DNA from: an uncultured Bacteroidota bacterium
Lineage (GTDB): Bacteria > Bacteroidota > Bacteroidia > Bacteroidales > WCHB1-69
Direction: 5' to 3'
Length of the DNA: 64,000 nucleotides
Assembly: GCA_902786595.1 (NCBI GenBank)
Contig: CADADB010000011.1
Span: 25,462 to 89,461 of the forward strand
Shown here: positions 1 through 64,000 of the stretch, in pieces
Layout: each line of letters starts with the position of its first letter
Position numbering within the stretch: the stretch's first letter is position 1
Program-made: the position numbers and the translations under genes
The notes under the pieces: generated by a model
Told to the model about the DNA's origin: nothing
Seen by the model: only the letters and a program-made list of their open reading frames with translations
Databases searched by the model: none

Positions 1-351
1 ATGCAGGCGACGATAGACGAAACCAATCGCCGTCGTTCCAAACAGATAGCTTACAACGAGTTACATCACATTGTGCCAAAAGGGGTGGTGAAGTCGGACG
101 AGATGTTGCTCACAGGAATGTCAGGAGAGAACGGCAAGCAAAAAAAACAAGGGGTTCAGTATGTTCCAAAGGAAAAGAAAATGTCCGCTGTTGCGGAAGA
201 TTTGTCCATGTATAATGTGGAACAGCTTGAGAAAAAGAAAAAATCATATCGTAAAGAGATGGAAAAAGCGGTGAAGGAGCTGGATTTCGAGAAAGCTGCC
301 GAGTACCGCGACGCAATAGTGGCCATTGAAAACAGGATTCGGGAGTACTGA
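1..351 (+). CDS. uvrB: UvrABC excinuclease subunit B, C-terminal fragment
   Basis: The gene enters from outside the window; only the last 116 codons are present. The fragment opens with the typical UvrB stretch ending the helicase-like core (IDETNRRRSKQIAYN), followed by a charged linker. It ends with a UVR motif at about fragment residues 74-110 (EQLEKKKKSYRKEMEKAVKE and the DFEKAAEYRD segment), the coiled hairpin through which UvrB contacts UvrC. UvrB verifies DNA damage in nucleotide excision repair. The stop is followed at once by a hexamer array and then by a heptamer array. The family assignment is firm; the 5' part and promoter cannot be seen. Confidence 0.95.
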   Translation: MQATIDETNRRRSKQIAYNELHHIVPKGVVKSDEMLLTGMSGENGKQKKQGVQYVPKEKKMSAVAEDLSMYNVEQLEKKKKSYRKEMEKAVKELDFEKAAEYRDAIVAIENRIREY

Positions 352-352
352 A

Positions 353-394
353 ACTATGACTATGACTATAACTATAACTTAAACTTAGACTTAA
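353..394. repeat. Hexamer tandem array downstream of uvrB
   Basis: Seven 6-nt units follow the uvrB stop almost directly: ACTATG, ACTATG, ACTATA, ACTATA, ACTTAA, ACTTAG, ACTTAA. This is the only array here with a clear 6-nt period. Confidence 0.8.
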
Positions 395-435
395 ACTGTT
401 ACCTATAATACTTATTATCACCGTTTATCACCGAA

Positions 436-540
436 GTCTTACGTCTTACGTCCCACGTCTTACGTCTTACGTCCCACGTCTTACGTCTTACGTCCCACGT
501 CTTACGTCTTACGTCTCACGTCCCACGTCTCACGTCTCAT
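436..540. repeat. Heptamer array, 15 units of GTCTTAC/GTCCCAC
   Basis: The stretch divides exactly into fifteen 7-nt units (105 nt). The first nine are a 21-nt super-unit (GTCTTAC, GTCTTAC, GTCCCAC) repeated three times; the rest are GTCTTAC, GTCTTAC, GTCTCAC, GTCCCAC, GTCTCAC and GTCTCAT. Together with the preceding hexamer array it fills most of the uvrB-acyltransferase gap. No open frame or clear hairpin is seen. Confidence 0.9.
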
Positions 541-588
541 GTCTGAAATCTCAAAAAAGTTAAAAAGTATTAATTCCCAAAAAAATCG

Positions 589-596
589 TATATTTG
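589..596 (+). promoter_or_regulatory. -7 promoter box TATATTTG of the acyltransferase operon
   Basis: The box matches the Bacteroides sigma-ABfr -7 consensus TAnnTTTG and is followed by CGGCC. Only 10 nt separate it from the ATG at 607, so the transcript leader should be very short. Confidence 0.7.
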
Positions 597-606
597 CGGC
601 CTGATT

Positions 607-1752
607 ATGGATAGAATGGATTTTGAAGATATTAGGCCTTATACGGACGCTGAATTCAAGGAGGCGTACTATCGGTTAATGGAGGATCCCCGATTTAAAG
701 ATGCTTTGCGTCTTTGTCTTCAGAATTACAATGTGGAGGATTTTCGGAAAGACTTGGATAAATTCCAAACCATTGAAGAGGTTCAGGTGGATTTTGACAA
801 GCGTTTTCTGGATGTGTTCCTTTCCCAGTCAACCAAGGGGATTGCCTTGTCGGGAATTGAAAATTTAGAGGAGGACAAGACTTATATGTTTATCGGGAAC
901 CATCGCGACATCACGTTGGATCCCGCGTTGTTGCAATACTATTTTTTCATTGAAAAGAAGAAAACTTCCCGTATCGCGATGGGTGACAACCTATTCACCA
1001 CCCCGTTGTTGGGCGAGATCGCGAAGCTGAACAAGATGATCAAGGTGAAGCGGGGAGGAACCATGCGCGAGAAGTTGGTCAATTTCCAGAAATTGGCTGC
1101 CTATATCCAGTATTCGCTTTTTGAAGATAAGGAATCTGTATGGATTGCCCAGCGTGATGGGCGCACCAAAGACGGCAACGATTACACCAAGCAAGGTCTG
1201 TTGAAGATGATTACCATGGGCAACGACAAGAATTTGCTTGAAACTATGCGTAGGATGAACATCACCCCATTGACGGTCTCCTACGAGTATGAGTCCTGCG
1301 ACAAAATGAAAGCCCGTGAACTCGCTTTGAGCGAAAACGGTCCGTACGTGAAGGAGCCGGGCGAGGATTTCAACAGCATCAAACAGGGCATTTTCGGGCA
1401 GAAGGGTAGGGTAGCGCTCACCATTGGCCATCCACTCGGCGATGAACTGGATCAGGTTCCGGAAAATCTTAACAACAATGACAAACTTTATTTTGTCTGT
1501 AAGCTGATAGACAAACAGATATACAAGAATTATGTGCTGTATCCCAACAACTATATCGCGCATGATTTGATGCATCAGAATCAGGAATATGCCCACCATT
1601 ACACTCCGGAAGAGAAGTCGAAGTTTGAAGCTTATTTGGAAATGCAATCCCATACCAGTGACGTGCCGGAGGAAAAAATGCGTGCCAATCTCCTGAAAAT
1701 TTACGCCACTCCTGTGGATAATTATATGAAAGCAACTTCTGAAGAGAATTAA
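607..1752 (+). CDS. PlsC-like acyltransferase (glycerol-3-phosphate/lysophosphatidate type)
   Basis: A protein of 381 residues with the lysophospholipid acyltransferase signature. NHRDITLD at residues 98-105 is the catalytic block, with His99 and either Asp101 or Asp105 as partner; spacing differs slightly from the usual HX4D. KVKRGGTMREK near 147-157 and IAQRDGRTKDG near 180-190 correspond to the acyl-acceptor blocks. The family moves acyl chains onto glycerol phosphates at the inner membrane or modifies other lipids; the exact acceptor cannot be told. There is no signal peptide. The ATG at 607 follows the promoter closely; Met4 is an alternative start. It lies 16 nt upstream of a heptosyltransferase gene, suggesting an envelope-lipid operon. 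Confidence 0.8.
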   Translation: MDRMDFEDIRPYTDAEFKEAYYRLMEDPRFKDALRLCLQNYNVEDFRKDLDKFQTIEEVQVDFDKRFLDVFLSQSTKGIALSGIENLEEDKTYMFIGNHRDITLDPALLQYYFFIEKKKTSRIAMGDNLFTTPLLGEIAKLNKMIKVKRGGTMREKLVNFQKLAAYIQYSLFEDKESVWIAQRDGRTKDGNDYTKQGLLKMITMGNDKNLLETMRRMNITPLTVSYEYESCDKMKARELALSENGPYVKEPGEDFNSIKQGIFGQKGRVALTIGHPLGDELDQVPENLNNNDKLYFVCKLIDKQIYKNYVLYPNNYIAHDLMHQNQEYAHHYTPEEKSKFEAYLEMQSHTSDVPEEKMRANLLKIYATPVDNYMKATSEEN

Positions 1753-1768
1753 TATTTTTTAACGCTAT

Positions 1769-2779
1769 ATGGATGAGATTCAACCCCCGTCGCAACCGAA
1801 AATTTTAATCATCAGACTGAGCTCCATCGGCGACATTGTGCTGACCACGCCGGTAATCAGAGCGGTGAACGAGCAACTGCCTGAGGCAGAGGTTCATTTC
1901 TTGGTCAGAAAAGATTTAGTTTCTGTGGTTGAGAACAACCCTCACATTCACAAGGTGCATATTTATGACCCTGAAAATGTAAGTCAAACCATTGATGAGT
2001 TACGTCAAGAGCAATTCACCGTGGTCATTGATTTGCAGAAAACGTTGCGTTCCCGCAAAGTGGTTCGCCGCTTGAAAGTGCCTTCCTATACATTCCATAA
2101 GTATAATCTTTCGAAGTGGATTTGTTATCGTCTCAAGATGAACGGTTTGCCGGAATCGCATATCGTGGAGCGGTACTTTGAAGCGGTCAAGGAATTGGAT
2201 GTTCATAATGACCACAAAGGTTTGGAATTTTATATTCCTGAAAATCAAGGATTTGAAGAAGATGATCTGCCGATGATGTTTGACGACGGATTCGTGGCCA
2301 TCGTGTTGGCGGCGCAGCATTTCACGAAACGTATTCCGGTGAGCAAAGTGGTGGAAATCGGCAGCATTCTGCACAAGCCCATCATGCTGTTGGGTGGCAA
2401 AGACGTGTTTGAGGAGGGTGAGCAGGTGGTGGCTCAGCTCGGCGAGCGCGCTACCAACGGCTGTGGCAAATACACGCTGTACCAGTCGGCGGCCATTCTG
2501 CAACATGCTGATTGTGTGATTACTGGCGACACAGGCCTGATGCATATATCGGCGGCGTTACACAAGCCCACGGCGGCCATTTTCGGCTCCACCATCCCCG
2601 AATATGGTTACTATCCCTATATGCCCGGTGAACGCGAAAAGTTCCGTAATTTCGAGGTCTGTCCGCTCAACTGCCGCCCGTGCTCCAAATTCGGTAGCTC
2701 CAGCTGCCGGCGGAAACATTTCAAGTGTATGAAGAACATTTCAGCCACGGAGGTGGCGGAGTGGGTGAACCGGTTTTAA
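1769..2779 (+). CDS. Glycosyltransferase family 9, ADP-heptose:LPS heptosyltransferase-like
   Basis: 336 residues. The N-terminus (KILIIRLSSIGDIVLTTPV) is the GT9 hallmark, with the conserved serine-isoleucine-glycine-aspartate loop. The C-terminal half carries TGDTGLMHISAAL and AIFGST, the nucleotide-sugar binding region. GT9 enzymes transfer heptose or related sugars to lipid A-core on the cytoplasmic side of the inner membrane. It is the second gene of a two-gene unit with the acyltransferase, which supports a role in LPS or lipid assembly. Heptosyltransferase I versus II, or another GT9 sugar, cannot be separated here. The gene ends in a short palindromic AT-rich hairpin shared with convergent trmO. 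Confidence 0.85.
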   Translation: MDEIQPPSQPKILIIRLSSIGDIVLTTPVIRAVNEQLPEAEVHFLVRKDLVSVVENNPHIHKVHIYDPENVSQTIDELRQEQFTVVIDLQKTLRSRKVVRRLKVPSYTFHKYNLSKWICYRLKMNGLPESHIVERYFEAVKELDVHNDHKGLEFYIPENQGFEEDDLPMMFDDGFVAIVLAAQHFTKRIPVSKVVEIGSILHKPIMLLGGKDVFEEGEQVVAQLGERATNGCGKYTLYQSAAILQHADCVITGDTGLMHISAALHKPTAAIFGSTIPEYGYYPYMPGEREKFRNFEVCPLNCRPCSKFGSSSCRRKHFKCMKNISATEVAEWVNRF

Positions 2780-2805
2780 TGCATTATGCATAATTCATAA
2801 TGCAT
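2779..2805. terminator. AT-rich hairpin between convergent genes
   Basis: ATGCATTATG and CATAATGCAT form a perfect 10-bp stem with a 7-nt loop, beginning at the glycosyltransferase stop codon and facing trmO. It could end transcription from both sides, but it lacks a clean T-tract and also looks like a two-unit CATAATK repeat. Confidence 0.45.
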
Positions 2806-2822
2806 AATTAGGAATAGAACTT

Positions 2823-3524
2823 TTATGTTTTGTTCCTTAATTTCTTAATATATTCTACAACAACGAGGTTCGATTTGACGCGAAACCTCACCTCATATCC
2901 GTCAAACGGAAAACCATAAACCCTTTCTTCGTCGTGGTGGTAGGCGGGACGTGGGTCCTGGGCCAGTACCTCACGCAATTTTTCCAACTTTTCGGGTTTC
3001 AGCTTTTTGGCGATTACGTCGGGGATTTCCACTTCAAGCTGGTAGTCCTCGTGCTCTTGCGTGAACCCTTTGGTGGCTTCCGGGTGGCAATCGGTGGTGA
3101 GCAGATAAGGTTTGATGTCGTAAATCGGAGTGTTGTCCATGAGGTCGGCACCGCCCACGAGTAGGGTAGGGTTCTTGGGGTTGAGGTCGGCCTCGATGAG
3201 CTCCACGCAGGAGAGTCCGATGGGATTGGGACGGAAAGGTGAGCGCGTGGCGAAGACACCCATGCGACGGTTGCCGCCGAGTCGTGGAGGACGTACCGTC
3301 GGCGACCATCCCTCCTGCTGTACTTCCGAGAAACCCCAGATCAGCCACAAATGGGAAAACTCCTCGATGCCGCGCAGCGCTTCCGCATTCCGGTACGCGG
3401 GCTCGAACACGATACGAGCCCGCAACGACGACACCAACCCGCTCTGCCTCGGGATCCCGAACTTCGTCGGGAACTCGCTGCGAATACGGGCGATGACCTT
3501 GGTTTCAATAATTTGGTTGTCCAT
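2823..3524 (-). CDS. trmO: tRNA (N6-threonylcarbamoyladenosine37-N6)-methyltransferase TrmO (TsaA family)
   Basis: 233 residues from the ATG at 3524. TsaA-domain motifs are clear: GIPRQSGLV, FEPAYRNAEALRGIEEFSHL, RRMGVFATRSPFRPNPIGLS, and a C-terminal DPRPAY segment. The enzyme uses S-adenosylmethionine to methylate N6 of t6A at position 37 of tRNA. The frame is open upstream to 3626, but a -7 box at 3547-3554 lies inside that extension, so the start at 3524 (protein beginning MDNQIIETK) is preferred. It is convergent with the glycosyltransferase gene and divergent from the orphan gene at 3734. Confidence 0.92.
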   Translation of the reverse strand: MDNQIIETKVIARIRSEFPTKFGIPRQSGLVSSLRARIVFEPAYRNAEALRGIEEFSHLWLIWGFSEVQQEGWSPTVRPPRLGGNRRMGVFATRSPFRPNPIGLSCVELIEADLNPKNPTLLVGGADLMDNTPIYDIKPYLLTTDCHPEATKGFTQEHEDYQLEVEIPDVIAKKLKPEKLEKLREVLAQDPRPAYHHDEERVYGFPFDGYEVRFRVKSNLVVVEYIKKLRNKT

Positions 3525-3546
3525 GTATCCTTTATTCTTTGGCTTG

Positions 3547-3554
3547 CAAATGTA
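3547..3554 (-). promoter_or_regulatory. -7 box TACATTTG of trmO
   Basis: Read on the minus strand as TACATTTGC, 22 nt before the ATG at 3524. It fixes the trmO start downstream of the longest open frame. Confidence 0.65.
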
Positions 3555-3705
3555 TATAATTTTTGAATAATAGAGAAAATGATACCCTCTTTTAGACACC
3601 CAACGACGTGAAGAACCGAATAACATCTACACTTTCAACATTCTTTTCAATTTTTACAATTAATTATTAATAAATATATAGTTATTTTTGTATTAATATT
3701 ATTTA

Positions 3706-3713
3706 TATCTTTG
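3706..3713 (+). promoter_or_regulatory. -7 box TATCTTTG of the orphan gene at 3734
   Basis: TATCTTTGC precedes the TTG codon at 3734 by 20 nt, within an AT-rich divergent region. Confidence 0.65.
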
Positions 3714-3733
3714 CCAAATCTAAATAGACAGAT

Positions 3734-4261
3734 TTGAAAAAGGAACATATTGAAAAACATCCGATTGACCTTTCTACAGAAGTGGTTGCAACATACCCGA
3801 ATGGTGGGAAGGTGGTAGTGTATAATGCCATTGACCGTACTACTGAAGATTTCCATCGTATCATGATTTGCTCGATGTTCTTCGCGCAACAAGGTAAGCT
3901 GGTGGTGATGCCGCCGAAATTGGATGTGCCGTACAAAAACCCTGCTTATAACAAAATATTCTGCACTCTTCGTGGAACGCCTTATTACGGCAAATGCCCT
4001 GATATGCTAGTGGATGGCCAAGGATATGAACATGAAGGATATATTACAGAAAACCCAAAACATGCTATAAAGAATATGCTCAAGCATGGGTTGATTCAAT
4101 CCGATAAAATAATAATAGATAAAACCGAATTGACAGAGAATTATATTAAGTCTCGAATAAAGGGAAAAATATTAGAAGGGAAAAAAGTGACCGAAGTGTG
4201 GATCAGAGAAGGCGAGAGTTTGAGGATGGTTTATAAAAATACGAACGACCAACCCAAATGA
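3734..4261 (+). CDS. Orphan 175-residue protein, possible BECR-fold nuclease relative
   Basis: The protein has no membrane segment or signal peptide. The only possible start is TTG at 3734: an in-frame TAG lies at 3725-3727, and the promoter box ends at 3713. A segment KCPDMLVDGQGYEHEGYI, followed by a helical IKNMLKHGLIQSDKIIID and a C-terminal strand-rich VTEVWIREGESLRMVYK, recalls the barnase-EndoU-colicin-RelE (BECR) and CdiA-CT tRNase layouts, where PD-L-DG strands precede a helix. This is pattern resemblance only; no catalytic residue is proven. Low GC, a non-ATG start and no functional neighbours suggest an acquired gene. No antitoxin or immunity gene is adjacent. Confidence 0.6.
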   Translation: MKKEHIEKHPIDLSTEVVATYPNGGKVVVYNAIDRTTEDFHRIMICSMFFAQQGKLVVMPPKLDVPYKNPAYNKIFCTLRGTPYYGKCPDMLVDGQGYEHEGYITENPKHAIKNMLKHGLIQSDKIIIDKTELTENYIKSRIKGKILEGKKVTEVWIREGESLRMVYKNTNDQPK

Positions 4262-4360
4262 ATGAATTGGCCGCCGGCCGCCGAATCCGCAGAATCGACA
4301 ATGCAAAAATACACTTTTTTTAATATCCAAACATTTTTCGATAATAATTTCTAAAAAAAA

Positions 4361-4389
4361 GTAGAGACGTACCGTTGGCGCGTCTCTAC
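4361..4389. repeat. Dispersed palindrome, GTAGAGACG family (copy 1)
   Basis: Nine-bp arms GTAGAGACG and CGTCTCTAC enclose an 11-nt centre (TACCGTTGGCG). The centre is less symmetrical than in other copies. It lies between the orphan gene and the sugar transporter stop. Confidence 0.8.
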
Positions 4390-4439
4390 TTCTACAGGGA
4401 CATAAAAGCCCCTATATGATCTCTCATCTTCTCATCGCA

Positions 4440-5693
4440 TCACCGTTTCTCCATCCGATACCCCACCGTCGCGAAGAACAAGATGTATGCGTAGCTGACG
4501 AACAACAACGCGTAGGCGGAGTGCGGGTTCACCGCATCGGCGATTCGTCCGTAGATCAGTGGCATCACGGCACCGCCCACGATGGCCATCACCATCAGTG
4601 CGGAGGCGAACTCGGTGTGGTCGCCCAAATCATGGATAGCCAACGGCCAGATGGCGGGCCACATGATGGCGTGCGCGAAGCTCAGGCAGATGATGGCAAT
4701 GATGGAGACAATGCCCGTTGTGCACAATGCCACGATAACCAACGCGACGGAGAGCAGCAACTGGATGATCAGGGCCTGCCGTTGCGAAATAACTTTCGGC
4801 ACAAACAGGATGCCGCAAATATAACCCACCAACAGGGCGATTAAAGCGTAAACACCGAAATAATGGGAAACTGCGGTGGGAATGCCATAATAGTCGCCGT
4901 AAGGAATCAAAGTGTCGATGGCGATAACTTCCGCACCCACATAGAAGAAGATGGCGAAAACGCCGAGCCACAAATACGGGAAGCTGAAGATGCTGGTCTT
5001 CTTGCCGTCCACAATTTTCTCTTCCTCAACGATTTCCGGCAGATGCGCCGTCTTGATGAAAAGCACCAATGCAATGAGAACGGCCGTCATGATGAGGTAT
5101 GGGATGATGACGCCGTTGGAGAGCTGCTGCAGCATGGCTTCTTTTTCCGGACCGGGGGCCATCTCCTTGATGCTCTCGAAGAGGTGTTCTTTGCCGCTGA
5201 ACAGGGCGTTATAGAGGACCAGGATGCCGATCATGCCGGCCACCTTGTTGCAGATGCCCATGATGCTCATGCGCCGCGCCGCCGACTCAATCGGACCGAT
5301 GACCGTGACGAAGGGGTTACTGGCGGTCTGCAACAGTGACAATCCGCTGCCTTGCAGGAAAAGACCCAGCAAGAACATCGGGTAGCTGCGCATTTTCGCT
5401 CCCGGGATGAACATCATGCAGCCGATAGCCATGACGACCAACCCTAATGCCATGCCGTTGCTGTATCCTGTCTTCTTCAACACGAAAGAAGACGGAATCG
5501 ACATCACAAAATAGGCGATGTAGAAGGCGAACGTCACCAAATAGCCCTGCACTTGGGTGGTCAGTTCGCAGGAAGTGCGCATGTAGGGGATCAAAATGTT
5601 GTTCAGCCATGTCACGAAACCGAATACGAAGAACAGCGATCCGATGACGAACATGCTATAGGCAGTACTTTTCTTTTTTTCTTCCATAAACAT
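4440..5693 (-). CDS. Sugar MFS transporter, FucP/GluP (glucose/galactose) type
   Basis: 417 residues with about twelve hydrophobic segments. FVFGFVTWLNNILIPYMR in the first segment, FYIAYFVMSIPSSFVLKKTGY and GSGLSLLQTASNPFVTVIGP are characteristic of the FHS sugar:H+ symporter branch that includes L-fucose and glucose/galactose carriers. It acts in the inner membrane. The start may be Met1 (5693) or Met3 (5687). It is the last gene of a unit with the SHOCT protein (6 nt apart) and rpe, so the imported sugar may feed central carbon metabolism. Substrate choice among fucose, glucose, galactose or mannose cannot be decided. Confidence 0.88.
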   Translation of the reverse strand: MFMEEKKKSTAYSMFVIGSLFFVFGFVTWLNNILIPYMRTSCELTTQVQGYLVTFAFYIAYFVMSIPSSFVLKKTGYSNGMALGLVVMAIGCMMFIPGAKMRSYPMFLLGLFLQGSGLSLLQTASNPFVTVIGPIESAARRMSIMGICNKVAGMIGILVLYNALFSGKEHLFESIKEMAPGPEKEAMLQQLSNGVIIPYLIMTAVLIALVLFIKTAHLPEIVEEEKIVDGKKTSIFSFPYLWLGVFAIFFYVGAEVIAIDTLIPYGDYYGIPTAVSHYFGVYALIALLVGYICGILFVPKVISQRQALIIQLLLSVALVIVALCTTGIVSIIAIICLSFAHAIMWPAIWPLAIHDLGDHTEFASALMVMAIVGGAVMPLIYGRIADAVNPHSAYALLFVSYAYILFFATVGYRMEKR

Positions 5694-5699
5694 TCGAAT

Positions 5700-6323
5700 T
5701 TACTTGATTCTTTTCATCAATTCCGCCTTTTTGGCATCATATTCCTCTTGGGTGATGATCTGGAGATCCAGTTTTTCCTTCCACTTCTTCAATTCTTGTA
5801 TGGCGGCATCGGAGGCCATCTCTTCCAGATTAGCTTTGACGACCACCTCTTTTGTGGCAATTGCTTCTTCAAAGTTGGTGCAGGCCAGACCGCCGCGATT
5901 CAGCACGAGGTAGATTTTGCAGCCGCATGTCATTTTGTTGAAAGGATCCACAGGCACGCATTGGATTCTCTTAATGGTGGCTACACCGCCGGCACGGTTT
6001 TCGATACGCTCCGCACGCTCTTGACTTACCGCACGATCAGAAGTTGTAGCTTTTTCATCTTCTGCCAGTGCGTTTAACCAACTTCCTGTAACATCCTTGA
6101 AATAGACATAATATTTGCCATTTGTCGGATAACCGTATGTAATGGTGGAGCCAATCTTGTACGTTACTCCGTCGGACGCCACATAAGTCGTGATGTCATC
6201 ACCACCCTTTTTCCCGGTTAACTCTTTGGCCGACTTTTGTTCCAAAATATCTTGGTAGGTGACGGTTTGCGCATTAGAAATCAAACACAATCCTACAAAA
6301 AGAAGAATAAAAAGCTTTTTCAT
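5700..6323 (-). CDS. Secreted protein with C-terminal SHOCT domain
   Basis: 207 residues. MKKLFILLFVGLCLISNAQ is a signal peptide with likely cleavage after NAQ or before it. The body has a strand-rich region with a short Cys motif (MTCGCKIYLVLNRGGLACT). The last 30 residues (ELKKWKEKLDLQIITQEEYDAKKAELMKRI) fit the SHOCT short C-terminal domain, normally an oligomerisation module. Function is unknown. It sits 3 nt downstream of rpe and 6 nt upstream of the sugar transporter, so it is translated from the same message. Confidence 0.75.
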   Translation of the reverse strand: MKKLFILLFVGLCLISNAQTVTYQDILEQKSAKELTGKKGGDDITTYVASDGVTYKIGSTITYGYPTNGKYYVYFKDVTGSWLNALAEDEKATTSDRAVSQERAERIENRAGGVATIKRIQCVPVDPFNKMTCGCKIYLVLNRGGLACTNFEEAIATKEVVVKANLEEMASDAAIQELKKWKEKLDLQIITQEEYDAKKAELMKRIK

Positions 6324-6326
6324 TGT

Positions 6327-6983
6327 TTATAAGTGTTTTAATTGATGAATCATATTTTCGGGATTTTCCGCTTTGAAAACGGCATTTCCGGCTACCACCG
6401 CGTCGGCGCCGGCCTTGATGATGTCCGCAATGTTGTCCGCATTTACGCCGCCATCGACCTCGATGAGCGCATTCGAATGATTGCGCTTGATCATTGCGCG
6501 GAGTTCAGCAATGCGGTGCAGCGAACGTTGGATGAATTTCTGACCGCCAAAGCCAGGATTTACAGACATAATCAGCACTAAATCAACATCTTGTATAATG
6601 TCTTCCAATCCAGCAACCGGTGTGTGGGGATTGAGGGCTACGCCCGCCAGCATGTCATGTTCTTTGATTTGGTATATCGTGCGGTGCAAATGTGTGCAGG
6701 CCTCCCAGTGGATGGTCAGCATATCGCAACCTATCTCCTTGAAAGTTTGGATGTAACGTTCCGGTTGCACAATCATCAGATGTGTGTCCAACGGCTTTTC
6801 GGACAACTTTCTGACCGCCTTGATGACAGGCATTCCGAAAGAGATGTTCGGCACAAAAACACCATCCATAACATCCAGATGAATCCAGTCTGCTTCTGAA
6901 TGGTTCAACATGGCAATCTCTTCTCCCAATCGGTTGAAATCCGCCGACAACAACGACGGAGCAATAATCGGCTTTACACTCAT
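6327..6983 (-). CDS. rpe: Ribulose-phosphate 3-epimerase
   Basis: 218 residues, the normal family length. IAPSLLSADFNRLGEEI at the start, WIHLDVMDGVFVPNISFG (metal-binding His/Asp), LDTHLMIVQPERY, VNPGFGGQKFI and IEVDGGVNADNI cover the whole TIM-barrel active site. It interconverts ribulose 5-phosphate and xylulose 5-phosphate in the pentose phosphate pathway. It is the first gene of the rpe-SHOCT-transporter unit, with a promoter box at 7004-7011. Confidence 0.97.
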   Translation of the reverse strand: MSVKPIIAPSLLSADFNRLGEEIAMLNHSEADWIHLDVMDGVFVPNISFGMPVIKAVRKLSEKPLDTHLMIVQPERYIQTFKEIGCDMLTIHWEACTHLHRTIYQIKEHDMLAGVALNPHTPVAGLEDIIQDVDLVLIMSVNPGFGGQKFIQRSLHRIAELRAMIKRNHSNALIEVDGGVNADNIADIIKAGADAVVAGNAVFKAENPENMIHQLKHL

Positions 6984-7003
6984 TTTCTGTAAATTTGAGG
7001 GCG

Positions 7004-7011
7004 CAAAAGTA
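7004..7011 (-). promoter_or_regulatory. -7 box TACTTTTG of rpe
   Basis: TACTTTTGC on the minus strand, 20 nt before the rpe ATG. Confidence 0.7.
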
Positions 7012-7052
7012 CTAAAAATTGGATTATCTCCGCAACCCTAATTTATCCCCAC

Positions 7053-7157
7053 TTTAACCCTTAACCCTTAACCTTTAACCCTTAACCTTTAACCCTTAAC
7101 CCTTAACCCTTAACCCTTGAACCTTAACCCTTAACCCTTGAACCTTAACCCTTAAAC
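7053..7157. repeat. Heptamer array, 15 units of CTTAACC
   Basis: Fifteen 7-nt units, mainly CTTAACC with TTTAACC, CTTGAAC and CTTAAAC variants (105 nt). It ends exactly at the base before the GH3 stop codon (7158), so it lies directly downstream of that gene. The word resembles a telomere repeat, but nothing else supports a chromosome end. Confidence 0.9.
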
Positions 7158-9287
7158 TCAATACCTCACCTCTAACTTCTGGTCCCCATAATGGAACACA
7201 AACGTTCCGGAATGCCACTCAAAATGCTGGTAATCATCAACGTATGTGTTAAAGAAATCTTCATCAACATGGAATGTAACCGTTCGGGACTCTCCTTTAG
7301 GAATGAATACCCGCTGAAAACCGACCAGCGTTTTCACAGGACTGCGTTTGTCTCCAGTGTTGGTCAGATATAGCTGCGCCACCTCTTCACCATCACAGTT
7401 GCCCGTGTTTTTTATGGAATAAGAAAATGTATGCTCATTAGGATTGTATTGTCCATCCTCATATTCGAAAGTTGTGTAGCTCAGGCCATAGCCGAAAGGA
7501 TAGAGCGGCTTTTCGGTCAGAAAACGGTAAGTGCGGTTTTCCATTTCGTAGCTGTCGAAGGGCGGGAGTTCGTTTTGGGAACTGTAAAAAGTCACGGGCA
7601 GTTTGCCGCTTGGGTTAACCTTTCCGAAAAGCACGTCAGCCACGGCGGTTCCTGCCGCCTGACCGCCATACCAGGCCGCCAGCACGGCATCGAGGTTCTC
7701 ATCTTCCCAGTCTAAAGCTACCGCACCGCCGGAACAGAGAACAAATACCATAGGTTTTCCCATCTTCTTGATTTTCATCAACATACCTTCCTGAATACGC
7801 GGCAGATCGATATTTGTTCTATCGCCGCCATGGAATCCGTCCATCTCTACTTTCAACTCTTCGCCTTCTAACTCAGGGGAAAGCCCACCCACGAAAATCA
7901 CAAGATCGCACTTGGAAATCTGACGGTTAAAATCATGCGGCAGACGATACTTGCCATCAACATGGTGACAGGCAGTGTCGAAATAGATTTTAGGACGTTG
8001 GTTTTCTGGCAACGTATGGATATAGTTGACGATACCTTCATAGATGGTTACGGCATGGCGCGGTGTGCCGTTATAATTTCCACACAACATGACCGAATCC
8101 GCCGCATTGGGCCCAACAATAGCTATTTTTTTGAATTTTCCAGGTTGCAACGGCAAGATATTCCCTTTGTTTTGAAGAAGGACGATGCTTTTTTGCGCCA
8201 TTTCGAGAGCTTTTTCCTCAAACTTGGCGGTGTCGGGCATTTGAGTGAAGGGTTGCTCAGGATCAAACATTCCCAAAGCGAGACGCGATTTAAGTATTTT
8301 AAATACATGGTTGTCAATAATATACATCGGTATTAATCCCTTAATGTATGCATCTTTCAAGGCATTGAGACCGCTGCCGCACTCCAAGTCGATAACGGAA
8401 CCGAAAGCGGCGGCGGCAGCATCGGCGGCGGTAGCGTGCGTTTCGTGCCGCGGAATCACCGTGTCACGCTCCCAACAATCGTTCAACGCCCAGCAATCCG
8501 TCACAAAAAGGTTATCGTAACCCCACTGATTTTGAAGTATTTGGACGAGCAGATCATTATTGGTGCAGCAGGGTTCCCCGTTCAGCCGGTTGTAACCGCA
8601 CATCACCATGCCCACGTCTGTGTGACTTACAATGTACTTAAAAGCAGGCAGATAGGTTGTCCACAAGGCGCGGCCGCTGACATTCGCGTCAAAAGAGTGC
8701 CGGTCGGCTTCGGGACCGCTGTGCACGGCAAAGTGCTTGATGCAGGCAAGGGCCTTGTAGCGGCCATTGATTTGCTGTTGTAGCCCTTTCACACATGCGG
8801 TGCCCATGCGGGCGGTGAGGTAAGGATCTTCGCCGTAGGTTTCCATGCCTCTTCCCCAACGCGGGTCGCGGAAAATGTTGATATTCGGGGTGAAAAACGT
8901 CAGTCCGGTATAATCGCCGTATTGGCCGGCATGCTGAGCGCGATAGTACTTCATCCGGGCCTCGTCCGCAATCATGCCGAACATTTCCTGCACAGAATTG
9001 TCATCAAAAGTGGCGGCTAAAGCGGTTGGCATAGGATATACAGTGGCGTAACCGTTACGTGCCACTCCGTGCAATGCTTCGTTCCACCAACTATAGGCAG
9101 GAATACCCAGTCGCTCTATGGCCGGGTTCTGATGTTCCATCATGCCTAGCTTTTCTTCCAAAGTGAGTTGATTCAAAAGGAGTTGCGCTCGCTCATCAAT
9201 GGAAAGATTCGGGTTGCGGAAATCCTGCTGCGCGATAGCGCAACAAGAAAACAGTATTCCTATAATGCTGAAGATTATTTTGCTCAT
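7158..9287 (-). CDS. Glycoside hydrolase family 3, beta-xylosidase/beta-glucosidase-like
   Basis: 709 residues with an N-terminal signal peptide ending near AIAQQ. The GH3 TIM barrel is clear: PNINIFRDPRWGRGMETYGEDP, the KHFAVHSGPEADRH substrate loop, and FVTDCWA carrying the nucleophile Asp (about residue 264). The second alpha/beta domain follows (VLAAWYGGQAAGTAVADVLFG) with a C-terminal fibronectin-III-like domain (YPFGYGLSYTTFEY). Such enzymes release single sugars from xylo- or gluco-oligosaccharides. A start at 9302 is open but overlaps the upstream gene; 9287 leaves a 4-nt gap. It is cotranscribed with the T9SS beta-helix protein. It has no T9SS tail, so it is probably periplasmic. Confidence 0.9.
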   Translation of the reverse strand: MSKIIFSIIGILFSCCAIAQQDFRNPNLSIDERAQLLLNQLTLEEKLGMMEHQNPAIERLGIPAYSWWNEALHGVARNGYATVYPMPTALAATFDDNSVQEMFGMIADEARMKYYRAQHAGQYGDYTGLTFFTPNINIFRDPRWGRGMETYGEDPYLTARMGTACVKGLQQQINGRYKALACIKHFAVHSGPEADRHSFDANVSGRALWTTYLPAFKYIVSHTDVGMVMCGYNRLNGEPCCTNNDLLVQILQNQWGYDNLFVTDCWALNDCWERDTVIPRHETHATAADAAAAAFGSVIDLECGSGLNALKDAYIKGLIPMYIIDNHVFKILKSRLALGMFDPEQPFTQMPDTAKFEEKALEMAQKSIVLLQNKGNILPLQPGKFKKIAIVGPNAADSVMLCGNYNGTPRHAVTIYEGIVNYIHTLPENQRPKIYFDTACHHVDGKYRLPHDFNRQISKCDLVIFVGGLSPELEGEELKVEMDGFHGGDRTNIDLPRIQEGMLMKIKKMGKPMVFVLCSGGAVALDWEDENLDAVLAAWYGGQAAGTAVADVLFGKVNPSGKLPVTFYSSQNELPPFDSYEMENRTYRFLTEKPLYPFGYGLSYTTFEYEDGQYNPNEHTFSYSIKNTGNCDGEEVAQLYLTNTGDKRSPVKTLVGFQRVFIPKGESRTVTFHVDEDFFNTYVDDYQHFEWHSGTFVFHYGDQKLEVRY

Positions 9288-9291
9288 AATA

Positions 9292-10749
9292 TTACCGAAC
9301 AATCAATTTTCGAGTGATAAAAGTGTTATCTTTTTGTATGTAAACAAGATATGTTCCTGATTTTAATCCCTTCGTGGCGATGCGGTTCGTTCCTGGCTGC
9401 GCCTCGCCGAACATCACGCATTGTCCCGCTATATTGAAAATCTTCCAATTCAAATTTTCTTCCGTAGGGTTCTCCAATGTGACTGCCCCATGAGTGACAG
9501 GATTCGGAAATAGGTTAATTTTCGTTAAAAGATTGTTTTGCATGGATTCCGGATTCGACACACAGAAAGGGATGTACGTAACTAAACCGTAACTGTCATT
9601 GTCTGGCTTATGAAAAATTACATTCTCGACAGAATCGGCGGTGGAGTATCCCCAGTAGTTGCCGACCGCGTCCATATTGCTGTTGGCATTGTTGTACAGT
9701 TCGTAATCCACACCGCCGTTTCCATTGTTATACAGTACGTTGTAACCGTAATCCTCTGCCGTGCCCATATCCAAATGATGATAATAGATGGCGGTGACAC
9801 CCCAGAGGTTGCCGGTGATGAGGTTGCGGCGCAGCTTGGCGGCACAGGTAGTGTCGTAACCGTAAATGCTGATTCCACTGCCACCGTTATTCGGTGTTAC
9901 CTCCAAGTCATTGTCGATAAACTGATTATCGTAAATTTCAGCGGAAATACGATAGCCGTTTTGCGTGTAACCATAGCGGTTGTTCGTGATTACATTGTCC
10001 TTCAGCAGCACATGCGTGACTCCCGGATTCGACAAGTTGGAAATGCCGATGCCACCAGACATCGTACTGGCTACACCTTCGATACGGTTACCGATAATGA
10101 AAATCGTGTCCGTTGTGCCCGGTCCGATGTTGATCTGGGGATTATTGGTGTTCGCCAAAACATTGTTATAGAAAACATTATTCAAGATTCTCGGGCACCC
10201 GTCAGCATTGACCGCCGATTGGATGGCACACGCTTGGTTGTCATGAAAATAGCAGTTCCGAATCACAGGATGACAGTTTATATAACCAATGACATGATTC
10301 GAAAAATGATCAAATTCGCAAGAATCGATAACCATGCCGCTGTTTATCAGCTTAATTCCCTGGCAATAGCGAAAGTGGACATTCAATAACGAGCTCAACG
10401 AAGACTCCTCAAAACGGAGTTCAAAATAGTTGTTTTGTGTTGAATCCCCTTGAAAGACAAGAGGTTGGTTTCGTGTTTCCGTTTGCAAACAACCTATAAT
10501 CGTTAAAGTGACACCGTTGTTGACCACTACAGACATTGCGGAAGATTCCAGTGTCAGCATGTCATTAGCCGATAAGGTTAAATTTTGTGAAATCACATAG
10601 TGTCCTGATGTGCTGGCTTGAACAGCTGAAGGTGCGGCTGTGCATAGGGATTCAAGTGTGTAGGTTTGTCCGTTTCCCGGAGAAACCCATTGTGCAAAAC
10701 TATAATTGACAAAGAATAATCCAGTAATAACGATTAACAATTTTTTCAT
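9292..10749 (-). CDS. Secreted parallel beta-helix protein with T9SS sorting domain
   Basis: 485 residues: signal peptide (MKKLLIVITGLFFVNYSFAQ), then roughly residues 90-370 of regularly spaced NNVFYNN/VIRNCYFHDN-type turns, typical of right-handed parallel beta-helix (PbH1) repeats seen in carbohydrate-active or adhesive proteins. The last 75 residues are a type A T9SS sorting domain (NLFPNPVTHGAVTLENP, GTYLVYIQKDN, terminal RKLIVR). It should therefore cross the outer membrane and be released or anchored outside. No pectate-lyase catalytic set is evident. It is the first gene of an operon with GH3, which hints at glycan handling. Confidence 0.85.
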   Translation of the reverse strand: MKKLLIVITGLFFVNYSFAQWVSPGNGQTYTLESLCTAAPSAVQASTSGHYVISQNLTLSANDMLTLESSAMSVVVNNGVTLTIIGCLQTETRNQPLVFQGDSTQNNYFELRFEESSLSSLLNVHFRYCQGIKLINSGMVIDSCEFDHFSNHVIGYINCHPVIRNCYFHDNQACAIQSAVNADGCPRILNNVFYNNVLANTNNPQINIGPGTTDTIFIIGNRIEGVASTMSGGIGISNLSNPGVTHVLLKDNVITNNRYGYTQNGYRISAEIYDNQFIDNDLEVTPNNGGSGISIYGYDTTCAAKLRRNLITGNLWGVTAIYYHHLDMGTAEDYGYNVLYNNGNGGVDYELYNNANSNMDAVGNYWGYSTADSVENVIFHKPDNDSYGLVTYIPFCVSNPESMQNNLLTKINLFPNPVTHGAVTLENPTEENLNWKIFNIAGQCVMFGEAQPGTNRIATKGLKSGTYLVYIQKDNTFITRKLIVR

Positions 10750-10766
10750 GACAAAAATTTAATCGG

Positions 10767-10774
10767 CAAAGGTA
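10767..10774 (-). promoter_or_regulatory. -7 box TACCTTTG of the beta-helix/GH3 operon
   Basis: TACCTTTGC on the minus strand, 17 nt before the ATG at 10749. Confidence 0.7.
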
Positions 10775-10811
10775 CATAAATTACAAATACGCACACTAAC
10801 AAAAGACCGCG

Positions 10812-10839
10812 GTAGAGACGTTTCAGGAAACGTCTCTAC
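10812..10839. repeat. Dispersed palindrome, GTAGAGACG family (copy 2)
   Basis: A 28-nt palindrome with 13-bp perfect arms (GTAGAGACGTTTC) and a 2-nt centre, between the LytTR gene stop and the beta-helix gene promoter. Confidence 0.9.
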
Positions 10840-10881
10840 ACGTTGGATTAAATTGTAAAAAATGACCCGAACCGATTCGGA

Positions 10882-11640
10882 TCACAACGACAGCATCCCC
10901 TTAAATGGTTTTTTGAAAGAGCGCGACAAATCAAACGTGGCATTGTCGGCAATCAAAATGCGGTTTTTGAGCACACCGGTGACTTTGTCCATATTGACCA
11001 CCACAGAACGGTTTATTTTCAGAAATTTGTTTTTAGGGAATTTGTTGTGGAACATTTTCAGATTACTACGGAAATATTTTCTGAAACCATTTTCAAAATA
11101 GACGCACACTTGATTCCCCACTTTTTTGAAATACAGGACATTGTCGAAAACAATGCGGATGGATTCCTCGTTCCGGGTGCCCATGATAAAGATGGATTTC
11201 GGGATCTGATCGTCTTGGTTGTACGACATGGTTTGCTCCTCCACTCGTTGCAGCATCTTTTGATCCAGTTTGTTGTACGTTCCATATATGTTCAGGATTT
11301 TCCCCATGATGCTGTTCAGCTCCCTTTCTGTATAAGGTGCGTAAAACACCTCAAAAAATCCCATTTTAAGAAACTGTTTCACCTTTTTTGTATGAATCAT
11401 GTCACACAGTCCAACGATAAAAGGAGGTTTTCTGATGTCGTGCAATACCTCTGAAAATCCCAAATCCAGGAAAAAGATCATAGGGGTGTGGTTGTTCAAA
11501 TAATCCACCGCTTCTGCGGTATGGTGGCATACAAAGGCAATGTTAATGGAATAATATTTTGATAATAAGCCCTTTAGCAAATCCACCTTAGCTTCCTCGT
11601 CACAAAGAATTACTACTTCAAAATTTTTATTTGTTACCAT
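10882..11640 (-). CDS. LytTR-family DNA-binding response-regulator-like protein
   Basis: 252 residues. The C-terminal third (about 155-252) is a LytTR DNA-binding domain: SIRIVFDNVLYFKKVGNQVCVYFENG, then FLKINRSVVVNMDKVTGV and DNATFDLSRSFKKPFK. The N-terminal 120 residues have a receiver-like alternation, with one candidate Asp in MIFFLDLGFSEV, but the usual acidic pair and Thr/Lys set are poor, so phosphorylation is doubtful. No histidine kinase gene is adjacent. A dyad 19-40 nt upstream of its ATG could be an autoregulatory site. Its targets are unknown; the T9SS and glycosidase genes next to it are possible ones. Confidence 0.85.
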   Translation of the reverse strand: MVTNKNFEVVILCDEEAKVDLLKGLLSKYYSINIAFVCHHTAEAVDYLNNHTPMIFFLDLGFSEVLHDIRKPPFIVGLCDMIHTKKVKQFLKMGFFEVFYAPYTERELNSIMGKILNIYGTYNKLDQKMLQRVEEQTMSYNQDDQIPKSIFIMGTRNEESIRIVFDNVLYFKKVGNQVCVYFENGFRKYFRSNLKMFHNKFPKNKFLKINRSVVVNMDKVTGVLKNRILIADNATFDLSRSFKKPFKGMLSL

Positions 11641-11658
11641 AATGATTTAGTTATTATA

Positions 11659-11680
11659 GGTAAAAGTAAATATTTTTACC
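11659..11680. promoter_or_regulatory. Dyad upstream of the LytTR gene
   Basis: GGTAAAA and TTTTACC form 7-bp inverted arms separated by 8 nt, ending 19 nt before the LytTR ATG. It is a candidate operator or leader hairpin. The remaining AT-rich gap to 11929 shows no other clear element. Confidence 0.35.
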
Positions 11681-11929
11681 ATTGATTTTAATAAATTATG
11701 AAAAATAATGGTCAAAAGTTAGATTTTGCCATAAAAACAACATCATTAGTGATAAAAAGTGCGCAGTTGTTGAGTTAAGTTGAAATTTGCCTTTTTTAAC
11801 ATGATAGCTGCATTTATTATTAATAGCAACCAAAAAAGTGTTAAAAGTTGCAAATTATGAAGATTTAAAAGAAACTTTTGCTTTTTGATGTTGTGTTGAT
11901 CGTATAGGATTTTCACATATTAGTGGTAT

Positions 11930-13144
11930 CTATCCATAATCGGTTCTCATTTGGGCCTCTTCATTGAAAAGCAAATCCCTAAGCGTATTTAATTGCTCAA
12001 GGGTGTATTGGTGCCAGTGTTGCGATGGCATAAGCCAATTTGGACATTTTTCCGGCATCCAAAAATGGAAATTGTCGTATAAGGCATTTCGTTCCAGATC
12101 AGGTTGTTGCTGCTGTTTGGCTCTCACAAACTGCAGAATCCGAAGTCCGTCGGCTTTTTGGTGGAATGCTTTTACAAAATGTTGGAAATCAGATACATTT
12201 TCTCGAATATCCTGCCAAATGTCCGGTTTTTGATTCTCTTTCTGAAGAAACCGCAAAAAATCATTATCCTTGACGGAAAGCTTGTTTTCATAAAGTTCCC
12301 TCAATTTTCCGTATGCTTCTTGAATAGAAGTGAAAAACGAGAAGTGATAAATCGGGTAACTGTCCCAAATTCCTTCAGCACCTAGTTTCATGGCGGGGCC
12401 AGTCCCGAAGGGAACACGGTCGGAATAGCGACCGGCTGGATAGACGCATTCGGTGTTAAAAAGACTTAAACCGCCCATTTTGCAAAACTTTTGGACAAGA
12501 TAAAAGTCCTCCCCGCTTTGATAAGGGGTGATGTTTCCGATTTTCTTAAGACTGCATGCACGCATGGCTATGGCCGAGCCCAAAGCGGTGAAACCGTAAG
12601 GACTGCTGATTTTCAGCAAATTAACGGCGTAGTTCCTCATATATATTTCATATCGGAGGAGCGCCTTGTCACGGATTTCATCGCCGCCGTTCAGCGGGTG
12701 GTAGTAGGGAACAGACATAGCGGTCATTTCCGGATTCCGCTCAAACCGGTCTGCCACGGATTGCAGGTAGCAGGTTCCGAATGTCGTGTCGGCGTCCAGA
12801 CTAATGATAATGTCTTTGGGGTCACATTCAGATAATATCCGTTCAAACAATACTTTGCGTGCAAAGCCAACCCCCGTTTTCTTCCCTTTCCAGCCAAGTC
12901 CTGGCGAAGCAAAATCCAGAATATGAAGTGTCAAGGACTTGTAACCGTGAAGAAATTCCAACAGTTTTTGGTTGTTTTTGCATACAGTTTGTCGTTCAGG
13001 ATGGTTCCAGTATTCATCTGGTTGATTCACACAGACATATACCTCGAAAGGAAGGCGTGTGTCTTGTTTGGAGAGTGCATCCAACGTGACGGGCAGGTAG
13101 TCCAGCTCGTCCATGGCAGGGATGGCGATGCGTAAAGTCGGCAT
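11930..13144 (-). CDS. Glycosyltransferase family 2
   Basis: 404 residues. The N-terminus (LRIAIPAMDELDYLPVTLDAL) is a GT-A Rossmann-like start; DxD appears as SLDADTTF (residues 115-122); FTALGSAIAMRA and YQSGEDFYLVQKF supply the acceptor-site and catalytic GED residues. There is no transmembrane segment. The C-terminal 120 residues are predicted helical and not recognised. It would transfer a sugar from a nucleotide sugar to a lipid or glycan acceptor, which cannot be specified. Its ATG abuts the stop of the chagasin-like gene (zero spacing), so the two are one operon. Confidence 0.82.
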   Translation of the reverse strand: MPTLRIAIPAMDELDYLPVTLDALSKQDTRLPFEVYVCVNQPDEYWNHPERQTVCKNNQKLLEFLHGYKSLTLHILDFASPGLGWKGKKTGVGFARKVLFERILSECDPKDIIISLDADTTFGTCYLQSVADRFERNPEMTAMSVPYYHPLNGGDEIRDKALLRYEIYMRNYAVNLLKISSPYGFTALGSAIAMRACSLKKIGNITPYQSGEDFYLVQKFCKMGGLSLFNTECVYPAGRYSDRVPFGTGPAMKLGAEGIWDSYPIYHFSFFTSIQEAYGKLRELYENKLSVKDNDFLRFLQKENQKPDIWQDIRENVSDFQHFVKAFHQKADGLRILQFVRAKQQQQPDLERNALYDNFHFWMPEKCPNWLMPSQHWHQYTLEQLNTLRDLLFNEEAQMRTDYG

Positions 13145-13522
13145 CTACTTCACGGTAATCGTAATGTCTCGAGTGCGTGCGGCTTGTTCGATATTGTCGC
13201 GTGCATAGACAAAGTGCAGGGTTTGGGAGCCCTTCTGAACGGCATCGAATTTCCAGAAACGATGGCTTGAAGCGCCTACAATACCCGCAGGTGCATCGCT
13301 TGTGTAACGGTCGCCGGCACTTTTCACAATATTGATATCACTCTCATTGACCAATTGCCACCAAAAACCAGTGGAGGCGTTGGTGATGAATTCAATTTCG
13401 CAGGATTGCCCTTTTTTCAGTACAATCTCGTTGGTATCCTTGTTCACGGAAACTAATTTTTGTTGTGCCTTGCAGCTCACAAGAAGGAGAATGACAACTC
13501 CCAAATAAACGACTTTTCTCAT
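13145..13522 (-). CDS. Chagasin/I42-family cysteine protease inhibitor-like lipoprotein
   Basis: 125 residues with a lipoprotein signal (ILLLVSC, Cys17). NASTGFWW at 48-55 matches the BC-loop NPTTG[FY] motif that blocks papain-like proteases, and GIVGASSHRFWKF matches the DE-loop GxGG/RxW region; the Ig-like fold ends in TRDITITVK. Known I42 proteins inhibit C1 cysteine proteases. The lipid anchor places it in the periplasm or on the surface, where it could protect the cell from its own or competing gingipain-like proteases. The NPTTG proline is replaced by alanine, so affinity may differ. It is the first gene of an operon with a GT2. Confidence 0.82.
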   Translation of the reverse strand: MRKVVYLGVVILLLVSCKAQQKLVSVNKDTNEIVLKKGQSCEIEFITNASTGFWWQLVNESDINIVKSAGDRYTSDAPAGIVGASSHRFWKFDAVQKGSQTLHFVYARDNIEQAARTRDITITVK

Positions 13523-13541
13523 TTTTGTTTCTATTAAAGTG

Positions 13542-13549
13542 CAAAAATA
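13542..13549 (-). promoter_or_regulatory. -7 box TATTTTTG of the chagasin-GT2 operon
   Basis: TATTTTTGC on the minus strand, 19 nt before the ATG at 13522. Confidence 0.7.
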
Positions 13550-13584
13550 CGTTTTTTCTGCTTAGACTGCCAAAATGATGAAAA

Positions 13585-13613
13585 ATAAAAAGAGTCCGGT
13601 TATCCGGACTCTT
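13585..13613 (-). terminator. Rho-independent terminator of tRNA-Lys
   Basis: A hairpin of AGAGTCCGG and CCGGACTCT with a 4-nt loop, followed on the minus strand by a run of T. It starts 4-5 nt after the mature tRNA 3' end. Confidence 0.85.
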
Positions 13614-13616
13614 TCG

Positions 13617-13689
13617 TGTTCCAGCTGGGGCTCGAACCCAGGACCCCATCCTTAAAAGGGATGTGCTCTACCTGCTGAGCTACTGAAAC
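13617..13689 (-). tRNA. tRNA-Lys (anticodon TTT)
   Basis: Read on the minus strand, it folds into a full cloverleaf: acceptor GTTTCAG/CTGGAAC, D-arm with AGCTCAGCAGGTAGAGC, anticodon stem CATCC/GGATG around loop CTTTTAA, and T-arm with GGTTCGAGCCC. Discriminator is A and CCA is not encoded. Length is 73 nt. It has its own promoter box at 13708-13715 and its own terminator. Confidence 0.96.
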
Positions 13690-13707
13690 GCCTCTTTTTT
13701 GAGGTTG

Positions 13708-13715
13708 CAAAAATA
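13708..13715 (-). promoter_or_regulatory. -7 box TATTTTTG of tRNA-Lys
   Basis: TATTTTTGC on the minus strand, 18 nt before the mature tRNA 5' end. Confidence 0.7.
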
Positions 13716-13831
13716 CACTTTTTTTAATATGAGAGTGATTTTTCGAAATAAAAAATTATTCTACCATAAAATATTGAAAATCAATATAATAAGAAAAAAT
13801 TCATTTTTGTTGAATTATTGCCGAAATTATC

Positions 13832-13839
13832 TATATTTG
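13832..13839 (+). promoter_or_regulatory. -7 box TATATTTG before a long leader
   Basis: TATATTTGC starts a leader of about 140 nt before the ATG at 13985. The leader is AT-rich and holds one tight hairpin, TTCGC-TTAG-GCGAA, at 13898-13911. No riboswitch was recognised. Confidence 0.55.
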
Positions 13840-13984
13840 CAACATATCTAATTGATTATAAACATGTTAAAAAAATAAATAGCAAAAAACAAAAAGATTC
13901 GCTTAGGCGAAGAAAAAGGAAAAATAACGGTCATTTTGTGTAAAAATGATTATCAGGAAGAGAATACTTTCAAAAATCAAAAAT

Positions 13985-14236
13985 ATGAAAAAATTGATAT
14001 TAACTCCCCAAAAAGACACGGTAACCCTTTGCCTGCCTCAGGAATGGGTCGGGAAACCGTTGGTGTGCGTGTTGCGCCATCCGGATGAAAAAGGCGCATA
14101 CCCTAATGATTCGGAATTTGTTTCCGAAGTTCGCGAAGAGAGCATTGGGTATCAAGCGACCCGTTACAGACAAGTCAGACGACAGAGGAAAAAGAGATTA
14201 AGAAAAAAAACAAGTGGCAAAAACAAGACTCTTTGA
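13985..14236 (+). CDS. Small basic protein with an AbrB-like N-terminal strand motif
   Basis: 83 residues from ATG 13985; an earlier in-frame ATG at 13946 gives 96. The start MKKLILTPQKDTVTLCLPQEWVGKPLVCVL resembles the swapped-hairpin motif of AbrB/SpoVT-type or DUF2080 proteins (strand, LPxEWVGK, strand). The last 25 residues are very basic (RQVRRQRKKRLRKKTSGKNK), fit for nucleic-acid binding. A DNA- or RNA-binding small protein is the best guess, with weak evidence. It stands alone between tRNA-Lys and convergent folE, behind a long 5' leader. No toxin partner was found. Confidence 0.6.
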   Translation: MKKLILTPQKDTVTLCLPQEWVGKPLVCVLRHPDEKGAYPNDSEFVSEVREESIGYQATRYRQVRRQRKKRLRKKTSGKNKTL

Positions 14237-14262
14237 CAGAAAGAGCGACCTAACATTCTACA

Positions 14263-14856
14263 TCAATGTAAGTTGGCTCCTATGAGGTGCATGAATTCCT
14301 GACGAGTGTTCTCGTTTTTGAGGAACGCGCCGGTGAACTCCGATGTGGTGGTCACGGAATTCTGCTTCTGGATGCCGCGCATGGACATGCAAAGGTGCTG
14401 CGCCTCAATGACTACGGCCACACCGAGCGGATTCAGCACTCCCTGCAAGCAGTCTTTGATCTGGGAGGTGAGTCGTTCTTGCAGCTGCAGCCGGCGGGCA
14501 TAGCATTCCACCACGCGCGGAATCTTGCTCAGACCCACGACGGTGCCGTTCGGGATATAACCGATGTGCGCCTTTCCGAAGAAGGGCAGCAGATGGTGCT
14601 CGCACAACGAATAGATTTCGATGTCCTTCACCACCACAATCTGTTTGTAATCCTCGTGGAACAAGGCACTTTCAAGAATCGCTTTCGGGTCTTGTCGGTA
14701 TCCATGCGTCAGAAAATCCATGGCTTTCGCCACGCGCATCGGGGTTTTCAACAGGCCTTCCCGTTCGGGATTTTCTCCCAAACCTTTCAATATCTCTTTG
14801 TAATGGAATGCTAATTTTTCTAAATTTTCTTCTGAAAAAGTCGGAACTTGACTCAT
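14263..14856 (-). CDS. folE: GTP cyclohydrolase I
   Basis: 197 residues, family-typical. Cys85 and His88 in [10 protein letters not shown] and Cys156 in [12 protein letters not shown] are the zinc ligands; [10 protein letters not shown] and [20 protein letters not shown] are hallmark segments. It converts GTP to 7,8-dihydroneopterin triphosphate, the first step of folate synthesis and also feeding queuosine precursors; folP and queD occur elsewhere in the window. It lies 39 nt downstream of the MBL hydrolase and may be cotranscribed. Confidence 0.97.
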
Positions 14857-14895
14857 ATTTATAATGTTAATTTATCCTAATCATTAATCTATCTC

Positions 14896-15537
14896 TTATC
14901 CTCTCACCAAAAAGGGGTTCTCCCTCCGTTCCCGTCCCACGGTGGTAGGGTCACCGTGGCCGGGGAGTATCGTCACCTCATCGTCCAGGGTGAGGATTTT
15001 CTCGCGGATACTTTGTTGCAGCAGCGCTTCGTTGCCCGATGGCAGGTCGCTGCGCCCGACGCTCAACTCAAAAATCAGATCGCCAGTGAGTATCAGTTTG
15101 TTTTCAGCACTATAGAGACAGATGCTGCCGTCGCAATGACCGGGAGTGTAGAGCACTTTCAGATGCTGGTTGCCGAAGGTCACTTCGTCGCCTTCTTGAA
15201 GATAGCGGTCGGGATTGGGCATTTTTTCAATCTCAAAGCCGAAAACCGTGGCGTAGGCGTATGCCCGGCCATACTCTTTCATCCCGGCCTCGTGCATCAG
15301 CACATGCGGGTGGTACTCGGCCACACACCACGGGTTTCCCGCGATGTGGTCGATATGAGGATGCGTGTTGATGAGGTATTTGATTTTCAGGTTCTTTGCC
15401 GCAACATAATCGCGGATCTGAGCATCTTCGTAAGTCTGGCAGTTGCCTGGATCCACAATCACCGCTTCGTTTGTTTCATCCGACAAGATGTAGGTGTTCA
15501 CCATGATCGGATTGAAATGAAACGTCTTGATTTCCAT
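14896..15537 (-). CDS. MBL-fold metallo-hydrolase, glyoxalase II-like
   Basis: 213 residues from ATG 15537. The zinc-binding THPHIDHIAG motif (His59, His61, Asp63, His64), GHCDGSICLY, the bridging Asp in LILTGDLIFELSVGRSD, and LPGHGDPTTVGRER are complete. Related proteins hydrolyse S-lactoylglutathione-type thioesters or act as generic thioesterases; the C-terminal lid of classical GloB is missing, so glyoxalase activity is not certain. The frame is open to 15633, but that extension overlaps the end of the upstream MORN gene; MEIKTFHFNPIMVNTY is the conserved start. Confidence 0.88.
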   Translation of the reverse strand: MEIKTFHFNPIMVNTYILSDETNEAVIVDPGNCQTYEDAQIRDYVAAKNLKIKYLINTHPHIDHIAGNPWCVAEYHPHVLMHEAGMKEYGRAYAYATVFGFEIEKMPNPDRYLQEGDEVTFGNQHLKVLYTPGHCDGSICLYSAENKLILTGDLIFELSVGRSDLPSGNEALLQQSIREKILTLDDEVTILPGHGDPTTVGRERRENPFLVRG

Positions 15538-15601
15538 ATTCACTATTTTTAACTTGGATTCCCCCACCATCTCGCGCAGGGATTTATGTTTTTTTAACAG
15601 A

Positions 15602-16918
15602 TTAAAAGGGAGTTTTCTTTGGGTCGGAGGCATACACTTCTTTCACTTTATGGCCATTGTCGAAAATGGCGCTGTAATACAATTTTCCTTGTGGGGTCCA
15701 GCTTGACCACTTGCCGTGGCGCAAACGGTTCTTGTAACTTCCTTGCGTGTGTTTCACACCGTTGTCATAGTATTCGGTAAAGGCGCCTTCCGGTACGTCA
15801 TGAACAAAATTCTGTTCCCGGATTTTTTTCTCGTGCATATTGTAAAACACCCATTTTCCCTCTTTTAAGTCCTTGGCATACTTGCCTTTGGAAAGTATAT
15901 GACCATTTTGCGCATATTCGTTCCAGACACCGTTCTTCAGGTCATTGACATATTTCCCTTGTCGTTGCATCTTGCCCGTTTCTTCCCAAAACATGGTGCA
16001 AAGTCCGTTCAAATGCCCATCTTTATAGTTGTTTTCGTATTTTTTGAATCCATTTTCACGCCATCCTTCCCAAAAACCATCCATTATTCCGTCTTTGAAG
16101 GTGCCTTGGTCTTTGATTTTGCCATTTTGGAAGTAGGCAACCCACTTGCCGTTTTCTTTGTCATTTTTGAAGGAGCCCTCACGTTGCAGTTTGCCGTCCT
16201 CATACCATGCTTTCCAGAGTCCTTCGCGCTTGCCATCAACGTAATTGCCTTTGCGCCATACTTTTCCATTTTCATAGAAATAGGTCCAGTTGCCGTGCTG
16301 CAAACCGTTTTCAAAGTTGCCCTCACTGCCGAGCCGGCCTTCATTGTCGTAGAATTTCCAAAGCCCTTGTTGCAACCCATGTACAAGTTTGCCCTCCATG
16401 TCCTTTTTCCCACCACGGTTCCACCAGGAGGCATCGCCCTCCAAAAGCCCCATTTCGTAGGTTCCTTCAAAGTATTTTTCGCCATTGTCAAAATACTCGA
16501 TTACATGGCCATGAATACTGTCGTCAATGTAAGTGACTTTTTTAAATAGTTGTCCGTTAGGATGATAAAATGTCCAATCACCATTCCGGTGACCGTCTTT
16601 GAATTGTCCTTCTGACTCGACTTTTCCCGACTGGTACCAGCTTTTGAACGGACCATTATCGGCATGGTATTCCTGGCCGAGCTTGCCGTCATCGTACCAA
16701 ACTTTCCAGACGCCAATTTTAATTCCGTCCTTATAATCACCTTCGGTCCATTTTTTACCGTTGTTATGATAATATACCCAATGTCCCTGCTCAACACCCT
16801 TTTTTTGCACGCCAAGGGACATCAATTTACCATTTTTCCAATAGGTTTTGGTCGTGTCTTGCGCCGACAAACCGATTGCCAGCGAGACACAAAGCCATAA
16901 TAGAAACAATTTTTTCAT
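15602..16918 (-). CDS. Secreted MORN-repeat protein (YwqK-like), 17 repeats
   Basis: 438 residues with a signal peptide (MKKLFLLWLCVSLAIGLSAQ). The mature part is almost wholly built of about 17 units of roughly 23 residues, each with an aromatic pair, NGK-type turn and EGxYKDG segment (for example WVYYHNNGKKWTEGDYKDG). Such MORN_2 repeats form an extended beta-sheet and occur in many exported Bacteroidota proteins of unknown role; annotation as an antitoxin by similarity to YwqK is not supported by context. There is no T9SS tail, so it is probably periplasmic or surface-associated by another route. Confidence 0.85.
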   Translation of the reverse strand: MKKLFLLWLCVSLAIGLSAQDTTKTYWKNGKLMSLGVQKKGVEQGHWVYYHNNGKKWTEGDYKDGIKIGVWKVWYDDGKLGQEYHADNGPFKSWYQSGKVESEGQFKDGHRNGDWTFYHPNGQLFKKVTYIDDSIHGHVIEYFDNGEKYFEGTYEMGLLEGDASWWNRGGKKDMEGKLVHGLQQGLWKFYDNEGRLGSEGNFENGLQHGNWTYFYENGKVWRKGNYVDGKREGLWKAWYEDGKLQREGSFKNDKENGKWVAYFQNGKIKDQGTFKDGIMDGFWEGWRENGFKKYENNYKDGHLNGLCTMFWEETGKMQRQGKYVNDLKNGVWNEYAQNGHILSKGKYAKDLKEGKWVFYNMHEKKIREQNFVHDVPEGAFTEYYDNGVKHTQGSYKNRLRHGKWSSWTPQGKLYYSAIFDNGHKVKEVYASDPKKTPF

Positions 16919-16935
16919 TGTGAATAATTTGGGGG

Positions 16936-16943
16936 CAAAAATA
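16936..16943 (-). promoter_or_regulatory. -7 box TATTTTTG of the MORN gene
   Basis: TATTTTTGC on the minus strand, 17 nt before the ATG at 16918; likely drives the MORN-MBL-folE run. Confidence 0.7.
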
Positions 16944-16984
16944 CATTTTTTTTAGGCAACAGGCAACAATCAATAGGCAATAGA

Positions 16985-17016
16985 AAAGGGAATATCAATT
17001 GAATTGACATTCCCTT
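16985..17016 (-). terminator. Hairpin downstream of the T9SS gene at 17041
   Basis: AAGGGAAT-TCAATT and its complement form a long, nearly perfect inverted repeat with one mismatch, followed on the minus strand by TTTTC. It is a probable terminator. Confidence 0.6.
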
Positions 17017-17040
17017 TAATATTCAAATGAAAATCAGTGC

Positions 17041-18789
17041 TTATTTTACAACCACTTGCTTGGTGATGGTTCCATTGGATGCCGTCACTTTCACAGCGTA
17101 GGTGCCGGGGGCGATGCCGGAAGTGGAGATCACGATATGAGATTCGTTGTAGTTCTGTTCGAACACCAGTTGACCCATCATATTATAGATTTCCACACGT
17201 TGGATTTGGTCGGAAGACACCTGCACGAAATTAGTTGCAGGGTTAGGATAGACTTTCACCTCGATTTGGTTGTGCTCGTTGACGGAGACATCGGTAATGG
17301 TCAGAGAAACGGGCACAATGACCTCACCGTGTTCAATATCGCTGGAGAAGCAGTGAATATTAGCGCTCTTGGTGTCTCCGACATTCATGCCGTTAGAATT
17401 GACAGTAACTGTCTCGGTCACATTCGCGCCAGCATTTATGCTACCGGAAGCGGGGCTTGTTGTCAGCCACGGGGTGATGGGCGTGCCGTCGATTTTGCCG
17501 CCAATGCACAAGTTGTAGTCGTATGTGCCACTGGTGAAACGGTTGTACCACGTGGAACCTCTCTTATACCAGCAGCTGTAGTCGTTGGCCATATAACCAT
17601 CCAAAGGAGCGAGATATGCACCTTCGGGTTGTACAAACCAAACACCGAACCAGAGGTCGCTGCCGTCGATCAAGAACGGGGTGGTGAGCTGGATGGAATT
17701 CCAACCGCTGTCGGGGGTGCATGTTTGCTCATAGAGAACGGCACCGGGACCAGGATTCAGGATGGAATTGCTCATTGCATAAACACGCACCTTGGCCGTG
17801 GGAATTGTTCCATTCATGTAGAAATGAATTTCATTCAGCGTTTTGCCGATATGCTGTTGAAGGGCGGAGGCGGGATAGCCGATAGCGAGATCCACATCAG
17901 CGGCTTCGCCATTCCAACCAACATAAGTGTAAGGTTCGTCCATATAGTAGTGCATATCCACAACACCGGTAGATGCCGGATTAGGATTCGGGATATCGTA
18001 AGTGACGATGACGTTGAAATCTGTGCCACCAGTACCGGGGTTGCTCATCTCGAAAGTTTGGGAAGCGGTGGCATCCGGATTCATGGAGAAAGTGAGGTTT
18101 TCGGTAGTGACAGCGAATTGGCCTACTTGTGCAGCGGAAACCTCAGTGACGATGAAGTCATCAACGTAGTAGGTGCCGGTGGCGTTATTGGGAGCGCCGG
18201 CGTAAAAGTTGATGCCTGCTAACTGGTTGACACCATTGGTGTTGCCCTGCTGGTAACTGAAAGGCCAGGTGTGAACAGCCACATTATTGATGGTGAGAGT
18301 TGCTTGGTCGTTGTCCATATCCACGTCAAACTCAATGGGGAACCAAGCATTGGTGGGGGAGGAGAAATTGTATTCCTGACCGCCAACACTAAGGTAACCA
18401 CCGCCAGTGCTGTTGAAATAGCACTCTAAAGCCCATTGATTTTTCAGGATGTGCTGGATGTTGAAATAGCCACCATTCCCTGTAGAAGGCACGTAATAGT
18501 TGAAGGTGAGGGTGTAGTGTCCCGTGGTGTAATTACCGAAAGGATACAGCTGGTCGTTGCTTCCGGTAATGTACAGTGAATTAGGGGCGGAAGCGGCTTG
18601 TGTGGATGAAATCACACCATCTTCCGAGCTACCTGGTGCGGAACTCCAAGTCGTCCAGGCCGAGTTCGATTGTGCCAGATGGCTGCCAGCCGTGTAGGAA
18701 TCAAAGTTGTCGCTGAAGACAACGGTTTGCGCAAACGTAAAAGACACTGCGGCAAACATCAACAAAAAGAAAAGTAAACTTTTTTTCAT
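17041..18789 (-). CDS. T9SS-exported multidomain protein, jelly-roll N-terminal domain
   Basis: 582 residues. A signal peptide (MKKSLLFFLLMFAAVSFTFAQ) is followed by a beta-rich domain of about 200 residues (SDNFDSYTAGSHLAQSNSAW, ending YYVDDFIVTE) resembling concanavalin-like adhesion domains. Ig-like regions follow (GQFAVTTENLTFSMNP; LTTSPASGSINAGANVTETV), and a C-terminal type A sorting domain (KVYPNPATNFVQVSSDQ ... KQVVVK). It is therefore surface-exported; binding partner or enzymatic role unknown. The start is ATG 18789; a TTG two codons earlier is less likely. Confidence 0.85.
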   Translation of the reverse strand: MKKSLLFFLLMFAAVSFTFAQTVVFSDNFDSYTAGSHLAQSNSAWTTWSSAPGSSEDGVISSTQAASAPNSLYITGSNDQLYPFGNYTTGHYTLTFNYYVPSTGNGGYFNIQHILKNQWALECYFNSTGGGYLSVGGQEYNFSSPTNAWFPIEFDVDMDNDQATLTINNVAVHTWPFSYQQGNTNGVNQLAGINFYAGAPNNATGTYYVDDFIVTEVSAAQVGQFAVTTENLTFSMNPDATASQTFEMSNPGTGGTDFNVIVTYDIPNPNPASTGVVDMHYYMDEPYTYVGWNGEAADVDLAIGYPASALQQHIGKTLNEIHFYMNGTIPTAKVRVYAMSNSILNPGPGAVLYEQTCTPDSGWNSIQLTTPFLIDGSDLWFGVWFVQPEGAYLAPLDGYMANDYSCWYKRGSTWYNRFTSGTYDYNLCIGGKIDGTPITPWLTTSPASGSINAGANVTETVTVNSNGMNVGDTKSANIHCFSSDIEHGEVIVPVSLTITDVSVNEHNQIEVKVYPNPATNFVQVSSDQIQRVEIYNMMGQLVFEQNYNESHIVISTSGIAPGTYAVKVTASNGTITKQVVVK

Positions 18790-18814
18790 AAGCAATAGAT
18801 TTTAAATGATGATG

Positions 18815-18822
18815 CAAAAGTA
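18815..18822 (-). promoter_or_regulatory. -7 box TACTTTTG of the T9SS gene at 18789
   Basis: TACTTTTGC on the minus strand, 25 nt before the ATG. Confidence 0.7.
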
Positions 18823-18876
18823 AAAAATATTTGCCATCATTATTATTATGAAAAAAAAATTTACTTCAAACGATAT

Positions 18877-20574
18877 TTATCGGCAGATTTTCCTCACTGC
18901 CATACGTCCTTGGTTATCCTTAATGTTCAGAATATAAACCCCTGCGGCCCATTGGCTGCTGGAAATCTTCACGCTGTTGTCACCATGAACAGAAATATGG
19001 TCAATTTGCTGTCCGAAAGCGTTATAGACGGTGATTTCCTCCAGATTTTCGCCTTGCACGATTACAAAATCACAGGCAGGATTGGGAAAGACGCGCACTT
19101 GCAAAGGTTCCCTGTCCTCAATGCCGACCCCGCCGAAATGGAACACATGCGGGTCAGCGGCTCCGATGTAGGGATGCTTCTCCGTCCGCCCCGACTCGTC
19201 TTTCGCATACAGATAGTACTCCACCGTGTCGCCAGGTTGATAGAGGTAGTTTATGGCAGTAAAGGAAAACGTGTACTCATCATCCGAAACATTTTGCAGC
19301 GTATGCCAGTGCCAGTCACCGTGATTGATCCGGAAAAAGACCAGAAGAGAGTCAGCCACCAAATCCGCACCACTCAGGGCTTTGACTGTGACGGAAATGT
19401 TGAGAGGGTCGTCAAGGGAAACCTCGCCTAACAACGGGTAATGTTTCAGATAGAGCATCCCGGGATCGGCCAATTCGTGGGTGCGGCAGTGCAAAGCATC
19501 AGTGCTCAGCCACGGTGTGTAATTGCTCTGCATAATGGGCACGATAGTATAGCCGGGCATGGCCTGTTGATAGGCGGCAATGGCTTCGTTATCGTGAGAG
19601 TTGCCGGTCACGGGCACAAAAACATGGTCATTGAGAATCAACGAGTTGGTATATGGGGTGGCTTTATTGGCGCTCGGGTTGGCATAGACGCGGTAAACCT
19701 GATAGTGGTTTCCCCACGGGGTCACGGCGTTTGCAAAAGTTTGCGCCACGTCCTCGTAGTTGCTGTAGCGCGGGTCGTTGGTCGGTACCTGCCCAATCAG
19801 AACCTTATCGACATCGAGGAACTTGCCCCAGCAGTCGATGTGCGCGATGTACTCGCCAAGCGGATCAGGAAGAATCATGTAGTTGTCGATGCCGAGATAG
19901 TTTTGGGTCATGGATAAGATGGAGGACTCCGTTTCGGCAGGATTTTCCTGCAACACTAACATGGTGGAGGCCGCCGTGCCATAGCCGTCAACCATATAGT
20001 TACCGCCCGTATGCACCAACGGCATCTCGTAACGCCTAACACCCATAAAGTCAACCACAGATTCCAAAGCCGCGTCATCGTTCGGACGTTGCGGACGGTT
20101 ATAGACGAAATCAATCACCCTTACGGAATCTTGTCCGTCAACGACAAACCAAGGGCCGTAGTCGCGGGTCCAGTACGAATCGTGCTGGATAAGCCAAAAG
20201 CTCACGTTGGCCATGTTTACCTGATTATTGTTGAAGTAATTACTGGCCTGCATACTGTCGGAAGGGGTGTCCACAATCACTTTCACCTGAGTGATTTGCG
20301 ACAATTCACGCACCAGTTCGACAGGAACGCCGAGAGGGTAGGCAATCATCACACTGCCCATGGGCTGGAATTCGGCCACGGCGGTGACGGGCGTTGCGGG
20401 ATAAACGGCATCGCGCAAGTGTGCCTGCTGCGACAACGACGGTATCATCATTTTCTCTTCCGCGGTGGCGTGATGCGGGAATTTCGGATGAACATCGTAA
20501 TGAATTTGCTCGTTTTGGGCAAAAAGGAATCCAAAAAGGATTGTGATCAAAAAGGTTATAATGCTTCTTTTCAT
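18877..20574 (-). CDS. T9SS-exported peptidylarginine/agmatine deiminase-family protein (PPAD-like)
   Basis: 565 residues: signal peptide (ending LFGFLFAQ), a guanidino-group-modifying alpha/beta propeller (about 60-390), an Ig/FN3-like domain (about 395-490) and a type A T9SS sorting domain (RVFPNPACDFVIVQGEN ... AVRKICR). The catalytic set is complete: Asp138 in WTRDYGPW, His245 and Asp247 in AHIDCW, Cys363 in DALHCRTHE. These sit 8-12 residues later than Asp130, His236, Asp238 and Cys351 of the Porphyromonas gingivalis enzyme. Arg160 lies 8 residues after that enzyme's Arg152, a residue that reads the substrate carboxylate; Arg163 is nearby. Extracellular citrullination of peptide C-terminal arginines is the inferred role; agmatine hydrolysis is the alternative. 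Confidence 0.88.
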   Translation of the reverse strand: MKRSIITFLITILFGFLFAQNEQIHYDVHPKFPHHATAEEKMMIPSLSQQAHLRDAVYPATPVTAVAEFQPMGSVMIAYPLGVPVELVRELSQITQVKVIVDTPSDSMQASNYFNNNQVNMANVSFWLIQHDSYWTRDYGPWFVVDGQDSVRVIDFVYNRPQRPNDDAALESVVDFMGVRRYEMPLVHTGGNYMVDGYGTAASTMLVLQENPAETESSILSMTQNYLGIDNYMILPDPLGEYIAHIDCWGKFLDVDKVLIGQVPTNDPRYSNYEDVAQTFANAVTPWGNHYQVYRVYANPSANKATPYTNSLILNDHVFVPVTGNSHDNEAIAAYQQAMPGYTIVPIMQSNYTPWLSTDALHCRTHELADPGMLYLKHYPLLGEVSLDDPLNISVTVKALSGADLVADSLLVFFRINHGDWHWHTLQNVSDDEYTFSFTAINYLYQPGDTVEYYLYAKDESGRTEKHPYIGAADPHVFHFGGVGIEDREPLQVRVFPNPACDFVIVQGENLEEITVYNAFGQQIDHISVHGDNSVKISSSQWAAGVYILNIKDNQGRMAVRKICR

Positions 20575-20585
20575 ATTTTATTAAA

Positions 20586-20622
20586 CTAAAAAACGCTCAA
20601 CTTGCGAAAAATTGAGCGTTTT
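20586..20622 (-). terminator. Terminator of tRNA-Arg
   Basis: AACGCTCAA and TTGAGCGTT pair across an 11-nt loop and are followed on the minus strand by a T-run, just after the tRNA 3' end. Read-through would be needed to drive the deiminase gene from the tRNA promoter. Confidence 0.8.
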
Positions 20623-20629
20623 GTTTTTG

Positions 20630-20703
20630 TGACCCCTGCAGGATTCAAACCTGCAACCTTTTGATCCGTAGTCAAATGCTCTATTCAGTTGAGCTAAGGG
20701 GCC
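20630..20703 (-). tRNA. tRNA-Arg (anticodon ACG)
   Basis: Cloverleaf on the minus strand: acceptor GGCCCCT/AGGGGTC, D-arm TAGCTCAACTGAATAGAGC, anticodon stem TTTGA/TCAAA around loop CTACGGA, and T-arm GCAGG/CCTGC. Length 74 nt, no encoded CCA. The A34 implies a TadA inosine substrate reading CGN codons. Confidence 0.96.
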
Positions 20704-20721
20704 TTGCTTCAAAAGAGCGTG

Positions 20722-20729
20722 CAAAAATA
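20722..20729 (-). promoter_or_regulatory. -7 box TATTTTTG of tRNA-Arg
   Basis: TATTTTTGC on the minus strand, 18 nt before the tRNA; flanking bases are nearly identical to those of the tRNA-Lys promoter at 13708. Confidence 0.7.
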
Positions 20730-20799
20730 CACTTTTTTTAATATCATGGTGTTTGAAAAAATTTTTTTTATTTCAGATGCCGTATGTTGAAAAAAAATG

Positions 20800-20807
20800 T
20801 ATTTTTG
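20800..20807 (+). promoter_or_regulatory. -7 box TATTTTTG of tRNA-Gln
   Basis: TATTTTTGCCGCC, with a TTGA at 20787-20790 as a plausible -33 element, 22 nt before the tRNA. Confidence 0.7.
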
Positions 20808-20829
20808 CCGCCGAATTGATGATAAAGGA

Positions 20830-20900
20830 TGAGCTATGGTGTAATGGTAGCACTACAGATTTTGGTTCTGCCTGTGTAGGTTCGAGTCCTGCTAGCTCAA
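20830..20900 (+). tRNA. tRNA-Gln (anticodon TTG)
   Basis: Acceptor TGAGCTA/TAGCTCA (a U1-A72 pair is typical for tRNA-Gln), D-arm ATGGTGTAATGGTAGCAC, anticodon loop TTTTGGT in a stem with one A-C mismatch at its base, and T-arm GTAGG-TTCGAGT-CCTGC. Length 71 nt. A frame open from 20753 into nusA reads straight through it and is not coding there. Confidence 0.95.
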
Positions 20901-20905
20901 CAAGA

Positions 20906-20936
20906 AACTCTCACCGATTTGGTGGGAGTTTTTTTT
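20906..20936 (+). terminator. Terminator/attenuator between tRNA-Gln and nusA
   Basis: AACTCTCACC and GGTGGGAGTT pair with a small loop and are followed by eight T. It separates the tRNA from nusA, although nusA has no other obvious promoter before 20981, so partial read-through may set nusA expression. Confidence 0.8.
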
Positions 20937-20980
20937 ACAAAATTTGTGAGTTAAAATTAAATACATTAATACTTATTAAG

Positions 20981-22222
20981 ATGGAAGAACAAATAAATCT
21001 TATCAGCACTTTTGCGGATTTCAAAGAATCCAAAAGCATTGACAGAGAGACTCTTATGCATATCCTGGAAGATGTTTTCGTAAGTGCGCTAACCAAGAAA
21101 TACGGTGCGAACTCCGAGTTCAACGTCATTGTCAATGTTGACCGCGGTGACCTTGAGATCCAACATTCCCTCAAGGTGGTGGAAGACGATCAGGTGACGG
21201 ATCCGGCCAACCAGATCGCCTTGTCTGATGCCATAAAGATAGAACCCGACTTTGAAGTTGGCGAAGAAGTGATTGAGCAGATTCAGCTTTCTGATTTTCA
21301 AAGACGCGAGATTCTTGCCCTTCGTCAGAACCTCAGCAACAAGATCATGGAACACGAAAAGGATGTCATATTCCATAAATATGAGCCCCGGAAAGGTGAA
21401 CTCATCACGGGCGAAGTGAGCCAGGTCTGGAAAAAGGAGATTCTGGTGATTGACGACGATCGCGTTGAGATGGTACTCCCGAAATCCGAGCAAATTCCTA
21501 CTGATTATTACAAAAAAGGTGACAGCATCATGGCCGTCATCACTTCCGTGGATGTGGTCAACGGTTCGCCGCGCATCCTTCTTTCCCGTACGTCCCCGCG
21601 CTTCCTGGAATGTCTCATGGAACGTGCCATTCCTGAAATTGAGGAGGGTGTCATCATGATTCGCGATATCGTGCGCGTACCCGGCGAAAGAGCCAAAGTG
21701 CTGGTGGAAACCTACGATGACCGCATTGACCCGGTGGGTGCCTGCGTCGGCGTGAAAGGTAGCCGTATCCACGATACAGTGCGCGAACTCCGTAACGAAA
21801 ATATAGACATCATCAACTATACGGACAAGAAAGAACTTCTGATTGCCCGTGCCCTTAATCCTGCCAAAATATCTTCTATTGAACTGGATGAGGAAAACAA
21901 GACCGCCAATGTGTATATGAAATCCGACCAAGTCTCCTTGGCTATCGGCAAGGGTGGCTATAACATCAAACTGGCCAGCAAATTGTCTGGATATGAAATT
22001 GATGTCTTCAGAGATGACATTAAAGAAGAATATGTCATCCCGTTGTCTGAATTCAACGATGTGTTTGACCAATGGGTGATCGATACCTTCATCAGCATTG
22101 GTTGTGACACCGCGGAGAGCATCATGCAACTTAGCCGCGAGGAACTCATCCGTCGCACCGACCTCGAAGAGGAAACCGTGGACGCCATGATTGCCGCCGT
22201 GAAGGAAGAGTTAGCGAAATAA
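20981..22222 (+). CDS. nusA: Transcription termination/antitermination factor NusA
   Basis: 413 residues from ATG 20981 (protein begins MEEQINLISTFADFKESK). It contains the N-terminal RNA-polymerase-binding domain, an S1 domain (KGELITGEVSQVWKKEILVI), and KH1/KH2 (VGACVGVKGSRIHDTVREL; LAIGKGGYNIKLASKLSG). A short C-terminal acidic helix-hairpin-helix segment follows. NusA controls pausing, termination and rRNA antitermination. The start upstream of the tRNA is rejected. It precedes infB by 50 nt, the classic order, but rimP, which often precedes nusA, is absent; tRNA-Gln takes its place. Confidence 0.96.
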   Translation: MEEQINLISTFADFKESKSIDRETLMHILEDVFVSALTKKYGANSEFNVIVNVDRGDLEIQHSLKVVEDDQVTDPANQIALSDAIKIEPDFEVGEEVIEQIQLSDFQRREILALRQNLSNKIMEHEKDVIFHKYEPRKGELITGEVSQVWKKEILVIDDDRVEMVLPKSEQIPTDYYKKGDSIMAVITSVDVVNGSPRILLSRTSPRFLECLMERAIPEIEEGVIMIRDIVRVPGERAKVLVETYDDRIDPVGACVGVKGSRIHDTVRELRNENIDIINYTDKKELLIARALNPAKISSIELDEENKTANVYMKSDQVSLAIGKGGYNIKLASKLSGYEIDVFRDDIKEEYVIPLSEFNDVFDQWVIDTFISIGCDTAESIMQLSREELIRRTDLEEETVDAMIAAVKEELAK

Positions 22223-22272
22223 AGCATCTGTTCAATAACCCAATCAAGAATTAATTAACCAGATTTATAATC

Positions 22273-25239
22273 ATGCCGGAAGAAAAAATCAAAACGCCGC
22301 GATTAGGACAAGCGGCCAAAGAGTTTAACGTGTCGAATGACAGGATTATCGCCATACTGGCCAAGAACGGGCTTGAGATCAACGCCCCGACCCCGAACTC
22401 CAAGTTGTCTGTGGAGATGTACCAGTGTTTGCAGAAAGAACTGGCCAAGGACAAATTGGTGAAGGAGAAGTCTGAGCAGATATTACCTTCCAAGAACAAG
22501 AAGGAAGAATCAAAACCCGATTCCGCCGAAAAAGGACGTGAAGAGGAACAGGACGGTCATCACATCATTATCCATACGACCAAACTTGTGGATGCTCCAG
22601 CAGTTGAAGCTCCAGAGGTTCATGGTCCTGAGGTGAAAATCATCGGTTCTGTTCCACCGGAAACTTTGGCGAAATCTTCCAAGAAGGCCGCTTCCGGCAC
22701 TGCAAAGGAAGAGTCTTCCGAAAAGAAACAAGTCGAAAACGAAGAAGCCCCTCTTATGGATACTCCGGCAAATCCAAAAGAGGAGCCCGCTTTTGAAACC
22801 CAGGAGGAAATCTCTGAAAATCCTGTTCAGGAGTCTGCTGAAACTCCGCAACAAGACGAAAAAACCGAACATATTGAGACAGTTGCGCATATTTCAGGCC
22901 CGGCAATCATCGGAACAATGGATCTGGAGTCTTTGAAACCCAAGAAGAAAACTGCTTCAAAAGAGAAGAAGGTCCAGAAAAAAGAAAAACCGGCAAAAGC
23001 TCAAACCAAAGAGAAAGATTCAAAACCAGAAGAAGAAGTTCAACAGGAACCTACTGTTGCCCCCGCTCCGGTTCAAGAAGCTCCGGAACACATCAAAACG
23101 GTAGTGAATCAGCTTAAAGGACCGAAAATTCTCGGTACCATTGACTTATCCCTACTCCAGAACAATAAGGAAAACGGTAAGAAAGAGGAACATCGGAATG
23201 GCGACAACCAGGATAAGAAGAAAAAGAAAAGAAAACGCGTGGCTAAACCCGTGAAGGCCGCCAATATTCCGAATGGTAAGGACGATAAAGAGAAGAGACA
23301 GAAACAGGAGCCCGAAAAAGTGGAGATTTCTGCGGAAGACATCCATCGTCGTATCAAAGAGACCAAAATGCGTCTTGAAAGCAATACGAAAAAGACTTCC
23401 ACAGCGGCTAAAAGAAGAAAGGAGAAACGTCAGCTTATTCACGAACGTATTGAGGAACAAGAACTTCAAGCAATCGAAGATCAGAAGACCTTGCGCGTGA
23501 CAGAGTTCATCACCGCCAACGAGTTGGCTACTTTGATGAACGTGGACGTCACCAAGATTATCTCCACCTGTATGAGTATCGGTCTCTTCGTTTCCATCAA
23601 CCAGCGACTTGATGCAGAAAATATTGCAATGTTGGCAGAGGAGTTCGGGTTTAATGTCGAATTCATTGATGCCGAAGAAGAGGACAATATGCACAATTCA
23701 GCTGATGTTGATGCTGAAGAGGATCTGCAACCGCGCAACCCAATCATTACCGTTATGGGTCACGTTGACCATGGTAAGACCTCTTTGCTGGACTACATCC
23801 GCAAGACCAATGTTATTGCCGGTGAGGCAGGTGGTATCACCCAGCACATCGGTGCATACGAAGTGAGTCTGCCCGACGGACGTAAGATCACTTTCCTCGA
23901 TACCCCTGGTCACGAGGCGTTTACCGCTATGCGTGCCCGTGGTGCCAAGATCACGGACTTGTGTATCATCGTGGTCGCCGCTGACGACGCCGTGATGCCG
24001 CAGACGGTCGAGGCAATCAACCACGCTCAGGCCGCCGGTGTCCCGATGGTGTTCGCCATCACCAAGATCGACAAACCCAACGCCAATCCCGACAAAATCC
24101 GTGAGGAACTGGCCAACATGAATATCCTTGTGGAAGAGTGGGGCGGCAAGTACCAATGCCAGGAAATCGATGCCAAACATGGTACAAATGTTCAAGAATT
24201 GTTGGAAAAAGTACTGTTAGAAGCTGATTTGCTTGACTTGAAAGCCAATCCGAACCGTCCCGGCGTAGGTGCAGTCATTGAGTCCGCTTTGGACAAAGGT
24301 CGTGGCTATGTCGCGAAAGTGCTCGTGCAGAATGGCACACTCTCCGTGGGTGACCCGATTCTTGCAGGAAGCTGCTTCGGCAAGGTGAAAGCCATGTTCA
24401 ACGAACGTAATCAGCCCGTGAAATCCGCCGGTCCTGCGCAGCCCGTGTTGTTGTTAGGTCTCAACGGTGCCCCACAGGCCGGTGATACGTTCAAGGTTTG
24501 CGAGTCTGAGCAGGAAGCCCGTGGTATCGCCACGAAACGCGCTCGCCTCGCCCGTGAAATGGGTCTGCGCACGCAAAAGCATGTCACGCTCGAAGAAATC
24601 GGACGCCGTATCGCTATCGGCGACTTCAAGGAACTCAACATTATCGTCAAGGGTGATGTCGATGGTTCTGTGGAAGCTTTGGCTGGTGAGTTGCTGAAAC
24701 TCAGCACTGAACAAGTCCAAGTCAACGTCATCCACAAATCCGTGGGTCAGGTGACCGAAACCGATGTGATGCTGGCCACTGCATCCAATGCCCTTATCGT
24801 GGCCTTCCAGGTGCGTCCGTCAGCCAACGCCCGCAAGATGGCCGAAGCCGAACAGATTGACATCCGTACATACTCTATTATATATACCGCTATTAATGAG
24901 ATTAAAGATGCTATCGCGGGTATGCATTCACCGGAGATTCGCGAAAAAGTGGTTTGCAACATCGAGATTCGCGAAGTGTTCCACATCTCCAAGGTTGGCA
25001 ACGTGGCCGGTTGTATTGTCCTCGACGGAAAATTGCAGCGTAGCACCAAGATCCGCCTCATCCGCGACGGTATCGTTATTTATACTGGCAAACTCGGCTC
25101 CCTGCGTCGTTTCAAAGACGATGTCAAGGAGGTGGTTGCCGGTCAGGACTGCGGTCTGAACATCGATGGTTGCAACGATATCAAGGTCGGCGACATCATC
25201 GAAGGTTACGAGGAATTCGAGGTGGCATACGGGAAATAG
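22273..25239 (+). CDS. infB: Translation initiation factor IF-2
   Basis: 988 residues. An IF2_N domain opens the protein ([19 protein letters not shown]), followed by about 350 residues of lysine/glutamate-rich, low-complexity linker and a second IF2_N-like unit ([20 protein letters not shown]). The GTPase domain has [11 protein letters not shown] (G1), the DTPGHEAF G3 loop and TKID (G4); domains II-IV end in [15 protein letters not shown]-2 places initiator tRNA on the 30S subunit and drives subunit joining. The acidic/basic linker is long but normal for Bacteroidota. It ends at a terminator that coincides with a member of the palindrome family. Confidence 0.97.
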
Positions 25240-25270
25240 ACGATGATGCGATGAGACGATGAGACGATGA
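25240..25270. repeat. CGATGAGA-type array at the infB stop
   Basis: CGATGAT, GCGATGAG, ACGATGAG and ACGATGA (7-8 nt units) start directly after the infB stop. Its reverse complement (CTCATCG) matches the arrays at 53003 and 57909. Confidence 0.75.
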
Positions 25271-25303
25271 AAAAAGAGACGCAAATATTTGCGTCTCTTT
25301 TTT
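25271..25303 (+). terminator. infB terminator built on a dispersed palindrome
   Basis: A perfect palindrome, AGAGACGCAAAT/ATTTGCGTCTCT, at 25275-25298, flanked by A and T runs, forms a strong hairpin plus T-tract. The arms share AGAGACG with the GTAGAGACG repeat family. Confidence 0.85.
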
Positions 25304-25486
25304 GTTTTAAACAATTCTACAGATAATCATATAACCTTTTAACCTCTTAACCTTCTAACCTCATTTTTGCGCCATCAACCCCGATTTTCTGCGAAAAATT
25401 CACCCTTTTTTACGGTAAAAATTTATTGTTTCTCGCAACATATTGAATATCAGCAAGAAAAAATTTTTCTAAAAATGTTCATCGTA

Positions 25487-25538
25487 TTAATTAGTGTATT
25501 ACTTTTGCGGTGTTTTAGTTCACTAATACACTAATTAA
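25487..25538. promoter_or_regulatory. Large dyad operator around the ABC-operon promoter
   Basis: Two perfect 15-nt inverted arms, TTAATTAGTGTATTA (25487-25501) and TAATACACTAATTAA (25524-25538), enclose the -7 box TACTTTTG (25500-25507). A shorter TTAGT-TC-ACTAA palindrome lies between them. The GTGTA/TACAC half-sites resemble those of YtrA-type GntR repressors, and a YtrA-like gene is the last gene of this operon, so autoregulation is likely. The ATG at 25550 follows 11 nt later. Confidence 0.75.
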
Positions 25539-25549
25539 AAAATAACGAT

Positions 25550-26386
25550 ATGATACAGTTAAGTAATGTAGAATTCGGGTACGACAAAAACCGCAAATTA
25601 TTCAACGGGGTGAACTGGCAGTTGGAGCCCGGCCACCTGTACGGGTTGCTCGGCCGCAACGGCGCCGGCAAAACCACCCTGCTGAAAATCATGACGGGTT
25701 TGTTATTCCCGCAGGCGGGTGAAGCCCTCATCGATGGCGAGCCCGCGCACAAACGCACCGCCAAACAGCTGAGCGACATCTATTTCCTCCAAGAGGAGAT
25801 TTACGTTCCTCATCTGAAAATCAAACAGTTCGAGGCCGCTTTCGCGCCGTTCTATCCTAACTTCAGCCACGAACAGTTCGTGGAATACCTGAGAGAGATG
25901 GAAATGGACAACATGCTGGGCTTCATCGACAAGTTCTCGCATGGTCAGAAAAAGAAAGTGATGATCGCGTTCGCACTGGCCACCAACGTGCCGCTGCTCA
26001 TCTTGGACGAGCCCACCAATGGTCTCGACATCCCGACCAAGAGCATCTTTCGCAAGATCATGGCCGCTTACGCCGACGAGCAGAAAACGGTGATTATCTC
26101 CACCCACCAGGTGCGCGACCTGCACAGTCTCATCGACGCGGTCTCCATCCTCGACAACGGCCGCATGATCCTCAACGCCTCCAGCGATGTTATCACCGAC
26201 AAGCTGCTCTTCGATGTTGATGACCAGAAGGCGCAGGATGGCAAGGTGTTCTATACCGAGGAGACCCCGCGTGGCATCTATCAGGTAAAGGAAAATGTCA
26301 ACCACATTGATTCCGCCCTTGATTTGGAACTGCTCTTCAATGCCGCTGTTCAAAACAAGCAGGAATTTACAGAATTATTCAAATAA
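25550..26386 (+). CDS. ABC transporter ATP-binding protein (YtrB-like)
   Basis: 278 residues. Walker A GRNGAGKTTL, Q-loop in YFLQEEIYVPHLK, signature FSHGQKKKVMIAFAL (SHGQ instead of SGGQ), Walker B LLILDEPTNGLD and H-switch ISTHQVRD are all present. It powers the adjacent permease, for export or for a regulatory/stress function as in the Bacillus Ytr system. First gene of a four-gene operon (ATPase, small membrane protein, permease, GntR). Confidence 0.92.
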   Translation: MIQLSNVEFGYDKNRKLFNGVNWQLEPGHLYGLLGRNGAGKTTLLKIMTGLLFPQAGEALIDGEPAHKRTAKQLSDIYFLQEEIYVPHLKIKQFEAAFAPFYPNFSHEQFVEYLREMEMDNMLGFIDKFSHGQKKKVMIAFALATNVPLLILDEPTNGLDIPTKSIFRKIMAAYADEQKTVIISTHQVRDLHSLIDAVSILDNGRMILNASSDVITDKLLFDVDDQKAQDGKVFYTEETPRGIYQVKENVNHIDSALDLELLFNAAVQNKQEFTELFK

Positions 26387-26404
26387 CCTTAAAATCAGAG
26401 CATT

Positions 26405-26632
26405 ATGAAAAAATACACGAATAAAATCTTAATCATCACCGCCATAGTTCTGGTGTTGGGCCTGGTCATCGGCTACACCATCGACTTCCAGACCGGCTAC
26501 CGCAGCGGCCGAATCAAATATGAGAAAATCGAAAAGGATTCGACGCAGGTACTGCATTTTAATGGTCTGGATGAAATAGAGGCATACGCCGATTCCCTAT
26601 CCGAAAATCAACCTGAAACGTCTCACCAATAA
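26405..26632 (+). CDS. Small single-pass membrane protein in the ABC operon
   Basis: 75 residues: a short basic N-terminus, one strong hydrophobic helix (about residues 8-26, ILIITAIVLVLGLVIGYTI), then a 48-residue charged tail likely outside the inner membrane. Nothing recognisable in the tail (GYRSGRIKYEKIEKDSTQVL). It lies 18 nt after the ATPase gene and 12 nt before the permease gene, so it may be an accessory or sensing subunit. Could also be an uncleaved signal-anchored periplasmic protein. Confidence 0.75.
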   Translation: MKKYTNKILIITAIVLVLGLVIGYTIDFQTGYRSGRIKYEKIEKDSTQVLHFNGLDEIEAYADSLSENQPETSHQ

Positions 26633-26644
26633 AACCGTAAAATT

Positions 26645-27391
26645 ATGAATATCAACAATATAATAAAATTAATCAAGGCCTATTTTTACGAAAACTGGCG
26701 GAATGATGTCATCTATTCATTTGGCATCATGACGGCATTATCGCTACTCATGACGATTATGTCCAGCAATCCCTATCTGACGGAAATAAAAATTGCGGCA
26801 GTTGTGTTTATGGTCTATTACCCATGTCGCTTCTTTTCCAAGCTGCACCAATCTTCAAGCAGGATACACTACCTGATGACACCTGCGACCAACGCCGAAA
26901 AAGTGGTGACAGGTATGTTTTTGTCCAACATCTATTTCGTGGCAGGCATCGTTTTGTCTGTGCTGATTGGACAGGTTTTGGGTTATGGCATAGTGAATGT
27001 GTATAGTCCGGGTATTTTTGCGCCATGCGGAATCCACAATTTAGGTGAATTCATAAAAGTTCAGATTCCCACCCATGGGTTGAACATTCTGTTATTCTTC
27101 ACCAGTATTTCCACCATGTTCTTTGCCGCCATCTATTTCAAGAAAAGTCCATTTTGGAAATTGATGCTGACGGGCTTCGTCGTATCGTTGGTTTTGGGTG
27201 CCCTTATGGCGGGTACTGAATGGCTGAATGCCTTGGCGGTGGTTCCAGCGGAAATTCGCAACGGAAACTATTATAAAACAGAGCATTACATTGCAACTTC
27301 CAAAGAATGGTTCCCGTATGTCGTCTGCTGTGTGTCAATTGTCTATTTCTACGCGATGAGTTTTTTGAGAATGAGAGAAACGGAGGCATAG
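26645..27391 (+). CDS. ABC transporter permease
   Basis: 248 residues with about six hydrophobic helices (for example VIYSFGIMTALSLLMTIMSS, FLSNIYFVAGIVLSVLIGQV, GLNILLFFTSISTMFFAAIYF, GFVVSLVLGALMAG). YPCRFFSKLHQSSSRIHYLMTPATNAEK is a conserved cytoplasmic loop seen in Bacteroidota exporters of this type. It pairs with the ATPase encoded first in the operon; the substrate is unknown. Its stop lies 1 nt from the GntR gene start. Confidence 0.82.
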   Translation: MNINNIIKLIKAYFYENWRNDVIYSFGIMTALSLLMTIMSSNPYLTEIKIAAVVFMVYYPCRFFSKLHQSSSRIHYLMTPATNAEKVVTGMFLSNIYFVAGIVLSVLIGQVLGYGIVNVYSPGIFAPCGIHNLGEFIKVQIPTHGLNILLFFTSISTMFFAAIYFKKSPFWKLMLTGFVVSLVLGALMAGTEWLNALAVVPAEIRNGNYYKTEHYIATSKEWFPYVVCCVSIVYFYAMSFLRMRETEA

Positions 27392-27392
27392 T

Positions 27393-27740
27393 ATGGATTT
27401 CAAGAGCACACAAACCATCTACCGGCAGATTGAGCATTGGGTCTATGAGCAGATCCTGTCGGGCAATTGGAAGCCGGGCGAGCGGGCCAAGTCCGTGCGC
27501 GAGTTAGCCGTCGCCTTCGAGGTGAACCCCAACACCGTCATGCGCTCCTACGAACGCCTCCAGAACCAGGAGATCATCACCAACAAACGCGGCATCGGCT
27601 TCTTCGTCAACGAGGATGCCCCCGAGAAAATCCACGCCATCCGGAAGAAGGAATTCATGGAGGAGGAGGTGCCGGAGTTTCTGAAGAATATGCGGTTGCT
27701 GGGAATCACGATGGAGGAAATCATGGCAGTTAGTAATTAG
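27393..27740 (+). CDS. GntR-family transcriptional regulator, YtrA subfamily
   Basis: 115 residues: an N-terminal winged helix (IYRQIEHWVYEQILSGNWKPGER, then SVRELAVAFEVNPNTVMRSYERLQ and EIITNKRGIGFFV) and a short dimerising C-terminal tail, the layout of YtrA regulators with no large ligand domain. These repress the ABC operons in which they are encoded. The gene is last in the operon, unlike Bacillus where it is first. The stop codon lies inside a TAGTAAT heptamer array, so the last codons derive from repeat sequence. Confidence 0.93.
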   Translation: MDFKSTQTIYRQIEHWVYEQILSGNWKPGERAKSVRELAVAFEVNPNTVMRSYERLQNQEIITNKRGIGFFVNEDAPEKIHAIRKKEFMEEEVPEFLKNMRLLGITMEEIMAVSN

Positions 27741-27765
27741 TAGTTAGTAATTAGTAGTTAGTAGT
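27731..27765. repeat. Heptamer array TAGTAAT/TAGTAGT across the GntR stop
   Basis: Five 7-nt units: TAGTAAT, TAGTAGT, TAGTAAT, TAGTAGT, TAGTAGT. The second unit supplies the stop codon of the regulator gene. Confidence 0.85.
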
Positions 27766-27796
27766 TGAGTCGCGATTTAGCTGCTAACTACTAACT
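27756..27796 (+). terminator. Hairpin after the ABC operon
   Basis: AGTTAGTAGTT and AACTACTAACT form an 11-bp perfect stem with a 19-nt loop, using part of the heptamer array. There is no good T-tract, so termination is uncertain. Confidence 0.4.
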
Positions 27797-27814
27797 GAAA
27801 AAGTTTCTTACAAT

Positions 27815-30079
27815 ATGAAAAAAATAACAATCATCACCTTGATTTTCTGTGCATTGGCAAGTCAGCTAATCGCGCAGGACAGCTACTGGGTGTTCTTCAC
27901 GGACAAGCAGAACACCACATTCGATCCGTATCAGTACTTTGATGCGAAGGCCATCGAGCGTTACACGCAATGTGGCGCAGACCTCTATGATATCACCAAC
28001 TATCCCGTGAACAGCCACTATGCCGCGCAGGTGGAGACCGTCTGTGAGGAGCTGGTGGGCACGTCGCGGTGGCTCAACGCGGCCGGCGTAATGGCCACGG
28101 AGGAGCAGATCGCCGTGATTCGGCAGTTCCCCTTTGTGGCGGGCATCCAGCTGATTGCCAGTGATATGGAAGTTGCTGAAGAGCAAATCACCGAAGACAG
28201 GGTTCCTCTCTCCACGGAGCAGGTCAGTATCCACCACGGGGAGTTGTTCCAGCAGCACAACATCAGCGGCAAGGGCGTGCGTGTGGCGATATTTGACGCC
28301 GGTTTCCCGGATGTGGACACCCACCCCGCGTTCCAGCATCTGCGTGATAACCAGCAGATTGTCAAGACCTGGAATTTCGTGAAGAAGAAAGAGAACGTGT
28401 ATGAAGCCAACTCACATGGTCGCATGGTGCTGAGCTGCATTGCGGGTAAAAATGGAAACCAGTTGCTTGGCATGGCGCCCGATGCGCAGTTCCTGTTGGC
28501 CCGCACGGAAGTGGCTTCCGAGCCGAAAAAGGAGGAGGTCTGGTGGGTGCAGGCGCTCGAATGGGCCGACCAGAACGGTGCCGACATCGTGAACAGCTCC
28601 CTCGGCTACGGCAAACAGCGCTATATGCTCAAACACATGGACGGCAAGACCTCGATGGTGGCCCGCGCCGCCAACACCGCCGCCCGCAAGGGTATTTTGG
28701 TGTGCAACTCCATGGGCAATGAAGGTGATGACAGTGAGTGGAGAATGCTCATCACTCCCGCCGATGCCGACAGCATCTTGTCGGTGGGTGCCGTGAAAAG
28801 TTTAGATGTCATCGCCAGTTTCAGCTCGTTCGGTCCCACGGCGGACGGTCGCATGAAACCCAACGTGGTGGCCTTGGGCGAAAACAACTTGGTAGCCGGC
28901 AGCAAAGGCAACTTCACAAGGGCATCCGGCACCTCCTTCTCCTCCCCGATGATGGCTGGTTTCGCCGCGTGCGTCAAGCAGCTGCACCCCGAATACACCG
29001 CCTGGCAGCTGAAGACCGAGATTGAGAAGTCCGGCAACCACTATCCTTACTTCGACTATGCGTTCGGCTACGGTGTACCGCAAGCCGGCTACTTCTTCGG
29101 CGAAAAGCCCGAAGTGAAGGACAATCTGACGCTCTATGAGAATGAAAAGTCGATTTACGTCACCTCCAAAGACCCCGAATCCAAGATTTTCTTCAAGATT
29201 GTGAATGGCGACGGCACAATAGAACGATACAGTGAATCCACGTTGTATAAGGGAAGGGATGTGGAAAATGCAGGACAAGCGTTGGAATTCCCTAAATATT
29301 GGTTGAAAGAAGGGCAGACATTGGAAATCTGGAGTGATGGTCAGCATTTGAAATATCTTTATGGTCAGCAGACGCTGCCCAAGGTGGATAGTCTGGTGGC
29401 GGCGGAGTCCCGTTCAGCCAACTGCAACCGCCGTTTCGACACGCCCGACAACGATATCTACAAACGCGGGATTCTGGAAAAATACAAATTCAGCTTCGTG
29501 CTGAATGCTTCGTTCATGATTCCCACGCAATGGCAAGCTCCGGGAGCGGGACCCTTGCGCGACAAAAACGGTGCATCCCGTTCGCTGACCGTGGCTTTCG
29601 ATAACAGCTGGAAGTTAGCGCGGGCGTATGGTCTGGGATTCCGTATCGGATTCGGTTCTTCTTGGTATGCCGTGGACCGTCTCCTTTTGCCAGCCGATAT
29701 GATGCCGGCAACGATGGAGGGTATCCATACAACGAAAAACAACCTGAAAGTGACAAAATTCGATCTTGAACTGTTCCAACGTTTCTTCTTGGGCAACACC
29801 GCAATGGAAAACTGGTACTTGGATACGGGCATTTTCGGTGAATGGAACACCGGTGGTCGCTATAAATTCGCCGGGAACAGAGACAAAGAGTTTTTCACCT
29901 ACGAGAAGTCCGAATATATGCTTGATAAGATGAACAGGTTAGATTACGGTGTCCGCTTGCGTGTGGGTATCACGAGACGGTTCGCCATCTATGGTCAGTA
30001 CCGTATCTCCAACCTGTTGAAAAAGGATATTTATCCGATCGATCTGCCGAAATGGGAGATCGGAATCCAGATATTCTAA
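27815..30079 (+). CDS. Subtilisin-family (S8) protease fused to a C-terminal beta-barrel-like domain
   Basis: 754 residues. Signal peptide (MKKITIITLIFCALASQLIAQ), an N-terminal region that may act as prodomain, then an S8 catalytic domain with Asp161 (AIFDAGFP), His201 (NSHGRMVLS), oxyanion Asn302 and Ser374 (GTSFSSPMMAGFAA). A strand-rich linker (about 430-530) follows. The final ~220 residues contain about eight amphipathic strands (YKFSFVLNASFM, SRSLTVAFDNSW, GLGFRIGFGSSWYAV, LDYGVRLRVGIT, RFAIYGQYRIS) and end in GIQIF, an aromatic C-terminus typical of Bam-assembled barrels. No T9SS tail. This suggests outer-membrane anchoring; whether the protease faces the periplasm or the outside is open. 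Confidence 0.85.
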   Translation: MKKITIITLIFCALASQLIAQDSYWVFFTDKQNTTFDPYQYFDAKAIERYTQCGADLYDITNYPVNSHYAAQVETVCEELVGTSRWLNAAGVMATEEQIAVIRQFPFVAGIQLIASDMEVAEEQITEDRVPLSTEQVSIHHGELFQQHNISGKGVRVAIFDAGFPDVDTHPAFQHLRDNQQIVKTWNFVKKKENVYEANSHGRMVLSCIAGKNGNQLLGMAPDAQFLLARTEVASEPKKEEVWWVQALEWADQNGADIVNSSLGYGKQRYMLKHMDGKTSMVARAANTAARKGILVCNSMGNEGDDSEWRMLITPADADSILSVGAVKSLDVIASFSSFGPTADGRMKPNVVALGENNLVAGSKGNFTRASGTSFSSPMMAGFAACVKQLHPEYTAWQLKTEIEKSGNHYPYFDYAFGYGVPQAGYFFGEKPEVKDNLTLYENEKSIYVTSKDPESKIFFKIVNGDGTIERYSESTLYKGRDVENAGQALEFPKYWLKEGQTLEIWSDGQHLKYLYGQQTLPKVDSLVAAESRSANCNRRFDTPDNDIYKRGILEKYKFSFVLNASFMIPTQWQAPGAGPLRDKNGASRSLTVAFDNSWKLARAYGLGFRIGFGSSWYAVDRLLLPADMMPATMEGIHTTKNNLKVTKFDLELFQRFFLGNTAMENWYLDTGIFGEWNTGGRYKFAGNRDKEFFTYEKSEYMLDKMNRLDYGVRLRVGITRRFAIYGQYRISNLLKKDIYPIDLPKWEIGIQIF

Positions 30080-30082
30080 CCT

Positions 30083-30110
30083 GTAGAGACGCAATGCATT
30101 GCGTCTCTAC
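30083..30110. repeat. Dispersed palindrome, GTAGAGACG family (copy 3)
   Basis: A perfect 28-nt palindrome whose half is GTAGAGACGCAATG, 3 nt after the subtilase stop. The outer nine bases match the other copies; the core differs. Confidence 0.9.
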
Positions 30111-30172
30111 GAAAAACACATATAGTCCCGCGTTCCAATCTCATAGCCATTAATCCCGGGGCGCGGGAAACC

Positions 30173-30212
30173 AAAACCGCAGAGATGCTTTTTGATTCTC
30201 TGCGGTTTATTT
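30173..30212 (+). terminator. Terminator downstream of the subtilase gene
   Basis: AAACCGCAGAG and CTCTGCGGTTT form an 11-bp stem followed by a T-rich stretch. Confidence 0.7.
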
Positions 30213-30267
30213 GTGTTAAGACTTAGGACTTAAGACTTGAGATCTAAGACGTTTGGGGGTGATAGTT

Positions 30268-30312
30268 GCCAATGGCTAATAGCCAAAAGCTAACAGCTAA
30301 AGGCCAACAGCC
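30268..30312. repeat. GGCTATTAGC/GGCTGTTGGC array across the miaA stop
   Basis: On the minus strand this reads as TTGGCTGTTGGCCTTTAGC and continues with TTTGGCTATTAGCC, the same word family as at 49596 and 61709. It contains the miaA stop codon (30297-30299) and encodes the last residues of the protein. Confidence 0.75.
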
Positions 30313-31244
30313 AAATCAATCCCGTCTTCCTGCAAATACCCGTAAATCTGTCGGAATTTCTCATCTTCTGGCAAGTCTGCATCCACCCAGCGGATATTGA
30401 ATCCCATGCGTTCCATGCGACGGAACCAGGTCATCTGTCGTTTGGAGAACTGGTGGATGGCCGTGTTGAGTTGCGAGACCATATCGCCGTAGTGCAGTTC
30501 GCCTATAAGATATTGGGTGATAAACTTATACTCCAAACCGTAGCGGATAAGCCGTTCGGGCGGGATGCCTTCGTCAAGGAGGGCCTTCACCTCATCGACC
30601 ATACCTTCCTGCAGACGTGCCTGCAGGCGTCGTGTGATGCGCTCGCGGATGTGGTCGCGTTCGCCGCACATTCCGATGATGGCGGAGTCCAGCGGTCTTA
30701 CGCGCTCGCTCAATTCGGGGTGCTTGGCGTAGTAGTCCTCAATTTCAATGGCGCGGATCAGGCGCGGTCGTTCGGACGTGTCGGTGTCGTTGTGCAGGGA
30801 TTTGTAGGCGGCGAGCATCTCCGTAAGTTCCTCATCCGTGTAAGTTTCCAACTCGCGACGCAGTTCGGGGTTTTCGGGTACGGGGAAGAGCCGGTAGCCG
30901 CGCAGTACCGCTTCCACGTACATGCCGCTTCCACCGCACAGCACGATGCGATGGCCTCGGGCGCGGATGCTCTCCATCGCTTCGTAAGCCGCCTGCTGGT
31001 AACGGAACACGTTGTATTCCACGCCGGGTTCTTCAATGTCAATGAGATGATAGGGGATGGGATTTCCATTGTATTGATACTCTGACAAATCCTTTCCGGA
31101 ACCGATGTCCATACGGCGGAACACCTGACGGGAGTCAGCGCTCACAATTTCGCCGCCCAACTCGGCCGCAATGCGCACCGCCACACCGGTCTTGCCCGTG
31201 GCGGTTGGGCCTAATACGGTGATTATCGGTTCTTTAGCAATCAT
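30297..31244 (-). CDS. miaA: tRNA dimethylallyltransferase
   Basis: 315 residues. P-loop LGPTATGKTGVAVRIA, DSRQVFRRMDIGSGKDL (catalytic Asp/Arg region), PYHLIDIEEPGVEYNV, and GGSGMYVEAVL are all typical. The enzyme prenylates A37 of tRNAs that read UNN codons. It is the last gene of a tight run (rlmB, phosphoesterase, miaA) in which each pair overlaps by 4 nt. The C-terminal residues lie in repeat sequence. Confidence 0.96.
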   Translation of the reverse strand: MIAKEPIITVLGPTATGKTGVAVRIAAELGGEIVSADSRQVFRRMDIGSGKDLSEYQYNGNPIPYHLIDIEEPGVEYNVFRYQQAAYEAMESIRARGHRIVLCGGSGMYVEAVLRGYRLFPVPENPELRRELETYTDEELTEMLAAYKSLHNDTDTSERPRLIRAIEIEDYYAKHPELSERVRPLDSAIIGMCGERDHIRERITRRLQARLQEGMVDEVKALLDEGIPPERLIRYGLEYKFITQYLIGELHYGDMVSQLNTAIHQFSKRQMTWFRRMERMGFNIRWVDADLPEDEKFRQIYGYLQEDGIDLAVGL

Positions 31245-31747
31245 TTTACCGGCGTTTGTTTGGGAATGTCGTAAATGTCCATATTCTTGATTTCCTCGCC
31301 TTCGATCTCGAAGCGCAGCATTGTCAAGCGCGTGTGAATACCGTACAGTCCAGCCGCTCCGGGGTTGATAAACAGCAAGTTATGGTATTTGTCGTACATG
31401 ATTTTCAGGATATGGGAGTGACCCGCCACGAAAATAGTCGGCTTCTCCTCGCGGATGATCTGCAGCGCTTTCGGCTGGTAACGTCCAGGCGAACCTACGA
31501 TGTGCATCAGCGCAACCTTGTGTTTCTCGCAGGTAAAAACCTCATACTCATCCACTTCGCGGCGAATATCCCAGTCGTCGCAGTTGCCATAGACAGCACG
31601 CACCGTCGGGGCGATGATGCGCAACTCGTCCAAGATGCTATCGTTCATGATGTCGCCGGCGTGCCAGATTTCGTCGCAACCCTTGAAAAAGGAGTACGCG
31701 TCGGGATGCAGGAAGCCGTGGGTGTCGGAAAGTACGCCAATCTTCAT
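31241..31747 (-). CDS. Metallophosphoesterase, YfcE/MJ0936 type
   Basis: 168 residues. The calcineurin-like metal site is complete: GVLSDTHG, HAGDIMN, GNCDDWDIR (the GNCD motif), the MHIVGSPG segment, and VAGHSHILKI. Small phosphodiesterases of this type act on diverse phosphoesters; the natural substrate is unknown. Its start overlaps the rlmB stop, and its stop overlaps the miaA start, each by 4 nt, so translation is coupled. Confidence 0.92.
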   Translation of the reverse strand: MKIGVLSDTHGFLHPDAYSFFKGCDEIWHAGDIMNDSILDELRIIAPTVRAVYGNCDDWDIRREVDEYEVFTCEKHKVALMHIVGSPGRYQPKALQIIREEKPTIFVAGHSHILKIMYDKYHNLLFINPGAAGLYGIHTRLTMLRFEIEGEEIKNMDIYDIPKQTPVK

Positions 31748-32493
31748 TCTTTCACAGGATTACGTTGTTTGACGACTTCGAACAGGGCGATACCGGTGGC
31801 CACGGAGACGTTGAGCGAGCGGATGGTGCCGACCATCGGGATGGTGACCGTATCGTTGCAGTGTTTGAGGTAGTCCCACGCGATGCCCTCGTACTCGTTG
31901 CCCATAATGAGGCAGACGGGTCCGGTGAAATCCTTGTTATAGTGCGCGTGGTTGGCCTTCTCGGTCACGCCAATGACTTCGATGCCGCTATCTTTCAGGT
32001 ACTGAATTACTTCCACGAGATTGGAATGTCGGCAGACGGGCACCTTGTGCAGGGCGCCGGCAGAGCTTTTCACGGCATCCTCGTTGAGCTGTGCCCCGCC
32101 GTTGAGCGGCAGGATGATGGCATCCACGCCCGCGCACTCGGCCGAGCGGGCGATGGCGCCCACATTACGCACGTCCGTGATTTTGTCGAGCAGCAGCAGG
32201 AACGGTACACGGCCTTCCTCAAAAATCGACGGCACGATGTTGTAGATGTCGCAGTATTCGATGGCCGACAGGAACGCGACCACTCCCTGGTGGTTTTGCC
32301 GCGTGAGTCGGTTCAATTTCTCTTGCGGCACGTATTGGAACGGGATTTTCCGCTGCCGAACCTCGTAGAAGAGCTGCTTGAACAGTTCGCCTTGCAAGCC
32401 CTTCTGGAACAAGACTTTATCGATGGTCTTGCCACTCTCGATGGCCTCCATCACGGGGCGCATTCCGTAGGTTATTTCGGTGTCGTTTTTCAT
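31744..32493 (-). CDS. rlmB: 23S rRNA (guanosine-2'-O)-methyltransferase, RlmB/SpoU family
   Basis: 249 residues. A substrate-binding N-terminal domain (YGMRPVMEAIESGKTIDKVLFQ) precedes the SPOUT knot with motif 1 DKITDVRNVGAIARSAECAG, motif 2 LIMGNEYEGI and motif 3 IPMVGTIRSLNVSVATGIALFE. It methylates a 23S rRNA ribose (G2251 in E. coli) or, less probably, a tRNA position. It heads the rlmB-phosphoesterase-miaA operon. Confidence 0.92.
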   Translation of the reverse strand: MKNDTEITYGMRPVMEAIESGKTIDKVLFQKGLQGELFKQLFYEVRQRKIPFQYVPQEKLNRLTRQNHQGVVAFLSAIEYCDIYNIVPSIFEEGRVPFLLLLDKITDVRNVGAIARSAECAGVDAIILPLNGGAQLNEDAVKSSAGALHKVPVCRHSNLVEVIQYLKDSGIEVIGVTEKANHAHYNKDFTGPVCLIMGNEYEGIAWDYLKHCNDTVTIPMVGTIRSLNVSVATGIALFEVVKQRNPVKE

Positions 32494-32632
32494 TTTTTAA
32501 TGGTTATAGGTTATTGGTTATTGAAGCAGGTTATAGGTTATAGGTTATTGAAACGGGTTGTTGTAAAATATTACTGATTGCTGTTTCTTAATAGTAAACT
32601 ATCAACCATTAACCATTAAACAACAGGCATCA

Positions 32633-32660
32633 ATAACCTATAACCTATAACCCATAACCA
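32633..32660. repeat. Heptamer array ATAACCT, abutting the PAS gene stop
   Basis: Four units: ATAACCT, ATAACCT, ATAACCC, ATAACCA, ending at the base next to the PAS stop codon (32661). The opposite side of the gap (32499-32550) carries the reverse complement words (GGTTATAGGTTATTG), so the whole gap is an imperfect inverted repeat. The same four-unit type recurs at 48721. Confidence 0.85.
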
Positions 32661-32999
32661 TTACAACTTCGGTTGTCGCACGAAATGCGGCATCTCCGCA
32701 GGCAGTTCCATCGACAGTTCGATGTAGCCCGCGAACTCGCCGTTCTCGAACCATGGGGACTGGTAAACCAGCTTTTTCACGCCGTTCTTCTCGATGGTGT
32801 AGGCGTTGAGGTTGTGGTTTTTCAGCATTTCCATCAGTTTGGTGCGGGCAGGTTCCGGATGGCAGTCCAGCAGGTTTTGGCCGACGATGTGCTTGCCGTG
32901 ACTGAGCACGCGCTCGGCGGTTTCGTTCATTTCCAGAATTTTACCGTCTTTGTCGCAAACCGTGACGGAAAACGGGACGTTGTGAAAATATTCCAACAT
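32661..32999 (-). CDS. Stand-alone PAS domain protein
   Basis: 112 residues that are almost only a PAS fold: FHNVPFSVTVCDKDGKILEMNETAERVL, VGQNLLDCHPEPARTKLMEML, YTIEKNGVKKLVYQSPWFENGEFAGYIELSMEL. No output domain, no membrane segment. Such proteins sense small ligands or redox state and act through a partner that is not encoded next to it. It lies between the potassium-uptake genes and rlmB but has its own promoter box. Confidence 0.85.
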   Translation of the reverse strand: MLEYFHNVPFSVTVCDKDGKILEMNETAERVLSHGKHIVGQNLLDCHPEPARTKLMEMLKNHNLNAYTIEKNGVKKLVYQSPWFENGEFAGYIELSMELPAEMPHFVRQPKL

Positions 33000-33022
33000 A
33001 ATCTTTGTTTTTAATTCGGTGG

Positions 33023-33030
33023 CAAAAGTA
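33023..33030 (-). promoter_or_regulatory. -7 box TACTTTTG of the PAS gene
   Basis: TACTTTTGC on the minus strand, 23 nt before the ATG at 32999. Confidence 0.7.
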
Positions 33031-33048
33031 ATAAAAATTCCTACCTCC

Positions 33049-34851
33049 TTAACCCAGCATGATATACAAATCGGGATACTGATGCGGGGATTCTTTTTTG
33101 TGGCGCGTGAGAGCGAAGGCCATCGTCAGCGTGCCGATACGACCGCAGTACATGTTGACAATGAGGATCACTTTTGCCATCCAGTTCCAGTTGGCGCATT
33201 CGCCGGTGGACAATCCGCACGTGGTGAAGGCCGAGAAGGATTCAAACAGCGCATGAAGCAGCTGAACATCCGGTTGCACGACCGTGAGCAGAAAACAGGA
33301 AATGAGCATGAACGCCGCTGACATCATCATGATGGTGGTTGCTTTTTCCACCAATGACGGCGAGATGGCTTTATGATCGAACTCAATGTTTTTCTTACCT
33401 TGTACAGTGGCGATCACAGATTTGATGACAATGAACAATGTGGTGGTTTTGATACCGCCACCGGTGGAGCTGGGAGAGCCGCCGATAAAGATGGCCAACA
33501 ATATCAAGAGGATAGTTGACAAGTGCATCATATTGATATCCAACACGTTGAAACCGGAAGTACGACAGGTGACCACTTGAAAGATGGTGGTGAAAATTTT
33601 ATTGCCCATACCATCGATATTCTTCAAAGTGTTATTGTACTCCAGCAGGAAGAATAGAATGCTGCCAATAATGAGAATGGCAAAGGTGACGTAAAGGACG
33701 ATTTTGGTTTGCGGCATCAGCGATTTCCAGTGGTATTTGTTACGTTCGCGGATGTAGCGGTAGCTGAAGAAGTCGCGGATGGTAAGGAAGCCGATGCCGC
33801 CAAGGAATACTAACGCCATAATCACCACTTGCGGGAAATAACTGCCCGGTACACCAAGGTTTAGCAGACTATCGTCAATGAGCACAAAACCACCGTTGTT
33901 AAATGCTGATACCGTGTAAAAAATGGAGAAAAAGAGGTTTTGCTTGTCAGAAATGAAGAAACCAGTCGATTTCCAGTAGGTGAAAAGGAATGCCACGCCC
34001 GCTGCTTCAATGATGAAAGTGGTCAGCACAATGCTTCGCAACAACCCCACGGAATCGGAAAGACGGTCTGCAGACATCATGTCGCGAATCATGTACTGGT
34101 AGCGGAGACCGACCATGGAGCGCGACAAAAACGTAGAGAAGAACGTTGCGAAAGAGAGGATGCTCATACCGCCCAACTGGATCAGCATCAGAATCACCAC
34201 CTGCCCTTTGAAGGTGAAACAGGCCGATGTGCTTACCACCGAAAGTCCTGTGATACAGCTGGCACTGGTTGCAGTGAAAAGTGCGTCAATAAAGGAGATT
34301 CCGTTGGTGGTCATGCGGGGCATCATCAGCAGAATAGTACCGATGGATATGAGGAAAAGGAACGACCCGACCATCAATATGGGAGGGCTGAGATGGTATT
34401 TTCCCAAGGTGCTGCTCATCTTCGCCATCTCCACCAGAACAATGATCAAAAAGTAGAACTGGATGAATATCAGATAGATATTCTCGAAATTATGCGCATT
34501 GACAATGTCTATATGGAAAACATTTATGGAGACGAACTGTAGAATGAGCAGAAGGATAATCAAAAATTCCACCCACGATTGTTTGAGGTATTCTTTGCGA
34601 TGCAACGAGTAGAAGAGCTGTACGAAATATTTGGCTACGTAGAAGCAGAGACTGATGTGTATTATCCAGCGAATGAGCGTTTTAACCTGCGGGGTGATAT
34701 AAAGGCCGTGGTAGCAGAAAATACACGCAATGGTCACGATGGAAATCACCAAGCTGCAAATCCGCAAAATCCGCTGTATGCGGTCTTTGTGGTTCACAAT
34801 GTGAACACGGAGTTTTCCGTTGTACTCGTCGTGATTTCCGAAAAAGAACAT
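33049..34851 (-). CDS. trkH: Potassium uptake protein, TrkH/KtrB family
   Basis: 600 residues. Roughly the first 160 add extra hydrophobic helices beyond the core. Then four membrane-pore-membrane repeats are visible, with selectivity-filter-like segments TATSASCITGLSV, SAFNNGGFVLID, TCRTSGFNVLDI and SAFTTCGLSTGE, and the intramembrane gating loop GGSPSSTGGGIKTTT. It imports K+ together with Na+ or H+ across the inner membrane. Its ATG overlaps the trkA stop by one base (TAATG), so the gating subunit and pore are translationally coupled. Confidence 0.93.
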   Translation of the reverse strand: MFFFGNHDEYNGKLRVHIVNHKDRIQRILRICSLVISIVTIACIFCYHGLYITPQVKTLIRWIIHISLCFYVAKYFVQLFYSLHRKEYLKQSWVEFLIILLLILQFVSINVFHIDIVNAHNFENIYLIFIQFYFLIIVLVEMAKMSSTLGKYHLSPPILMVGSFLFLISIGTILLMMPRMTTNGISFIDALFTATSASCITGLSVVSTSACFTFKGQVVILMLIQLGGMSILSFATFFSTFLSRSMVGLRYQYMIRDMMSADRLSDSVGLLRSIVLTTFIIEAAGVAFLFTYWKSTGFFISDKQNLFFSIFYTVSAFNNGGFVLIDDSLLNLGVPGSYFPQVVIMALVFLGGIGFLTIRDFFSYRYIRERNKYHWKSLMPQTKIVLYVTFAILIIGSILFFLLEYNNTLKNIDGMGNKIFTTIFQVVTCRTSGFNVLDINMMHLSTILLILLAIFIGGSPSSTGGGIKTTTLFIVIKSVIATVQGKKNIEFDHKAISPSLVEKATTIMMMSAAFMLISCFLLTVVQPDVQLLHALFESFSAFTTCGLSTGECANWNWMAKVILIVNMYCGRIGTLTMAFALTRHKKESPHQYPDLYIMLG

Positions 34852-35546
34852 TACAGATTGATTTTGATGAAGTTGTCTATATCGCGGTCCTTGCCGAACA
34901 GTACGAAAACATCGCCTTTGCGAATGACGGTGGAGTTGTCGGGCACACCGATAATGTGCTGTTTTGTAGTGAGTTCCTTGTTTTCGATTTCCTCAAAATT
35001 ACGTCGTATCGTTACCAAGCTGAGGTGGTGGTTGTCGCGGAAGTTGATGTCGCCGAGGGTGAGTCCTTCGAGGCGGTCGGGGGCAATGATGGAGGCGATA
35101 CGGTATTCATCGGGCATCTGCAAGTAGGACAAGATGTTAGGATTGCTCAGACGCTCCGCTAAATTGGTTGCCAGTTCCTCTTCGGGCGACAGGAATTCCG
35201 TGATGCCCATTTTCTCCAGAATGGTTTGCTGGTGAGTGCCTTTGATTCGGCTGTAAATCTTTTCAATGCCCAAGTCAATGAGGTTGGAGATACAAAGAAG
35301 CCGTTCCACGAAATCATCGCCGATAGCCACAATTACGGCGTCAAAATCCTTGATGTTTTCGTTGAGCAGGGCGCGTTTGTCGGTGGCGTCGGTGCAGACG
35401 GCATAAGCTACGTCGTCACTGATATTCTGCACTTTTTTCATGTCTTTGTCGATGACCAACACCTCGAACCCTTTTTCCGAAAGGGCTAAGCTGATTGCCT
35501 GACCGAACTGACCTGCGCCTATGACGGCAAATTTCTTCTGAGCCAT
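34851..35546 (-). CDS. trkA: Potassium uptake gating subunit, TrkA/KtrA (RCK domains)
   Basis: 231 residues. RCK_N Rossmann start KFAVIGAGQFGQAISLALSEKGFEVLVIDKD (nucleotide-binding GxGxxG), DATDKRALL and SRIKGTHQQ, followed by an RCK_C domain (LEGLTLGDINFRDNHHLSLVTI ... GDVFVLFGKDRDIDNF). Single RCK pair length points to the KtrA layout rather than the doubled E. coli TrkA. It binds ATP/ADP or NAD(H) at the cytoplasmic face and gates the TrkH/KtrB channel encoded directly downstream. Confidence 0.93.
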   Translation of the reverse strand: MAQKKFAVIGAGQFGQAISLALSEKGFEVLVIDKDMKKVQNISDDVAYAVCTDATDKRALLNENIKDFDAVIVAIGDDFVERLLCISNLIDLGIEKIYSRIKGTHQQTILEKMGITEFLSPEEELATNLAERLSNPNILSYLQMPDEYRIASIIAPDRLEGLTLGDINFRDNHHLSLVTIRRNFEEIENKELTTKQHIIGVPDNSTVIRKGDVFVLFGKDRDIDNFIKINL

Positions 35547-35589
35547 AATTTCAATCGTTTAGAAAACGGCGAAAATAAAAAATTTTCCG

Positions 35590-38064
35590 CTACTTTTTCA
35601 ATTTTACTACTGTGATGCCTGCGCCACCGAGTTCGAGCATCTCATCATGAAACTCCACAACATTCTGTCTCTTAGATAGATACTGCCTTACAACGCTTCG
35701 TAAAATACCGTTTCCTTTTCCATGAAGAATGCGCAAATTATTTACGCCCAGCATTTCGGCTTCATCCAAATACTCTTCCAGATTGTGCATCATCTCTTCG
35801 GCCCGTTGCCCGCGCACATCCAAGGTGCTGTTGAAGTCGGAGAGTTTTTTGTTAAGGGCATCCGCAATGGTGCCGGTGTTGAATTGCGACACGTGGCCTC
35901 TTTCCACGTTTCGCGCCTCTTTCTTGCTGATTTTGATGAGCTTGTCGAGTTTGGTGCGGAAATTCACTGAATGGAAGGAAATCATCACGTCATTGCCGTC
36001 AATTTGTGTTACCTCGCCAGCAATTTGTGAATCCGGCATATAAACGGAATCGCCCACGCGGATGGTCTTATCCTGCACCTCTTCCGCAGTCTGTCGTTTC
36101 TCCACCGTTTTTTTCCGATGGACAGGAATGAGGGCTTTCACGGCTTCGGCCTCCGCTTTCTCCACATGTTCAATCTCCTTCTGCATCTCTTTTTTGAAGG
36201 ATTTCACCTCTTCCCGAGCTGCCTTGGTCTTCTCCGCATCAGCTTTTGACTCTTTGATTTCGCGAATCGTGTTCTCGATGATTTTGTTCGCGCTATCCAC
36301 AATGTAGTTGGCCTGGTTTTTGGCTTTAGTGAGAATCTCCTTGCGCTGTTTGTCGAGTTGAGCGAACTTCTCGGCGTATTCGTCAATCATCACCGCTAAT
36401 TGGTCATCGGCGGCACGCACCATCTTGAGCTTCTGTTCCGTCTCGATCTGCGTGATTTCAATTTCCTCCAGTTTCCGTTCGTAGTCGATTTGAGCCGTGC
36501 CGGATTTCTGAATCGCATTGTCGATGATTTGCGGATTCAGTCCGATTTGGCGGGCAATCTCGTAGGTGAAAGAGCTGCCGGGTTTACCGATTTTGAGGAC
36601 GAAAAGCGGAAGTAACGCATTGGTGTCGAACAACATGGCACCGTTTTCGGCTTCCGGATGCGTGTCGGAGAACATCTTGAGGTTGCCATAGTGCGTGGTG
36701 ATGATGCCGAACGCTTTCGTGTCGTAGTAACGTTCCAAAATCGATTCGGCTAACGCCCCGCCTAGGGTAGGTTCGGTGCCGCTGCCGAATTCGTCAATCA
36801 AGAACAACGACTTGGCGTTAAGATGTTCGTCCATCATCTTAAGATTCTGCAAATGAGAACTATATGTACTCAAATCATTATCGATGGATTGTTCATCGCC
36901 AATGTCAATGAAGATATGGTCGAAGATGCCCATGTCCGAGGTGCTCAGCATTGGGACGGGCAGGCCGCATTGCATCATATATTGCAGTAGGCCAACGCTT
37001 TTCAGGCATACGGACTTGCCGCCGGCGTTGGGTCCGGAAATGATCAGAATCCGTTTTTCAGGCAGCAATCGGATGTCCAACGGCACCACCTCTTTGTGGT
37101 GTTTTTTGTAGTTGAGGTAGAGTAGGGGATGTTTGGCCTGGTACCACTGCACCATAGTTTTCGGATGAATATGGGGCACTGAAGCGTCAATGTCGATGGC
37201 GAAGAGGGCTTTAGCGCGAAGGAAGTCGTATTTGCCCATCAGTTTTTGGGTATCGAGTAGGTCATCGATGAGTGGACGGATGGTGTCGGTAATTTCCGTC
37301 AGGATGCGGATGATTTCGCGTTGTTCGGCATTTTGCAATTCCTTGAGTTCGTTGTTGGCATCAAAAACCTCCGTCGGTTCGATGAAAACGGTCTGTCCGG
37401 TGGCGGACTCATCGTGTACGAAACCGCGCAAACGGCGTTTGAACTGGGCGGAAACGGGAATGCAGAGTCGTCCGTTGCGAATGGTCATTTCGGCATCCTC
37501 CTTCACGATGCCGTCCTGCTTGGCAGTGGCAAGAATCTTGCGGATTTGTCGGTCGGCATCGCGGGAGAGGCGATTCATCGCTCCTTTGATGTGGGCCAGT
37601 TCGTCGGAGGCGTTGTCGCGCATTTGACCTTTATCGTCCAAGATGCGGTTGATGGCGCTCGTCAGGTCGCGCTGCAGCGGCATCTCCGCGCACATCGACC
37701 AAAGGCGCGGGTAACGGTTGTCTTCGTGGCGCACCTTGAAATAGACGAAGATGTTGGTCATGGACTGGATGAACCCGCGCAGGCAGGCGAGTTCTTCGAG
37801 TTCGATATGGGTACCGTCAATACGGAGCCGTTTCAGTGTTTCGCGGAGGTCGTAGAAGTCCTGTGCGGGAAAGGGTTCATCGAAGAGCAGCAGCTGGCGG
37901 AACTCTTCCACCGCTTCCAATGCGGGCATGATCTGCAGCATGTCGGTCATAAACTGCATACTTTCCACCGCTTCCGCTCCTTGCGGACTCAGGCAGTGTT
38001 CCAGGATCAGCCGCCGCACGATGTCAAAACCGATTTTCTCCTCAAAATTATCTGGATAGAGCAT
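35590..38064 (-). CDS. mutS2: MutS2-family protein (ribosome rescue/recombination ATPase)
   Basis: 824 residues from ATG 38064. Core and lever helices lead into the ATPase domain with Walker A ISGPNAGGKSVCLKSVGL, Walker B LFLIDEFGSGTEPTLGGAL and TTHYGNLKMF. A coiled-coil clamp (EYAEKFAQLDKQRKEILTKA onward), a KOW-like segment (RVGDSVYMPDSQIAGEVTQI) and a C-terminal Smr nuclease domain (LDVRGQRAEEMMHNLEEYLD; LHGKGNGILR) follow. MutS2 suppresses recombination and splits collided ribosomes. The frame stays open to 38130, but the promoter box at 38093-38100 lies inside that extension, so 38064 is chosen. Confidence 0.95.
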   Translation of the reverse strand: MLYPDNFEEKIGFDIVRRLILEHCLSPQGAEAVESMQFMTDMLQIMPALEAVEEFRQLLLFDEPFPAQDFYDLRETLKRLRIDGTHIELEELACLRGFIQSMTNIFVYFKVRHEDNRYPRLWSMCAEMPLQRDLTSAINRILDDKGQMRDNASDELAHIKGAMNRLSRDADRQIRKILATAKQDGIVKEDAEMTIRNGRLCIPVSAQFKRRLRGFVHDESATGQTVFIEPTEVFDANNELKELQNAEQREIIRILTEITDTIRPLIDDLLDTQKLMGKYDFLRAKALFAIDIDASVPHIHPKTMVQWYQAKHPLLYLNYKKHHKEVVPLDIRLLPEKRILIISGPNAGGKSVCLKSVGLLQYMMQCGLPVPMLSTSDMGIFDHIFIDIGDEQSIDNDLSTYSSHLQNLKMMDEHLNAKSLFLIDEFGSGTEPTLGGALAESILERYYDTKAFGIITTHYGNLKMFSDTHPEAENGAMLFDTNALLPLFVLKIGKPGSSFTYEIARQIGLNPQIIDNAIQKSGTAQIDYERKLEEIEITQIETEQKLKMVRAADDQLAVMIDEYAEKFAQLDKQRKEILTKAKNQANYIVDSANKIIENTIREIKESKADAEKTKAAREEVKSFKKEMQKEIEHVEKAEAEAVKALIPVHRKKTVEKRQTAEEVQDKTIRVGDSVYMPDSQIAGEVTQIDGNDVMISFHSVNFRTKLDKLIKISKKEARNVERGHVSQFNTGTIADALNKKLSDFNSTLDVRGQRAEEMMHNLEEYLDEAEMLGVNNLRILHGKGNGILRSVVRQYLSKRQNVVEFHDEMLELGGAGITVVKLKK

Positions 38065-38092
38065 ATAAGTTTCGTCAGTTTTAAAATGGCGG

Positions 38093-38100
38093 CAAAGGTA
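38093..38100 (-). promoter_or_regulatory. -7 box TACCTTTG of mutS2
   Basis: TACCTTTGCCGCC on the minus strand, 28 nt before the chosen start; excludes the longer N-terminus. Confidence 0.7.
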
Positions 38101-38131
38101 CGAAAATTTCGCTTTGTGATTTGAGGACATT

Positions 38132-38156
38132 TAGAGACGAGACATGCACATCTCTA
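38132..38156. repeat. Degenerate GTAGAGACG-family palindrome (copy 4)
   Basis: TAGAGA and TCTCTA arms remain, with CGAGACATGCACA between them; central symmetry is mostly lost. It lies between the SDR gene stop and the mutS2 promoter. Confidence 0.5.
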
Positions 38157-38160
38157 CAGA

Positions 38161-38949
38161 TTATACAAACTTCTTTTTCACGAGATCAATGACAAATCCC
38201 GGCAACAGAAAACACAACAACAGGAAAAAGTAATTGATGGCTCCGGGGATTTTCATTTTCCGGCCATGCAGGGTTGCGCGGACACCGCGTTTGGCAATCT
38301 GCTTGGGTTTCAGCATGACGCCAATGGCGCACAAACGCTTCCGCATTTTTACTGGTAGATTATAGAGGTCCGTATCAACGGCTCCAGGGCAGACACAGCA
38401 CACTTTCACTCCGTAATGGCTTAGTTCATAGTGAATTCCTTTTGAGAATTTCAACAAATAGGATTTCGAAGCTTGATAGACGGCGATGGTCGGGAAGCTC
38501 ATGAAAGCCGTGATGGAACCGGCGTTGAGGATGTAACCACACCGGTGCTCTTTCATCTTCTGCCCGAACAGCACGCATAAATCCGCGGGTGTGGTGCAGT
38601 GCAGCATGGTCATCTTGTGGCTCAGTGCCATCGGCTTGTCAACTGCCGCCCCAAAATAGAACATGCCGGCGTTGTTGACCAGCACTTCGATGATGAGGTT
38701 TTCGCTCTCGCAGAAGTCGAACAGCTCCTGCGCCGCATTTTCTGCAGTCAAATCTTGATATCGGGTTACGATTTGTTGTTCGGGAAACATCGCCTGCAAG
38801 CTCTTTTTCGCCTCCTCATTCAAATCCTCGCGATTACTGACAATCAAGATGTTGTATCCTTGTTGCGCCCACTCCTCCGCATAGGCGAGCCCGATTCCGG
38901 AACTTCCGCCCGTGACTAAAGCAAACGTGTTTTTCTTTGTATTATTCAT
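38161..38949 (-). CDS. Short-chain dehydrogenase/reductase
   Basis: 262 residues. Cofactor motif VTGGSSGIGLAYA, NNAGMFYFG, the catalytic Ser in LNAGSITAFMS and YQASKSYLLKF (Tyr-x3-Lys) give a complete classical SDR. Basic/Asn residues after the second strand (VSNREDL) suggest NADP(H) preference. The C-terminal 20 residues are hydrophobic (YFFLLLCFLLPGFVIDLVKKK), which may anchor it to the membrane. Substrate unknown; related enzymes reduce steroid-, sphingoid- or fatty-acyl ketones. Confidence 0.88.
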   Translation of the reverse strand: MNNTKKNTFALVTGGSSGIGLAYAEEWAQQGYNILIVSNREDLNEEAKKSLQAMFPEQQIVTRYQDLTAENAAQELFDFCESENLIIEVLVNNAGMFYFGAAVDKPMALSHKMTMLHCTTPADLCVLFGQKMKEHRCGYILNAGSITAFMSFPTIAVYQASKSYLLKFSKGIHYELSHYGVKVCCVCPGAVDTDLYNLPVKMRKRLCAIGVMLKPKQIAKRGVRATLHGRKMKIPGAINYFFLLLCFLLPGFVIDLVKKKFV

Positions 38950-38957
38950 AGTATCAT

Positions 38958-38978
38958 TTGAACTTTGAACCTTAAGCC
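38958..38978. repeat. Heptamer array TTGAACT across the sufS stop
   Basis: Three units (TTGAACT, TTGAACC, TTAAGCC) fill the SDR-sufS gap and include the sufS stop codon. A related stretch (CCTTAAACTTTGAACTT) occurs near 49632. Confidence 0.6.
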
Positions 38979-40174
38979 AGCATCATTTTAGCTTTGATGA
39001 CGGCGTTGACCAGCGCATCTGCCTCCTCAAACGTGTTATAGAGGGCGAAGGAGGCGCGGACGGTGCCGGAAATGCCGAAATGGGTCATAATGGGTTGTGT
39101 GCAGTGATGCCCTGTGCGCACCGCAATTCCTTGATGGTCAAGAAGAACGCCCATATCGTAAGGATGAATGTTACCTACAAGGAAGGAGATAACCCCTGTC
39201 TTATGGGCTGCTTCTCCGATGAAACGCATCCCTTCGATTTTGGACAGTTTTTCGGCGGTGTAAGCCAGCAGTTCCTGTTCGTATGCCGCGATCCTTTCCA
39301 AACCGATACTTTGGATGTATTCAATGGCTTTGCGCAAGCCGATGACATCGCCCACGGAAGGGGTGCCGGCCTCAAATTTGAAGGGCAGGTCGTTGTAGGT
39401 GGTTTTCTCGAACGTTACATCCTTGATCATTTCGCCACCACCTTGGTAGGGCTGCATTTCATTGAGCCACTGTGATTTACCATACATTACGCCGATACCC
39501 ATAGGAGCATACATCTTATGGCCGGAGAAGCAATAGAAGTCGCAATCGAGAGCTTGAACATCCACGGGACAGTGCGCCACCGATTGCGCGCCGTCGATGA
39601 GCACAGGCACGTTGTGTGAGTGCGCGATGCGGATAATCTCTTCAACAGGATTTATTGTTCCTAACGTATTGGAGACGTGTGTCACGGCCACAATTTTGGT
39701 TCGGTCCGTAATAAGACCGTCTAATTCGCTGATTATCAGCTCTCCTTTGTCGTTGAAGGGTAATACTTTTAGTTTCGCGCCATGTTCCGCGCAGGTCAAC
39801 TGCCATGGCACGATGTTGGAGTGGTGTTCCATTTCGGAGATGATGACCTCATCGCCTTCATGCAGGTAGGTGCGTCCGAAAGAGCTGGCAACCAAGTTGA
39901 TGGACTCAGTGGCTCCTCGCGTGAAGATGACTTCCTGCGTGGTAGGCGCATGGATGTATTGCCGCACGGCCTCCCGTGCCTGTTCGAATTCGTTGGTCGC
40001 TAACTGACTGAGACAGTGGACCCCACGATGGATGTTACTGTTGATGTGGAGGTAATAATCATTCAGCGCGTCAATTACTACTTGCGGCTTTTGCGTGGTG
40101 GCGGCATTGTCCAAATAGACGAGCGGTTTGCCGTAAACCTTTTCGTTTAATATGGGAAAATCGGATCTATTCAT
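38972..40174 (-). CDS. sufS: Cysteine desulfurase SufS
   Basis: 400 residues, group II class V aminotransferase. YLDNAATTQKPQ, RGATESINLVA, EMEHHSNIVPW, the PLP lysine in CFSGHKMYAP, and the catalytic loop RTGHHCTQP with its Cys are all present. It removes sulfur from cysteine for iron-sulfur assembly. The usual sufBCD partners are not in this window. Its start overlaps the upstream membrane-protein gene by 8 nt. Confidence 0.95.
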   Translation of the reverse strand: MNRSDFPILNEKVYGKPLVYLDNAATTQKPQVVIDALNDYYLHINSNIHRGVHCLSQLATNEFEQAREAVRQYIHAPTTQEVIFTRGATESINLVASSFGRTYLHEGDEVIISEMEHHSNIVPWQLTCAEHGAKLKVLPFNDKGELIISELDGLITDRTKIVAVTHVSNTLGTINPVEEIIRIAHSHNVPVLIDGAQSVAHCPVDVQALDCDFYCFSGHKMYAPMGIGVMYGKSQWLNEMQPYQGGGEMIKDVTFEKTTYNDLPFKFEAGTPSVGDVIGLRKAIEYIQSIGLERIAAYEQELLAYTAEKLSKIEGMRFIGEAAHKTGVISFLVGNIHPYDMGVLLDHQGIAVRTGHHCTQPIMTHFGISGTVRASFALYNTFEEADALVNAVIKAKMMLA

Positions 40175-40694
40175 GGGATGGATTATTTTCAGATGTCACA
40201 GAGTCAGTGTTTTGTAATGTGTCATTATTGTTTTGATTGTCAAAGGGTTTCATGTATCGTAGTTGGGTGGCGTACATCAGTACCCACAGCACGGACATGA
40301 TGATGCCGTTCAGGTCCATGGCCACAAGTCCGCCAATGACGAAATTCATCACGCAGAATTCCAAGATTTTACCGATGGTATAAACGTGGAAACCGGCTTT
40401 ATTCAATTTCGCCAACATAAGGAACGCGCCGGCGAACAGCATAAGCTGCACAGCGGCAAGAAGCAGGTATTGCCAGCTGTTGATGGAGGTGTAAATGGAC
40501 AATATTTGATCCACCTGGTCTGTCGGGAACATGCCCATATCCTTGATTGTCTCCATGGATTTCAACATATAGTCCGGTGCGAAAGCCCAGCAGATATAGG
40601 CGATGGCAGAAAAGGCGGAATTGAGCATCGTGATGATACCCAAAATCCATAATATTGGTGTGCGTTTCGGGGTAATGGTTTCGGGATTATTCAT
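40167..40694 (-). CDS. Hypothetical four-helix membrane protein
   Basis: 175 residues with four hydrophobic helices: WILGIITMLNSAFSAIAYIC, WQYLLLAAVQLMLFAGAFLML, GKILEFCVMNFVIGGLVAM, IIMSVLWVLMYATQL. A hydrophilic Asn/Asp-rich C-terminal tail (NQNNNDTLQNTD) follows. No family could be named. It overlaps tilS by 8 nt upstream and sufS by 8 nt downstream, so it is translated as part of the DUF4837-tilS-membrane protein-sufS run. Confidence 0.75.
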   Translation of the reverse strand: MNNPETITPKRTPILWILGIITMLNSAFSAIAYICWAFAPDYMLKSMETIKDMGMFPTDQVDQILSIYTSINSWQYLLLAAVQLMLFAGAFLMLAKLNKAGFHVYTIGKILEFCVMNFVIGGLVAMDLNGIIMSVLWVLMYATQLRYMKPFDNQNNNDTLQNTDSVTSENNPSHE

Positions 40695-42012
40695 AAATTT
40701 CTGCTTTTTGTTTTATTAGGTAACATTCGGTAGAAGTCTTGCACACTTTCCACCGCTCATCAGAACGTAAACCAATGATCCATAGGATATTATCTCCTGA
40801 ACAGAGAAGCCGGATTTTTTCTTTGGAGAAACGGTCTATTTTATGGTCGGTGAAATAGTCGCTGAGCTTTTGGCGGCCTTTTCCACCGAGCGGGTAAAAA
40901 AAGTCGCCATGCTGCCACGGACGGATCTGCAACGGAAAGTTGAGTTTTTCTTTAGGGATATAAAGAGAGTCCGGGCTTTTCTCAAAGACCATATCTTGTT
41001 GATATTCAAACTCCTCAACATAAAAATATTGTTTTAATTCATCCAAGGAACCGATTGTAATCGTTTTATTATCCGATTCTGTAGCAGGTTGAATGATAAA
41101 AAAGTCTCTGTCAATCAATAAGATGTGAGAGTCAGAATAAAATTGTTTACCGGATTGGAATTGCGTAGTAGCGGCCAGTTTTTCACTTATATCGGAAGAA
41201 AACCCATATTCGTTAAGTATCTCATATAAAACAAGTTCTCTGTCTTCGCAGGTTTCCAGCAATTGTCGGTTTATATAGTGTTTTTCACCGTTTTCGGATA
41301 CAATTCTGTTTTTTTCTGTTTTTATATATTTTTGATAATAAGCATATTGACGTTGCAAAAGATGTCGATTGCGTTCCGTTGTGGCTAAAAATTGCGGGTT
41401 GATGCATTCCAGTTGCGGGAGGACGGAGTGGCGGATTCGGTTGCGAGAAATGGATTCGTCCATGTTCGTATAGTCTTCAACGTGTGCAATACCTTGTTTT
41501 TCAGCATATTGTCGAATTTCCTGGGAAGTAAATGCCAACAAGGGTCGAATGATTTTACCGTTCACGGGTGGGATGCCGCACAATCCTTTCAAACCCGTTC
41601 CGCGACATAGATTAAGCAGTTGTGTTTCAGCATTATCGGTGCAGTTGTGCGCCACCACAATGAAGTCAAAATCGGTGGAGAGCTCCCTGAACCAGGAATA
41701 GCGCAAATCTCTCGCCACCATTTCCACTGATTTACCGGAGTTTTGCTGAATGGTTAGGGTGTCGAAATCGCGGATGAGAATTGGTGCACGCCATTGGGTG
41801 GCCAAGTTTTCCACAAAGTGCATGTCGCGGTTGGAATCCTCACCGCGGAGATGGAAATTGCAATGCGCTACAGCAAATGTCAGCCCGGCATCATGGAACA
41901 GCGATCCCATGACCGTTGAATCCGCCCCGCCGCTAACCGCCAAAAGGTAGCGATTGAGTCGGAAATCAGGACCAACCAATAAGCGTAATTCTTGCAAGAA
42001 GCGCGATAACAT
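40687..42012 (-). CDS. tilS: tRNA(Ile)-lysidine synthetase
   Basis: 441 residues from ATG 42012. PP-loop LAVSGGADSTVMGSLF, CNFHLRGEDSNRDM, AHNCTDNAETQLLNLCRGTGLKGLCGI and SRNRIRHSVLP define the N-type ATP pyrophosphatase. The C-terminal domain ends in PLGGKGRQKLSDYFTDHKI. It changes the wobble C34 of the AUA-reading tRNA-Ile to lysidine. The frame is open upstream to 42108 but would overlap the previous gene; the chosen start lies 1 nt after that gene's stop. Confidence 0.95.
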   Translation of the reverse strand: MLSRFLQELRLLVGPDFRLNRYLLAVSGGADSTVMGSLFHDAGLTFAVAHCNFHLRGEDSNRDMHFVENLATQWRAPILIRDFDTLTIQQNSGKSVEMVARDLRYSWFRELSTDFDFIVVAHNCTDNAETQLLNLCRGTGLKGLCGIPPVNGKIIRPLLAFTSQEIRQYAEKQGIAHVEDYTNMDESISRNRIRHSVLPQLECINPQFLATTERNRHLLQRQYAYYQKYIKTEKNRIVSENGEKHYINRQLLETCEDRELVLYEILNEYGFSSDISEKLAATTQFQSGKQFYSDSHILLIDRDFFIIQPATESDNKTITIGSLDELKQYFYVEEFEYQQDMVFEKSPDSLYIPKEKLNFPLQIRPWQHGDFFYPLGGKGRQKLSDYFTDHKIDRFSKEKIRLLCSGDNILWIIGLRSDERWKVCKTSTECYLIKQKAEIYE

Positions 42013-42013
42013 C

Positions 42014-42988
42014 TTAGTATTCAGACAGAGAACGAATTTTGAAGTAACGGCGGATCTCCATTTGCATATATTCAAAAGATCCGAAAATGACCGACTTGGG
42101 AACCTCATTTTTGCGCATCATCACCATGCCGGAGCTGGCTGGGTCGATGTAGGGAGTGATATCGGTTTCAAGGGAGAAGGAGAGGTCGAAATTGCGTACG
42201 GTCACACGGTCGAAGTTTCCGCTGACCTCTTCGAACATGATGCCATTCTCCTCGCAGAAAGCTTGCAGCATGGGGGCGGTTTCGTCCCACATCTCGGGTT
42301 TGTCGTTCGGATTAAAGTAGAAAACGACTGCATTGTAGTTAGGAAGGGTATCCACTATTTCGGACATTTCAAAACGGCCTTCTTTATTGATGAAAAATTG
42401 TTCGACCAAGTTTGTTTTGCGGTGATATTTTTCAGGGTCGTTGATGAAATCCTGTTTCGTGGCATTCGACACGGAGTGTATCCATTCGTATTCCTTTGTG
42501 GTTCGGAACTCGCCGCTCGGGAGACGCAAGGTATGCCATTGTTCGGTTTCCAGATTTTCACCGCGCTGGTTGGCCACACTTATGGCAACAGGCAGCACGT
42601 CAAGGATGCGCTGCGTGCCAAAACCGGAGGTGGTGGCGAGATAGACCCATTCACGGTTCTCAGACTGCAGCAGCCACAATTCCCGCCCTTCCGGCAGCCG
42701 TTCCACACATTCCACCCCCCATTTTTCAGGGAAGACAGATTTTGCCCTCCACTTATGCCCTTGAAAGTCCTGGGCTTTTTCCAGGAAACTCTCTAATACC
42801 TCATCCTGTAGAGGATACAGGGTGGTTTGGCTGTGAACGTCTGCGACTAATGTGTCACGAATGACATCCACAGGATAGATGACGGATTCACTGGAATTGT
42901 CGTCTTTATTGTTTCTTCTTGAAAAACAGCTTGTTAGAAGAACTGTCAAGATTAGGCCCAGGCAGATGGTTAAATGGTTTCGGTTCAT
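42014..42988 (-). CDS. DUF4837-type lipoprotein
   Basis: 324 residues from ATG 42988. Lipoprotein signal MNRNHLTICLGLILTVLLTSC (Cys21). The mature protein begins with a Ser/Asn-rich linker, then a globular alpha/beta region (VFPEKWGVECVERLPEGREL; IFGSFEYMQMEIRRYFKIRSL) matching my recollection of the Bacteroidota-only DUF4837 family; function unknown. A longer frame reaches 43069 inside a dispersed palindrome, but the -7 box at 43003-43010 excludes it. It starts the run with tilS. Confidence 0.75.
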   Translation of the reverse strand: MNRNHLTICLGLILTVLLTSCFSRRNNKDDNSSESVIYPVDVIRDTLVADVHSQTTLYPLQDEVLESFLEKAQDFQGHKWRAKSVFPEKWGVECVERLPEGRELWLLQSENREWVYLATTSGFGTQRILDVLPVAISVANQRGENLETEQWHTLRLPSGEFRTTKEYEWIHSVSNATKQDFINDPEKYHRKTNLVEQFFINKEGRFEMSEIVDTLPNYNAVVFYFNPNDKPEMWDETAPMLQAFCEENGIMFEEVSGNFDRVTVRNFDLSFSLETDITPYIDPASSGMVMMRKNEVPKSVIFGSFEYMQMEIRRYFKIRSLSEY

Positions 42989-43002
42989 TTTGAAATTTTT
43001 CG

Positions 43003-43010
43003 CAAAGATA
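43003..43010 (-). promoter_or_regulatory. -7 box TATCTTTG of the DUF4837-tilS run
   Basis: TATCTTTGC on the minus strand, 14 nt before the ATG at 42988. Confidence 0.7.
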
Positions 43011-43054
43011 GTATTTTTAAGGTTAGAAGGTAAAAAAGGCTTAGCGATAGGATG

Positions 43055-43082
43055 GTAGAGACGTTTCATGAAACGTCTCTAC
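43055..43082. repeat. Dispersed palindrome, GTAGAGACG family (copy 5), overlapping folP stop
   Basis: A perfect 28-nt palindrome (half GTAGAGACGTTTCA). Its right edge, CTAC at 43079-43082, supplies the TAG stop of folP. The sequence is identical to the copy at 51889. Confidence 0.9.
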
Positions 43083-43891
43083 AAGAGGGTTACGATTTTT
43101 CGAACCTCCACGGCCTCTTTCACGTCATGGACGCGCAGGATATCGGCTCCTTTCATCAGAGCCACGGTGTTCAGCGCAGTGGTGCCGTTGAGCGCGTATT
43201 CGGGTGTGGTATCCAGCAGTTTGTAAATCATGGATTTGCGGGAAATACCGACTAAAATGGGAAAACCCAGTTGTTGGAATGTTTCCAGATTCTTCATCAG
43301 AAAATAATTCTGTTCCAGTGTTTTGCCAAAACCGAAGCCAGGGTCGATAATGATATCGTGGATGTGATGTGCATGCAGTTTTTCAAGTTGTCGACCGAAG
43401 AATTGCAACATGTCGGCGAGGATATCCTTGTATTCTGTATGTTGTTGCATTTCAGATGGTTTCGCAGATGTGTGCATTAAACAGTAAGGCACCTGCAGTT
43501 GTCCGATGGTTGGAATCATATCGGGGTCGAAAGTGCCGCCGGAGATGTCGTTGATCATGTCGGCGCCAATTTCCACGGCGGCTTTGGCCACGGAAGCGCG
43601 GTAGGTGTCGATGGAGAGTACGGCATCGGGAAATCGACCGTGTATTAGCTTGACGGCCGACACTATCCGGGAAATTTCTTCGTTTTCAGGGATTTCCAAT
43701 GCATTCGGCCGTGTGGACATAGCCCCGATGTCAATGATATCTCCACCTTCTGCAAGGATTTGTTCCGCCCGGAGCAGAATGTCCTTTTCTGTCAGATGTT
43801 TTCCTCCGTCATAGAAAGAATCTTCCGTGACATTCAGGATACCCATGATGATGGGTGAGTTTTCAGAAAGTTTTCCGTTGAAATTGTACAT
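43079..43891 (-). CDS. folP: Dihydropteroate synthase
   Basis: 270 residues from ATG 43891. IMGILNVTEDSFYDGG, GGDIIDIGAMSTRPNA, LSIDTYRASVAKAAVEIGADMINDISGG, IIDPGFGFGKTLEQN and VGISRKSMI cover the pterin and p-aminobenzoate sites. It joins dihydropterin pyrophosphate and PABA in folate synthesis, the sulfonamide target. The frame continues upstream into a GATTTGC heptamer array, which is not taken as coding. The stop codon lies in a dispersed palindrome. Confidence 0.95.
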   Translation of the reverse strand: MYNFNGKLSENSPIIMGILNVTEDSFYDGGKHLTEKDILLRAEQILAEGGDIIDIGAMSTRPNALEIPENEEISRIVSAVKLIHGRFPDAVLSIDTYRASVAKAAVEIGADMINDISGGTFDPDMIPTIGQLQVPYCLMHTSAKPSEMQQHTEYKDILADMLQFFGRQLEKLHAHHIHDIIIDPGFGFGKTLEQNYFLMKNLETFQQLGFPILVGISRKSMIYKLLDTTPEYALNGTTALNTVALMKGADILRVHDVKEAVEVRKIVTLL

Positions 43892-43894
43892 TTT

Positions 43895-43922
43895 GATTTG
43901 CGATTTGCGATTTGCGATTTGC
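43895..43922. repeat. Heptamer array GATTTGC, 4 units
   Basis: Four exact GATTTGC units just upstream of folP, continuing into GAAAATCGCAAACCGCAAATC, which is the inverted word. It may form a hairpin with 43928-43944. Confidence 0.85.
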
Positions 43923-43952
43923 GAAAATCGCAAACCGCAAATCGTGAAATAG

Positions 43953-43984
43953 AAAAAGGGACAGCTTTGCAGCCATCCCTTTTA
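43953..43984 (-). terminator. Terminator of the T9SS gene at 44006
   Basis: AAAAGGGA and TCCCTTTT pair around a GGCTGCAAAGCTG core on the minus strand, with T on the 3' side, 22 nt after the stop codon. Confidence 0.7.
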
Positions 43985-44005
43985 TATAATATTGTATCAG
44001 CAAAA

Positions 44006-45217
44006 TTACTTCACAACCACTTTGGTGGTATAGACTTTGCCGTTTTGGTTGATCTTGAGCATATAAACGCCGCTGTGGAGGTTAGCCACGCTCACATTAG
44101 TGCTGCCCGTGAAGGTTTCGCTATAAACTTGTTGACCAACGATGTTGAAGAGTTGGATATTAGCTTTTTCATCGTTGCCAAGGTTCACGGTGAAGTTGTT
44201 CGTGGCAGGGTTCGGATAAACAGTGGGGTTGTTCTTCTCGATTTCAGGAACGTTCACGATTTCGCAGTTGGTGCAGGAAATTTTCAAGCCCAAGTTTTTC
44301 GGGTAGTTGTAATTGTCAAAGAAGAACATGGGATAGAAATAGTCAACATCACCGTTATTGAAAGAACGTACCATTCCGCCGTGGCTTCTGTTGTCGCAAA
44401 TGTTGGGGTTGCCGGAGGACGGGTTATAACCAGCACCATCATTGCTGTTGAAAGTATAAAGAGAGAATGAAGAATGGAGAGTGTCATTCAAAGCGGCATT
44501 CTCACCAGAAATGAAAGTGTAGGCAATGTTCCAACGTTTTGCAGTGACATTGGTGATATTCACGGGGATTTCAAATATTTTCAAATAATAAGAATTGGGT
44601 TCATCGGCAGGTTCGCTAACATCATTGGGTCCAAGAGGAATTTTGACAACTTGGGCATTTTGTTGAACGCCAGTGCTAGGATCGTAGTCGAAGTTAATGA
44701 AACAGCTGCTTTCCGGATAATTAGTATAATAATACTCAGGAGCATTATCGTCAGCAACAAAGCCGATAACGAGGGTATCCATCACATCAGCAGGCATTTG
44801 CTCATCGCGAAGATACATCGTGTAAACACAGACAGAGTCAACATTCAATGAGGGGCTGTGCTTGAAAGAGATGTCGCCACCCATTGATGCATAGTCGAAG
44901 AAATCAGATTCGAAGTCGAAAGTCTGGCTGACAGAATAAACAAATGCGTGGCCAAGACCGTCAGAATACTCATAAAGGCCAAGAGAGTCGCTTTTCAAAT
45001 AGAAAGCAGAGCCATCCGCACAGGTTTCTCCAAAGTAAGATTCAAGATAATCCTGATAGAAAAGCCAACCTTCAGCAGGTGCGCCTTTATCAGCTTTAAG
45101 GATGCCCTTGACGGGCATTTGACGATTTTGATTTGCACCAACGTCCATTTTGACGACTTGTGCGCTTGCAGTTGCAGCAATTAAAGCAACTACGAGAAGT
45201 GTGTAAAGTTTTTTCAT
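44006..45217 (-). CDS. T9SS-exported protein of unknown function
   Basis: 403 residues: signal peptide (MKKLYTLLVVALIAATASAQ), a beta-rich region of about 300 residues with many Asp/Tyr/Ser/Phe and few Lys (for example SFKHSPSLNVDSVCVYTMYL), then a type A sorting domain (TVYPNPATNNFTVNLGND ... YTTKVVVK). The central part resembles no enzyme family I know; a surface adhesin or shell protein is possible. It has its own promoter and terminator. Confidence 0.8.
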   Translation of the reverse strand: MKKLYTLLVVALIAATASAQVVKMDVGANQNRQMPVKGILKADKGAPAEGWLFYQDYLESYFGETCADGSAFYLKSDSLGLYEYSDGLGHAFVYSVSQTFDFESDFFDYASMGGDISFKHSPSLNVDSVCVYTMYLRDEQMPADVMDTLVIGFVADDNAPEYYYTNYPESSCFINFDYDPSTGVQQNAQVVKIPLGPNDVSEPADEPNSYYLKIFEIPVNITNVTAKRWNIAYTFISGENAALNDTLHSSFSLYTFNSNDGAGYNPSSGNPNICDNRSHGGMVRSFNNGDVDYFYPMFFFDNYNYPKNLGLKISCTNCEIVNVPEIEKNNPTVYPNPATNNFTVNLGNDEKANIQLFNIVGQQVYSETFTGSTNVSVANLHSGVYMLKINQNGKVYTTKVVVK

Positions 45218-45263
45218 TTTTTTGATGTTTTTATTAATTAATTAGTCTTTCCAATCAAGGCCG

Positions 45264-45271
45264 CAAAAATA
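45264..45271 (-). promoter_or_regulatory. -7 box TATTTTTG of the T9SS gene at 45217
   Basis: TATTTTTGCGGCC on the minus strand, 46 nt before the ATG. Confidence 0.65.
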
Positions 45272-45339
45272 CTTATTTTTTCGTTCCTTCGGAAAAATTT
45301 TTTCATAAAAATTCTTAATAGTGAAATGTTCATAAATAC

Positions 45340-45360
45340 GGTTTACGGTTTGCGGTTTAC
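45340..45360. repeat. Heptamer array GGTTTAC, 3 units
   Basis: GGTTTAC, GGTTTGC, GGTTTAC in the gap between the T9SS and rho promoters; this array is not at a stop codon. Confidence 0.65.
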
Positions 45361-45421
45361 GATGTTTGATAATTCGCTAACCGAAAACGAAAAAAATGTT
45401 TGGAGATGTCAATAATTATTG

Positions 45422-45429
45422 TATTTTTG
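45422..45429 (+). promoter_or_regulatory. -7 box TATTTTTG of rho
   Basis: TATTTTTGCGCCGC begins a leader of about 110 nt, unusually long for this window, before the rho ATG at 45545. Confidence 0.7.
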
Positions 45430-45443
45430 CGCCGCTTTTCAAA

Positions 45444-45590
45444 ATGACGTTGCGTAACGGAAGGCAAGAGGGGTTTTCGATTCAAGACAGGATTCCGTTT
45501 ATGTTAATCCAATCAAATTTTAAGACAAAAGACAATTTACGAGTATGTCAGATATTATTGAGAACAAACCCAGAAGAAGAAGAGTTGTGA
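45444..45590 (+). CDS. Possible leader ORF overlapping the rho start
   Basis: ATG 45444 opens 48 codons in another frame and stops 46 nt inside rho. It starts about 14 nt after the promoter box, like genuine starts here. Its translation could block or couple rho initiation. There is no homology evidence; chance overlap is the alternative. Confidence 0.25.
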
Positions 45591-47419
45591 GAGGTGGTGA
45601 AAGTTTGTTGGCCACTTCGAATGAAACTAAAATGAAGGACAAAGCCCGTGTGGTGGAAAAGAAAGCCACGCCTTTGTTCCAAACGGCAAAATCAATCGTG
45701 GCGGAAAAAATTTCTGAAATCGTCGCCGACAAATCAGAAAAAGACGATGTGGTGATGTTCGCCAATCCGCTGCCGGCAGAAGAAAAGCCGAAAAAAACAC
45801 GCACTTCCAGAAAAGCCACCGCCACTCAGGAAGAGGAAAAAAAGGAAGAAAAGCCGGCATCTGCTGAACCGGCGCCCGAGAAAAAACGCCGTGGCCGCCC
45901 CAAAAAACAGACCGTCAAGATAGAAGAAGCTCCTGCTGAAATTGTCTCGGAAGAGACTCCGAAAAAGCACCAGCTCATTCAATATCCTCTTTTTGATGAA
46001 GAGTCGGAACCTCAGTTGGCTGCTGAACCGGAACAGAAAGAACCGTCAGATTCTGGTAATAAAGGCAATTCGGAGGAAGATACAGTTGACAAATCCTCTA
46101 AGAAAAAAAGAGAAAAGACAAAAGCTTCCGAGGAAACGGCAGAAGCCAAACCTCGTCGCGGCCGTCCCAAAAAGAAAACGAATAATGAGAATTCTGAGAA
46201 ACCAAAAGAGGTAGATAACGAGAAACCTATTTCTGAAGAAGCGGAATCTTCCGCCAATAAAGTGGAAGAAGCCATTCCTCCCTATTTGGCGAATGCCCAA
46301 TATGAGGGATCTGTCATGGCCGAGGGCGTACTCGAAATCACCAGCGAAAACTGCGGTTTTCTGCGCTCTTCCGACTACAACTACCTCTCTTCCCCTGATG
46401 ACATTTACGTTTCCATGTCGCAGATCAAACTCTTCGGCCTCAAGAACGGCGACACCGTCTATGGCGCCATCCGTCCGCCGAAACCTGGCGAGAAATATTT
46501 CCCGCTGACCAAAATCGACAAGATCAACGGCTGTCTTCCCGAAGACATCCGCGACCGAATTCCCTTTGACTATCTCACCCCGATGTTCCCGGATGAGAAA
46601 ATCAACATCACGGGCCATCCCGGTTGTAACTTGTCCACCCGCATCATAGACCTGTTCGCTCCCATCGGCAAGGGTCAGCGTGGCTTGATTGTGGCGCAGC
46701 CGAAAACGGGTAAAACCGTGTTATTGAAGGACATAGCAAATGCTATTGCTTATAATCACCCTGAAATTTACCTCATCATCCTGCTTATTGACGAACGTCC
46801 TGAAGAGGTCACCGATATGCAACGCAGTGTGAATGCCGAGGTGATTTCCTCCACGTTCGATGAGCCGGCGGAACGTCACGTGAAAATTGCCAATATGGTG
46901 CTTGACAAGGCGAAACGTATGGTGGAGTGCGGTCACGATGTCTGCATTCTGCTTGACTCCATCACTCGTCTGGCCCGCGCCTTCAACACGATGGCGCCCG
47001 CATCCGGCAAGGTGCTCTCCGGCGGTGTCGAGGCCAACGCTTTGCAGAAGCCCAAACGCTTCTTCGGCGCAGCCCGTAATGTGGAGAACGGCGGTTCCCT
47101 GACCATCATCTCCACCGCTTTGATCGACACGGGATCCCGTATGGATGAGGTGATCTTCGAGGAGTTCAAGGGCACCGGCAACATGGAGCTTCAGCTCGAC
47201 CGCAAGCTTTCCAATAAACGCATCTATCCCGCTGTTGATATCGTGGCTTCCAGCACACGTCGCGACGACCTGTTGCAGGATGCTGCCACGCTGCAGAAAG
47301 TGTGGATCCTGCGCAATCATATTGCTGATATGACAACTATTGAAGCTATGAATTTGATTCTCAGCAATATGCAAGACACGAAGAATAATGAGGAATTCTT
47401 GAATTCCATGAACGGTTAA
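45545..47419 (+). CDS. rho: Transcription termination factor Rho with disordered N-terminal extension
   Basis: 624 residues. The first ~245 are low-complexity and highly charged, with two AT-hook-like blocks RRGRPKK at 115-121 and 204-210. The ordered part starts near 245 ([22 protein letters not shown]) with the cold-shock-like RNA-binding domain ([20 protein letters not shown]). The ATPase follows: [18 protein letters not shown] (Walker A), the [14 protein letters not shown] arginine region, [13 protein letters not shown] (Walker B) and the Q/R loops ([21 protein letters not shown]). Rho translocates on RNA and ends transcription. The extension matches the disordered insertion reported for Bacteroides Rho. 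Confidence 0.96.
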
Positions 47420-47421
47420 TG

Positions 47422-47457
47422 TCTCCTTGTATCACGCGTATTTGTGCGTATATTTGT
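47422..47457. repeat. Dispersed repeat TCTCCTYGTATC...GCGTAT (copy 1)
   Basis: The stretch TCTCCTTGTATCACGCGTAT plus TTGTGCGTATATTTG just after the rho stop closely resembles the one after dnaG at 60667. It merges into a promoter-like TATATTTG ahead of the next gene. Confidence 0.6.
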
Positions 47458-47458
47458 G

Positions 47459-48724
47459 ATGAAAAAGGCATTTTTTTCTATAGCCGTACTTTTGTGCCTC
47501 GCATTGTCGTTGCGGGCGGACATTTATACGCCTTTTCTTACCGAAGAGCAATATCTAAAACAACTTTGGGACACTATTGTTGATCGCTATGATGTTGAGG
47601 GACTGGAGTTTGTGGCTAACGACATGTCCCAAAAGTTGAATGGTGCGATGTTGGTGGCCGTGCGTGACACGGTGCTGGTGGAACATGCCTACGGGGAGCT
47701 CCGTCTGACGGGAGAGCCCCCACGTTGCAACCCGGCGGAAGACAATCAGATTACTGAAACCACGCTGTTCGATTTGGCTTCTATTTCCAAACAATTTACG
47801 GCGGTAGCTGTGTTGCAGCTCTGTGCGCAAGGAAAAATCAGTCTTGAAGACACTATTACAGAATATTTTCCGAATCTTCCTTATAGCGGTGTGACTATCA
47901 AGCATCTGTTGTCGCATACTACAGGTATTCCAGAGTATTTCAAGTTCAAATATCCTGTATATGGATCTTCGGCGTTTGTTGATAATCAACAGCTTTTGCG
48001 TGTATTAGAAAAGCAGAAATACGCCAAAACGTTTCCTACAGGGTCGAAATTCGAATATGTGAACACCAATTATGCGATTTTGGCCGCGTTGGTGGCAAAA
48101 GTGTCCGGCAAATCGTTTGAAGAGTATGTTCACGAGAACATATTCAAGCCAGCCGGGATGAAAAACACCTGCTTTTTCACGGAATTGGTAGGCATTGATG
48201 CCAAACACGGGAAAAGGTATGCCGATGTGGATCCGAAAGCGGAAGATGTGGCTGTACAACCGTTGCCATCGGATATTCCGATTGCCCGAGGGCACCGGAA
48301 GGTGGCAGTCGTTGCCCGATATGACCGTTTGAACGGGGTGCTTGGCGACAAAGGGATCTATTCCAACGTAGAGGATATGCTTTGCTGGGCCAATGCCCTG
48401 TTTATCGATTATAAAATTCTGCCGAAAGAGTGGGTGGACCTCGCCTCGCAGCGCGAAAACCAGCTGAAAGACGGCACACTGCCTAAAAACATTTACGGTT
48501 TCGGCTACCGCATTGAGGAGAGTCCCGCACACGGCAAACTCGTCTATCACGGCGGCCTTTGGAACGGCTTCCAGAATCTTTTCCTCTACCGCCCCTCCGA
48601 CAACGTGATCATCATCTTTCTCAGCAACCTCTATAATAGAGCCCATGTCGGTCGTAGCGACCAAATGCTTAACATTCTCGATGGCATACAGGAGGAAGCA
48701 ACGGAAGAGGAAGAGCTTCAATAA
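47459..48724 (+). CDS. Serine hydrolase, class C beta-lactamase/penicillin-binding-protein fold
   Basis: 421 residues from ATG 47459 with a signal peptide (FFSIAVLLCLALSLRAD). SISK (SxxK) in FDLASISKQFTAVAVLQL, YVNTNYAIL (YxN) and VYHGGLWNGF (HxG, the third element) define the active site; LLSHTTGIPEY is typical of the family. Such periplasmic enzymes are esterases, D-aminopeptidases or cell-wall carboxypeptidases; the substrate cannot be told. A GTG 15 nt earlier is a weaker start. The stop codon lies in an ATAACCC heptamer array. Confidence 0.88.
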   Translation: MKKAFFSIAVLLCLALSLRADIYTPFLTEEQYLKQLWDTIVDRYDVEGLEFVANDMSQKLNGAMLVAVRDTVLVEHAYGELRLTGEPPRCNPAEDNQITETTLFDLASISKQFTAVAVLQLCAQGKISLEDTITEYFPNLPYSGVTIKHLLSHTTGIPEYFKFKYPVYGSSAFVDNQQLLRVLEKQKYAKTFPTGSKFEYVNTNYAILAALVAKVSGKSFEEYVHENIFKPAGMKNTCFFTELVGIDAKHGKRYADVDPKAEDVAVQPLPSDIPIARGHRKVAVVARYDRLNGVLGDKGIYSNVEDMLCWANALFIDYKILPKEWVDLASQRENQLKDGTLPKNIYGFGYRIEESPAHGKLVYHGGLWNGFQNLFLYRPSDNVIIIFLSNLYNRAHVGRSDQMLNILDGIQEEATEEEELQ

Positions 48725-48748
48725 CCCATAACCTATAACCCATAACCA
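48721..48748. repeat. Heptamer array ATAACCC across the serine hydrolase stop
   Basis: Four units: ATAACCC, ATAACCT, ATAACCC, ATAACCA. The first contains the hydrolase stop codon, and the array ends 7 nt before the next ATG. The last three units equal those at 32640-32660. Confidence 0.85.
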
Positions 48749-48755
48749 TTATAAA

Positions 48756-49595
48756 ATGAACCATTACCCCGCTAACTATCATACCCATAGTCTTTACTGT
48801 GACGGCAAAAGCACATTGGAAGAGCATGTGCGTGAGGCCGAGAAATGCGGACTCCTGCAGCTCGGTTTCTCTTCGCATTCCTCGGTGCCGTTTGAGAACA
48901 ATTTCGCCATTTCGGAAGAAAGGATTCCGGAATATATAAAAGAAATTGAGCAACTGCAACAGAAAACAAACATCAAGTTGCTGAAATCGTTGGAATGCGA
49001 ATTTGTCCCCGGGATTACCAAGGATTTTGACGTTTGGCACACGACTTATAATCTCGACTATGTCATCGGTGGCGTGCATCTCGTGCGGCCGCCTCATGGC
49101 GACGGACTTTGGTTCATTGACGGTTCCAAGCAAGAGATTTACGATAATGGTTTGCGGGATTTGTTCGACAACGACATCAAGGCGGCGGTGACTGCTTTTT
49201 GGGAGCAGACATTCGAGATGCTGGAAACGCAGCATTTGGATATCATCGCCCATTTCGACAAAATCAAAATGCACAATCGCGATCGCTTTTTCACGGAAGA
49301 TGAAAGCTGGTATAAAGTCTTGGCTGACAAGGCGATACAGTTGATTAAACGACACGATGTTATCATTGAGGTGAATACCCGTGGATTATACAAAAAGCGT
49401 TGCGATCACTTTTATCCCTCCACAGAACTGCTGATGAAAGCGCGCAAAGCCGATATTCCCGTGATAGTGAGCAGTGATGCGCACAAGGCGGAGGAACTGA
49501 CGCTGTTTGTGCCTGAGGCATTGGCGGAATTGCAACGCTGCGGCTTCGATCACACCGCACGGTTCGATGTCGAAAAAGGTAGGTTTGTGTATTAG
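48756..49595 (+). CDS. PHP-family phosphatase, histidinol-phosphatase (HisJ/HisK)-like
   Basis: 279 residues. PHP metal motifs: NYHTHSLYCDGKSTLEEHV, FSSHSSVPF, SLECEFVPG, GGVHLV, IAHFDKIK and VSSDAHKAEEL. These give the trinuclear His/Asp/Glu site of histidinol-phosphate phosphatase, which makes histidinol in histidine synthesis. No other his gene is in the window, so a different phosphoester is possible. It follows the serine hydrolase across a heptamer array. Confidence 0.85.
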   Translation: MNHYPANYHTHSLYCDGKSTLEEHVREAEKCGLLQLGFSSHSSVPFENNFAISEERIPEYIKEIEQLQQKTNIKLLKSLECEFVPGITKDFDVWHTTYNLDYVIGGVHLVRPPHGDGLWFIDGSKQEIYDNGLRDLFDNDIKAAVTAFWEQTFEMLETQHLDIIAHFDKIKMHNRDRFFTEDESWYKVLADKAIQLIKRHDVIIEVNTRGLYKKRCDHFYPSTELLMKARKADIPVIVSSDAHKAEELTLFVPEALAELQRCGFDHTARFDVEKGRFVY

Positions 49596-49630
49596 CTGTT
49601 GGCTATTGGCTTTTAGCTATTGGCTATTAA
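49596..49630. repeat. Heptamer array CTATTGG, 5 units, at the PHP gene stop
   Basis: CTGTTGG, CTATTGG, CTTTTAG, CTATTGG, CTATTAA begin at the base after the stop codon. Same word family as 61709 and 30268. Confidence 0.85.
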
Positions 49631-49653
49631 ACCTTAAACTTTGAACTTTTTTG

Positions 49654-49661
49654 TACTTTTG
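49654..49661 (+). promoter_or_regulatory. -7 box TACTTTTG of the CBS gene
   Basis: TACTTTTGCCGCA, 20 nt before the ATG at 49682. Confidence 0.7.
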
Positions 49662-49681
49662 CCGCACATAGTGTACTAAAA

Positions 49682-50365
49682 ATGGAAAACAAAGCTGGAC
49701 AATTTTTGGAAAGATACCGTGAGATTGAAGAATGGGCGCTCAACAACCTGAATATCACGGAGATGAAGGAACTGGAGCAGATGCCCCAGTACAAAGGCCT
49801 TCGCAGCAATCTTGCATTCTGTAGAATGTTACGCAACCTGCTGTCGCACTACGATTGGTCGAAGGCGGGCAACGACATGGTTATTGTCACCGACCAAGCG
49901 GTGCGACAAGTCAACAATCTCTACTATTCGCTCAATCCGGTGACGTTGATGCGCGTGGCCATCCGTGCGGGACAGATTTTCGCCCCCTCACCAGAAGACT
50001 CCGTCCTTGCCGCCGTCAAGGTGATGCAGCGCAACGACTATTCCTACATCCCGATTGTCGAAAACCATCGGATTGTCGGGGTGTTCAGCACCAAAACTCT
50101 CATGAGGATTGTGGCGGAAAACGGTTCCGCTCTTCTTTCGGAAACCTTGAAATTCAGAGATATAGCAAATTTCATCCGCTTAGCGGACGAATCGGTAGCC
50201 CACTACGGTTTCATTGATCCAAATACAACGGTGGAAGATGTCAGTCTCAAATTCCAGCGTTCGAAAACGCGCAAAGTACGTCTGGATATGTTGTTCATCA
50301 CGGATAACGGACGCTCTGACGGCACCCTTCAAGGCATGGTCACACCTGTCGATATTCTCCAATAA
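49682..50365 (+). CDS. CBS-domain protein
   Basis: 227 residues. The N-terminal 70 are helical (LERYREIEEWALNNLNITEMKEL; LRNLLSHYDW) and recall HEPN-like or DUF domains found before CBS pairs. Then comes a CBS pair: APSPEDSVLAAVKVMQRNDYSYIPIVENHRIVGVFSTKTLM and a second unit ending LQGMVTPVDIL. CBS pairs bind adenosyl nucleotides and regulate partners. Partner and role unknown. Confidence 0.82.
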   Translation: MENKAGQFLERYREIEEWALNNLNITEMKELEQMPQYKGLRSNLAFCRMLRNLLSHYDWSKAGNDMVIVTDQAVRQVNNLYYSLNPVTLMRVAIRAGQIFAPSPEDSVLAAVKVMQRNDYSYIPIVENHRIVGVFSTKTLMRIVAENGSALLSETLKFRDIANFIRLADESVAHYGFIDPNTTVEDVSLKFQRSKTRKVRLDMLFITDNGRSDGTLQGMVTPVDILQ

Positions 50366-50366
50366 A

Positions 50367-50391
50367 GTGGACGTATGCGATACGTCCCTAC
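50367..50391. repeat. Dispersed palindrome, GTAGGGRCGTATCGC type (copy 1)
   Basis: GGACGTAT-GCG-ATACGTCC with flanking CTAC, just after the CBS gene stop and just before the queD stop on the other strand. It is a convergent-gene location. Confidence 0.75.
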
Positions 50392-50825
50392 GGTATCCAT
50401 TCCGCATACGACGTGTCGGTTTCCCGCAAGCGCACGCAGGTAAGCGCCACCCTTTCAGGCAGTCTCGCTTTGATTTTATCGGCAATGAAGTTCAGAAGGT
50501 TTTCAGTGGTCGGTTGGAAATCCACGATGACTATTTTCTCGTAATTTTGTTTCAACACTTCGACAAGTTGTGCATCGGTTTTGGCATTCAGCACCAAAGC
50601 ATGATCCAATAAGGATATAATTTCCTCATTGACAAGTCGTTTTAGGTCTCCAAAATCCATCACCATCCCGTTTTTGGGTGAAGATTCATCGTGTAGCGGT
50701 TGTCCGGCGAGGGTGATGTCCATCTTGTAGGAGTGGCCGTGGATATTGCGGCACAGCCCATCGTAGTTGCGCAGCGCATGCGCCATTTCAAAGGAAAATT
50801 GTTTGGTTATCTTAATGATACTCAT
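50388..50825 (-). CDS. queD: 6-carboxy-5,6,7,8-tetrahydropterin synthase
   Basis: 145 residues. Zinc ligands His16 (FEMAHALRN), His29 and His31 (NIHGHSYKM), catalytic Cys25, and the PTTENLLNFI and CVRLRETDTSYAEW segments define QueD. It turns dihydroneopterin triphosphate (the FolE product) into carboxytetrahydropterin on the way to queuosine. Its ATG overlaps the upstream endonuclease stop by 4 nt. The other queuosine genes are not in the window. Confidence 0.94.
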   Translation of the reverse strand: MSIIKITKQFSFEMAHALRNYDGLCRNIHGHSYKMDITLAGQPLHDESSPKNGMVMDFGDLKRLVNEEIISLLDHALVLNAKTDAQLVEVLKQNYEKIVIVDFQPTTENLLNFIADKIKARLPERVALTCVRLRETDTSYAEWIP

Positions 50826-51940
50826 TGTTTTACGATTTTATGGATTTGAATGCCGTGTTCGGAAGAGAGTTTTATTAGATAGAGTCCCATGGGAAATTTG
50901 GACAGGTCAATCTGAATGTTATCGACATTGTCAGATTGTTGGGTGAGCAGTGTTCTTCCAGCGATATCTTGAAGCTCAACTGTTAATTTATCAGTTTGAT
51001 TATCAATAGATTTGATGTTGATTATAGAAGCAACAGGGTTAGGATATACGTCCCATCCGTATTGGACGGAATAGTATGATATACCGGTAGTGAAAGGGCT
51101 TGAGTCGTTACCGAAGATTTTCTCCGCCAGTTCAGGATGGTCAATGAACGGGTTGCGGTTGTGCTGGCGTTGATAGACGGCATTGTTGCGGTCGATCTCT
51201 TTCTGACTCACAGGATCCATGGCGGCCCATTGGAGCAGCAGCTCTTTCGCCCATGGTTTGAGGTCGCCGCCGGAAAAGTTGGACTGCGTTTCCACACCGA
51301 GGTTCTTGTCCATGTAGCAAACCGCCATGTAGAAGTAAATGCGGGCGAAATCGCCTTTGAAACCATCGATGGGTTCGAATACAGATCCTGAATAACCGGG
51401 AATGTTGGACGTGCCCACTTTACTACCGTTGGTGCTGGTCCAGGTCGTATTGATTACCTTGCCAAACGGTAGGTTGCTTCGCTTGGAATTGACAAAACCG
51501 TCGGTGGGAACGAGGTGGAAAAGGTCAGTGTACATGGGTGCGACGCTGCCGCCGAACCAGCTTTTCGGAACGGAGTGTTCGCGGTTGTAACAGTCGCCCT
51601 CGCTAGAGTAGGTGCCGCATTGGTCACTGCCGAAGGTGAAATAATAGGCGGGAGTTCCGTTTGGGCGGTCGGAGTACATGTCCCATACTTTTCCGTTGTC
51701 GGGTCTAACGTCTGTAGTGTAGAATGCCTGCCATAACTCATTGTATGACAACGATGTATGGTTTTTTATAATGTTGTGCATAGCCGTGCGTAGTTCGTTG
51801 CCGCTTTTGTTCTGGGCGGCGGAATAATAACCGGTGGGTGGCTGGGCATTTAGAGAAAAAATACCCAATATGATGCACAGCAAACATAGTAGAGACGTTT
51901 CATGAAACGTCTCTACAAAGGATTTACGAATATTTCTCAT
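50822..51940 (-). CDS. T9SS-exported endonuclease I family nuclease
   Basis: 372 residues from ATG 51940 (51949 is also possible). The catalytic region has the His-Me finger motif CYNREHSVPKSWFGG with HLVPTDGFVNSKRSNLPFG, close to EndA/Vvn-type extracellular nucleases. A T9SS sorting domain ends it (DVYPNPVASIINIKSIDNQ ... IQIHKIVKQ). It should degrade DNA outside the cell for nutrients or biofilm turnover. The first 25 codons contain a 28-nt dispersed palindrome, which lengthens the n-region before the signal-peptide core (LLCLLCIILGIFSLNAQ). Overlaps queD by 4 nt. Confidence 0.9.
   Translation of the reverse strand: MRNIRKSFVETFHETSLLCLLCIILGIFSLNAQPPTGYYSAAQNKSGNELRTAMHNIIKNHTSLSYNELWQAFYTTDVRPDNGKVWDMYSDRPNGTPAYYFTFGSDQCGTYSSEGDCYNREHSVPKSWFGGSVAPMYTDLFHLVPTDGFVNSKRSNLPFGKVINTTWTSTNGSKVGTSNIPGYSGSVFEPIDGFKGDFARIYFYMAVCYMDKNLGVETQSNFSGGDLKPWAKELLLQWAAMDPVSQKEIDRNNAVYQRQHNRNPFIDHPELAEKIFGNDSSPFTTGISYYSVQYGWDVYPNPVASIINIKSIDNQTDKLTVELQDIAGRTLLTQQSDNVDNIQIDLSKFPMGLYLIKLSSEHGIQIHKIVKQ
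51889..51916. repeat. Dispersed palindrome, GTAGAGACG family (copy 6), inside the nuclease gene
   Basis: A perfect 28-nt palindrome identical to the copy at 43055. Here it is translated as FVETFHETSLL within the signal peptide of the nuclease. Confidence 0.92.
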
Positions 51941-51941
51941 T

Positions 51942-52964
51942 TTATACATGGGTAATCTTGTAAATCATTTCTTTCAGTAGCTCGGCGTCGTCGTTGCTGG
52001 AATCAACGCCTTTGCACTTTAAATCGTATTCCCGCAGGATGGATATGATTTTGGTCAGCTGCGGCAAAGTGTGGTTGTTGGCGATTCCGACGTTCCGGGC
52101 AATAAAGTTCGGCGACAGGTTGCCGAAAATGGTTTTCAGCGCATCGTTGCTTTTGTCGGGCAAAAGATGGTAGCGGATCATTTTGTGATAATAGGAATAC
52201 AGCATGGAGATGGTGCGGATGTTCGGATTGTCCTTCAGATGCATCGTGAAGTTGAGCATGATGTTATAGACTTTAGACAGATTCCGTGATCCCAATGCGT
52301 CCTGCAGTTCGAAAATGTTGTATTCCTTGCTGATGCCGATGTATTTTTCGACCACGTCCGGTGTGATTTCACTTCCCGCAGGCAGAGCGACTTGTAGCTT
52401 TTGGAATTCGGTGAAGATTCGGGACAGGTCGTTGCCGATGTGTTCGCTCAGCATGGCGGCAGTCTGCGGGTTCAACTTGTAGTTGAACGTCTGGCTCGCA
52501 AGATCTTGAATCCAGGCGGCGAGATTCCAGTCTTTTACCCCTTCCGACACAAAAACGACCCCATGTTTGTTGTAGGTTTTGGATTGTTTCAGTTTACCAT
52601 ATTTGTAGCAGACAATCAAAATGGTTTGCGGACTTGGGTTTTCCACGTAAGAATCCAGCAATTCGATTTTTTTCAGCTCTTTGGCCTCTTTCAGAATCAC
52701 AACGCGATAAGGGCTGCCGAAAGGAAATTGCTTGGCGTTGGCCAGTACCATATCCACTTCCGTATCCTTTCCGTACAGCACCACTTGGTTGAAGTCGCGC
52801 TCTTCAGGTTCCAGGATACCTTCCTCGAACATCTTGCAGAGCCGGTCGATGAAGAATGGTTCTTCCCCATGCAACAGATAAACAGGCGCAAACTGTTTGT
52901 TTTTGATTTGCGCTACGAGGTCGCTATAACTAATTGAACTACTGCTGTTTTTTTTAGCTGCCAT
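51942..52964 (-). CDS. holA: DNA polymerase III subunit delta
   Basis: 340 residues. FAPVYLLHGEEPFFIDRLCKMF (degenerate P-loop region), LVDSYVENPSP-like segment LLDSYVENPSPQTILIVCYK, a central lid domain (NPQTAAMLSEHIGNDLSRIFTEFQKL) and a helical collar domain (SMLYSYYHKMIRYHLL; LREYDLKCKGVDSS) match HolA. It opens the sliding clamp within the clamp loader. It precedes the nuclease-queD pair by 1 nt or overlaps it, depending on the nuclease start. Confidence 0.94.
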   Translation of the reverse strand: MAAKKNSSSSISYSDLVAQIKNKQFAPVYLLHGEEPFFIDRLCKMFEEGILEPEERDFNQVVLYGKDTEVDMVLANAKQFPFGSPYRVVILKEAKELKKIELLDSYVENPSPQTILIVCYKYGKLKQSKTYNKHGVVFVSEGVKDWNLAAWIQDLASQTFNYKLNPQTAAMLSEHIGNDLSRIFTEFQKLQVALPAGSEITPDVVEKYIGISKEYNIFELQDALGSRNLSKVYNIMLNFTMHLKDNPNIRTISMLYSYYHKMIRYHLLPDKSNDALKTIFGNLSPNFIARNVGIANNHTLPQLTKIISILREYDLKCKGVDSSNDDAELLKEMIYKITHV

Positions 52965-52978
52965 AATTATCGTGTTTT

Positions 52979-53000
52979 GGCGTATGCGATACGCCCCTAC
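52979..53000. repeat. Dispersed palindrome, GTAGGGRCGTATCGC type (copy 2)
   Basis: GGCGTAT-GCG-ATACGCC followed by CCTAC, in the gap upstream of holA; same core as the copy at 50367. Confidence 0.8.
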
Positions 53001-53002
53001 AA

Positions 53003-53047
53003 TTCATCGTTTTTCATCGCTTCTTCATCGCCTCATCGTGTCATCGT
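53003..53047. repeat. CTCATCG-type array
   Basis: TTCATCGTTTTTCATCGCT then TCTTCATCGCCTCATCGTG and TCATCG form degenerate 7-9 nt units next to the stop of the gene at 53047. Same word as at 57909 and, inverted, 25240. Confidence 0.65.
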
Positions 53048-53316
53048 TAGAAATAATGTTCCGCCACCTGGAAAATCACCTTTTCGTCGGGTTCGTACAG
53101 GCCTTTGGCGTTGGTGAGGATGAAATCCGCGATGTTGTGACGGCGGTAATCTTCTGGAATCTTACTGGGACTGTCGAGGATGATGTCGAAGGTCTCGGGG
53201 TGGATGCCCACTTCCAGATCCGTGGCATAGCTGGTGAAATGGTGCAGGAAATGGTCCACTTTATCTACTAATGCGTTGCCGAGGGCGGCAGCGGTATCAA
53301 TTTTCTTTTCGTTCAT
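53047..53316 (-). CDS. Small protein of unknown function
   Basis: 89 residues, soluble and acidic, no recognised motif (DTAAALGNALVDKVDHFLHH; VGIHPETFDIILDSPSKIPE). The composition and clear promoter box 20 nt upstream (53337) support a real gene. It may be Bacteroidota-specific. Its neighbours (hsp20, holA) do not suggest a role. Confidence 0.7.
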   Translation of the reverse strand: MNEKKIDTAAALGNALVDKVDHFLHHFTSYATDLEVGIHPETFDIILDSPSKIPEDYRRHNIADFILTNAKGLYEPDEKVIFQVAEHYF

Positions 53317-53336
53317 AATCGTTATTTTTCAGGCCG

Positions 53337-53344
53337 CAAAGGTA
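53337..53344 (-). promoter_or_regulatory. -7 box TACCTTTG of the gene at 53316
   Basis: TACCTTTGCGGCC on the minus strand, 20 nt before the ATG. Confidence 0.7.
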
Positions 53345-53369
53345 CATAAAATACGAATATTGAAGGCAT

Positions 53370-53401
53370 AAAAAAACGCCGCACTCTTGCGAATGCGGCG
53401 T
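53370..53401 (-). terminator. Terminator of hsp20
   Basis: ACGCCGCA and TGCGGCGT pair around a 10-nt loop and are followed on the minus strand by a T-run, 25 nt after the hsp20 stop. Confidence 0.88.
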
Positions 53402-53426
53402 AAAATCATTGGCTTTGGTTAAAAGA

Positions 53427-53852
53427 TTACCCGATGGCGATGGTGCGGGCGAGTTTAGGTTCCTCTTTCTGCAATCTCGGCAGGGTGATGGTGAGGATTC
53501 CGTGCTCCACTTTGGCTTCGATGTGGTCTTTGTCCACATCCTCGGGCAGCGTGTAGTTCTGCTCGTAGTTCGTGTAGGAGAACTCGCGGCGCAGATAGTG
53601 GTGCTTTTTCTCCTCTTCCTTGTGTTCCATCTTGTTCTCGATGGCGACGCAGAGGTTGCCTTCGTCGTTGATGCTCACGCGGCAGTATTCCTTCTTGATG
53701 CCGGGGGCGGCCACTTCCATCGTGTAGGCCTTTTCGTCTTCTCTAACATTCACGGCCGGAGCTGTGGTGTTGGTGCGCGGCATGATGTCGCTGTTCAAGA
53801 AATCTTCAAACATGGTAGGAAACCAACTGTTTTTAAACATTACTGGTAGCAT
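53427..53852 (-). CDS. Small heat-shock protein (Hsp20/alpha-crystallin)
   Basis: 141 residues. A short N-terminal arm (WFPTMFEDFLN), then the alpha-crystallin domain: PAVNVREDEKAYTMEVAAPGIKKEYCRVSINDEGNLCV, LRREFSYTNYEQNYTLPEDVDKDHIEAKVEHGILTITLP. The C-terminal I-x-I anchor appears as ARTIAIG. It forms oligomers that hold unfolding proteins for DnaK/ClpB. Its start has a strong Shine-Dalgarno sequence, rare in this window. Confidence 0.95.
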   Translation of the reverse strand: MLPVMFKNSWFPTMFEDFLNSDIMPRTNTTAPAVNVREDEKAYTMEVAAPGIKKEYCRVSINDEGNLCVAIENKMEHKEEEKKHHYLRREFSYTNYEQNYTLPEDVDKDHIEAKVEHGILTITLPRLQKEEPKLARTIAIG

Positions 53853-53858
53853 AATGAA

Positions 53859-53865
53859 CTCCTTT
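53859..53865 (-). promoter_or_regulatory. Strong Shine-Dalgarno AAAGGAG before hsp20
   Basis: AAAGGAG on the minus strand with 6 nt to the ATG at 53852. Most genes here lack such a site, so hsp20 may be translated by a different, efficient initiation mode during stress. No CIRCE element is seen. Confidence 0.8.
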
Positions 53866-53985
53866 CTTTTATTGTTAGACTTTTTAATTTTTCATTTCTG
53901 TCCGCCTCCGCTTTCGCATCGGCGACGCTACCTATAATGCAAACCGCGTGCCAGCCCTTTTTTCGTGCCAAAATTCAGTAAATGT

Positions 53986-53998
53986 GGACAAATTGTCC
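53986..53998. promoter_or_regulatory. GGACAA-A-TTGTCC palindrome upstream of hsp20
   Basis: A perfect 13-nt palindrome in the GH89-hsp20 gap, 134 nt upstream of the hsp20 ATG. It is a candidate operator; it might also be part of termination for the GH89 gene region. Confidence 0.35.
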
Positions 53999-54043
53999 AT
54001 TTCTGGTGACAAGATGGCGGGTTTTGTGTCAAAATTTCCTTTG

Positions 54044-56293
54044 CTATTCCATCCACCGCTCGTAAATTGCCCATGCAGCATTATAAGTGGGGTGCTTGGG
54101 AGCCAGTCCGCCTGCTTTTCGTTTCACCTCTTGCGGCACCACGGGGTATTTCGTGTGACTTTCGGTCCACTTGTGCTCGAATTTGGAGAGTTCCTCGCCA
54201 AAGGCCTTCTCATCGAACTCCTTGCCCTCTTTCACGGCCTTAATGACGGCGTCGAAGAAGAGGTTCCAGCGTTTGGCGTAGTAGTCGCCGACGAGTCCGC
54301 CCCACATCCGGTTAGCGTAGTCGTTGAGCACGGGACCGCCCCAGACGGTGAGCAGCGTACGCGCCTGACGTTCGTAGTAGTCCTTCTCCTTTTTCGTCGT
54401 GCCCCAGTCGCGAGCCGCCTCGATCCACGGTCCTAACATGAAAGCGGGATGCGTGTTGAGCAATGCATCCACATCCTCAAACAGCTGGTTGGCAATCTTT
54501 ACCTGCCGTTTCATCTCCTTGATATCACGATTTTTGTACGCCACGGTGAAGTCGTTGCGGATGTCCATGAAGTGGTTGCCCATCCATTGTGAGAAGAGGT
54601 TGACTATATCGTAATTATAAGAATCTTTATATTTACCCTCCCAATTCGTGCCGACATATCCTTGACAGGGCTCAAGAATGCGTGTTGCCACAAATGACTC
54701 GCAAATCTTTTTAAGTGTGTCATTATTATAAGAATAGTAGGGTTTAGTGTAGTATGTGCCATGGCCCTCCAACGATGGCCGCGCCACCAGTTGGGTGCCG
54801 AGACCGTAAAATGACCAGTCCTTATAGATACTGTCAATCAGCAGTTGCCACTTGTCGGTATGGTGATACGACCCCGTTCGCACGTTACACCAATCTTCAA
54901 CCCATTGATGCACATCGGGTTGGCTCTCCCACACGCGGTCGAAGAGGTATTCGTAAATCTGTGGGCTCACATCGAAGGACTCCAATGTGGAGCCGATGCC
55001 GGTCATGTTGGGGCCGGCCTCCTTCAACGCGGCATCCAGTTTCTTCTCGAGCTCGTTGATGTTGCCCACGAGCATGGTGTTACCGCCGAAATTGCCGAGG
55101 TAGCACCAGATGAACGGCTGTCCGTAGAAGCCGTCGGTGGTACGCCACACCTCCGTCTTCTCGCAGAAGTAGTCGAGCAGCACGAGCTTGTCTTGCGGCA
55201 CAGCGGTGAGGTAGGCGCGGAGCCGTTCGGGGGTCCACGACTTGCGCTTGTAGTAGAACACCCAGGTCATCTGCAGCCAGCGGGCGGCGGGGTCGCTCTG
55301 CTGCAGCGAGGCGTAGATGTTTTGAGATACTTTGGCAAGGTAGTCGGGTTCCCAGCTGGGCGGGTCCATTTCGTTGAAGGGATCGACGCCATAGATGTGG
55401 TCGGTGCCGAAGAGGGCGATCTCCTTCTCCATGAAGCTTTTCTGGATTTTGGCGAAGAGCGGGTCGGAGGAGTTGAGGAAGTGGGTGGGCTCGAAGCCGC
55501 ACCATGCGCTCAGCTGCTGGATGTCGGCCTCGGGGTGCATCTCGGCGAACCGTTTGGGCACGTGTCCGGCGAAGGCGGGCAGCACCGGCGTCATGTTGAA
55601 CTCGCGCTCGCGGGCGACGATCTGCTGCTGTAGTTCTTTCTGTCCCTCTATCCACGACATCGGCAGCGGACCGCCGAAGCTGTCGAGGTTGGCCATGCGG
55701 TGCCACGGCAGGTGCGCCGGTCCGGAGAAGTAGCTGCGGATCTCCTCGTCGGTCATTCCGAACTCCTTCCACACCTCGTACCAGACGGCCTCCTGTCCGG
55801 TGATGGCGAGCGGCATCGTGATGCCGTTCAGCGCCATCCAGTCGATGAACCGCTCCCACTGCGGCCATTTCCACCACGGCATCGTGTAGCCGTAAGTGCA
55901 GTAGTTCAGGAAGAAACGGTCGCGCACGAGGGCCTCCTTGCGAATGGTTCCGAGGGGAGTCGGAAACTCGACAGGGAGCTCCACAGGTTCGCACAGCAGC
56001 CACGAGACATGCACGCCCGCGATGTGCTTGAGGTAGTAGTTCAGCCCCACCGCCAACGAGTTGTCGTTGTTGCCGGTGATACGGATTTTGCCAGAAAACA
56101 GGTCTCGGTTATCCGGATCAGGTTCTATCAAGAAAAAGTCCACCGTATCGGGCTGATAGACAAATACAAAGCAGGTGTCCATGTCCCCGAGGATGCGATG
56201 CGCCAATCCGTCGATGGGGCGTTTGGGACCGTCATGGCCGGCGGTCAGTGATAAGGTCCAGAAGCAAACGGTCATGAGTATGATTTTTCGCAT
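54044..56293 (-). CDS. Alpha-N-acetylglucosaminidase, GH89 (NAGLU-like)
   Basis: 749 residues with a signal peptide (RKIILMTVCFWTLSLTAG). The GH89 catalytic domain covers most of the length. Glu308 in GVDPFNEMDPPS and Glu438 in TGIGSTLESF each lie 8 residues before the human NAGLU catalytic Glu316 and Glu446, keeping their spacing. YCTYGYTMPWWKWPQWERFIDWMALNG and GQEAVWYEVWKEFGM are strong family signatures. It removes alpha-linked GlcNAc from mucin caps or heparan-type glycans, probably in the periplasm. No SusCD pair is nearby. Confidence 0.95.
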   Translation of the reverse strand: MRKIILMTVCFWTLSLTAGHDGPKRPIDGLAHRILGDMDTCFVFVYQPDTVDFFLIEPDPDNRDLFSGKIRITGNNDNSLAVGLNYYLKHIAGVHVSWLLCEPVELPVEFPTPLGTIRKEALVRDRFFLNYCTYGYTMPWWKWPQWERFIDWMALNGITMPLAITGQEAVWYEVWKEFGMTDEEIRSYFSGPAHLPWHRMANLDSFGGPLPMSWIEGQKELQQQIVAREREFNMTPVLPAFAGHVPKRFAEMHPEADIQQLSAWCGFEPTHFLNSSDPLFAKIQKSFMEKEIALFGTDHIYGVDPFNEMDPPSWEPDYLAKVSQNIYASLQQSDPAARWLQMTWVFYYKRKSWTPERLRAYLTAVPQDKLVLLDYFCEKTEVWRTTDGFYGQPFIWCYLGNFGGNTMLVGNINELEKKLDAALKEAGPNMTGIGSTLESFDVSPQIYEYLFDRVWESQPDVHQWVEDWCNVRTGSYHHTDKWQLLIDSIYKDWSFYGLGTQLVARPSLEGHGTYYTKPYYSYNNDTLKKICESFVATRILEPCQGYVGTNWEGKYKDSYNYDIVNLFSQWMGNHFMDIRNDFTVAYKNRDIKEMKRQVKIANQLFEDVDALLNTHPAFMLGPWIEAARDWGTTKKEKDYYERQARTLLTVWGGPVLNDYANRMWGGLVGDYYAKRWNLFFDAVIKAVKEGKEFDEKAFGEELSKFEHKWTESHTKYPVVPQEVKRKAGGLAPKHPTYNAAWAIYERWME

Positions 56294-56318
56294 ATTGTCT
56301 CATTTTAGAATGATACGG

Positions 56319-56326
56319 CAAAAGTA
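56319..56326 (-). promoter_or_regulatory. -7 box TACTTTTG of the GH89 gene
   Basis: TACTTTTGCCGTA on the minus strand, 25 nt before the ATG. Confidence 0.7.
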
Positions 56327-56344
56327 TAATTTTTCTGAAAAAAG

Positions 56345-56394
56345 TTGTCCCAGTTGTCGTCGGAAAGGAAGACAACCAGGACAACTGGGGACAA
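56345..56394 (-). terminator. Inverted repeat downstream of rlmD
   Basis: TTGTCCCAGTTGTC and GACAACTGGGGACAA pair with one bulge around a 21-nt loop; on the minus strand it is followed by ACTTTTTTC. It is a probable terminator for rlmD. Confidence 0.55.
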
Positions 56395-56412
56395 TTAAAA
56401 GGATTGTCGTCT

Positions 56413-57816
56413 CTATCGCAGTTTCAGCAGCACCACGTTCTCGACGTGCTGCGTGTGCGGGAACATATCCACGGGCTGCACCTTCTCTACGCGGTACTTC
56501 GGGTCGAGCAAGGTGAGGTCGCGGGCTTGCGTGGCTGGGTTGCAGCTCACATAGACGATGCGCGGCACCTCCAATTTCAGCAGCTGTTCGATGACATTCG
56601 GGTGCATGCCGGCGCGCGGCGGATCGGAGATGATCACGTCCGGCTTTCCGTGCTGCGCGATGAACTGGTCGGTGAAGATCTTCGCCATGTCGCCCACCAC
56701 GAACTCCGTGTTCGTGATGTTGTTCTGTGCAGAGTTGATCTTCGCGTCCTCCACGGCAGTATCCACGTACTCGATACCGACCACCCGCTTGGCTTGGTGT
56801 GCCACGAAATTGGCGATGGTGCCCGTGCCGGTGAACAGGTCATAAACAACCTCATCTTTTTGTATATCAGCAAATTCGCGCACCACCTTGTAGAGATTGT
56901 AGGCCTGTTCGCTGTTGGTTTGGTAGAACGACTTCGGTCCGACCTTGAACTGCAAGTTCTCCATCTTTTCGGTGATGTAGTCCTGACCGGCATAGAGGTG
57001 GAACGGCAGGTCGAAGATGGCATCATTGAGCTTGGTGTTGATGACGAAAGTCAGCGAGGTGATTTCGGGGAATCGCTCCATAAGGGCGGCAAGCATATCT
57101 TTCACCTCCTGGTTGTATTTGGTGACGATGAGCACCACCATCAGGTCGCCAGTGGAGGCGGTGCGGATGATGAGGTTGCGCAACAGCCCTTTCTGCTGGC
57201 GCGGGTCGTAGAAGTCGAGGTTGTGCTCGATGGCGTACTGCTTGCAGAAGAGACGGATGTCGTTGCTCGGGGCCGCCTGCAGCCAGCAGTGCTGGATATC
57301 CAAGATCTTATCGAACATGCCGGGCACGTGGAATCCGAGACAGCGGTTTTCGAAGAATTCGCCCTGCTCCTGCCGTTTCATGTCGTCGTAGGTCAGCCAC
57401 AGCATCGTGGAAAAGGTGTATTCCAGCTTGTTGCGGTAGTAGTAGATTTTCTCCGACCCGAGAATGGGCATCAGCGGCGGGAACTCGAACTTGCCGAGGT
57501 GCTTGAAGTTGTCCTCAACTTGTTTCTGCTTGAATTCTAACTGTTTCTCGTATGTCAGCATCTGCCATTTGCATCCGCCGCAGTGACCGAAGTGTCCGCA
57601 CGGCGGCACCACCCGGTCGGGCGACGGCTGCTTGATAGCCAGCAGGTTGCACTCCGCATAGCCGCGTTTGCGTTTATAGACTTCCACATCGACGATGTCG
57701 CCAGGCACCGCGTACGGCACAAACACCGTCAGCCCATCGACCTTGCCGACGGCTTTTCCCTCCGCCCCTGCGGAGAGGATTTCCAGATTTTCTATGTTAT
57801 ATCGTTTGAAGCTCAT
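56413..57816 (-). CDS. rlmD: 23S rRNA (uracil-5-)-methyltransferase RlmD/RumA family
   Basis: 467 residues. An N-terminal TRAM domain (LEILSAGAEGKAVGKVDGLTVFVP), the iron-sulfur Cys set (CGHFGHCGGCKWQ, with a later Cys in ILDIQHCW), and the SAM-dependent fold: FYQTNSEQAYNLY, VYDLFTGTGTIANFVA, DPPRAGMHP and the catalytic Cys in VYVSCNPATQARDL. It makes m5U in 23S rRNA, or the paralogous site (m5U747); the exact position is not resolved. Confidence 0.93.
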   Translation of the reverse strand: MSFKRYNIENLEILSAGAEGKAVGKVDGLTVFVPYAVPGDIVDVEVYKRKRGYAECNLLAIKQPSPDRVVPPCGHFGHCGGCKWQMLTYEKQLEFKQKQVEDNFKHLGKFEFPPLMPILGSEKIYYYRNKLEYTFSTMLWLTYDDMKRQEQGEFFENRCLGFHVPGMFDKILDIQHCWLQAAPSNDIRLFCKQYAIEHNLDFYDPRQQKGLLRNLIIRTASTGDLMVVLIVTKYNQEVKDMLAALMERFPEITSLTFVINTKLNDAIFDLPFHLYAGQDYITEKMENLQFKVGPKSFYQTNSEQAYNLYKVVREFADIQKDEVVYDLFTGTGTIANFVAHQAKRVVGIEYVDTAVEDAKINSAQNNITNTEFVVGDMAKIFTDQFIAQHGKPDVIISDPPRAGMHPNVIEQLLKLEVPRIVYVSCNPATQARDLTLLDPKYRVEKVQPVDMFPHTQHVENVVLLKLR

Positions 57817-57851
57817 AATCTTTGGTTCTTCGTTATGATCCCAGGGCTACC

Positions 57852-57877
57852 GAGCTCTTGCCCCTACGGGGCTGCTC
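57852..57877. repeat. GC-rich hairpin between nadD and rlmD
   Basis: GCCCC-TAC-GGGGC nested inside GAGC/GCTC arms, with the surrounding CCCAGGGCTACC making a compact element unlike its AT-rich flanks. It may be another small dispersed repeat; only one copy is seen in this window. Confidence 0.5.
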
Positions 57878-57908
57878 AAGGAATAATTCTTATAATTGGT
57901 CTTGCCAG

Positions 57909-57978
57909 CTAATTCATCATCTCATCATCTTATCATCGTTTCATCGCCTCATCGTCTCATCGCTTCATCGCCTCATCG
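57909..57978. repeat. CTCATCG-type array, about 9 units
   Basis: Degenerate 7-9 nt units (ATCATCT, CATCATCTT, ATCATCGTTT, CATCGCCT, CATCGTCT, CATCGCTT, CATCGCCT, CATCGTT) run up to about 6 nt from the nadD stop. Matches the words at 53003 and, inverted, 25240. Confidence 0.8.
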
Positions 57979-57984
57979 TTATAT

Positions 57985-58560
57985 TTATCGGTAAAATCCC
58001 TCCTGGTCCACATACTGGAACACCTTCTCAGGCATCATATATCGTACGGACTTGCCGTTTTTGATGTTGTCGCGGATCATCGTGGAGGAGAGGGCCATCA
58101 GGGGCGCATCCACGAGGTGTACATGCGGGTGCGTGCGGAAGTCGCCGCCGTCGTAACCGGGACGCGGATAGACGTAGAGGTGGTAGTTTTCCAGAATGTA
58201 CTCGTAGTTGAACCATTTCGTGAAGGTCTGCAGGTTGTCTTCGCCCATGATGAGGCAGAACTCGCGCTGCGGGTATTGTTCGCGCAGCACCTGTAGCGTG
58301 TAACTGGTGTAGGAGGGTTTCGGGAGCGAGAACTCGATGTCGCAGGCCCGGAAACGCAGGTCGTCGCCGATAGCGAGGTTTACGAGGTGCAGACGCTGGC
58401 GGTCATCCAAAAGCGAGGCCTTCTTCTTCAGCGGGTTCTGCGGTGACACCACAAACCAAAGTTCCTGCAAATCAGAATGTTCCAGCAGATATTCGGCAAT
58501 AATCAAATGCCCGACGTGTATCGGGTTGAATGAGCCGAAATAGAGTCCTGTTTTCTTCAT
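57985..58560 (-). CDS. nadD: Nicotinate-nucleotide adenylyltransferase
   Basis: 191 residues from ATG 58560. LYFGSFNPIHVGHLIIAEYLL (nucleotidyltransferase HxGH), VVSPQNPLKKKASLLDDRQRLHLV, IMGEDNLQTFTKWFNYEYIL and SSTMIRDNIKNGKSVRYMMPEKV (the SxTxxR motif) identify NadD. It adenylates nicotinate mononucleotide in NAD synthesis. A longer frame to 58632 crosses its own promoter box and the dnaG start, and is rejected. Divergent from dnaG with 71 nt between the start codons. Confidence 0.95.
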   Translation of the reverse strand: MKKTGLYFGSFNPIHVGHLIIAEYLLEHSDLQELWFVVSPQNPLKKKASLLDDRQRLHLVNLAIGDDLRFRACDIEFSLPKPSYTSYTLQVLREQYPQREFCLIMGEDNLQTFTKWFNYEYILENYHLYVYPRPGYDGGDFRTHPHVHLVDAPLMALSSTMIRDNIKNGKSVRYMMPEKVFQYVDQEGFYR

Positions 58561-58580
58561 TGTTCTTTCAAAAAAGGGTG

Positions 58581-58588
58581 CAAAAATA
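58581..58588 (-). promoter_or_regulatory. -7 box TATTTTTG of nadD
   Basis: TATTTTTGCACCC on the minus strand, 20 nt before the ATG; divergent from the dnaG box 31 nt away. Confidence 0.7.
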
Positions 58589-58618
58589 CAAATAAAATCC
58601 GCAAGTTTAAAAAAAACG

Positions 58619-58626
58619 TATTTTTG
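58619..58626 (+). promoter_or_regulatory. -7 box TATTTTTG of dnaG
   Basis: TATTTTTGCCGCA ends only 5 nt before the dnaG ATG. With a start site a few bases after the box, the message would be leaderless or nearly so. Confidence 0.7.
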
Positions 58627-58631
58627 CCGCA

Positions 58632-60662
58632 ATGATCAAACAGAAATCCATAGACAGTGTGATGGCCTCCGTCCGTATTGAGGAAGTGGTCGGCGATTTT
58701 GTCTCTTTGCGTAAGCAAGGACAGGATTTTGTGGGTATTTGTCCTTTTCATGATGACAAGAATCCTTCGTTGCATGTGAGCCCGCGCCTCGGCATTTACA
58801 AGTGCTTCGTGTGCGATGCAGCGGGAAACCCCGTCAAATTCCTGATGGAGCATGAGAAGATGACCTATCCCGAAGCTATTGAATATCTGGCCAAAAAATA
58901 CGGCATCCCTTTGGAGTATGAGCGTAACGAGAGCGACGAGGAACGGCAACAGCGTAGTTTGCGCGAAAGTCTGCTGATAGTCAACGAATTCGCTCAAAAG
59001 TACTTTATGGAACAGCTGCGCAACACCGAGGAGGGCAAGCTCATGGGCATGGCCTACCTGAAGGAACGCGGTTTCAAGGATGACACTATTGACAAATTCG
59101 GGCTCGGTTATTGTCCCGATGGCTGGGATAATTTCACGAAGGCGGCATTGGAGAAAGGGTATAAAGAGGAATACCTGACAGAATTGGGCCTGACGGGCAA
59201 GTCGCAGAGTGGAAAGTTGTATGACATCTATCGTGGGCGTGTGATTTTCCCCATCCACAACGATGCTGGCAAGGTCATCGGCTTCGGTGGGCGTATTTTG
59301 AAAAAAGACGGCAAAGATCCGAGAAAGTACGTCAACTCCCGCGAAAACACGATTTACCACAAGAGTGATACGCTTTACGGCATCTATTTCGCCAAAAACG
59401 CCATCCATAAACAGCAAAATGTCTATTTGGTGGAGGGTTATACCGATGTGATTTCCATGCACGAATCGGGGGTGGAGAACGTGGTGGCATCTTCCGGCAC
59501 TTCGCTCACGCAAGGCCAGATCCGCATGATCACCAAGCGCACCCAGAACATCACGGTGCTCTACGACGGCGACATGGCGGGCATCAAGGCCTCCATGCGC
59601 GGCATCGACATGCTGTTAGAGCAGGGACTCAAAATACGTGTTTGTCTGCTTCCCGATGGCGAAGATCCTGATTCTTTCGCCAAAAAACATCGTGACAGCG
59701 AGTTACAAGACTATCTTGCTTCCGAATCCAAAGATTTTCTGCTCTTCAAGGCGGATATCTTGTCGAAAGAGGCGGGCAATGACCCCATCAAGCGTGCCTC
59801 CATGGTGAACGAGATTCTGAAATCCATCAGTTGTGTAAAGGACAACATCGAGCGGGCGTTTTACGTGAAGGAGTGCGCGAAACTGTTTGATTTGTCGGAG
59901 AACGACCTCAATATGAATCTGCGCCGTTTTGTGTGGGAAAAAACGAAGGAGCAGAGCCGGATAGCGCAACAGCAACAACAGCAGCAAGGGCTACAGCAAG
60001 GTGTTACCGTGCCTGTCACGGCAGATCAGCAGGAAACTCCCGACCTTATCGAAACTAAAAAGCATCCTGATCTCTCACAACAGACGGATTTACTGTTTGA
60101 AGCGGAGAAGGATTTGATTCTGTTGATGTTAAACTACGGCAACTATGTGATTTATGAGGTCGGGCAGAGTGAAGAGTCGCATGCGAACGGACTTCGAGTC
60201 GATCAATATGTCTGCAACGAGATGGCCAAAGAGGACATCCGCTTCCATTATCCTTTATTGGAAAAGATTTTCAACCAGTATGTGGATTGGGCTTCCTATA
60301 TCGGCAACCAGGATCAGATTATCCGCAATTTCACGTTGTCGGACAATCCGCAGGTCAGCGAGTTTGTGATTCAGAATATTCCAGTGGAGGAACCCAAATA
60401 CAGCACACGCTGGAAAGAAAAATACGACATTCATACACACACCACGCGCAATAATATCCGCGCATTACAGAATGAGGTGCAGAACATTCTGCTCACCCTG
60501 AAACTGAGAATTTTGGAAAAGGATGCGGAAACCATACATAAAATTCTGGAAAACAAGGAATTGGCAGAAGAAGATATGGCTCTTGCTTTGAATCAGTTGA
60601 ACAAAATCATCCAGTTAAAGAAGGTCATATCCCAGCGTCTGAACCGTGTGGTGAGCCGGTAA
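58632..60662 (+). CDS. dnaG: DNA primase
   Basis: 676 residues. CHC2 zinc site with Cys37, His40, Cys58 and Cys61 (GICPFHDDKNPSLHVSP; YKCFVCDAAGN). The RNA-polymerase TOPRIM domain has the RGRVIFPIHN and GFGGRIL segments, LVEGYTDVISMHESG and YDGDMAGIKAS with DPDSFAKK. A glutamine-rich linker (QQQQQQQGLQQG, near 445-456) leads to the C-terminal DnaB-interacting helical domain. It makes primers for replication. Divergent from nadD. Confidence 0.96.
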   Translation: MIKQKSIDSVMASVRIEEVVGDFVSLRKQGQDFVGICPFHDDKNPSLHVSPRLGIYKCFVCDAAGNPVKFLMEHEKMTYPEAIEYLAKKYGIPLEYERNESDEERQQRSLRESLLIVNEFAQKYFMEQLRNTEEGKLMGMAYLKERGFKDDTIDKFGLGYCPDGWDNFTKAALEKGYKEEYLTELGLTGKSQSGKLYDIYRGRVIFPIHNDAGKVIGFGGRILKKDGKDPRKYVNSRENTIYHKSDTLYGIYFAKNAIHKQQNVYLVEGYTDVISMHESGVENVVASSGTSLTQGQIRMITKRTQNITVLYDGDMAGIKASMRGIDMLLEQGLKIRVCLLPDGEDPDSFAKKHRDSELQDYLASESKDFLLFKADILSKEAGNDPIKRASMVNEILKSISCVKDNIERAFYVKECAKLFDLSENDLNMNLRRFVWEKTKEQSRIAQQQQQQQGLQQGVTVPVTADQQETPDLIETKKHPDLSQQTDLLFEAEKDLILLMLNYGNYVIYEVGQSEESHANGLRVDQYVCNEMAKEDIRFHYPLLEKIFNQYVDWASYIGNQDQIIRNFTLSDNPQVSEFVIQNIPVEEPKYSTRWKEKYDIHTHTTRNNIRALQNEVQNILLTLKLRILEKDAETIHKILENKELAEEDMALALNQLNKIIQLKKVISQRLNRVVSR

Positions 60663-60666
60663 TTAT

Positions 60667-60701
60667 ATCTCCTCGTATCTCGCGTATCTGCGCGTATTAT
60701 T
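60667..60701. repeat. Dispersed repeat TCTCCTYGTATC...GCGTAT (copy 2)
   Basis: TCTCCTCGTATCTCGCGTAT followed by CTGCGCGTATTATTC, 4 nt after the dnaG stop; about 30 of 35 positions match the copy after rho (47422). A CATCATACATCAT array follows at 60716-60742. Confidence 0.6.
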
Positions 60702-60756
60702 CCTATGAATATTCATCACTCATCATACATCATACATCATTCATAATTAAAAATAC

Positions 60757-60764
60757 TATCTTTG
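60757..60764 (+). promoter_or_regulatory. -7 box TATCTTTG of yitT
   Basis: TATCTTTGCCGCC, 26 nt before the ATG at 60791. Confidence 0.7.
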
Positions 60765-60790
60765 CCGCCTCAATTTAACCACTTGATAAT

Positions 60791-61708
60791 ATGAAACTAA
60801 CCGCTGAAAAACGTAAAGAAATCATCAAAACCTACGCCCTGATTATCTTGGGCACGTTCATCATGTCCATCGGGTTTGTGGTGTTCATTTCGCCGCTGAA
60901 GCTGGCGCCAGGCGGTGTTTATGGTATTGCCATCATTCTGCACCACGTGTTCAACTTTCCCATCGGTCTTTCGGGCATCTGCCTCGATTTGCCGCTGCTG
61001 CTTATCGGAACGTTGTGGCTCGGTCCGAAGTTCGGGGCGAAAACGCTCGTGGGAGTGATCACACTGCCGGCTTTCATCTCGCTATGGGAGAAGGTCTATG
61101 GCTACGCACCGTTGATTGCTTTACCTGGTGATCCCATGACTCCCGATCCTTCCGCCACCTTTATTCTCGCATTGTGCGGTGGTGTGATTATCGGTATCGG
61201 ACTAGGTTTGATTTTCAGGACCCGTGCCACATCCGGCGGCACCGATATCATCGCTATGATCCTCGGCAAATACATCAAACATATCCCGTTAGGCACCCTG
61301 CTCATTTGCGTGGACTCCACCATTGTGCTCATCGCTTTGGCTGCTTTCAAAGACTGGACTATTCCGCTCTATTCCTGGTTGGTGATATATGTGACGGGAA
61401 TTGTCATGGACAAGGTCATCGCTGGCTTCCACGGGAACAAGGCGGTACTCATCATTTCCGACAAATACGAAGAAATACGGCAACGCATCTTTGATGAGCT
61501 GGACCGCGGTGGCACATACCTCAACGGTGAGGGTATGTACAATCACGATGAAAAGAAGATCATCTTCACCTCCATCTCGCGCAAACAGCTGCCCGTGCTC
61601 ATCCACTTCGTCCACGAAATCGATGACAAAGCATTCGTCACCATATTAGATGCTTCCGAAACCTTGGGTTACGGATTCAACTCGTTGCGTGAAAAAGCGT
61701 TGAACTAA
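60791..61708 (+). CDS. YitT-family membrane protein (DUF161/DUF2179)
   Basis: 305 residues. Five to six hydrophobic helices (TYALIILGTFIMSIGFVVFI, GGVYGIAIILHHVF, LILALCGGVIIGIGLGLIF, LGTLLICVDSTIVLIALAAF, YSWLVIYVTGIVMD) with GLIFRTRATSGGTDIIAMIL typical of the family. A soluble C-terminal DUF2179 domain follows (GFHGNKAVLIISDKYEEIRQ; GRGTTYLNG-like RGGTYLNGEGMY; KKIIFTSISRKQLP). It lies in the inner membrane; transport function is proposed for the family but unproven. The stop is followed at once by a CTATTGG array. Confidence 0.92.
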   Translation: MKLTAEKRKEIIKTYALIILGTFIMSIGFVVFISPLKLAPGGVYGIAIILHHVFNFPIGLSGICLDLPLLLIGTLWLGPKFGAKTLVGVITLPAFISLWEKVYGYAPLIALPGDPMTPDPSATFILALCGGVIIGIGLGLIFRTRATSGGTDIIAMILGKYIKHIPLGTLLICVDSTIVLIALAAFKDWTIPLYSWLVIYVTGIVMDKVIAGFHGNKAVLIISDKYEEIRQRIFDELDRGGTYLNGEGMYNHDEKKIIFTSISRKQLPVLIHFVHEIDDKAFVTILDASETLGYGFNSLREKALN

Positions 61709-61800
61709 CTATTGGCTATTGGCTATTGGCTGTTGGCTATTGGCATATTGGCTGAAAGCCAATTAAAGCCAAAAGCCAACAGCTAAATGCTAAAAGCTAT
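61709..61800. repeat. Heptamer array CTATTGG with inverted half
   Basis: CTATTGG three times, CTGTTGG, CTATTGG and CATATTGG run from the base after the yitT stop; then the inverted words (GCCAATTAAAGCC, AAAGCCAACAGC) run to the stop of the convergent S41 peptidase gene at 61797. The convergent gap is thus one imperfect inverted repeat. Confidence 0.85.
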
Positions 61801-63560
61801 TTTCCAGAGTCAACCTTATACTTCTTAAAGATCTTCTTGTTATTCATAATCTCCACAGCTTGCTGGAAAGTGTCGTCGCTTTCGAGGAAGACACGGTAGG
61901 CATCGCCGTAGCCGTACAGCCCGCGGGCAATTTCAAAGCGCAGATATTCTTTGATGAACTCGGCGGCATGTTCTTCGTTGCGAAGATGTTGCAGCTCCGC
62001 GTAGGTCTTGTTGAGGTAATTGGTGAACATTGTGTCAAAAGACTGCTGGTCAAAATCTTCCGTGCTCTTATAGAGGGAATCCAGTTTCTCTTTGTTCTCC
62101 TTGAGGAAGGCGTTGGCGAAGTCGCTAAAGACAAAGGACGCTTTGTCGCTCACGCCCTCTTCCTTGGCAAAAGCCATAAATTCCTTGTAGAAATCATCGG
62201 AGATCTTGTAATTCTTTTGGAAATCCTCAAATTTCGGGTATTGTTTCAATAACGCGTCGCGATTGTTTTCCAGATAATCGACGGAGAAGCTGCCAAACAC
62301 GCCTTTTCTGGCGATTTCATTGTAAAGGGTGGAGTATTTGGTGGTATCCAGCGGGATGAAGATGTCGGGCATGATACCACCACCGCCATAAACCACACGG
62401 CCCTTTGGCGTTTTATATTTCAGTGAATCCGGGAATTTGATGTTTTCCGCGGTGTAATATTCGCCATTGTTGGCGCGGGTCTGTAGATCCTTGAAGTAAG
62501 CGTCCAAACCGTCGTCGTAGGGTTTCTGGATGCAACGGCCAGTGGGGGTATAGTAGTGGGAGATAGTAAGACGCACTTCGGATTGGTCAATAAGTCGCAA
62601 TGGTTTCTGTACCAATCCTTTACCGAAAGTTCTGCGCCCGACGATCAGTCCGCGGTCCCAATCTTGGATGCATCCAGAGGTGATTTCAGAAGCGGAGGCG
62701 GAGTTTTCGTCAACAAGTACAATCAGTTTGCCCTCTTCAAAAAGGCCCTCTTCGGAAGAGAAGTATTTCTCGCCGGTTTTGCGGAAATTGTCGGTATAGA
62801 CAATCATGCGTTTGCCGGAGATGAACTGGTCGCAGATTTCGAAGGCCACGTTGAGGTAGCCGCCGCCGTTGCCGCGCAGGTCGAGAATCAAGTTCTTCAT
62901 GCCCTGTTCTTTCAAGCTGCGGATGGCCTTTTTGAGTTCAGTGGTGGAAGTGGCGGCGAACCGTTCAAGTTTGATGTAGCCGGTGGCGGAGTCGGCCATG
63001 AAGCTGACATTGATGCTGTACATCGGGATGGCGCCGCGGGTGATGACAAAGTCGATGGGCTCCTTTTTGCGGCCGCGCACCACGGTGACTTTCACCTTGG
63101 AGCCCTTTTTGCCACGCAGGTGTTTGCGCACCCAGTCGTTGCTGATGTCCTTGCCCACGGCCACGGTGTCATCGACTTTGATGATCTTGTCGCCGGCCAT
63201 GAGTCCAACTTTCTCCGAAGGACCGTCGATGATGACTTCCATCACGTTGATGGTGTCTTTGATGAGCTGGAAAGTCACGCCGATGCCATCGAAGGAACCC
63301 TGCAGCGGCTCGGTCATGGCAGCCACGTCCTTGGACGGAATATAGGCCGTATGTGGATCCAACTCTTTGAGCATCTCGTTGATGGACTTATCGACTAAAG
63401 GGTCGAAATCCACCGAATCCACATACATGGAGTTGATGGCGTTGAGTAGCTGGTCCATCTTGGTTTTGTTCTGCTGGTAATGTTTGTTCGGGGACTGCGC
63501 GAAAAGGGTAGTTCCAATGGCTAACATGCTGAAAACAGCGACGATGACTTTATTTTTCAT
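61797..63560 (-). CDS. S41-family C-terminal processing peptidase (CtpA/Prc-like)
   Basis: 587 residues with a signal peptide (VIVAVFSMLAIGTTLFAQ). An N-terminal helical part (YVDSVDFDPLVDKSINEMLKELDPHTAY), a PDZ domain (GSFDGIGVTFQLIKDTINVM; GLMAGDKIIKVDDTVAVG), then the protease core: LILDLRGNGGGYLNVA, DENSASASEITSGCIQD with the catalytic Ser, and GRRTFGKGLVQ with the Lys. Acts in the periplasm trimming protein C-termini or muropeptidases. A ~180-residue C-terminal helical extension follows. Confidence 0.93.
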   Translation of the reverse strand: MKNKVIVAVFSMLAIGTTLFAQSPNKHYQQNKTKMDQLLNAINSMYVDSVDFDPLVDKSINEMLKELDPHTAYIPSKDVAAMTEPLQGSFDGIGVTFQLIKDTINVMEVIIDGPSEKVGLMAGDKIIKVDDTVAVGKDISNDWVRKHLRGKKGSKVKVTVVRGRKKEPIDFVITRGAIPMYSINVSFMADSATGYIKLERFAATSTTELKKAIRSLKEQGMKNLILDLRGNGGGYLNVAFEICDQFISGKRMIVYTDNFRKTGEKYFSSEEGLFEEGKLIVLVDENSASASEITSGCIQDWDRGLIVGRRTFGKGLVQKPLRLIDQSEVRLTISHYYTPTGRCIQKPYDDGLDAYFKDLQTRANNGEYYTAENIKFPDSLKYKTPKGRVVYGGGGIMPDIFIPLDTTKYSTLYNEIARKGVFGSFSVDYLENNRDALLKQYPKFEDFQKNYKISDDFYKEFMAFAKEEGVSDKASFVFSDFANAFLKENKEKLDSLYKSTEDFDQQSFDTMFTNYLNKTYAELQHLRNEEHAAEFIKEYLRFEIARGLYGYGDAYRVFLESDDTFQQAVEIMNNKKIFKKYKVDSGK

Positions 63561-63599
63561 TGGGTTATTATTGGTTTTATTCTATTCTGAAAAAGACGG

Positions 63600-63607
63600 C
63601 AAAAATA
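63600..63607 (-). promoter_or_regulatory. -7 box TATTTTTG of the S41 peptidase gene
   Basis: TATTTTTGCCGTC on the minus strand, 39 nt before the ATG. Confidence 0.7.
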
Positions 63608-63713
63608 CGGTTTTTTTTGGATTTTTTATTCGCTTTTTTAGACGTATTTTTGACATAAACTTAGACAAATAACATAGACTTTGGAATTCATCGAAAAATT
63701 AATCACTAATTAC

Positions 63714-63734
63714 TATTGCCTATTGCCTATTGCC
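63714..63734. repeat. Heptamer array TATTGCC, 3 units
   Basis: Three exact TATTGCC units upstream of the last promoter. The inverted word (AGGCAATAG, GGCAACA) occurs at 16954-16983 upstream of the MORN gene. Confidence 0.75.
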
Positions 63735-63744
63735 TAAAAAAAAG

Positions 63745-63752
63745 TATCTTTG
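63745..63752 (+). promoter_or_regulatory. -7 box TATCTTTG of the final gene
   Basis: TATCTTTGCGGCA, 25 nt before the ATG at 63778. Confidence 0.7.
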
Positions 63753-63777
63753 CGGCAACAATAAAAACCTCCGCGAT

Positions 63778-64000
63778 ATGAAAAGGTTATACATCATCAT
63801 CGCCCTTGTCCTATGGGGTTGCGCACAAATGGCGAGTGCGCAGAACGAAGGCAAGGAGTTCTGGTTTACAGACGGGATTTCGGGAGCTCGGTATGAATAC
63901 TATTATCCAGGTCAGTCTTTGGATAGTGCCATCATATATGTGTTAGGGCAAACGTATTGCACGGGATATATTGAAAATCCATACACTTCCTATCATGTGG
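63778..64000 (+). CDS. Secreted protein, N-terminal fragment (IgGFc-binding-like start)
   Basis: Only 74 codons are inside the window. A signal peptide (MKRLYIIIALVLWGCAQMASAQ) is followed by NEGKEFWFTDGISGARYEYYY, which resembles the opening of IgGFc-binding-type domains (EFW followed by strands) common in large T9SS cargo proteins. The rest, including any sorting domain, lies outside, so this is a guess from the first 50 mature residues. Confidence 0.6.
   Translation, partial: MKRLYIIIALVLWGCAQMASAQNEGKEFWFTDGISGARYEYYYPGQSLDSAIIYVLGQTYCTGYIENPYTSYHV

Follow-up and report, generated by a model that had tools for sequence, protein, structure and literature searches.

Heptamer arrays of many different words read preferentially outward from gene edges in a Bacteroidales genome

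The window analysed here, a stretch of 64,000 nt, comes from the genome of a Bacteroidales bacterium akin to ruminant gut genomes (G000 in the comparisons below). A scan of ten of its proteins gave matches for a beta-xylosidase (GH3-like), IF-2, Rho, SufS, and an S41 peptidase; genes were called with our own caller, and start positions are approximate. At a score cut-off of 40, TRF reports 14 intergenic arrays with a period of 7, 14, or 21, nine of which touch or contain a stop codon (those beginning at 2777, 7054, 27728, 30275, 32633, 48721, 49590, 61709, and 61765). A sequence-only reading had described heptamer arrays at many places in the window, most of them anchored at stop codons. TRF found an array at most of these positions, and the sequences were read; stop contact held at these nine, but not at 436 (84 nt off), 43895 (near a start), or 45337 (between divergent genes). 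Throughout, an array is called outward when its C-poor, G-rich strand reads 5'→3' away from the adjoining gene, and inward when it reads toward it.

Behind the GH3-like gene (7158-9302, minus strand), 14.6 copies of TTAACCC/GGGTTAA (7054-7155, minus) begin 2 nt past the stop; at this gene end the relatives G030 and G031 have TAG with GTTCAAAGG-type words. The unstranded TAATGCA array (2777-2808) opens with the stop TAA of gene 1769-2779 and is scored inward, as C exceeds G by one; the G030 counterpart has identical last residues, then TAG and ATAGTTAGTAGTTAG. An AGTTAGT array (27728-27766, plus) contains the stop of gene 27393-27740 and is followed by inverted CTAACTACTAACT, and a GCTAAAA/AGCCAAA array (30275-30315, minus) contains the stop of gene 30297-31244 (minus), whose last residues are different in G030 and G032. 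The TRGCTNT array at 49590-49628 (plus) contains the TAG of gene 48756-49595; the protein has the same end point, GRFVY, in six genomes, and the words after it differ. Directly after the stop of gene 60791-61708, a CTATTGG array (61709-61753, plus) faces a second TRGCTNT array (61765-61799, minus), which contains the TAG of the S41 peptidase gene (61797-63560, minus). Close congeners without TRGCTNT at this gene end have TAA (L074-L080, L084, L100) or TAG (L081-L083), and L082 carries a different repeat there. A GGTTATN cassette occurs twice (TTAATGGTTAT...TTGAAG) at 32502-32559 (plus), outward from the start of gene 31744-32493 (minus), and again at 32633-32659 (minus), where it opens with the TAA of gene 32661-32999 (minus), an end at which G030 and G032 have TAG and a palindrome instead. 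In reverse, the cassette (CTTCAATAACC...CATTA; 48721-48747, minus) provides gene 47510-48724 with its final residues and its stop; this copy has two units fewer in G030 and is an exception to the outward orientation at stops.

The arrays read as CTCATCG have mainly an 8-nt unit, and each reaches a stop: AGACGATG units (25238-25270, plus) start inside the stop of infB (22273-25239), where G030-G032 have the same TAG followed by other sequence; CTCATCG/TCATCGTC units of 8 to 11 nt (53003-53047, minus) reach the stop of gene 53047-53316 (minus); and 8-nt CATCATCG units (57915-57982, minus) end 2 nt from that of gene 57985-58560 (minus). A 6-nt AACTAT/AACTTA array (352-397, plus) directly follows the stop of ORF 1-351, and it is this array, not the GTCTTAC one, that sits at that stop; it is C-rich on the top strand by eye, against the outward rule. 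The TTGAACT array proposed at 38958 does adjoin the stop of sufS (38972-40174, minus), but this TTTGAAC tract (38956-38973, minus) has only about two units and is unreported by TRF; it is longer in G030. Away from stops, GTCTTAC units with a 21-nt super-period (436-544, unstranded) lie upstream of a -7-like box at 589 and are C-rich on top, thus outward from the downstream promoter or start (gene 607/616). Four GATTTGC units (43895-43924, plus) lie 3 nt from the start of gene 43079-43891 (minus), outward from it, and are followed by an inverted GCAAATC copy; G032 has the same word, and G030, G031, G035, and G036 have other words or palindromes. An ATTCATC array (60711-60748, minus) lies 42 nt upstream of the start at 60791, right before a -7-like box (by eye); a TTAAGAC array (30216-30250, plus) begins just past a terminator-like hairpin (by eye). 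Further unstranded arrays are TACGGTT (45337-45361) between divergent genes, a weak TAGGCAA array (score 34; 16953-16983) upstream of a minus-strand gene with its start called at 16870/16918, and CTATTGC (63713-63736) near the window end.

How general this arrangement is was assessed in 853,891 bp of the genome, window included (the discovery sample), and in a hold-out of 387 kb of unseen contigs. At a score of at least 40, the discovery sample holds 144 intergenic period-7 arrays, versus a mean of 0.2 per dinucleotide shuffle (five shuffles) and 10 arrays in coding sequence. Arrays touch 73 stop codons versus 30.9±4.0 at random placement (maximum 43 in 500 placements), and in the hold-out 45 versus 17.6±3.3 (maximum 29 in 1000). 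Thus both the excess of the 7-nt period and the enrichment at stops, as proposed from the window, extend to the larger sample. Among stop edges of spacers of at least 40 nt, 118 of 726 carry an array, and the 7-nt periodicity climbs at the first base of the stop codon. The two ends of an array differ: the 5' end of the G-rich strand abuts the stop in 66/83 cases (hold-out 45/62), the 3' end in 10/81 (hold-out 4/51).

The C-poor, G-rich strand usually reads away from the adjoining gene, whatever the direction of that gene. This polarity was discovered in the discovery sample, and four tests were fixed before the hold-out was fetched; the counts leave out arrays with equal G and C (4/162 and 1/109 in the hold-out) and those without a spacer assignment (17/179 and 10/119). 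Where the nearest edge is a stop within 3 nt, outward and inward arrays number 59:9 (hold-out 40:4), and 30:4 in seven sets from congeners, some being orthologous to window sequence; G032 gave 0:2. Where it is a start 4-60 nt away, the ratio is 34:4 (hold-out 19:3). Spacers with two oppositely oriented arrays have them facing (G-then-C) in 17 cases and in the C-then-G order in none (hold-out 10:0), and the rule is also seen between divergent genes. On the start side, 36/75 of the 5' ends lie directly against the start or a -7-like box (hold-out 18/46), and 7/77 of the 3' ends do so (hold-out 2/57); over half of the 5' ends (39/75, 28/46) adjoin neither feature. Since the rule holds at starts and in divergent spacers, anchoring at stop codons is a special case of gene-edge anchoring with strand polarity. 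There are exceptions: with the stop as nearest edge but 21-60 nt off, inward arrays prevail (16:6, discovery sample); one four-array spacer (GCGC) has its inner pair back-to-back; and a few multi-array spacers have one orientation throughout (GG 1 and CC 1; hold-out GG 1, CC 1, and CCC 1). Period-6 arrays do not show the rule, nor do the ten arrays of G200, a genome from another family (1:3 at stops, 2:8 overall). Two of 27 tRNAs have an array no more than 80 nt away, in one case outward and in the other inward.

The polarity is shared by unrelated words. Nine families, defined by hand after the data had been viewed, all lean outward at stops: TRGCTNT (24:3), GACKTNA (18:1), GAATTAA (12:0), GGTTATN (11:4), GGATAAT (9:0), TTAAGGG (7:3), GATTTGC (4:1), GTAGTTA (3:0), and GTGATTA (2:0); GTTCAAA is a single, inward array. 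Many words contain the stop-like trinucleotides TAA, TAG, or TGA. The GGTTATN cassette, with conserved ends, forms 32 clusters in 854 kb and occupies 92 places in the genome, versus 0 for a reversed control. At orthologous sites in congeners words are swapped, and unit number varies between relatives, the changes being seen at the between-species level. In comparisons in which an array was gained or lost, the stop codon differs in 16/22, versus 23/116 comparisons without arrays; genes are reused across five relatives in these counts, and the periodicity cut-off of 0.6 scores some weak arrays as absent. The earlier suggestions of a conserved period with varying words, and of a process copying words at gene ends, agree with these recurring families, the dispersed cassette, and the swaps at orthologous ends. 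In a few genes an array provides both the stop and the final residues (47510-48724 and its G035 and G036 orthologs, 30297-31244, and the G031 ortholog of 57985-58560). Supply of a stop does not by itself account for the arrays: C-terminal length is unchanged in 16/22 array changes (versus 102/116 without arrays), and polarity would be left unexplained on the start side and in families with stops on both strands.

A role in termination, also raised by the sequence-only reading, did not find support, because terminator-like hairpins are equally common with and without arrays in tandem (24/141 and 52/298) and convergent spacers (14/24 and 32/49), and because the outward rule holds where there is no stop codon. 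If arrays stood in for intrinsic terminators (hairpin plus T-run), hairpins should be scarcer where there are arrays; they are so only in divergent spacers (1/20 versus 24/83), and the tandem and convergent counts speak against such a substitution. Of 15 outward arrays located 51-80 nt past a stop, 8 start, judged by eye, at a terminator T-run or close to one; an automatic count of such abutment is no more than suggestive, as the loose detector fires on the 3' side (12/81 and 9/51) and in uniform controls (6.8 and 6.5) as often as on the 5' side (5/83 and 5/62). Facing arrays could instead be the two arms of fold-back hairpins that end transcription or shield 3' ends, which we regard as very unlikely. 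Complementary pairs exist (61709/61765, 43895 with its inverted copy, and 180227 on C1), and a good complementary stretch was found in 7 of 90 single-array regions with enough leftover spacer, versus 0 in shuffles. Yet 107 regions carry one called array only, and most called pairs carry different, non-complementary words, with matches of at least 6/7 in 5 of 22 facing pairs versus 2.5 when shuffled. Simple slippage at spacer sites hit at random, with unused spacer trimmed by drift and deletion, is likewise highly improbable. Among long simple repeats, heptamers are reported to be the most frequent in most genomes (Mrazek 2007, cited in PMC4679880 and PMC4692102), and the variable unit number would suit slippage; but it predicts neither the same word families at unrelated genes nor polarity, facing order, and stop abutment, and the hold-out disfavours it.

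Selection or mobility might instead account for the pattern. The C-rich array strand has 28% C, 8% G, and about one YC per 7 nt, and a C-rich, G-poor strand is characteristic of Rho utilization sites. Arrays could thus be selected insulators, ending transcripts that enter genes (antisense ones at stops, read-through at promoters), with selection keeping the polarity. This is possible, if on the whole unlikely: at stops, at starts, and between divergent genes the polarity is the one expected for transcripts entering a gene, and Rho is encoded within the window, but Rho loading should require neither an array start at the stop codon nor a stop change, and the composition is absent from array-free spacer halves. 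Rather unlikely, in our judgement, are non-autonomous mobile cassettes spread by a transposase (Y1/RAYT, for example) with a preference for gene edges, insertion bringing the stop. The 92 cassette places with conserved ends, the array-derived gene ends, and three Y1 transposase matches in the genome favour such elements, as does an array-free spacer length near that of array-less spacers (93 versus 108 nt in tandem spacers, which thus appear only partly replaced). But random insertion gives no polarity, array-supplied stops cannot explain it at starts or in TRGCTNT and TTAAGGG, which have stops on both strands, and across the genus the numbers of Y1 matches and of cassettes, compared by eye, do not go together (matches occur in 53/60 relatives, with and without the cassette).

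Several known systems resemble these arrays in part. REP/BIME elements, associated with RAYT transposases, are likewise short repeats scattered over spacers, often as facing pairs; REPs are imperfect palindromes, whereas our array units are 7-nt direct repeats in tandem. The STRR heptamers of cyanobacteria likewise bring several heptamer words together in one genome, and the units here are mostly intergenic, as in STRRs; reports of strand polarity or of junctions at stop codons in STRRs are not known to us. Closest in orientation are the GGGNATC and GGGGA(C/T)T heptamers of Xanthomonas and Nostoc, which, as described by Rehm et al. (2015; PMC4692102, which also mentions three Calothrix heptamers), mostly occur on the coding strand no more than 50 bp from a stop or, before a start, on the non-coding strand, sometimes overlap stop codons, and vary in length and sequence between relatives. 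Spacer location and polarity are the same here (G-rich on the coding strand past stops, on the non-coding strand before starts), but there the rule, as reported, concerns one G-rich word type, whereas here about nine unrelated families lean alike, the 5' end abuts the stop, and orthologous sites swap words along with the stop codon. Most families lack a GGG per unit: none occurs in TRGCTNT, GACKTNA, GAATTAA, or GGATAAT, GGTTATN has one only if N is G, and TTAAGGG has one; judged by word sequence, the main words are not of the GGGNATC-like G-tract type that could form a quadruplex. The TAACTGA repeats of Beggiatoaceae, cyanobacteria, and Bacteroidetes are also gene-edge heptamers with fixed orientation, but form one word, mostly on the start side (of 170 sets, 147 point toward a start codon, most often from 1 nt upstream of it, and 14 overlap an upstream ORF end, with a translational role proposed; MacGregor 2015, PMC4679880), whereas ours are many words, mostly on the stop side. 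Three exact TAACTGA copies in tandem were found 0 times in G000 and in 5/395 genomes of a class sample. Our literature search recognised no paper on multi-word oriented arrays in Bacteroidales.

We favour, at somewhat less than even probability, a reading in which the arrays are what a recurrent DNA-level process leaves behind as it places heptamer tracts outward from functional gene edges through repair-type copying. Where a spacer suffers a break or a stalled end, that end would be resected to the last essential base; repair synthesis would lengthen the 3' end with array units copied from other places, by template switching or microhomology, perhaps on the stop-like TAA, TAG, or TGA in the words, and the ends would then be joined to each other. 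Selection would purge any end that had lost coding or promoter sequence, so that over many rounds the inner boundary would ratchet to the stop codon or promoter and the outer end would stay free. Points against this reading are the inward excess at 21-60 nt from stops, the start-side 5' ends that adjoin neither start nor box, the only partial replacement of spacers, the lack of polarity in G200, and a slight excess of G over C also in the first 30 nt of array-free spacer (2252:1900), although the last 30 nt are not the mirror image. Quite improbable, though related, is a telomere-healing-like activity that would add C-poor heptamer tracts of several words to the 3' end of exposed spacer ends, the capped ends being later joined, so that gene edges would record breaks; the same activity could also account for oriented heptamers in Xanthomonas, Nostoc, and Beggiatoaceae. 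Unlike in telomerase-type repeat addition, a dedicated reverse transcriptase (PF00078) has one match in G000 and none in several cassette-rich congeners (G039, G013, G045). Ku is absent in 60/60 genomes, and the presence or counts of reverse transcriptase, Ku, and Y1 transposase are unmatched to cassette counts, so that none was retained as a driver.

If repair-type copying is right, the orientation rule for G-tracts in Xanthomonas and Nostoc would not be about quadruplexes, as it would extend to many words, a third phylum, and both gene ends. The question would shift from gene regulation to how bacterial spacers get rebuilt; arrays would provide a readable record of spacer turnover, making the origin of heptamer repeats testable, and repeats could overwrite stop codons and C-terminal tails. 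Facing arrays mostly have different words, which would be unexpected from one double-ended event.

The window's genome spans 2.84 Mb in 40 contigs. By the sequence of one peptidase (96-98% identity), its nearest named relatives are MAGs of Bacteroidales that carry the labels goat omasum, RUG083 and sheep rumen. In a discovery sample of 853,891 bp that includes the window, genes were called and TRF was then run, recovering at their expected places nearly all of the heptamer arrays listed by the sequence-only reading. At a score of at least 40, intergenic arrays comprised 144 of period 7, 13 of period 14, 6 of period 21, 12 of period 8 and 6 of period 6; five dinucleotide shuffles of the same spacers gave a mean of 0.2 period-7 arrays, confirming the proposed excess of the 7-nt period. 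Arrays of period 7, 14, 21 or 28 totalled 179, of which 162 fell in a spacer flanked by called genes. One region counted as intergenic (contig C1 of this genome, 253629-254421; 21-nt repeat AAAAGTGGACAAGCGGTTCGA) looks by eye more like a protein-coding gene that the caller missed than like a heptamer array.

The suggested enrichment within a few bases of stop codons also held. Stop contacts (at most 3 nt) numbered 73 in the discovery sample, compared with 30.9±4.0 when arrays were placed randomly in their own spacers, and start contacts fell below expectation (13 against 23.2). On 387 kb of unseen contigs from the same genome, the hold-out, the corresponding values were 45 against 17.6±3.3 for stops and 11 against 13.2 for starts. 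In the mean of 66 stop-touching arrays, lag-7 identity rose from 0.14-0.45 upstream of the stop to about 0.65 at the codon itself and 0.73-0.91 in the 20 nt that follow.

G and C are unevenly shared between the two strands of an array: at stops and starts alike, the strand rich in G and poor in C mostly reads away from the gene edge beside it. In the discovery sample the outward to inward ratio was 59:9 where the nearest edge was a stop within 3 nt and 34:4 where it was a start at 4-60 nt; it was 6:16 for arrays 21-60 nt from a stop, most of which we take to belong to the opposite gene's edge. All 17 spacers with two oppositely oriented arrays had them in the top-strand order G-then-C, the remaining multi-array spacers being GGC (two), GCC, CC, GG (the 21-nt repeat region, kept in the counts) and GCGC, which contains an inner back-to-back pair. 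Tests fixed beforehand gave 40:4 at stops, 19:3 at starts and 10:0 for two-array order in the hold-out, which held one further spacer each of GCC, CC, CCC and GG. In seven congeneric sets, some covering the window's own loci, the ratio at stops was 30:4 and the two-array order count 11:0; among these sets are genomes G043 and G048, whose words largely differ from the window's. Period-8 arrays also obeyed the outward rule (25:1 at stops); it was not seen among 11 period-6 arrays or among ten arrays of G200, a genome from another family, and the congener G032 by itself ran against it (0:2). Nine word families, defined by hand, lean outward at stops (a tenth is a single inward array), so a founder effect is an unlikely source of the polarity. 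Ordinary spacer DNA shows weak or no polarity: spacer halves are even, with G 2252 versus C 1900 in the first 30 nt of non-array spacer and G 2185 versus C 2109 in the last 30 nt.

The two array ends are unequal. The 5' side of the G-rich strand adjoins the stop in 66/83 discovery and 45/62 hold-out cases, compared with 10/81 and 4/51 for the 3' side. Facing starts, 5' ends adjoin a -7-like box (TAnnTTTG) in 19/75 and 4/46 cases (3' ends, 1/77 and 1/57), the start codon itself in 17/75 and 14/46, and neither in 39/75 and 28/46. A -7-like box lies between array and start in 36/75, close to the background share of 192/386, most often at a spacing of 5-6 nt (10/36). Of 15 outward arrays that lie 51-80 nt beyond a stop, 8 were judged by eye to start close to or right at the T-run of a terminator; an automatic count of such starts was not separable from controls. 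The gap between facing arrays has a median of 13.5 nt (22 pairs), and most pairs carry unlike words.

Polarity is fixed by gene edges whatever the gene's direction, and goes with arrays whose 5' end abuts and whose 3' end is free. These features would follow from a process at the DNA level that lengthens 3' ends outward, beginning at the last selected base; the same words would recur because existing arrays serve as copy source, and the inner boundary would be sharp because selection keeps it so. The array-generating events themselves we infer. The main rival, selection for inward-facing, C-rich, Rho-type insulators, accounts for polarity, but leaves stop-codon replacement without explanation. 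Across 150 comparisons of the window's genes with five relatives, the stop codon differed in 16 of 22 with a stop array on one side only and in 23 of 116 with an array on neither (Fisher 2.5e-6, an optimistic value as several comparisons have genes in common), protein length being the same in 16/22 and 102/116, respectively. For a few genes it is the array that encodes the final residues and stop codon. Orthologous gene ends carry different words among species, or a palindrome in their place. For example, six genomes share the point, GRFVY, at which the protein of gene 48756-49595 ends; beyond it come TRGCTNT words in four (in G032 as a short remnant only), TAG plus TAGTTAG in the congener G035, and TAA plus unrelated sequence in G036.

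Insertion of ready-made cassettes is another alternative to outward extension. With arrays removed, spacers that carry them are barely shorter than those that do not (93 versus 108 nt tandem, 66 versus 90 convergent, 215 versus 231.5 divergent), and cassette insertion is therefore a possible source of arrays. A role in termination, also raised from sequence, was not borne out: after genes, terminator-like hairpins are equally frequent with and without arrays (24/141 versus 52/298 tandem, 14/24 versus 32/49 convergent), and in divergent spacers they are rarer with arrays (1/20 versus 24/83). We likewise rejected a paired-arm hairpin, as single called arrays predominate (107 regions); a good complementary stretch occurs in 7 of 90 testable single-array regions versus 0 in shuffles.

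GGTTATN arrays make up a cassette, present as 32 clusters in 854 kb, whose ends are conserved apart from some exceptions on either side: (T)TTAAT(GGTTATN)3-4 then TGAAG. With at most one mismatch allowed, its core pattern has 92 sites in the window's genome; a search of 60 genomes detected it in 19, each belonging to the window's genus, and the reversed control never matched. Reverse transcriptase, Ku and Y1 transposase were considered as drivers; none tracks this cassette. In the GGTTATN, TRGCTNT and GACKTNA families some word positions vary and others are fixed across unrelated loci, the N of GGTTATN being G, A or T and rarely C.

A second dispersed family consists of palindromes. In 1.24 Mb, GTAGAGACG...CGTCTCTAC has 56 copies with perfect arms, 53 of them with a 10-nt middle; GTAGGGGCG...CGCCCCTAC has 11 copies, all with a 10-nt middle. 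They lie at window 4361-4389, 10812-10839, 30083-30110, 43055-43082 and 51889-51916 and at orthologous sites in congeners G030-G036, and several gene ends have a palindrome in congeners and an array in the window. Their leading GTAG is reminiscent of REP elements. No such palindrome was found near the Y1 gene at C1:270141, out to about 1.3 kb.

Rehm et al. (PMC4692102) describe GGGNATC-type heptamers of Xanthomonas and Nostoc with the same polarity rule and discuss quadruplexes; here the rule is extended to a wide range of further words, to the two ends of genes and to a third phylum. TAACTGA repeats directed at start codons are described by MacGregor (PMC4679880). What the window's genome adds is that orthologous sites exchange words along with the stop codon.

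Congeners also differ in length at array sites, by about 2.6, 3.6, 0.39 and 0.19 kb (window 2779-2881 and 57811-57990 versus G030; 27707-27870 versus G031 and G032), and away from arrays by 2.95 kb (53346-56414 versus G031). These few cases hint that arrays may mark rearrangement points.
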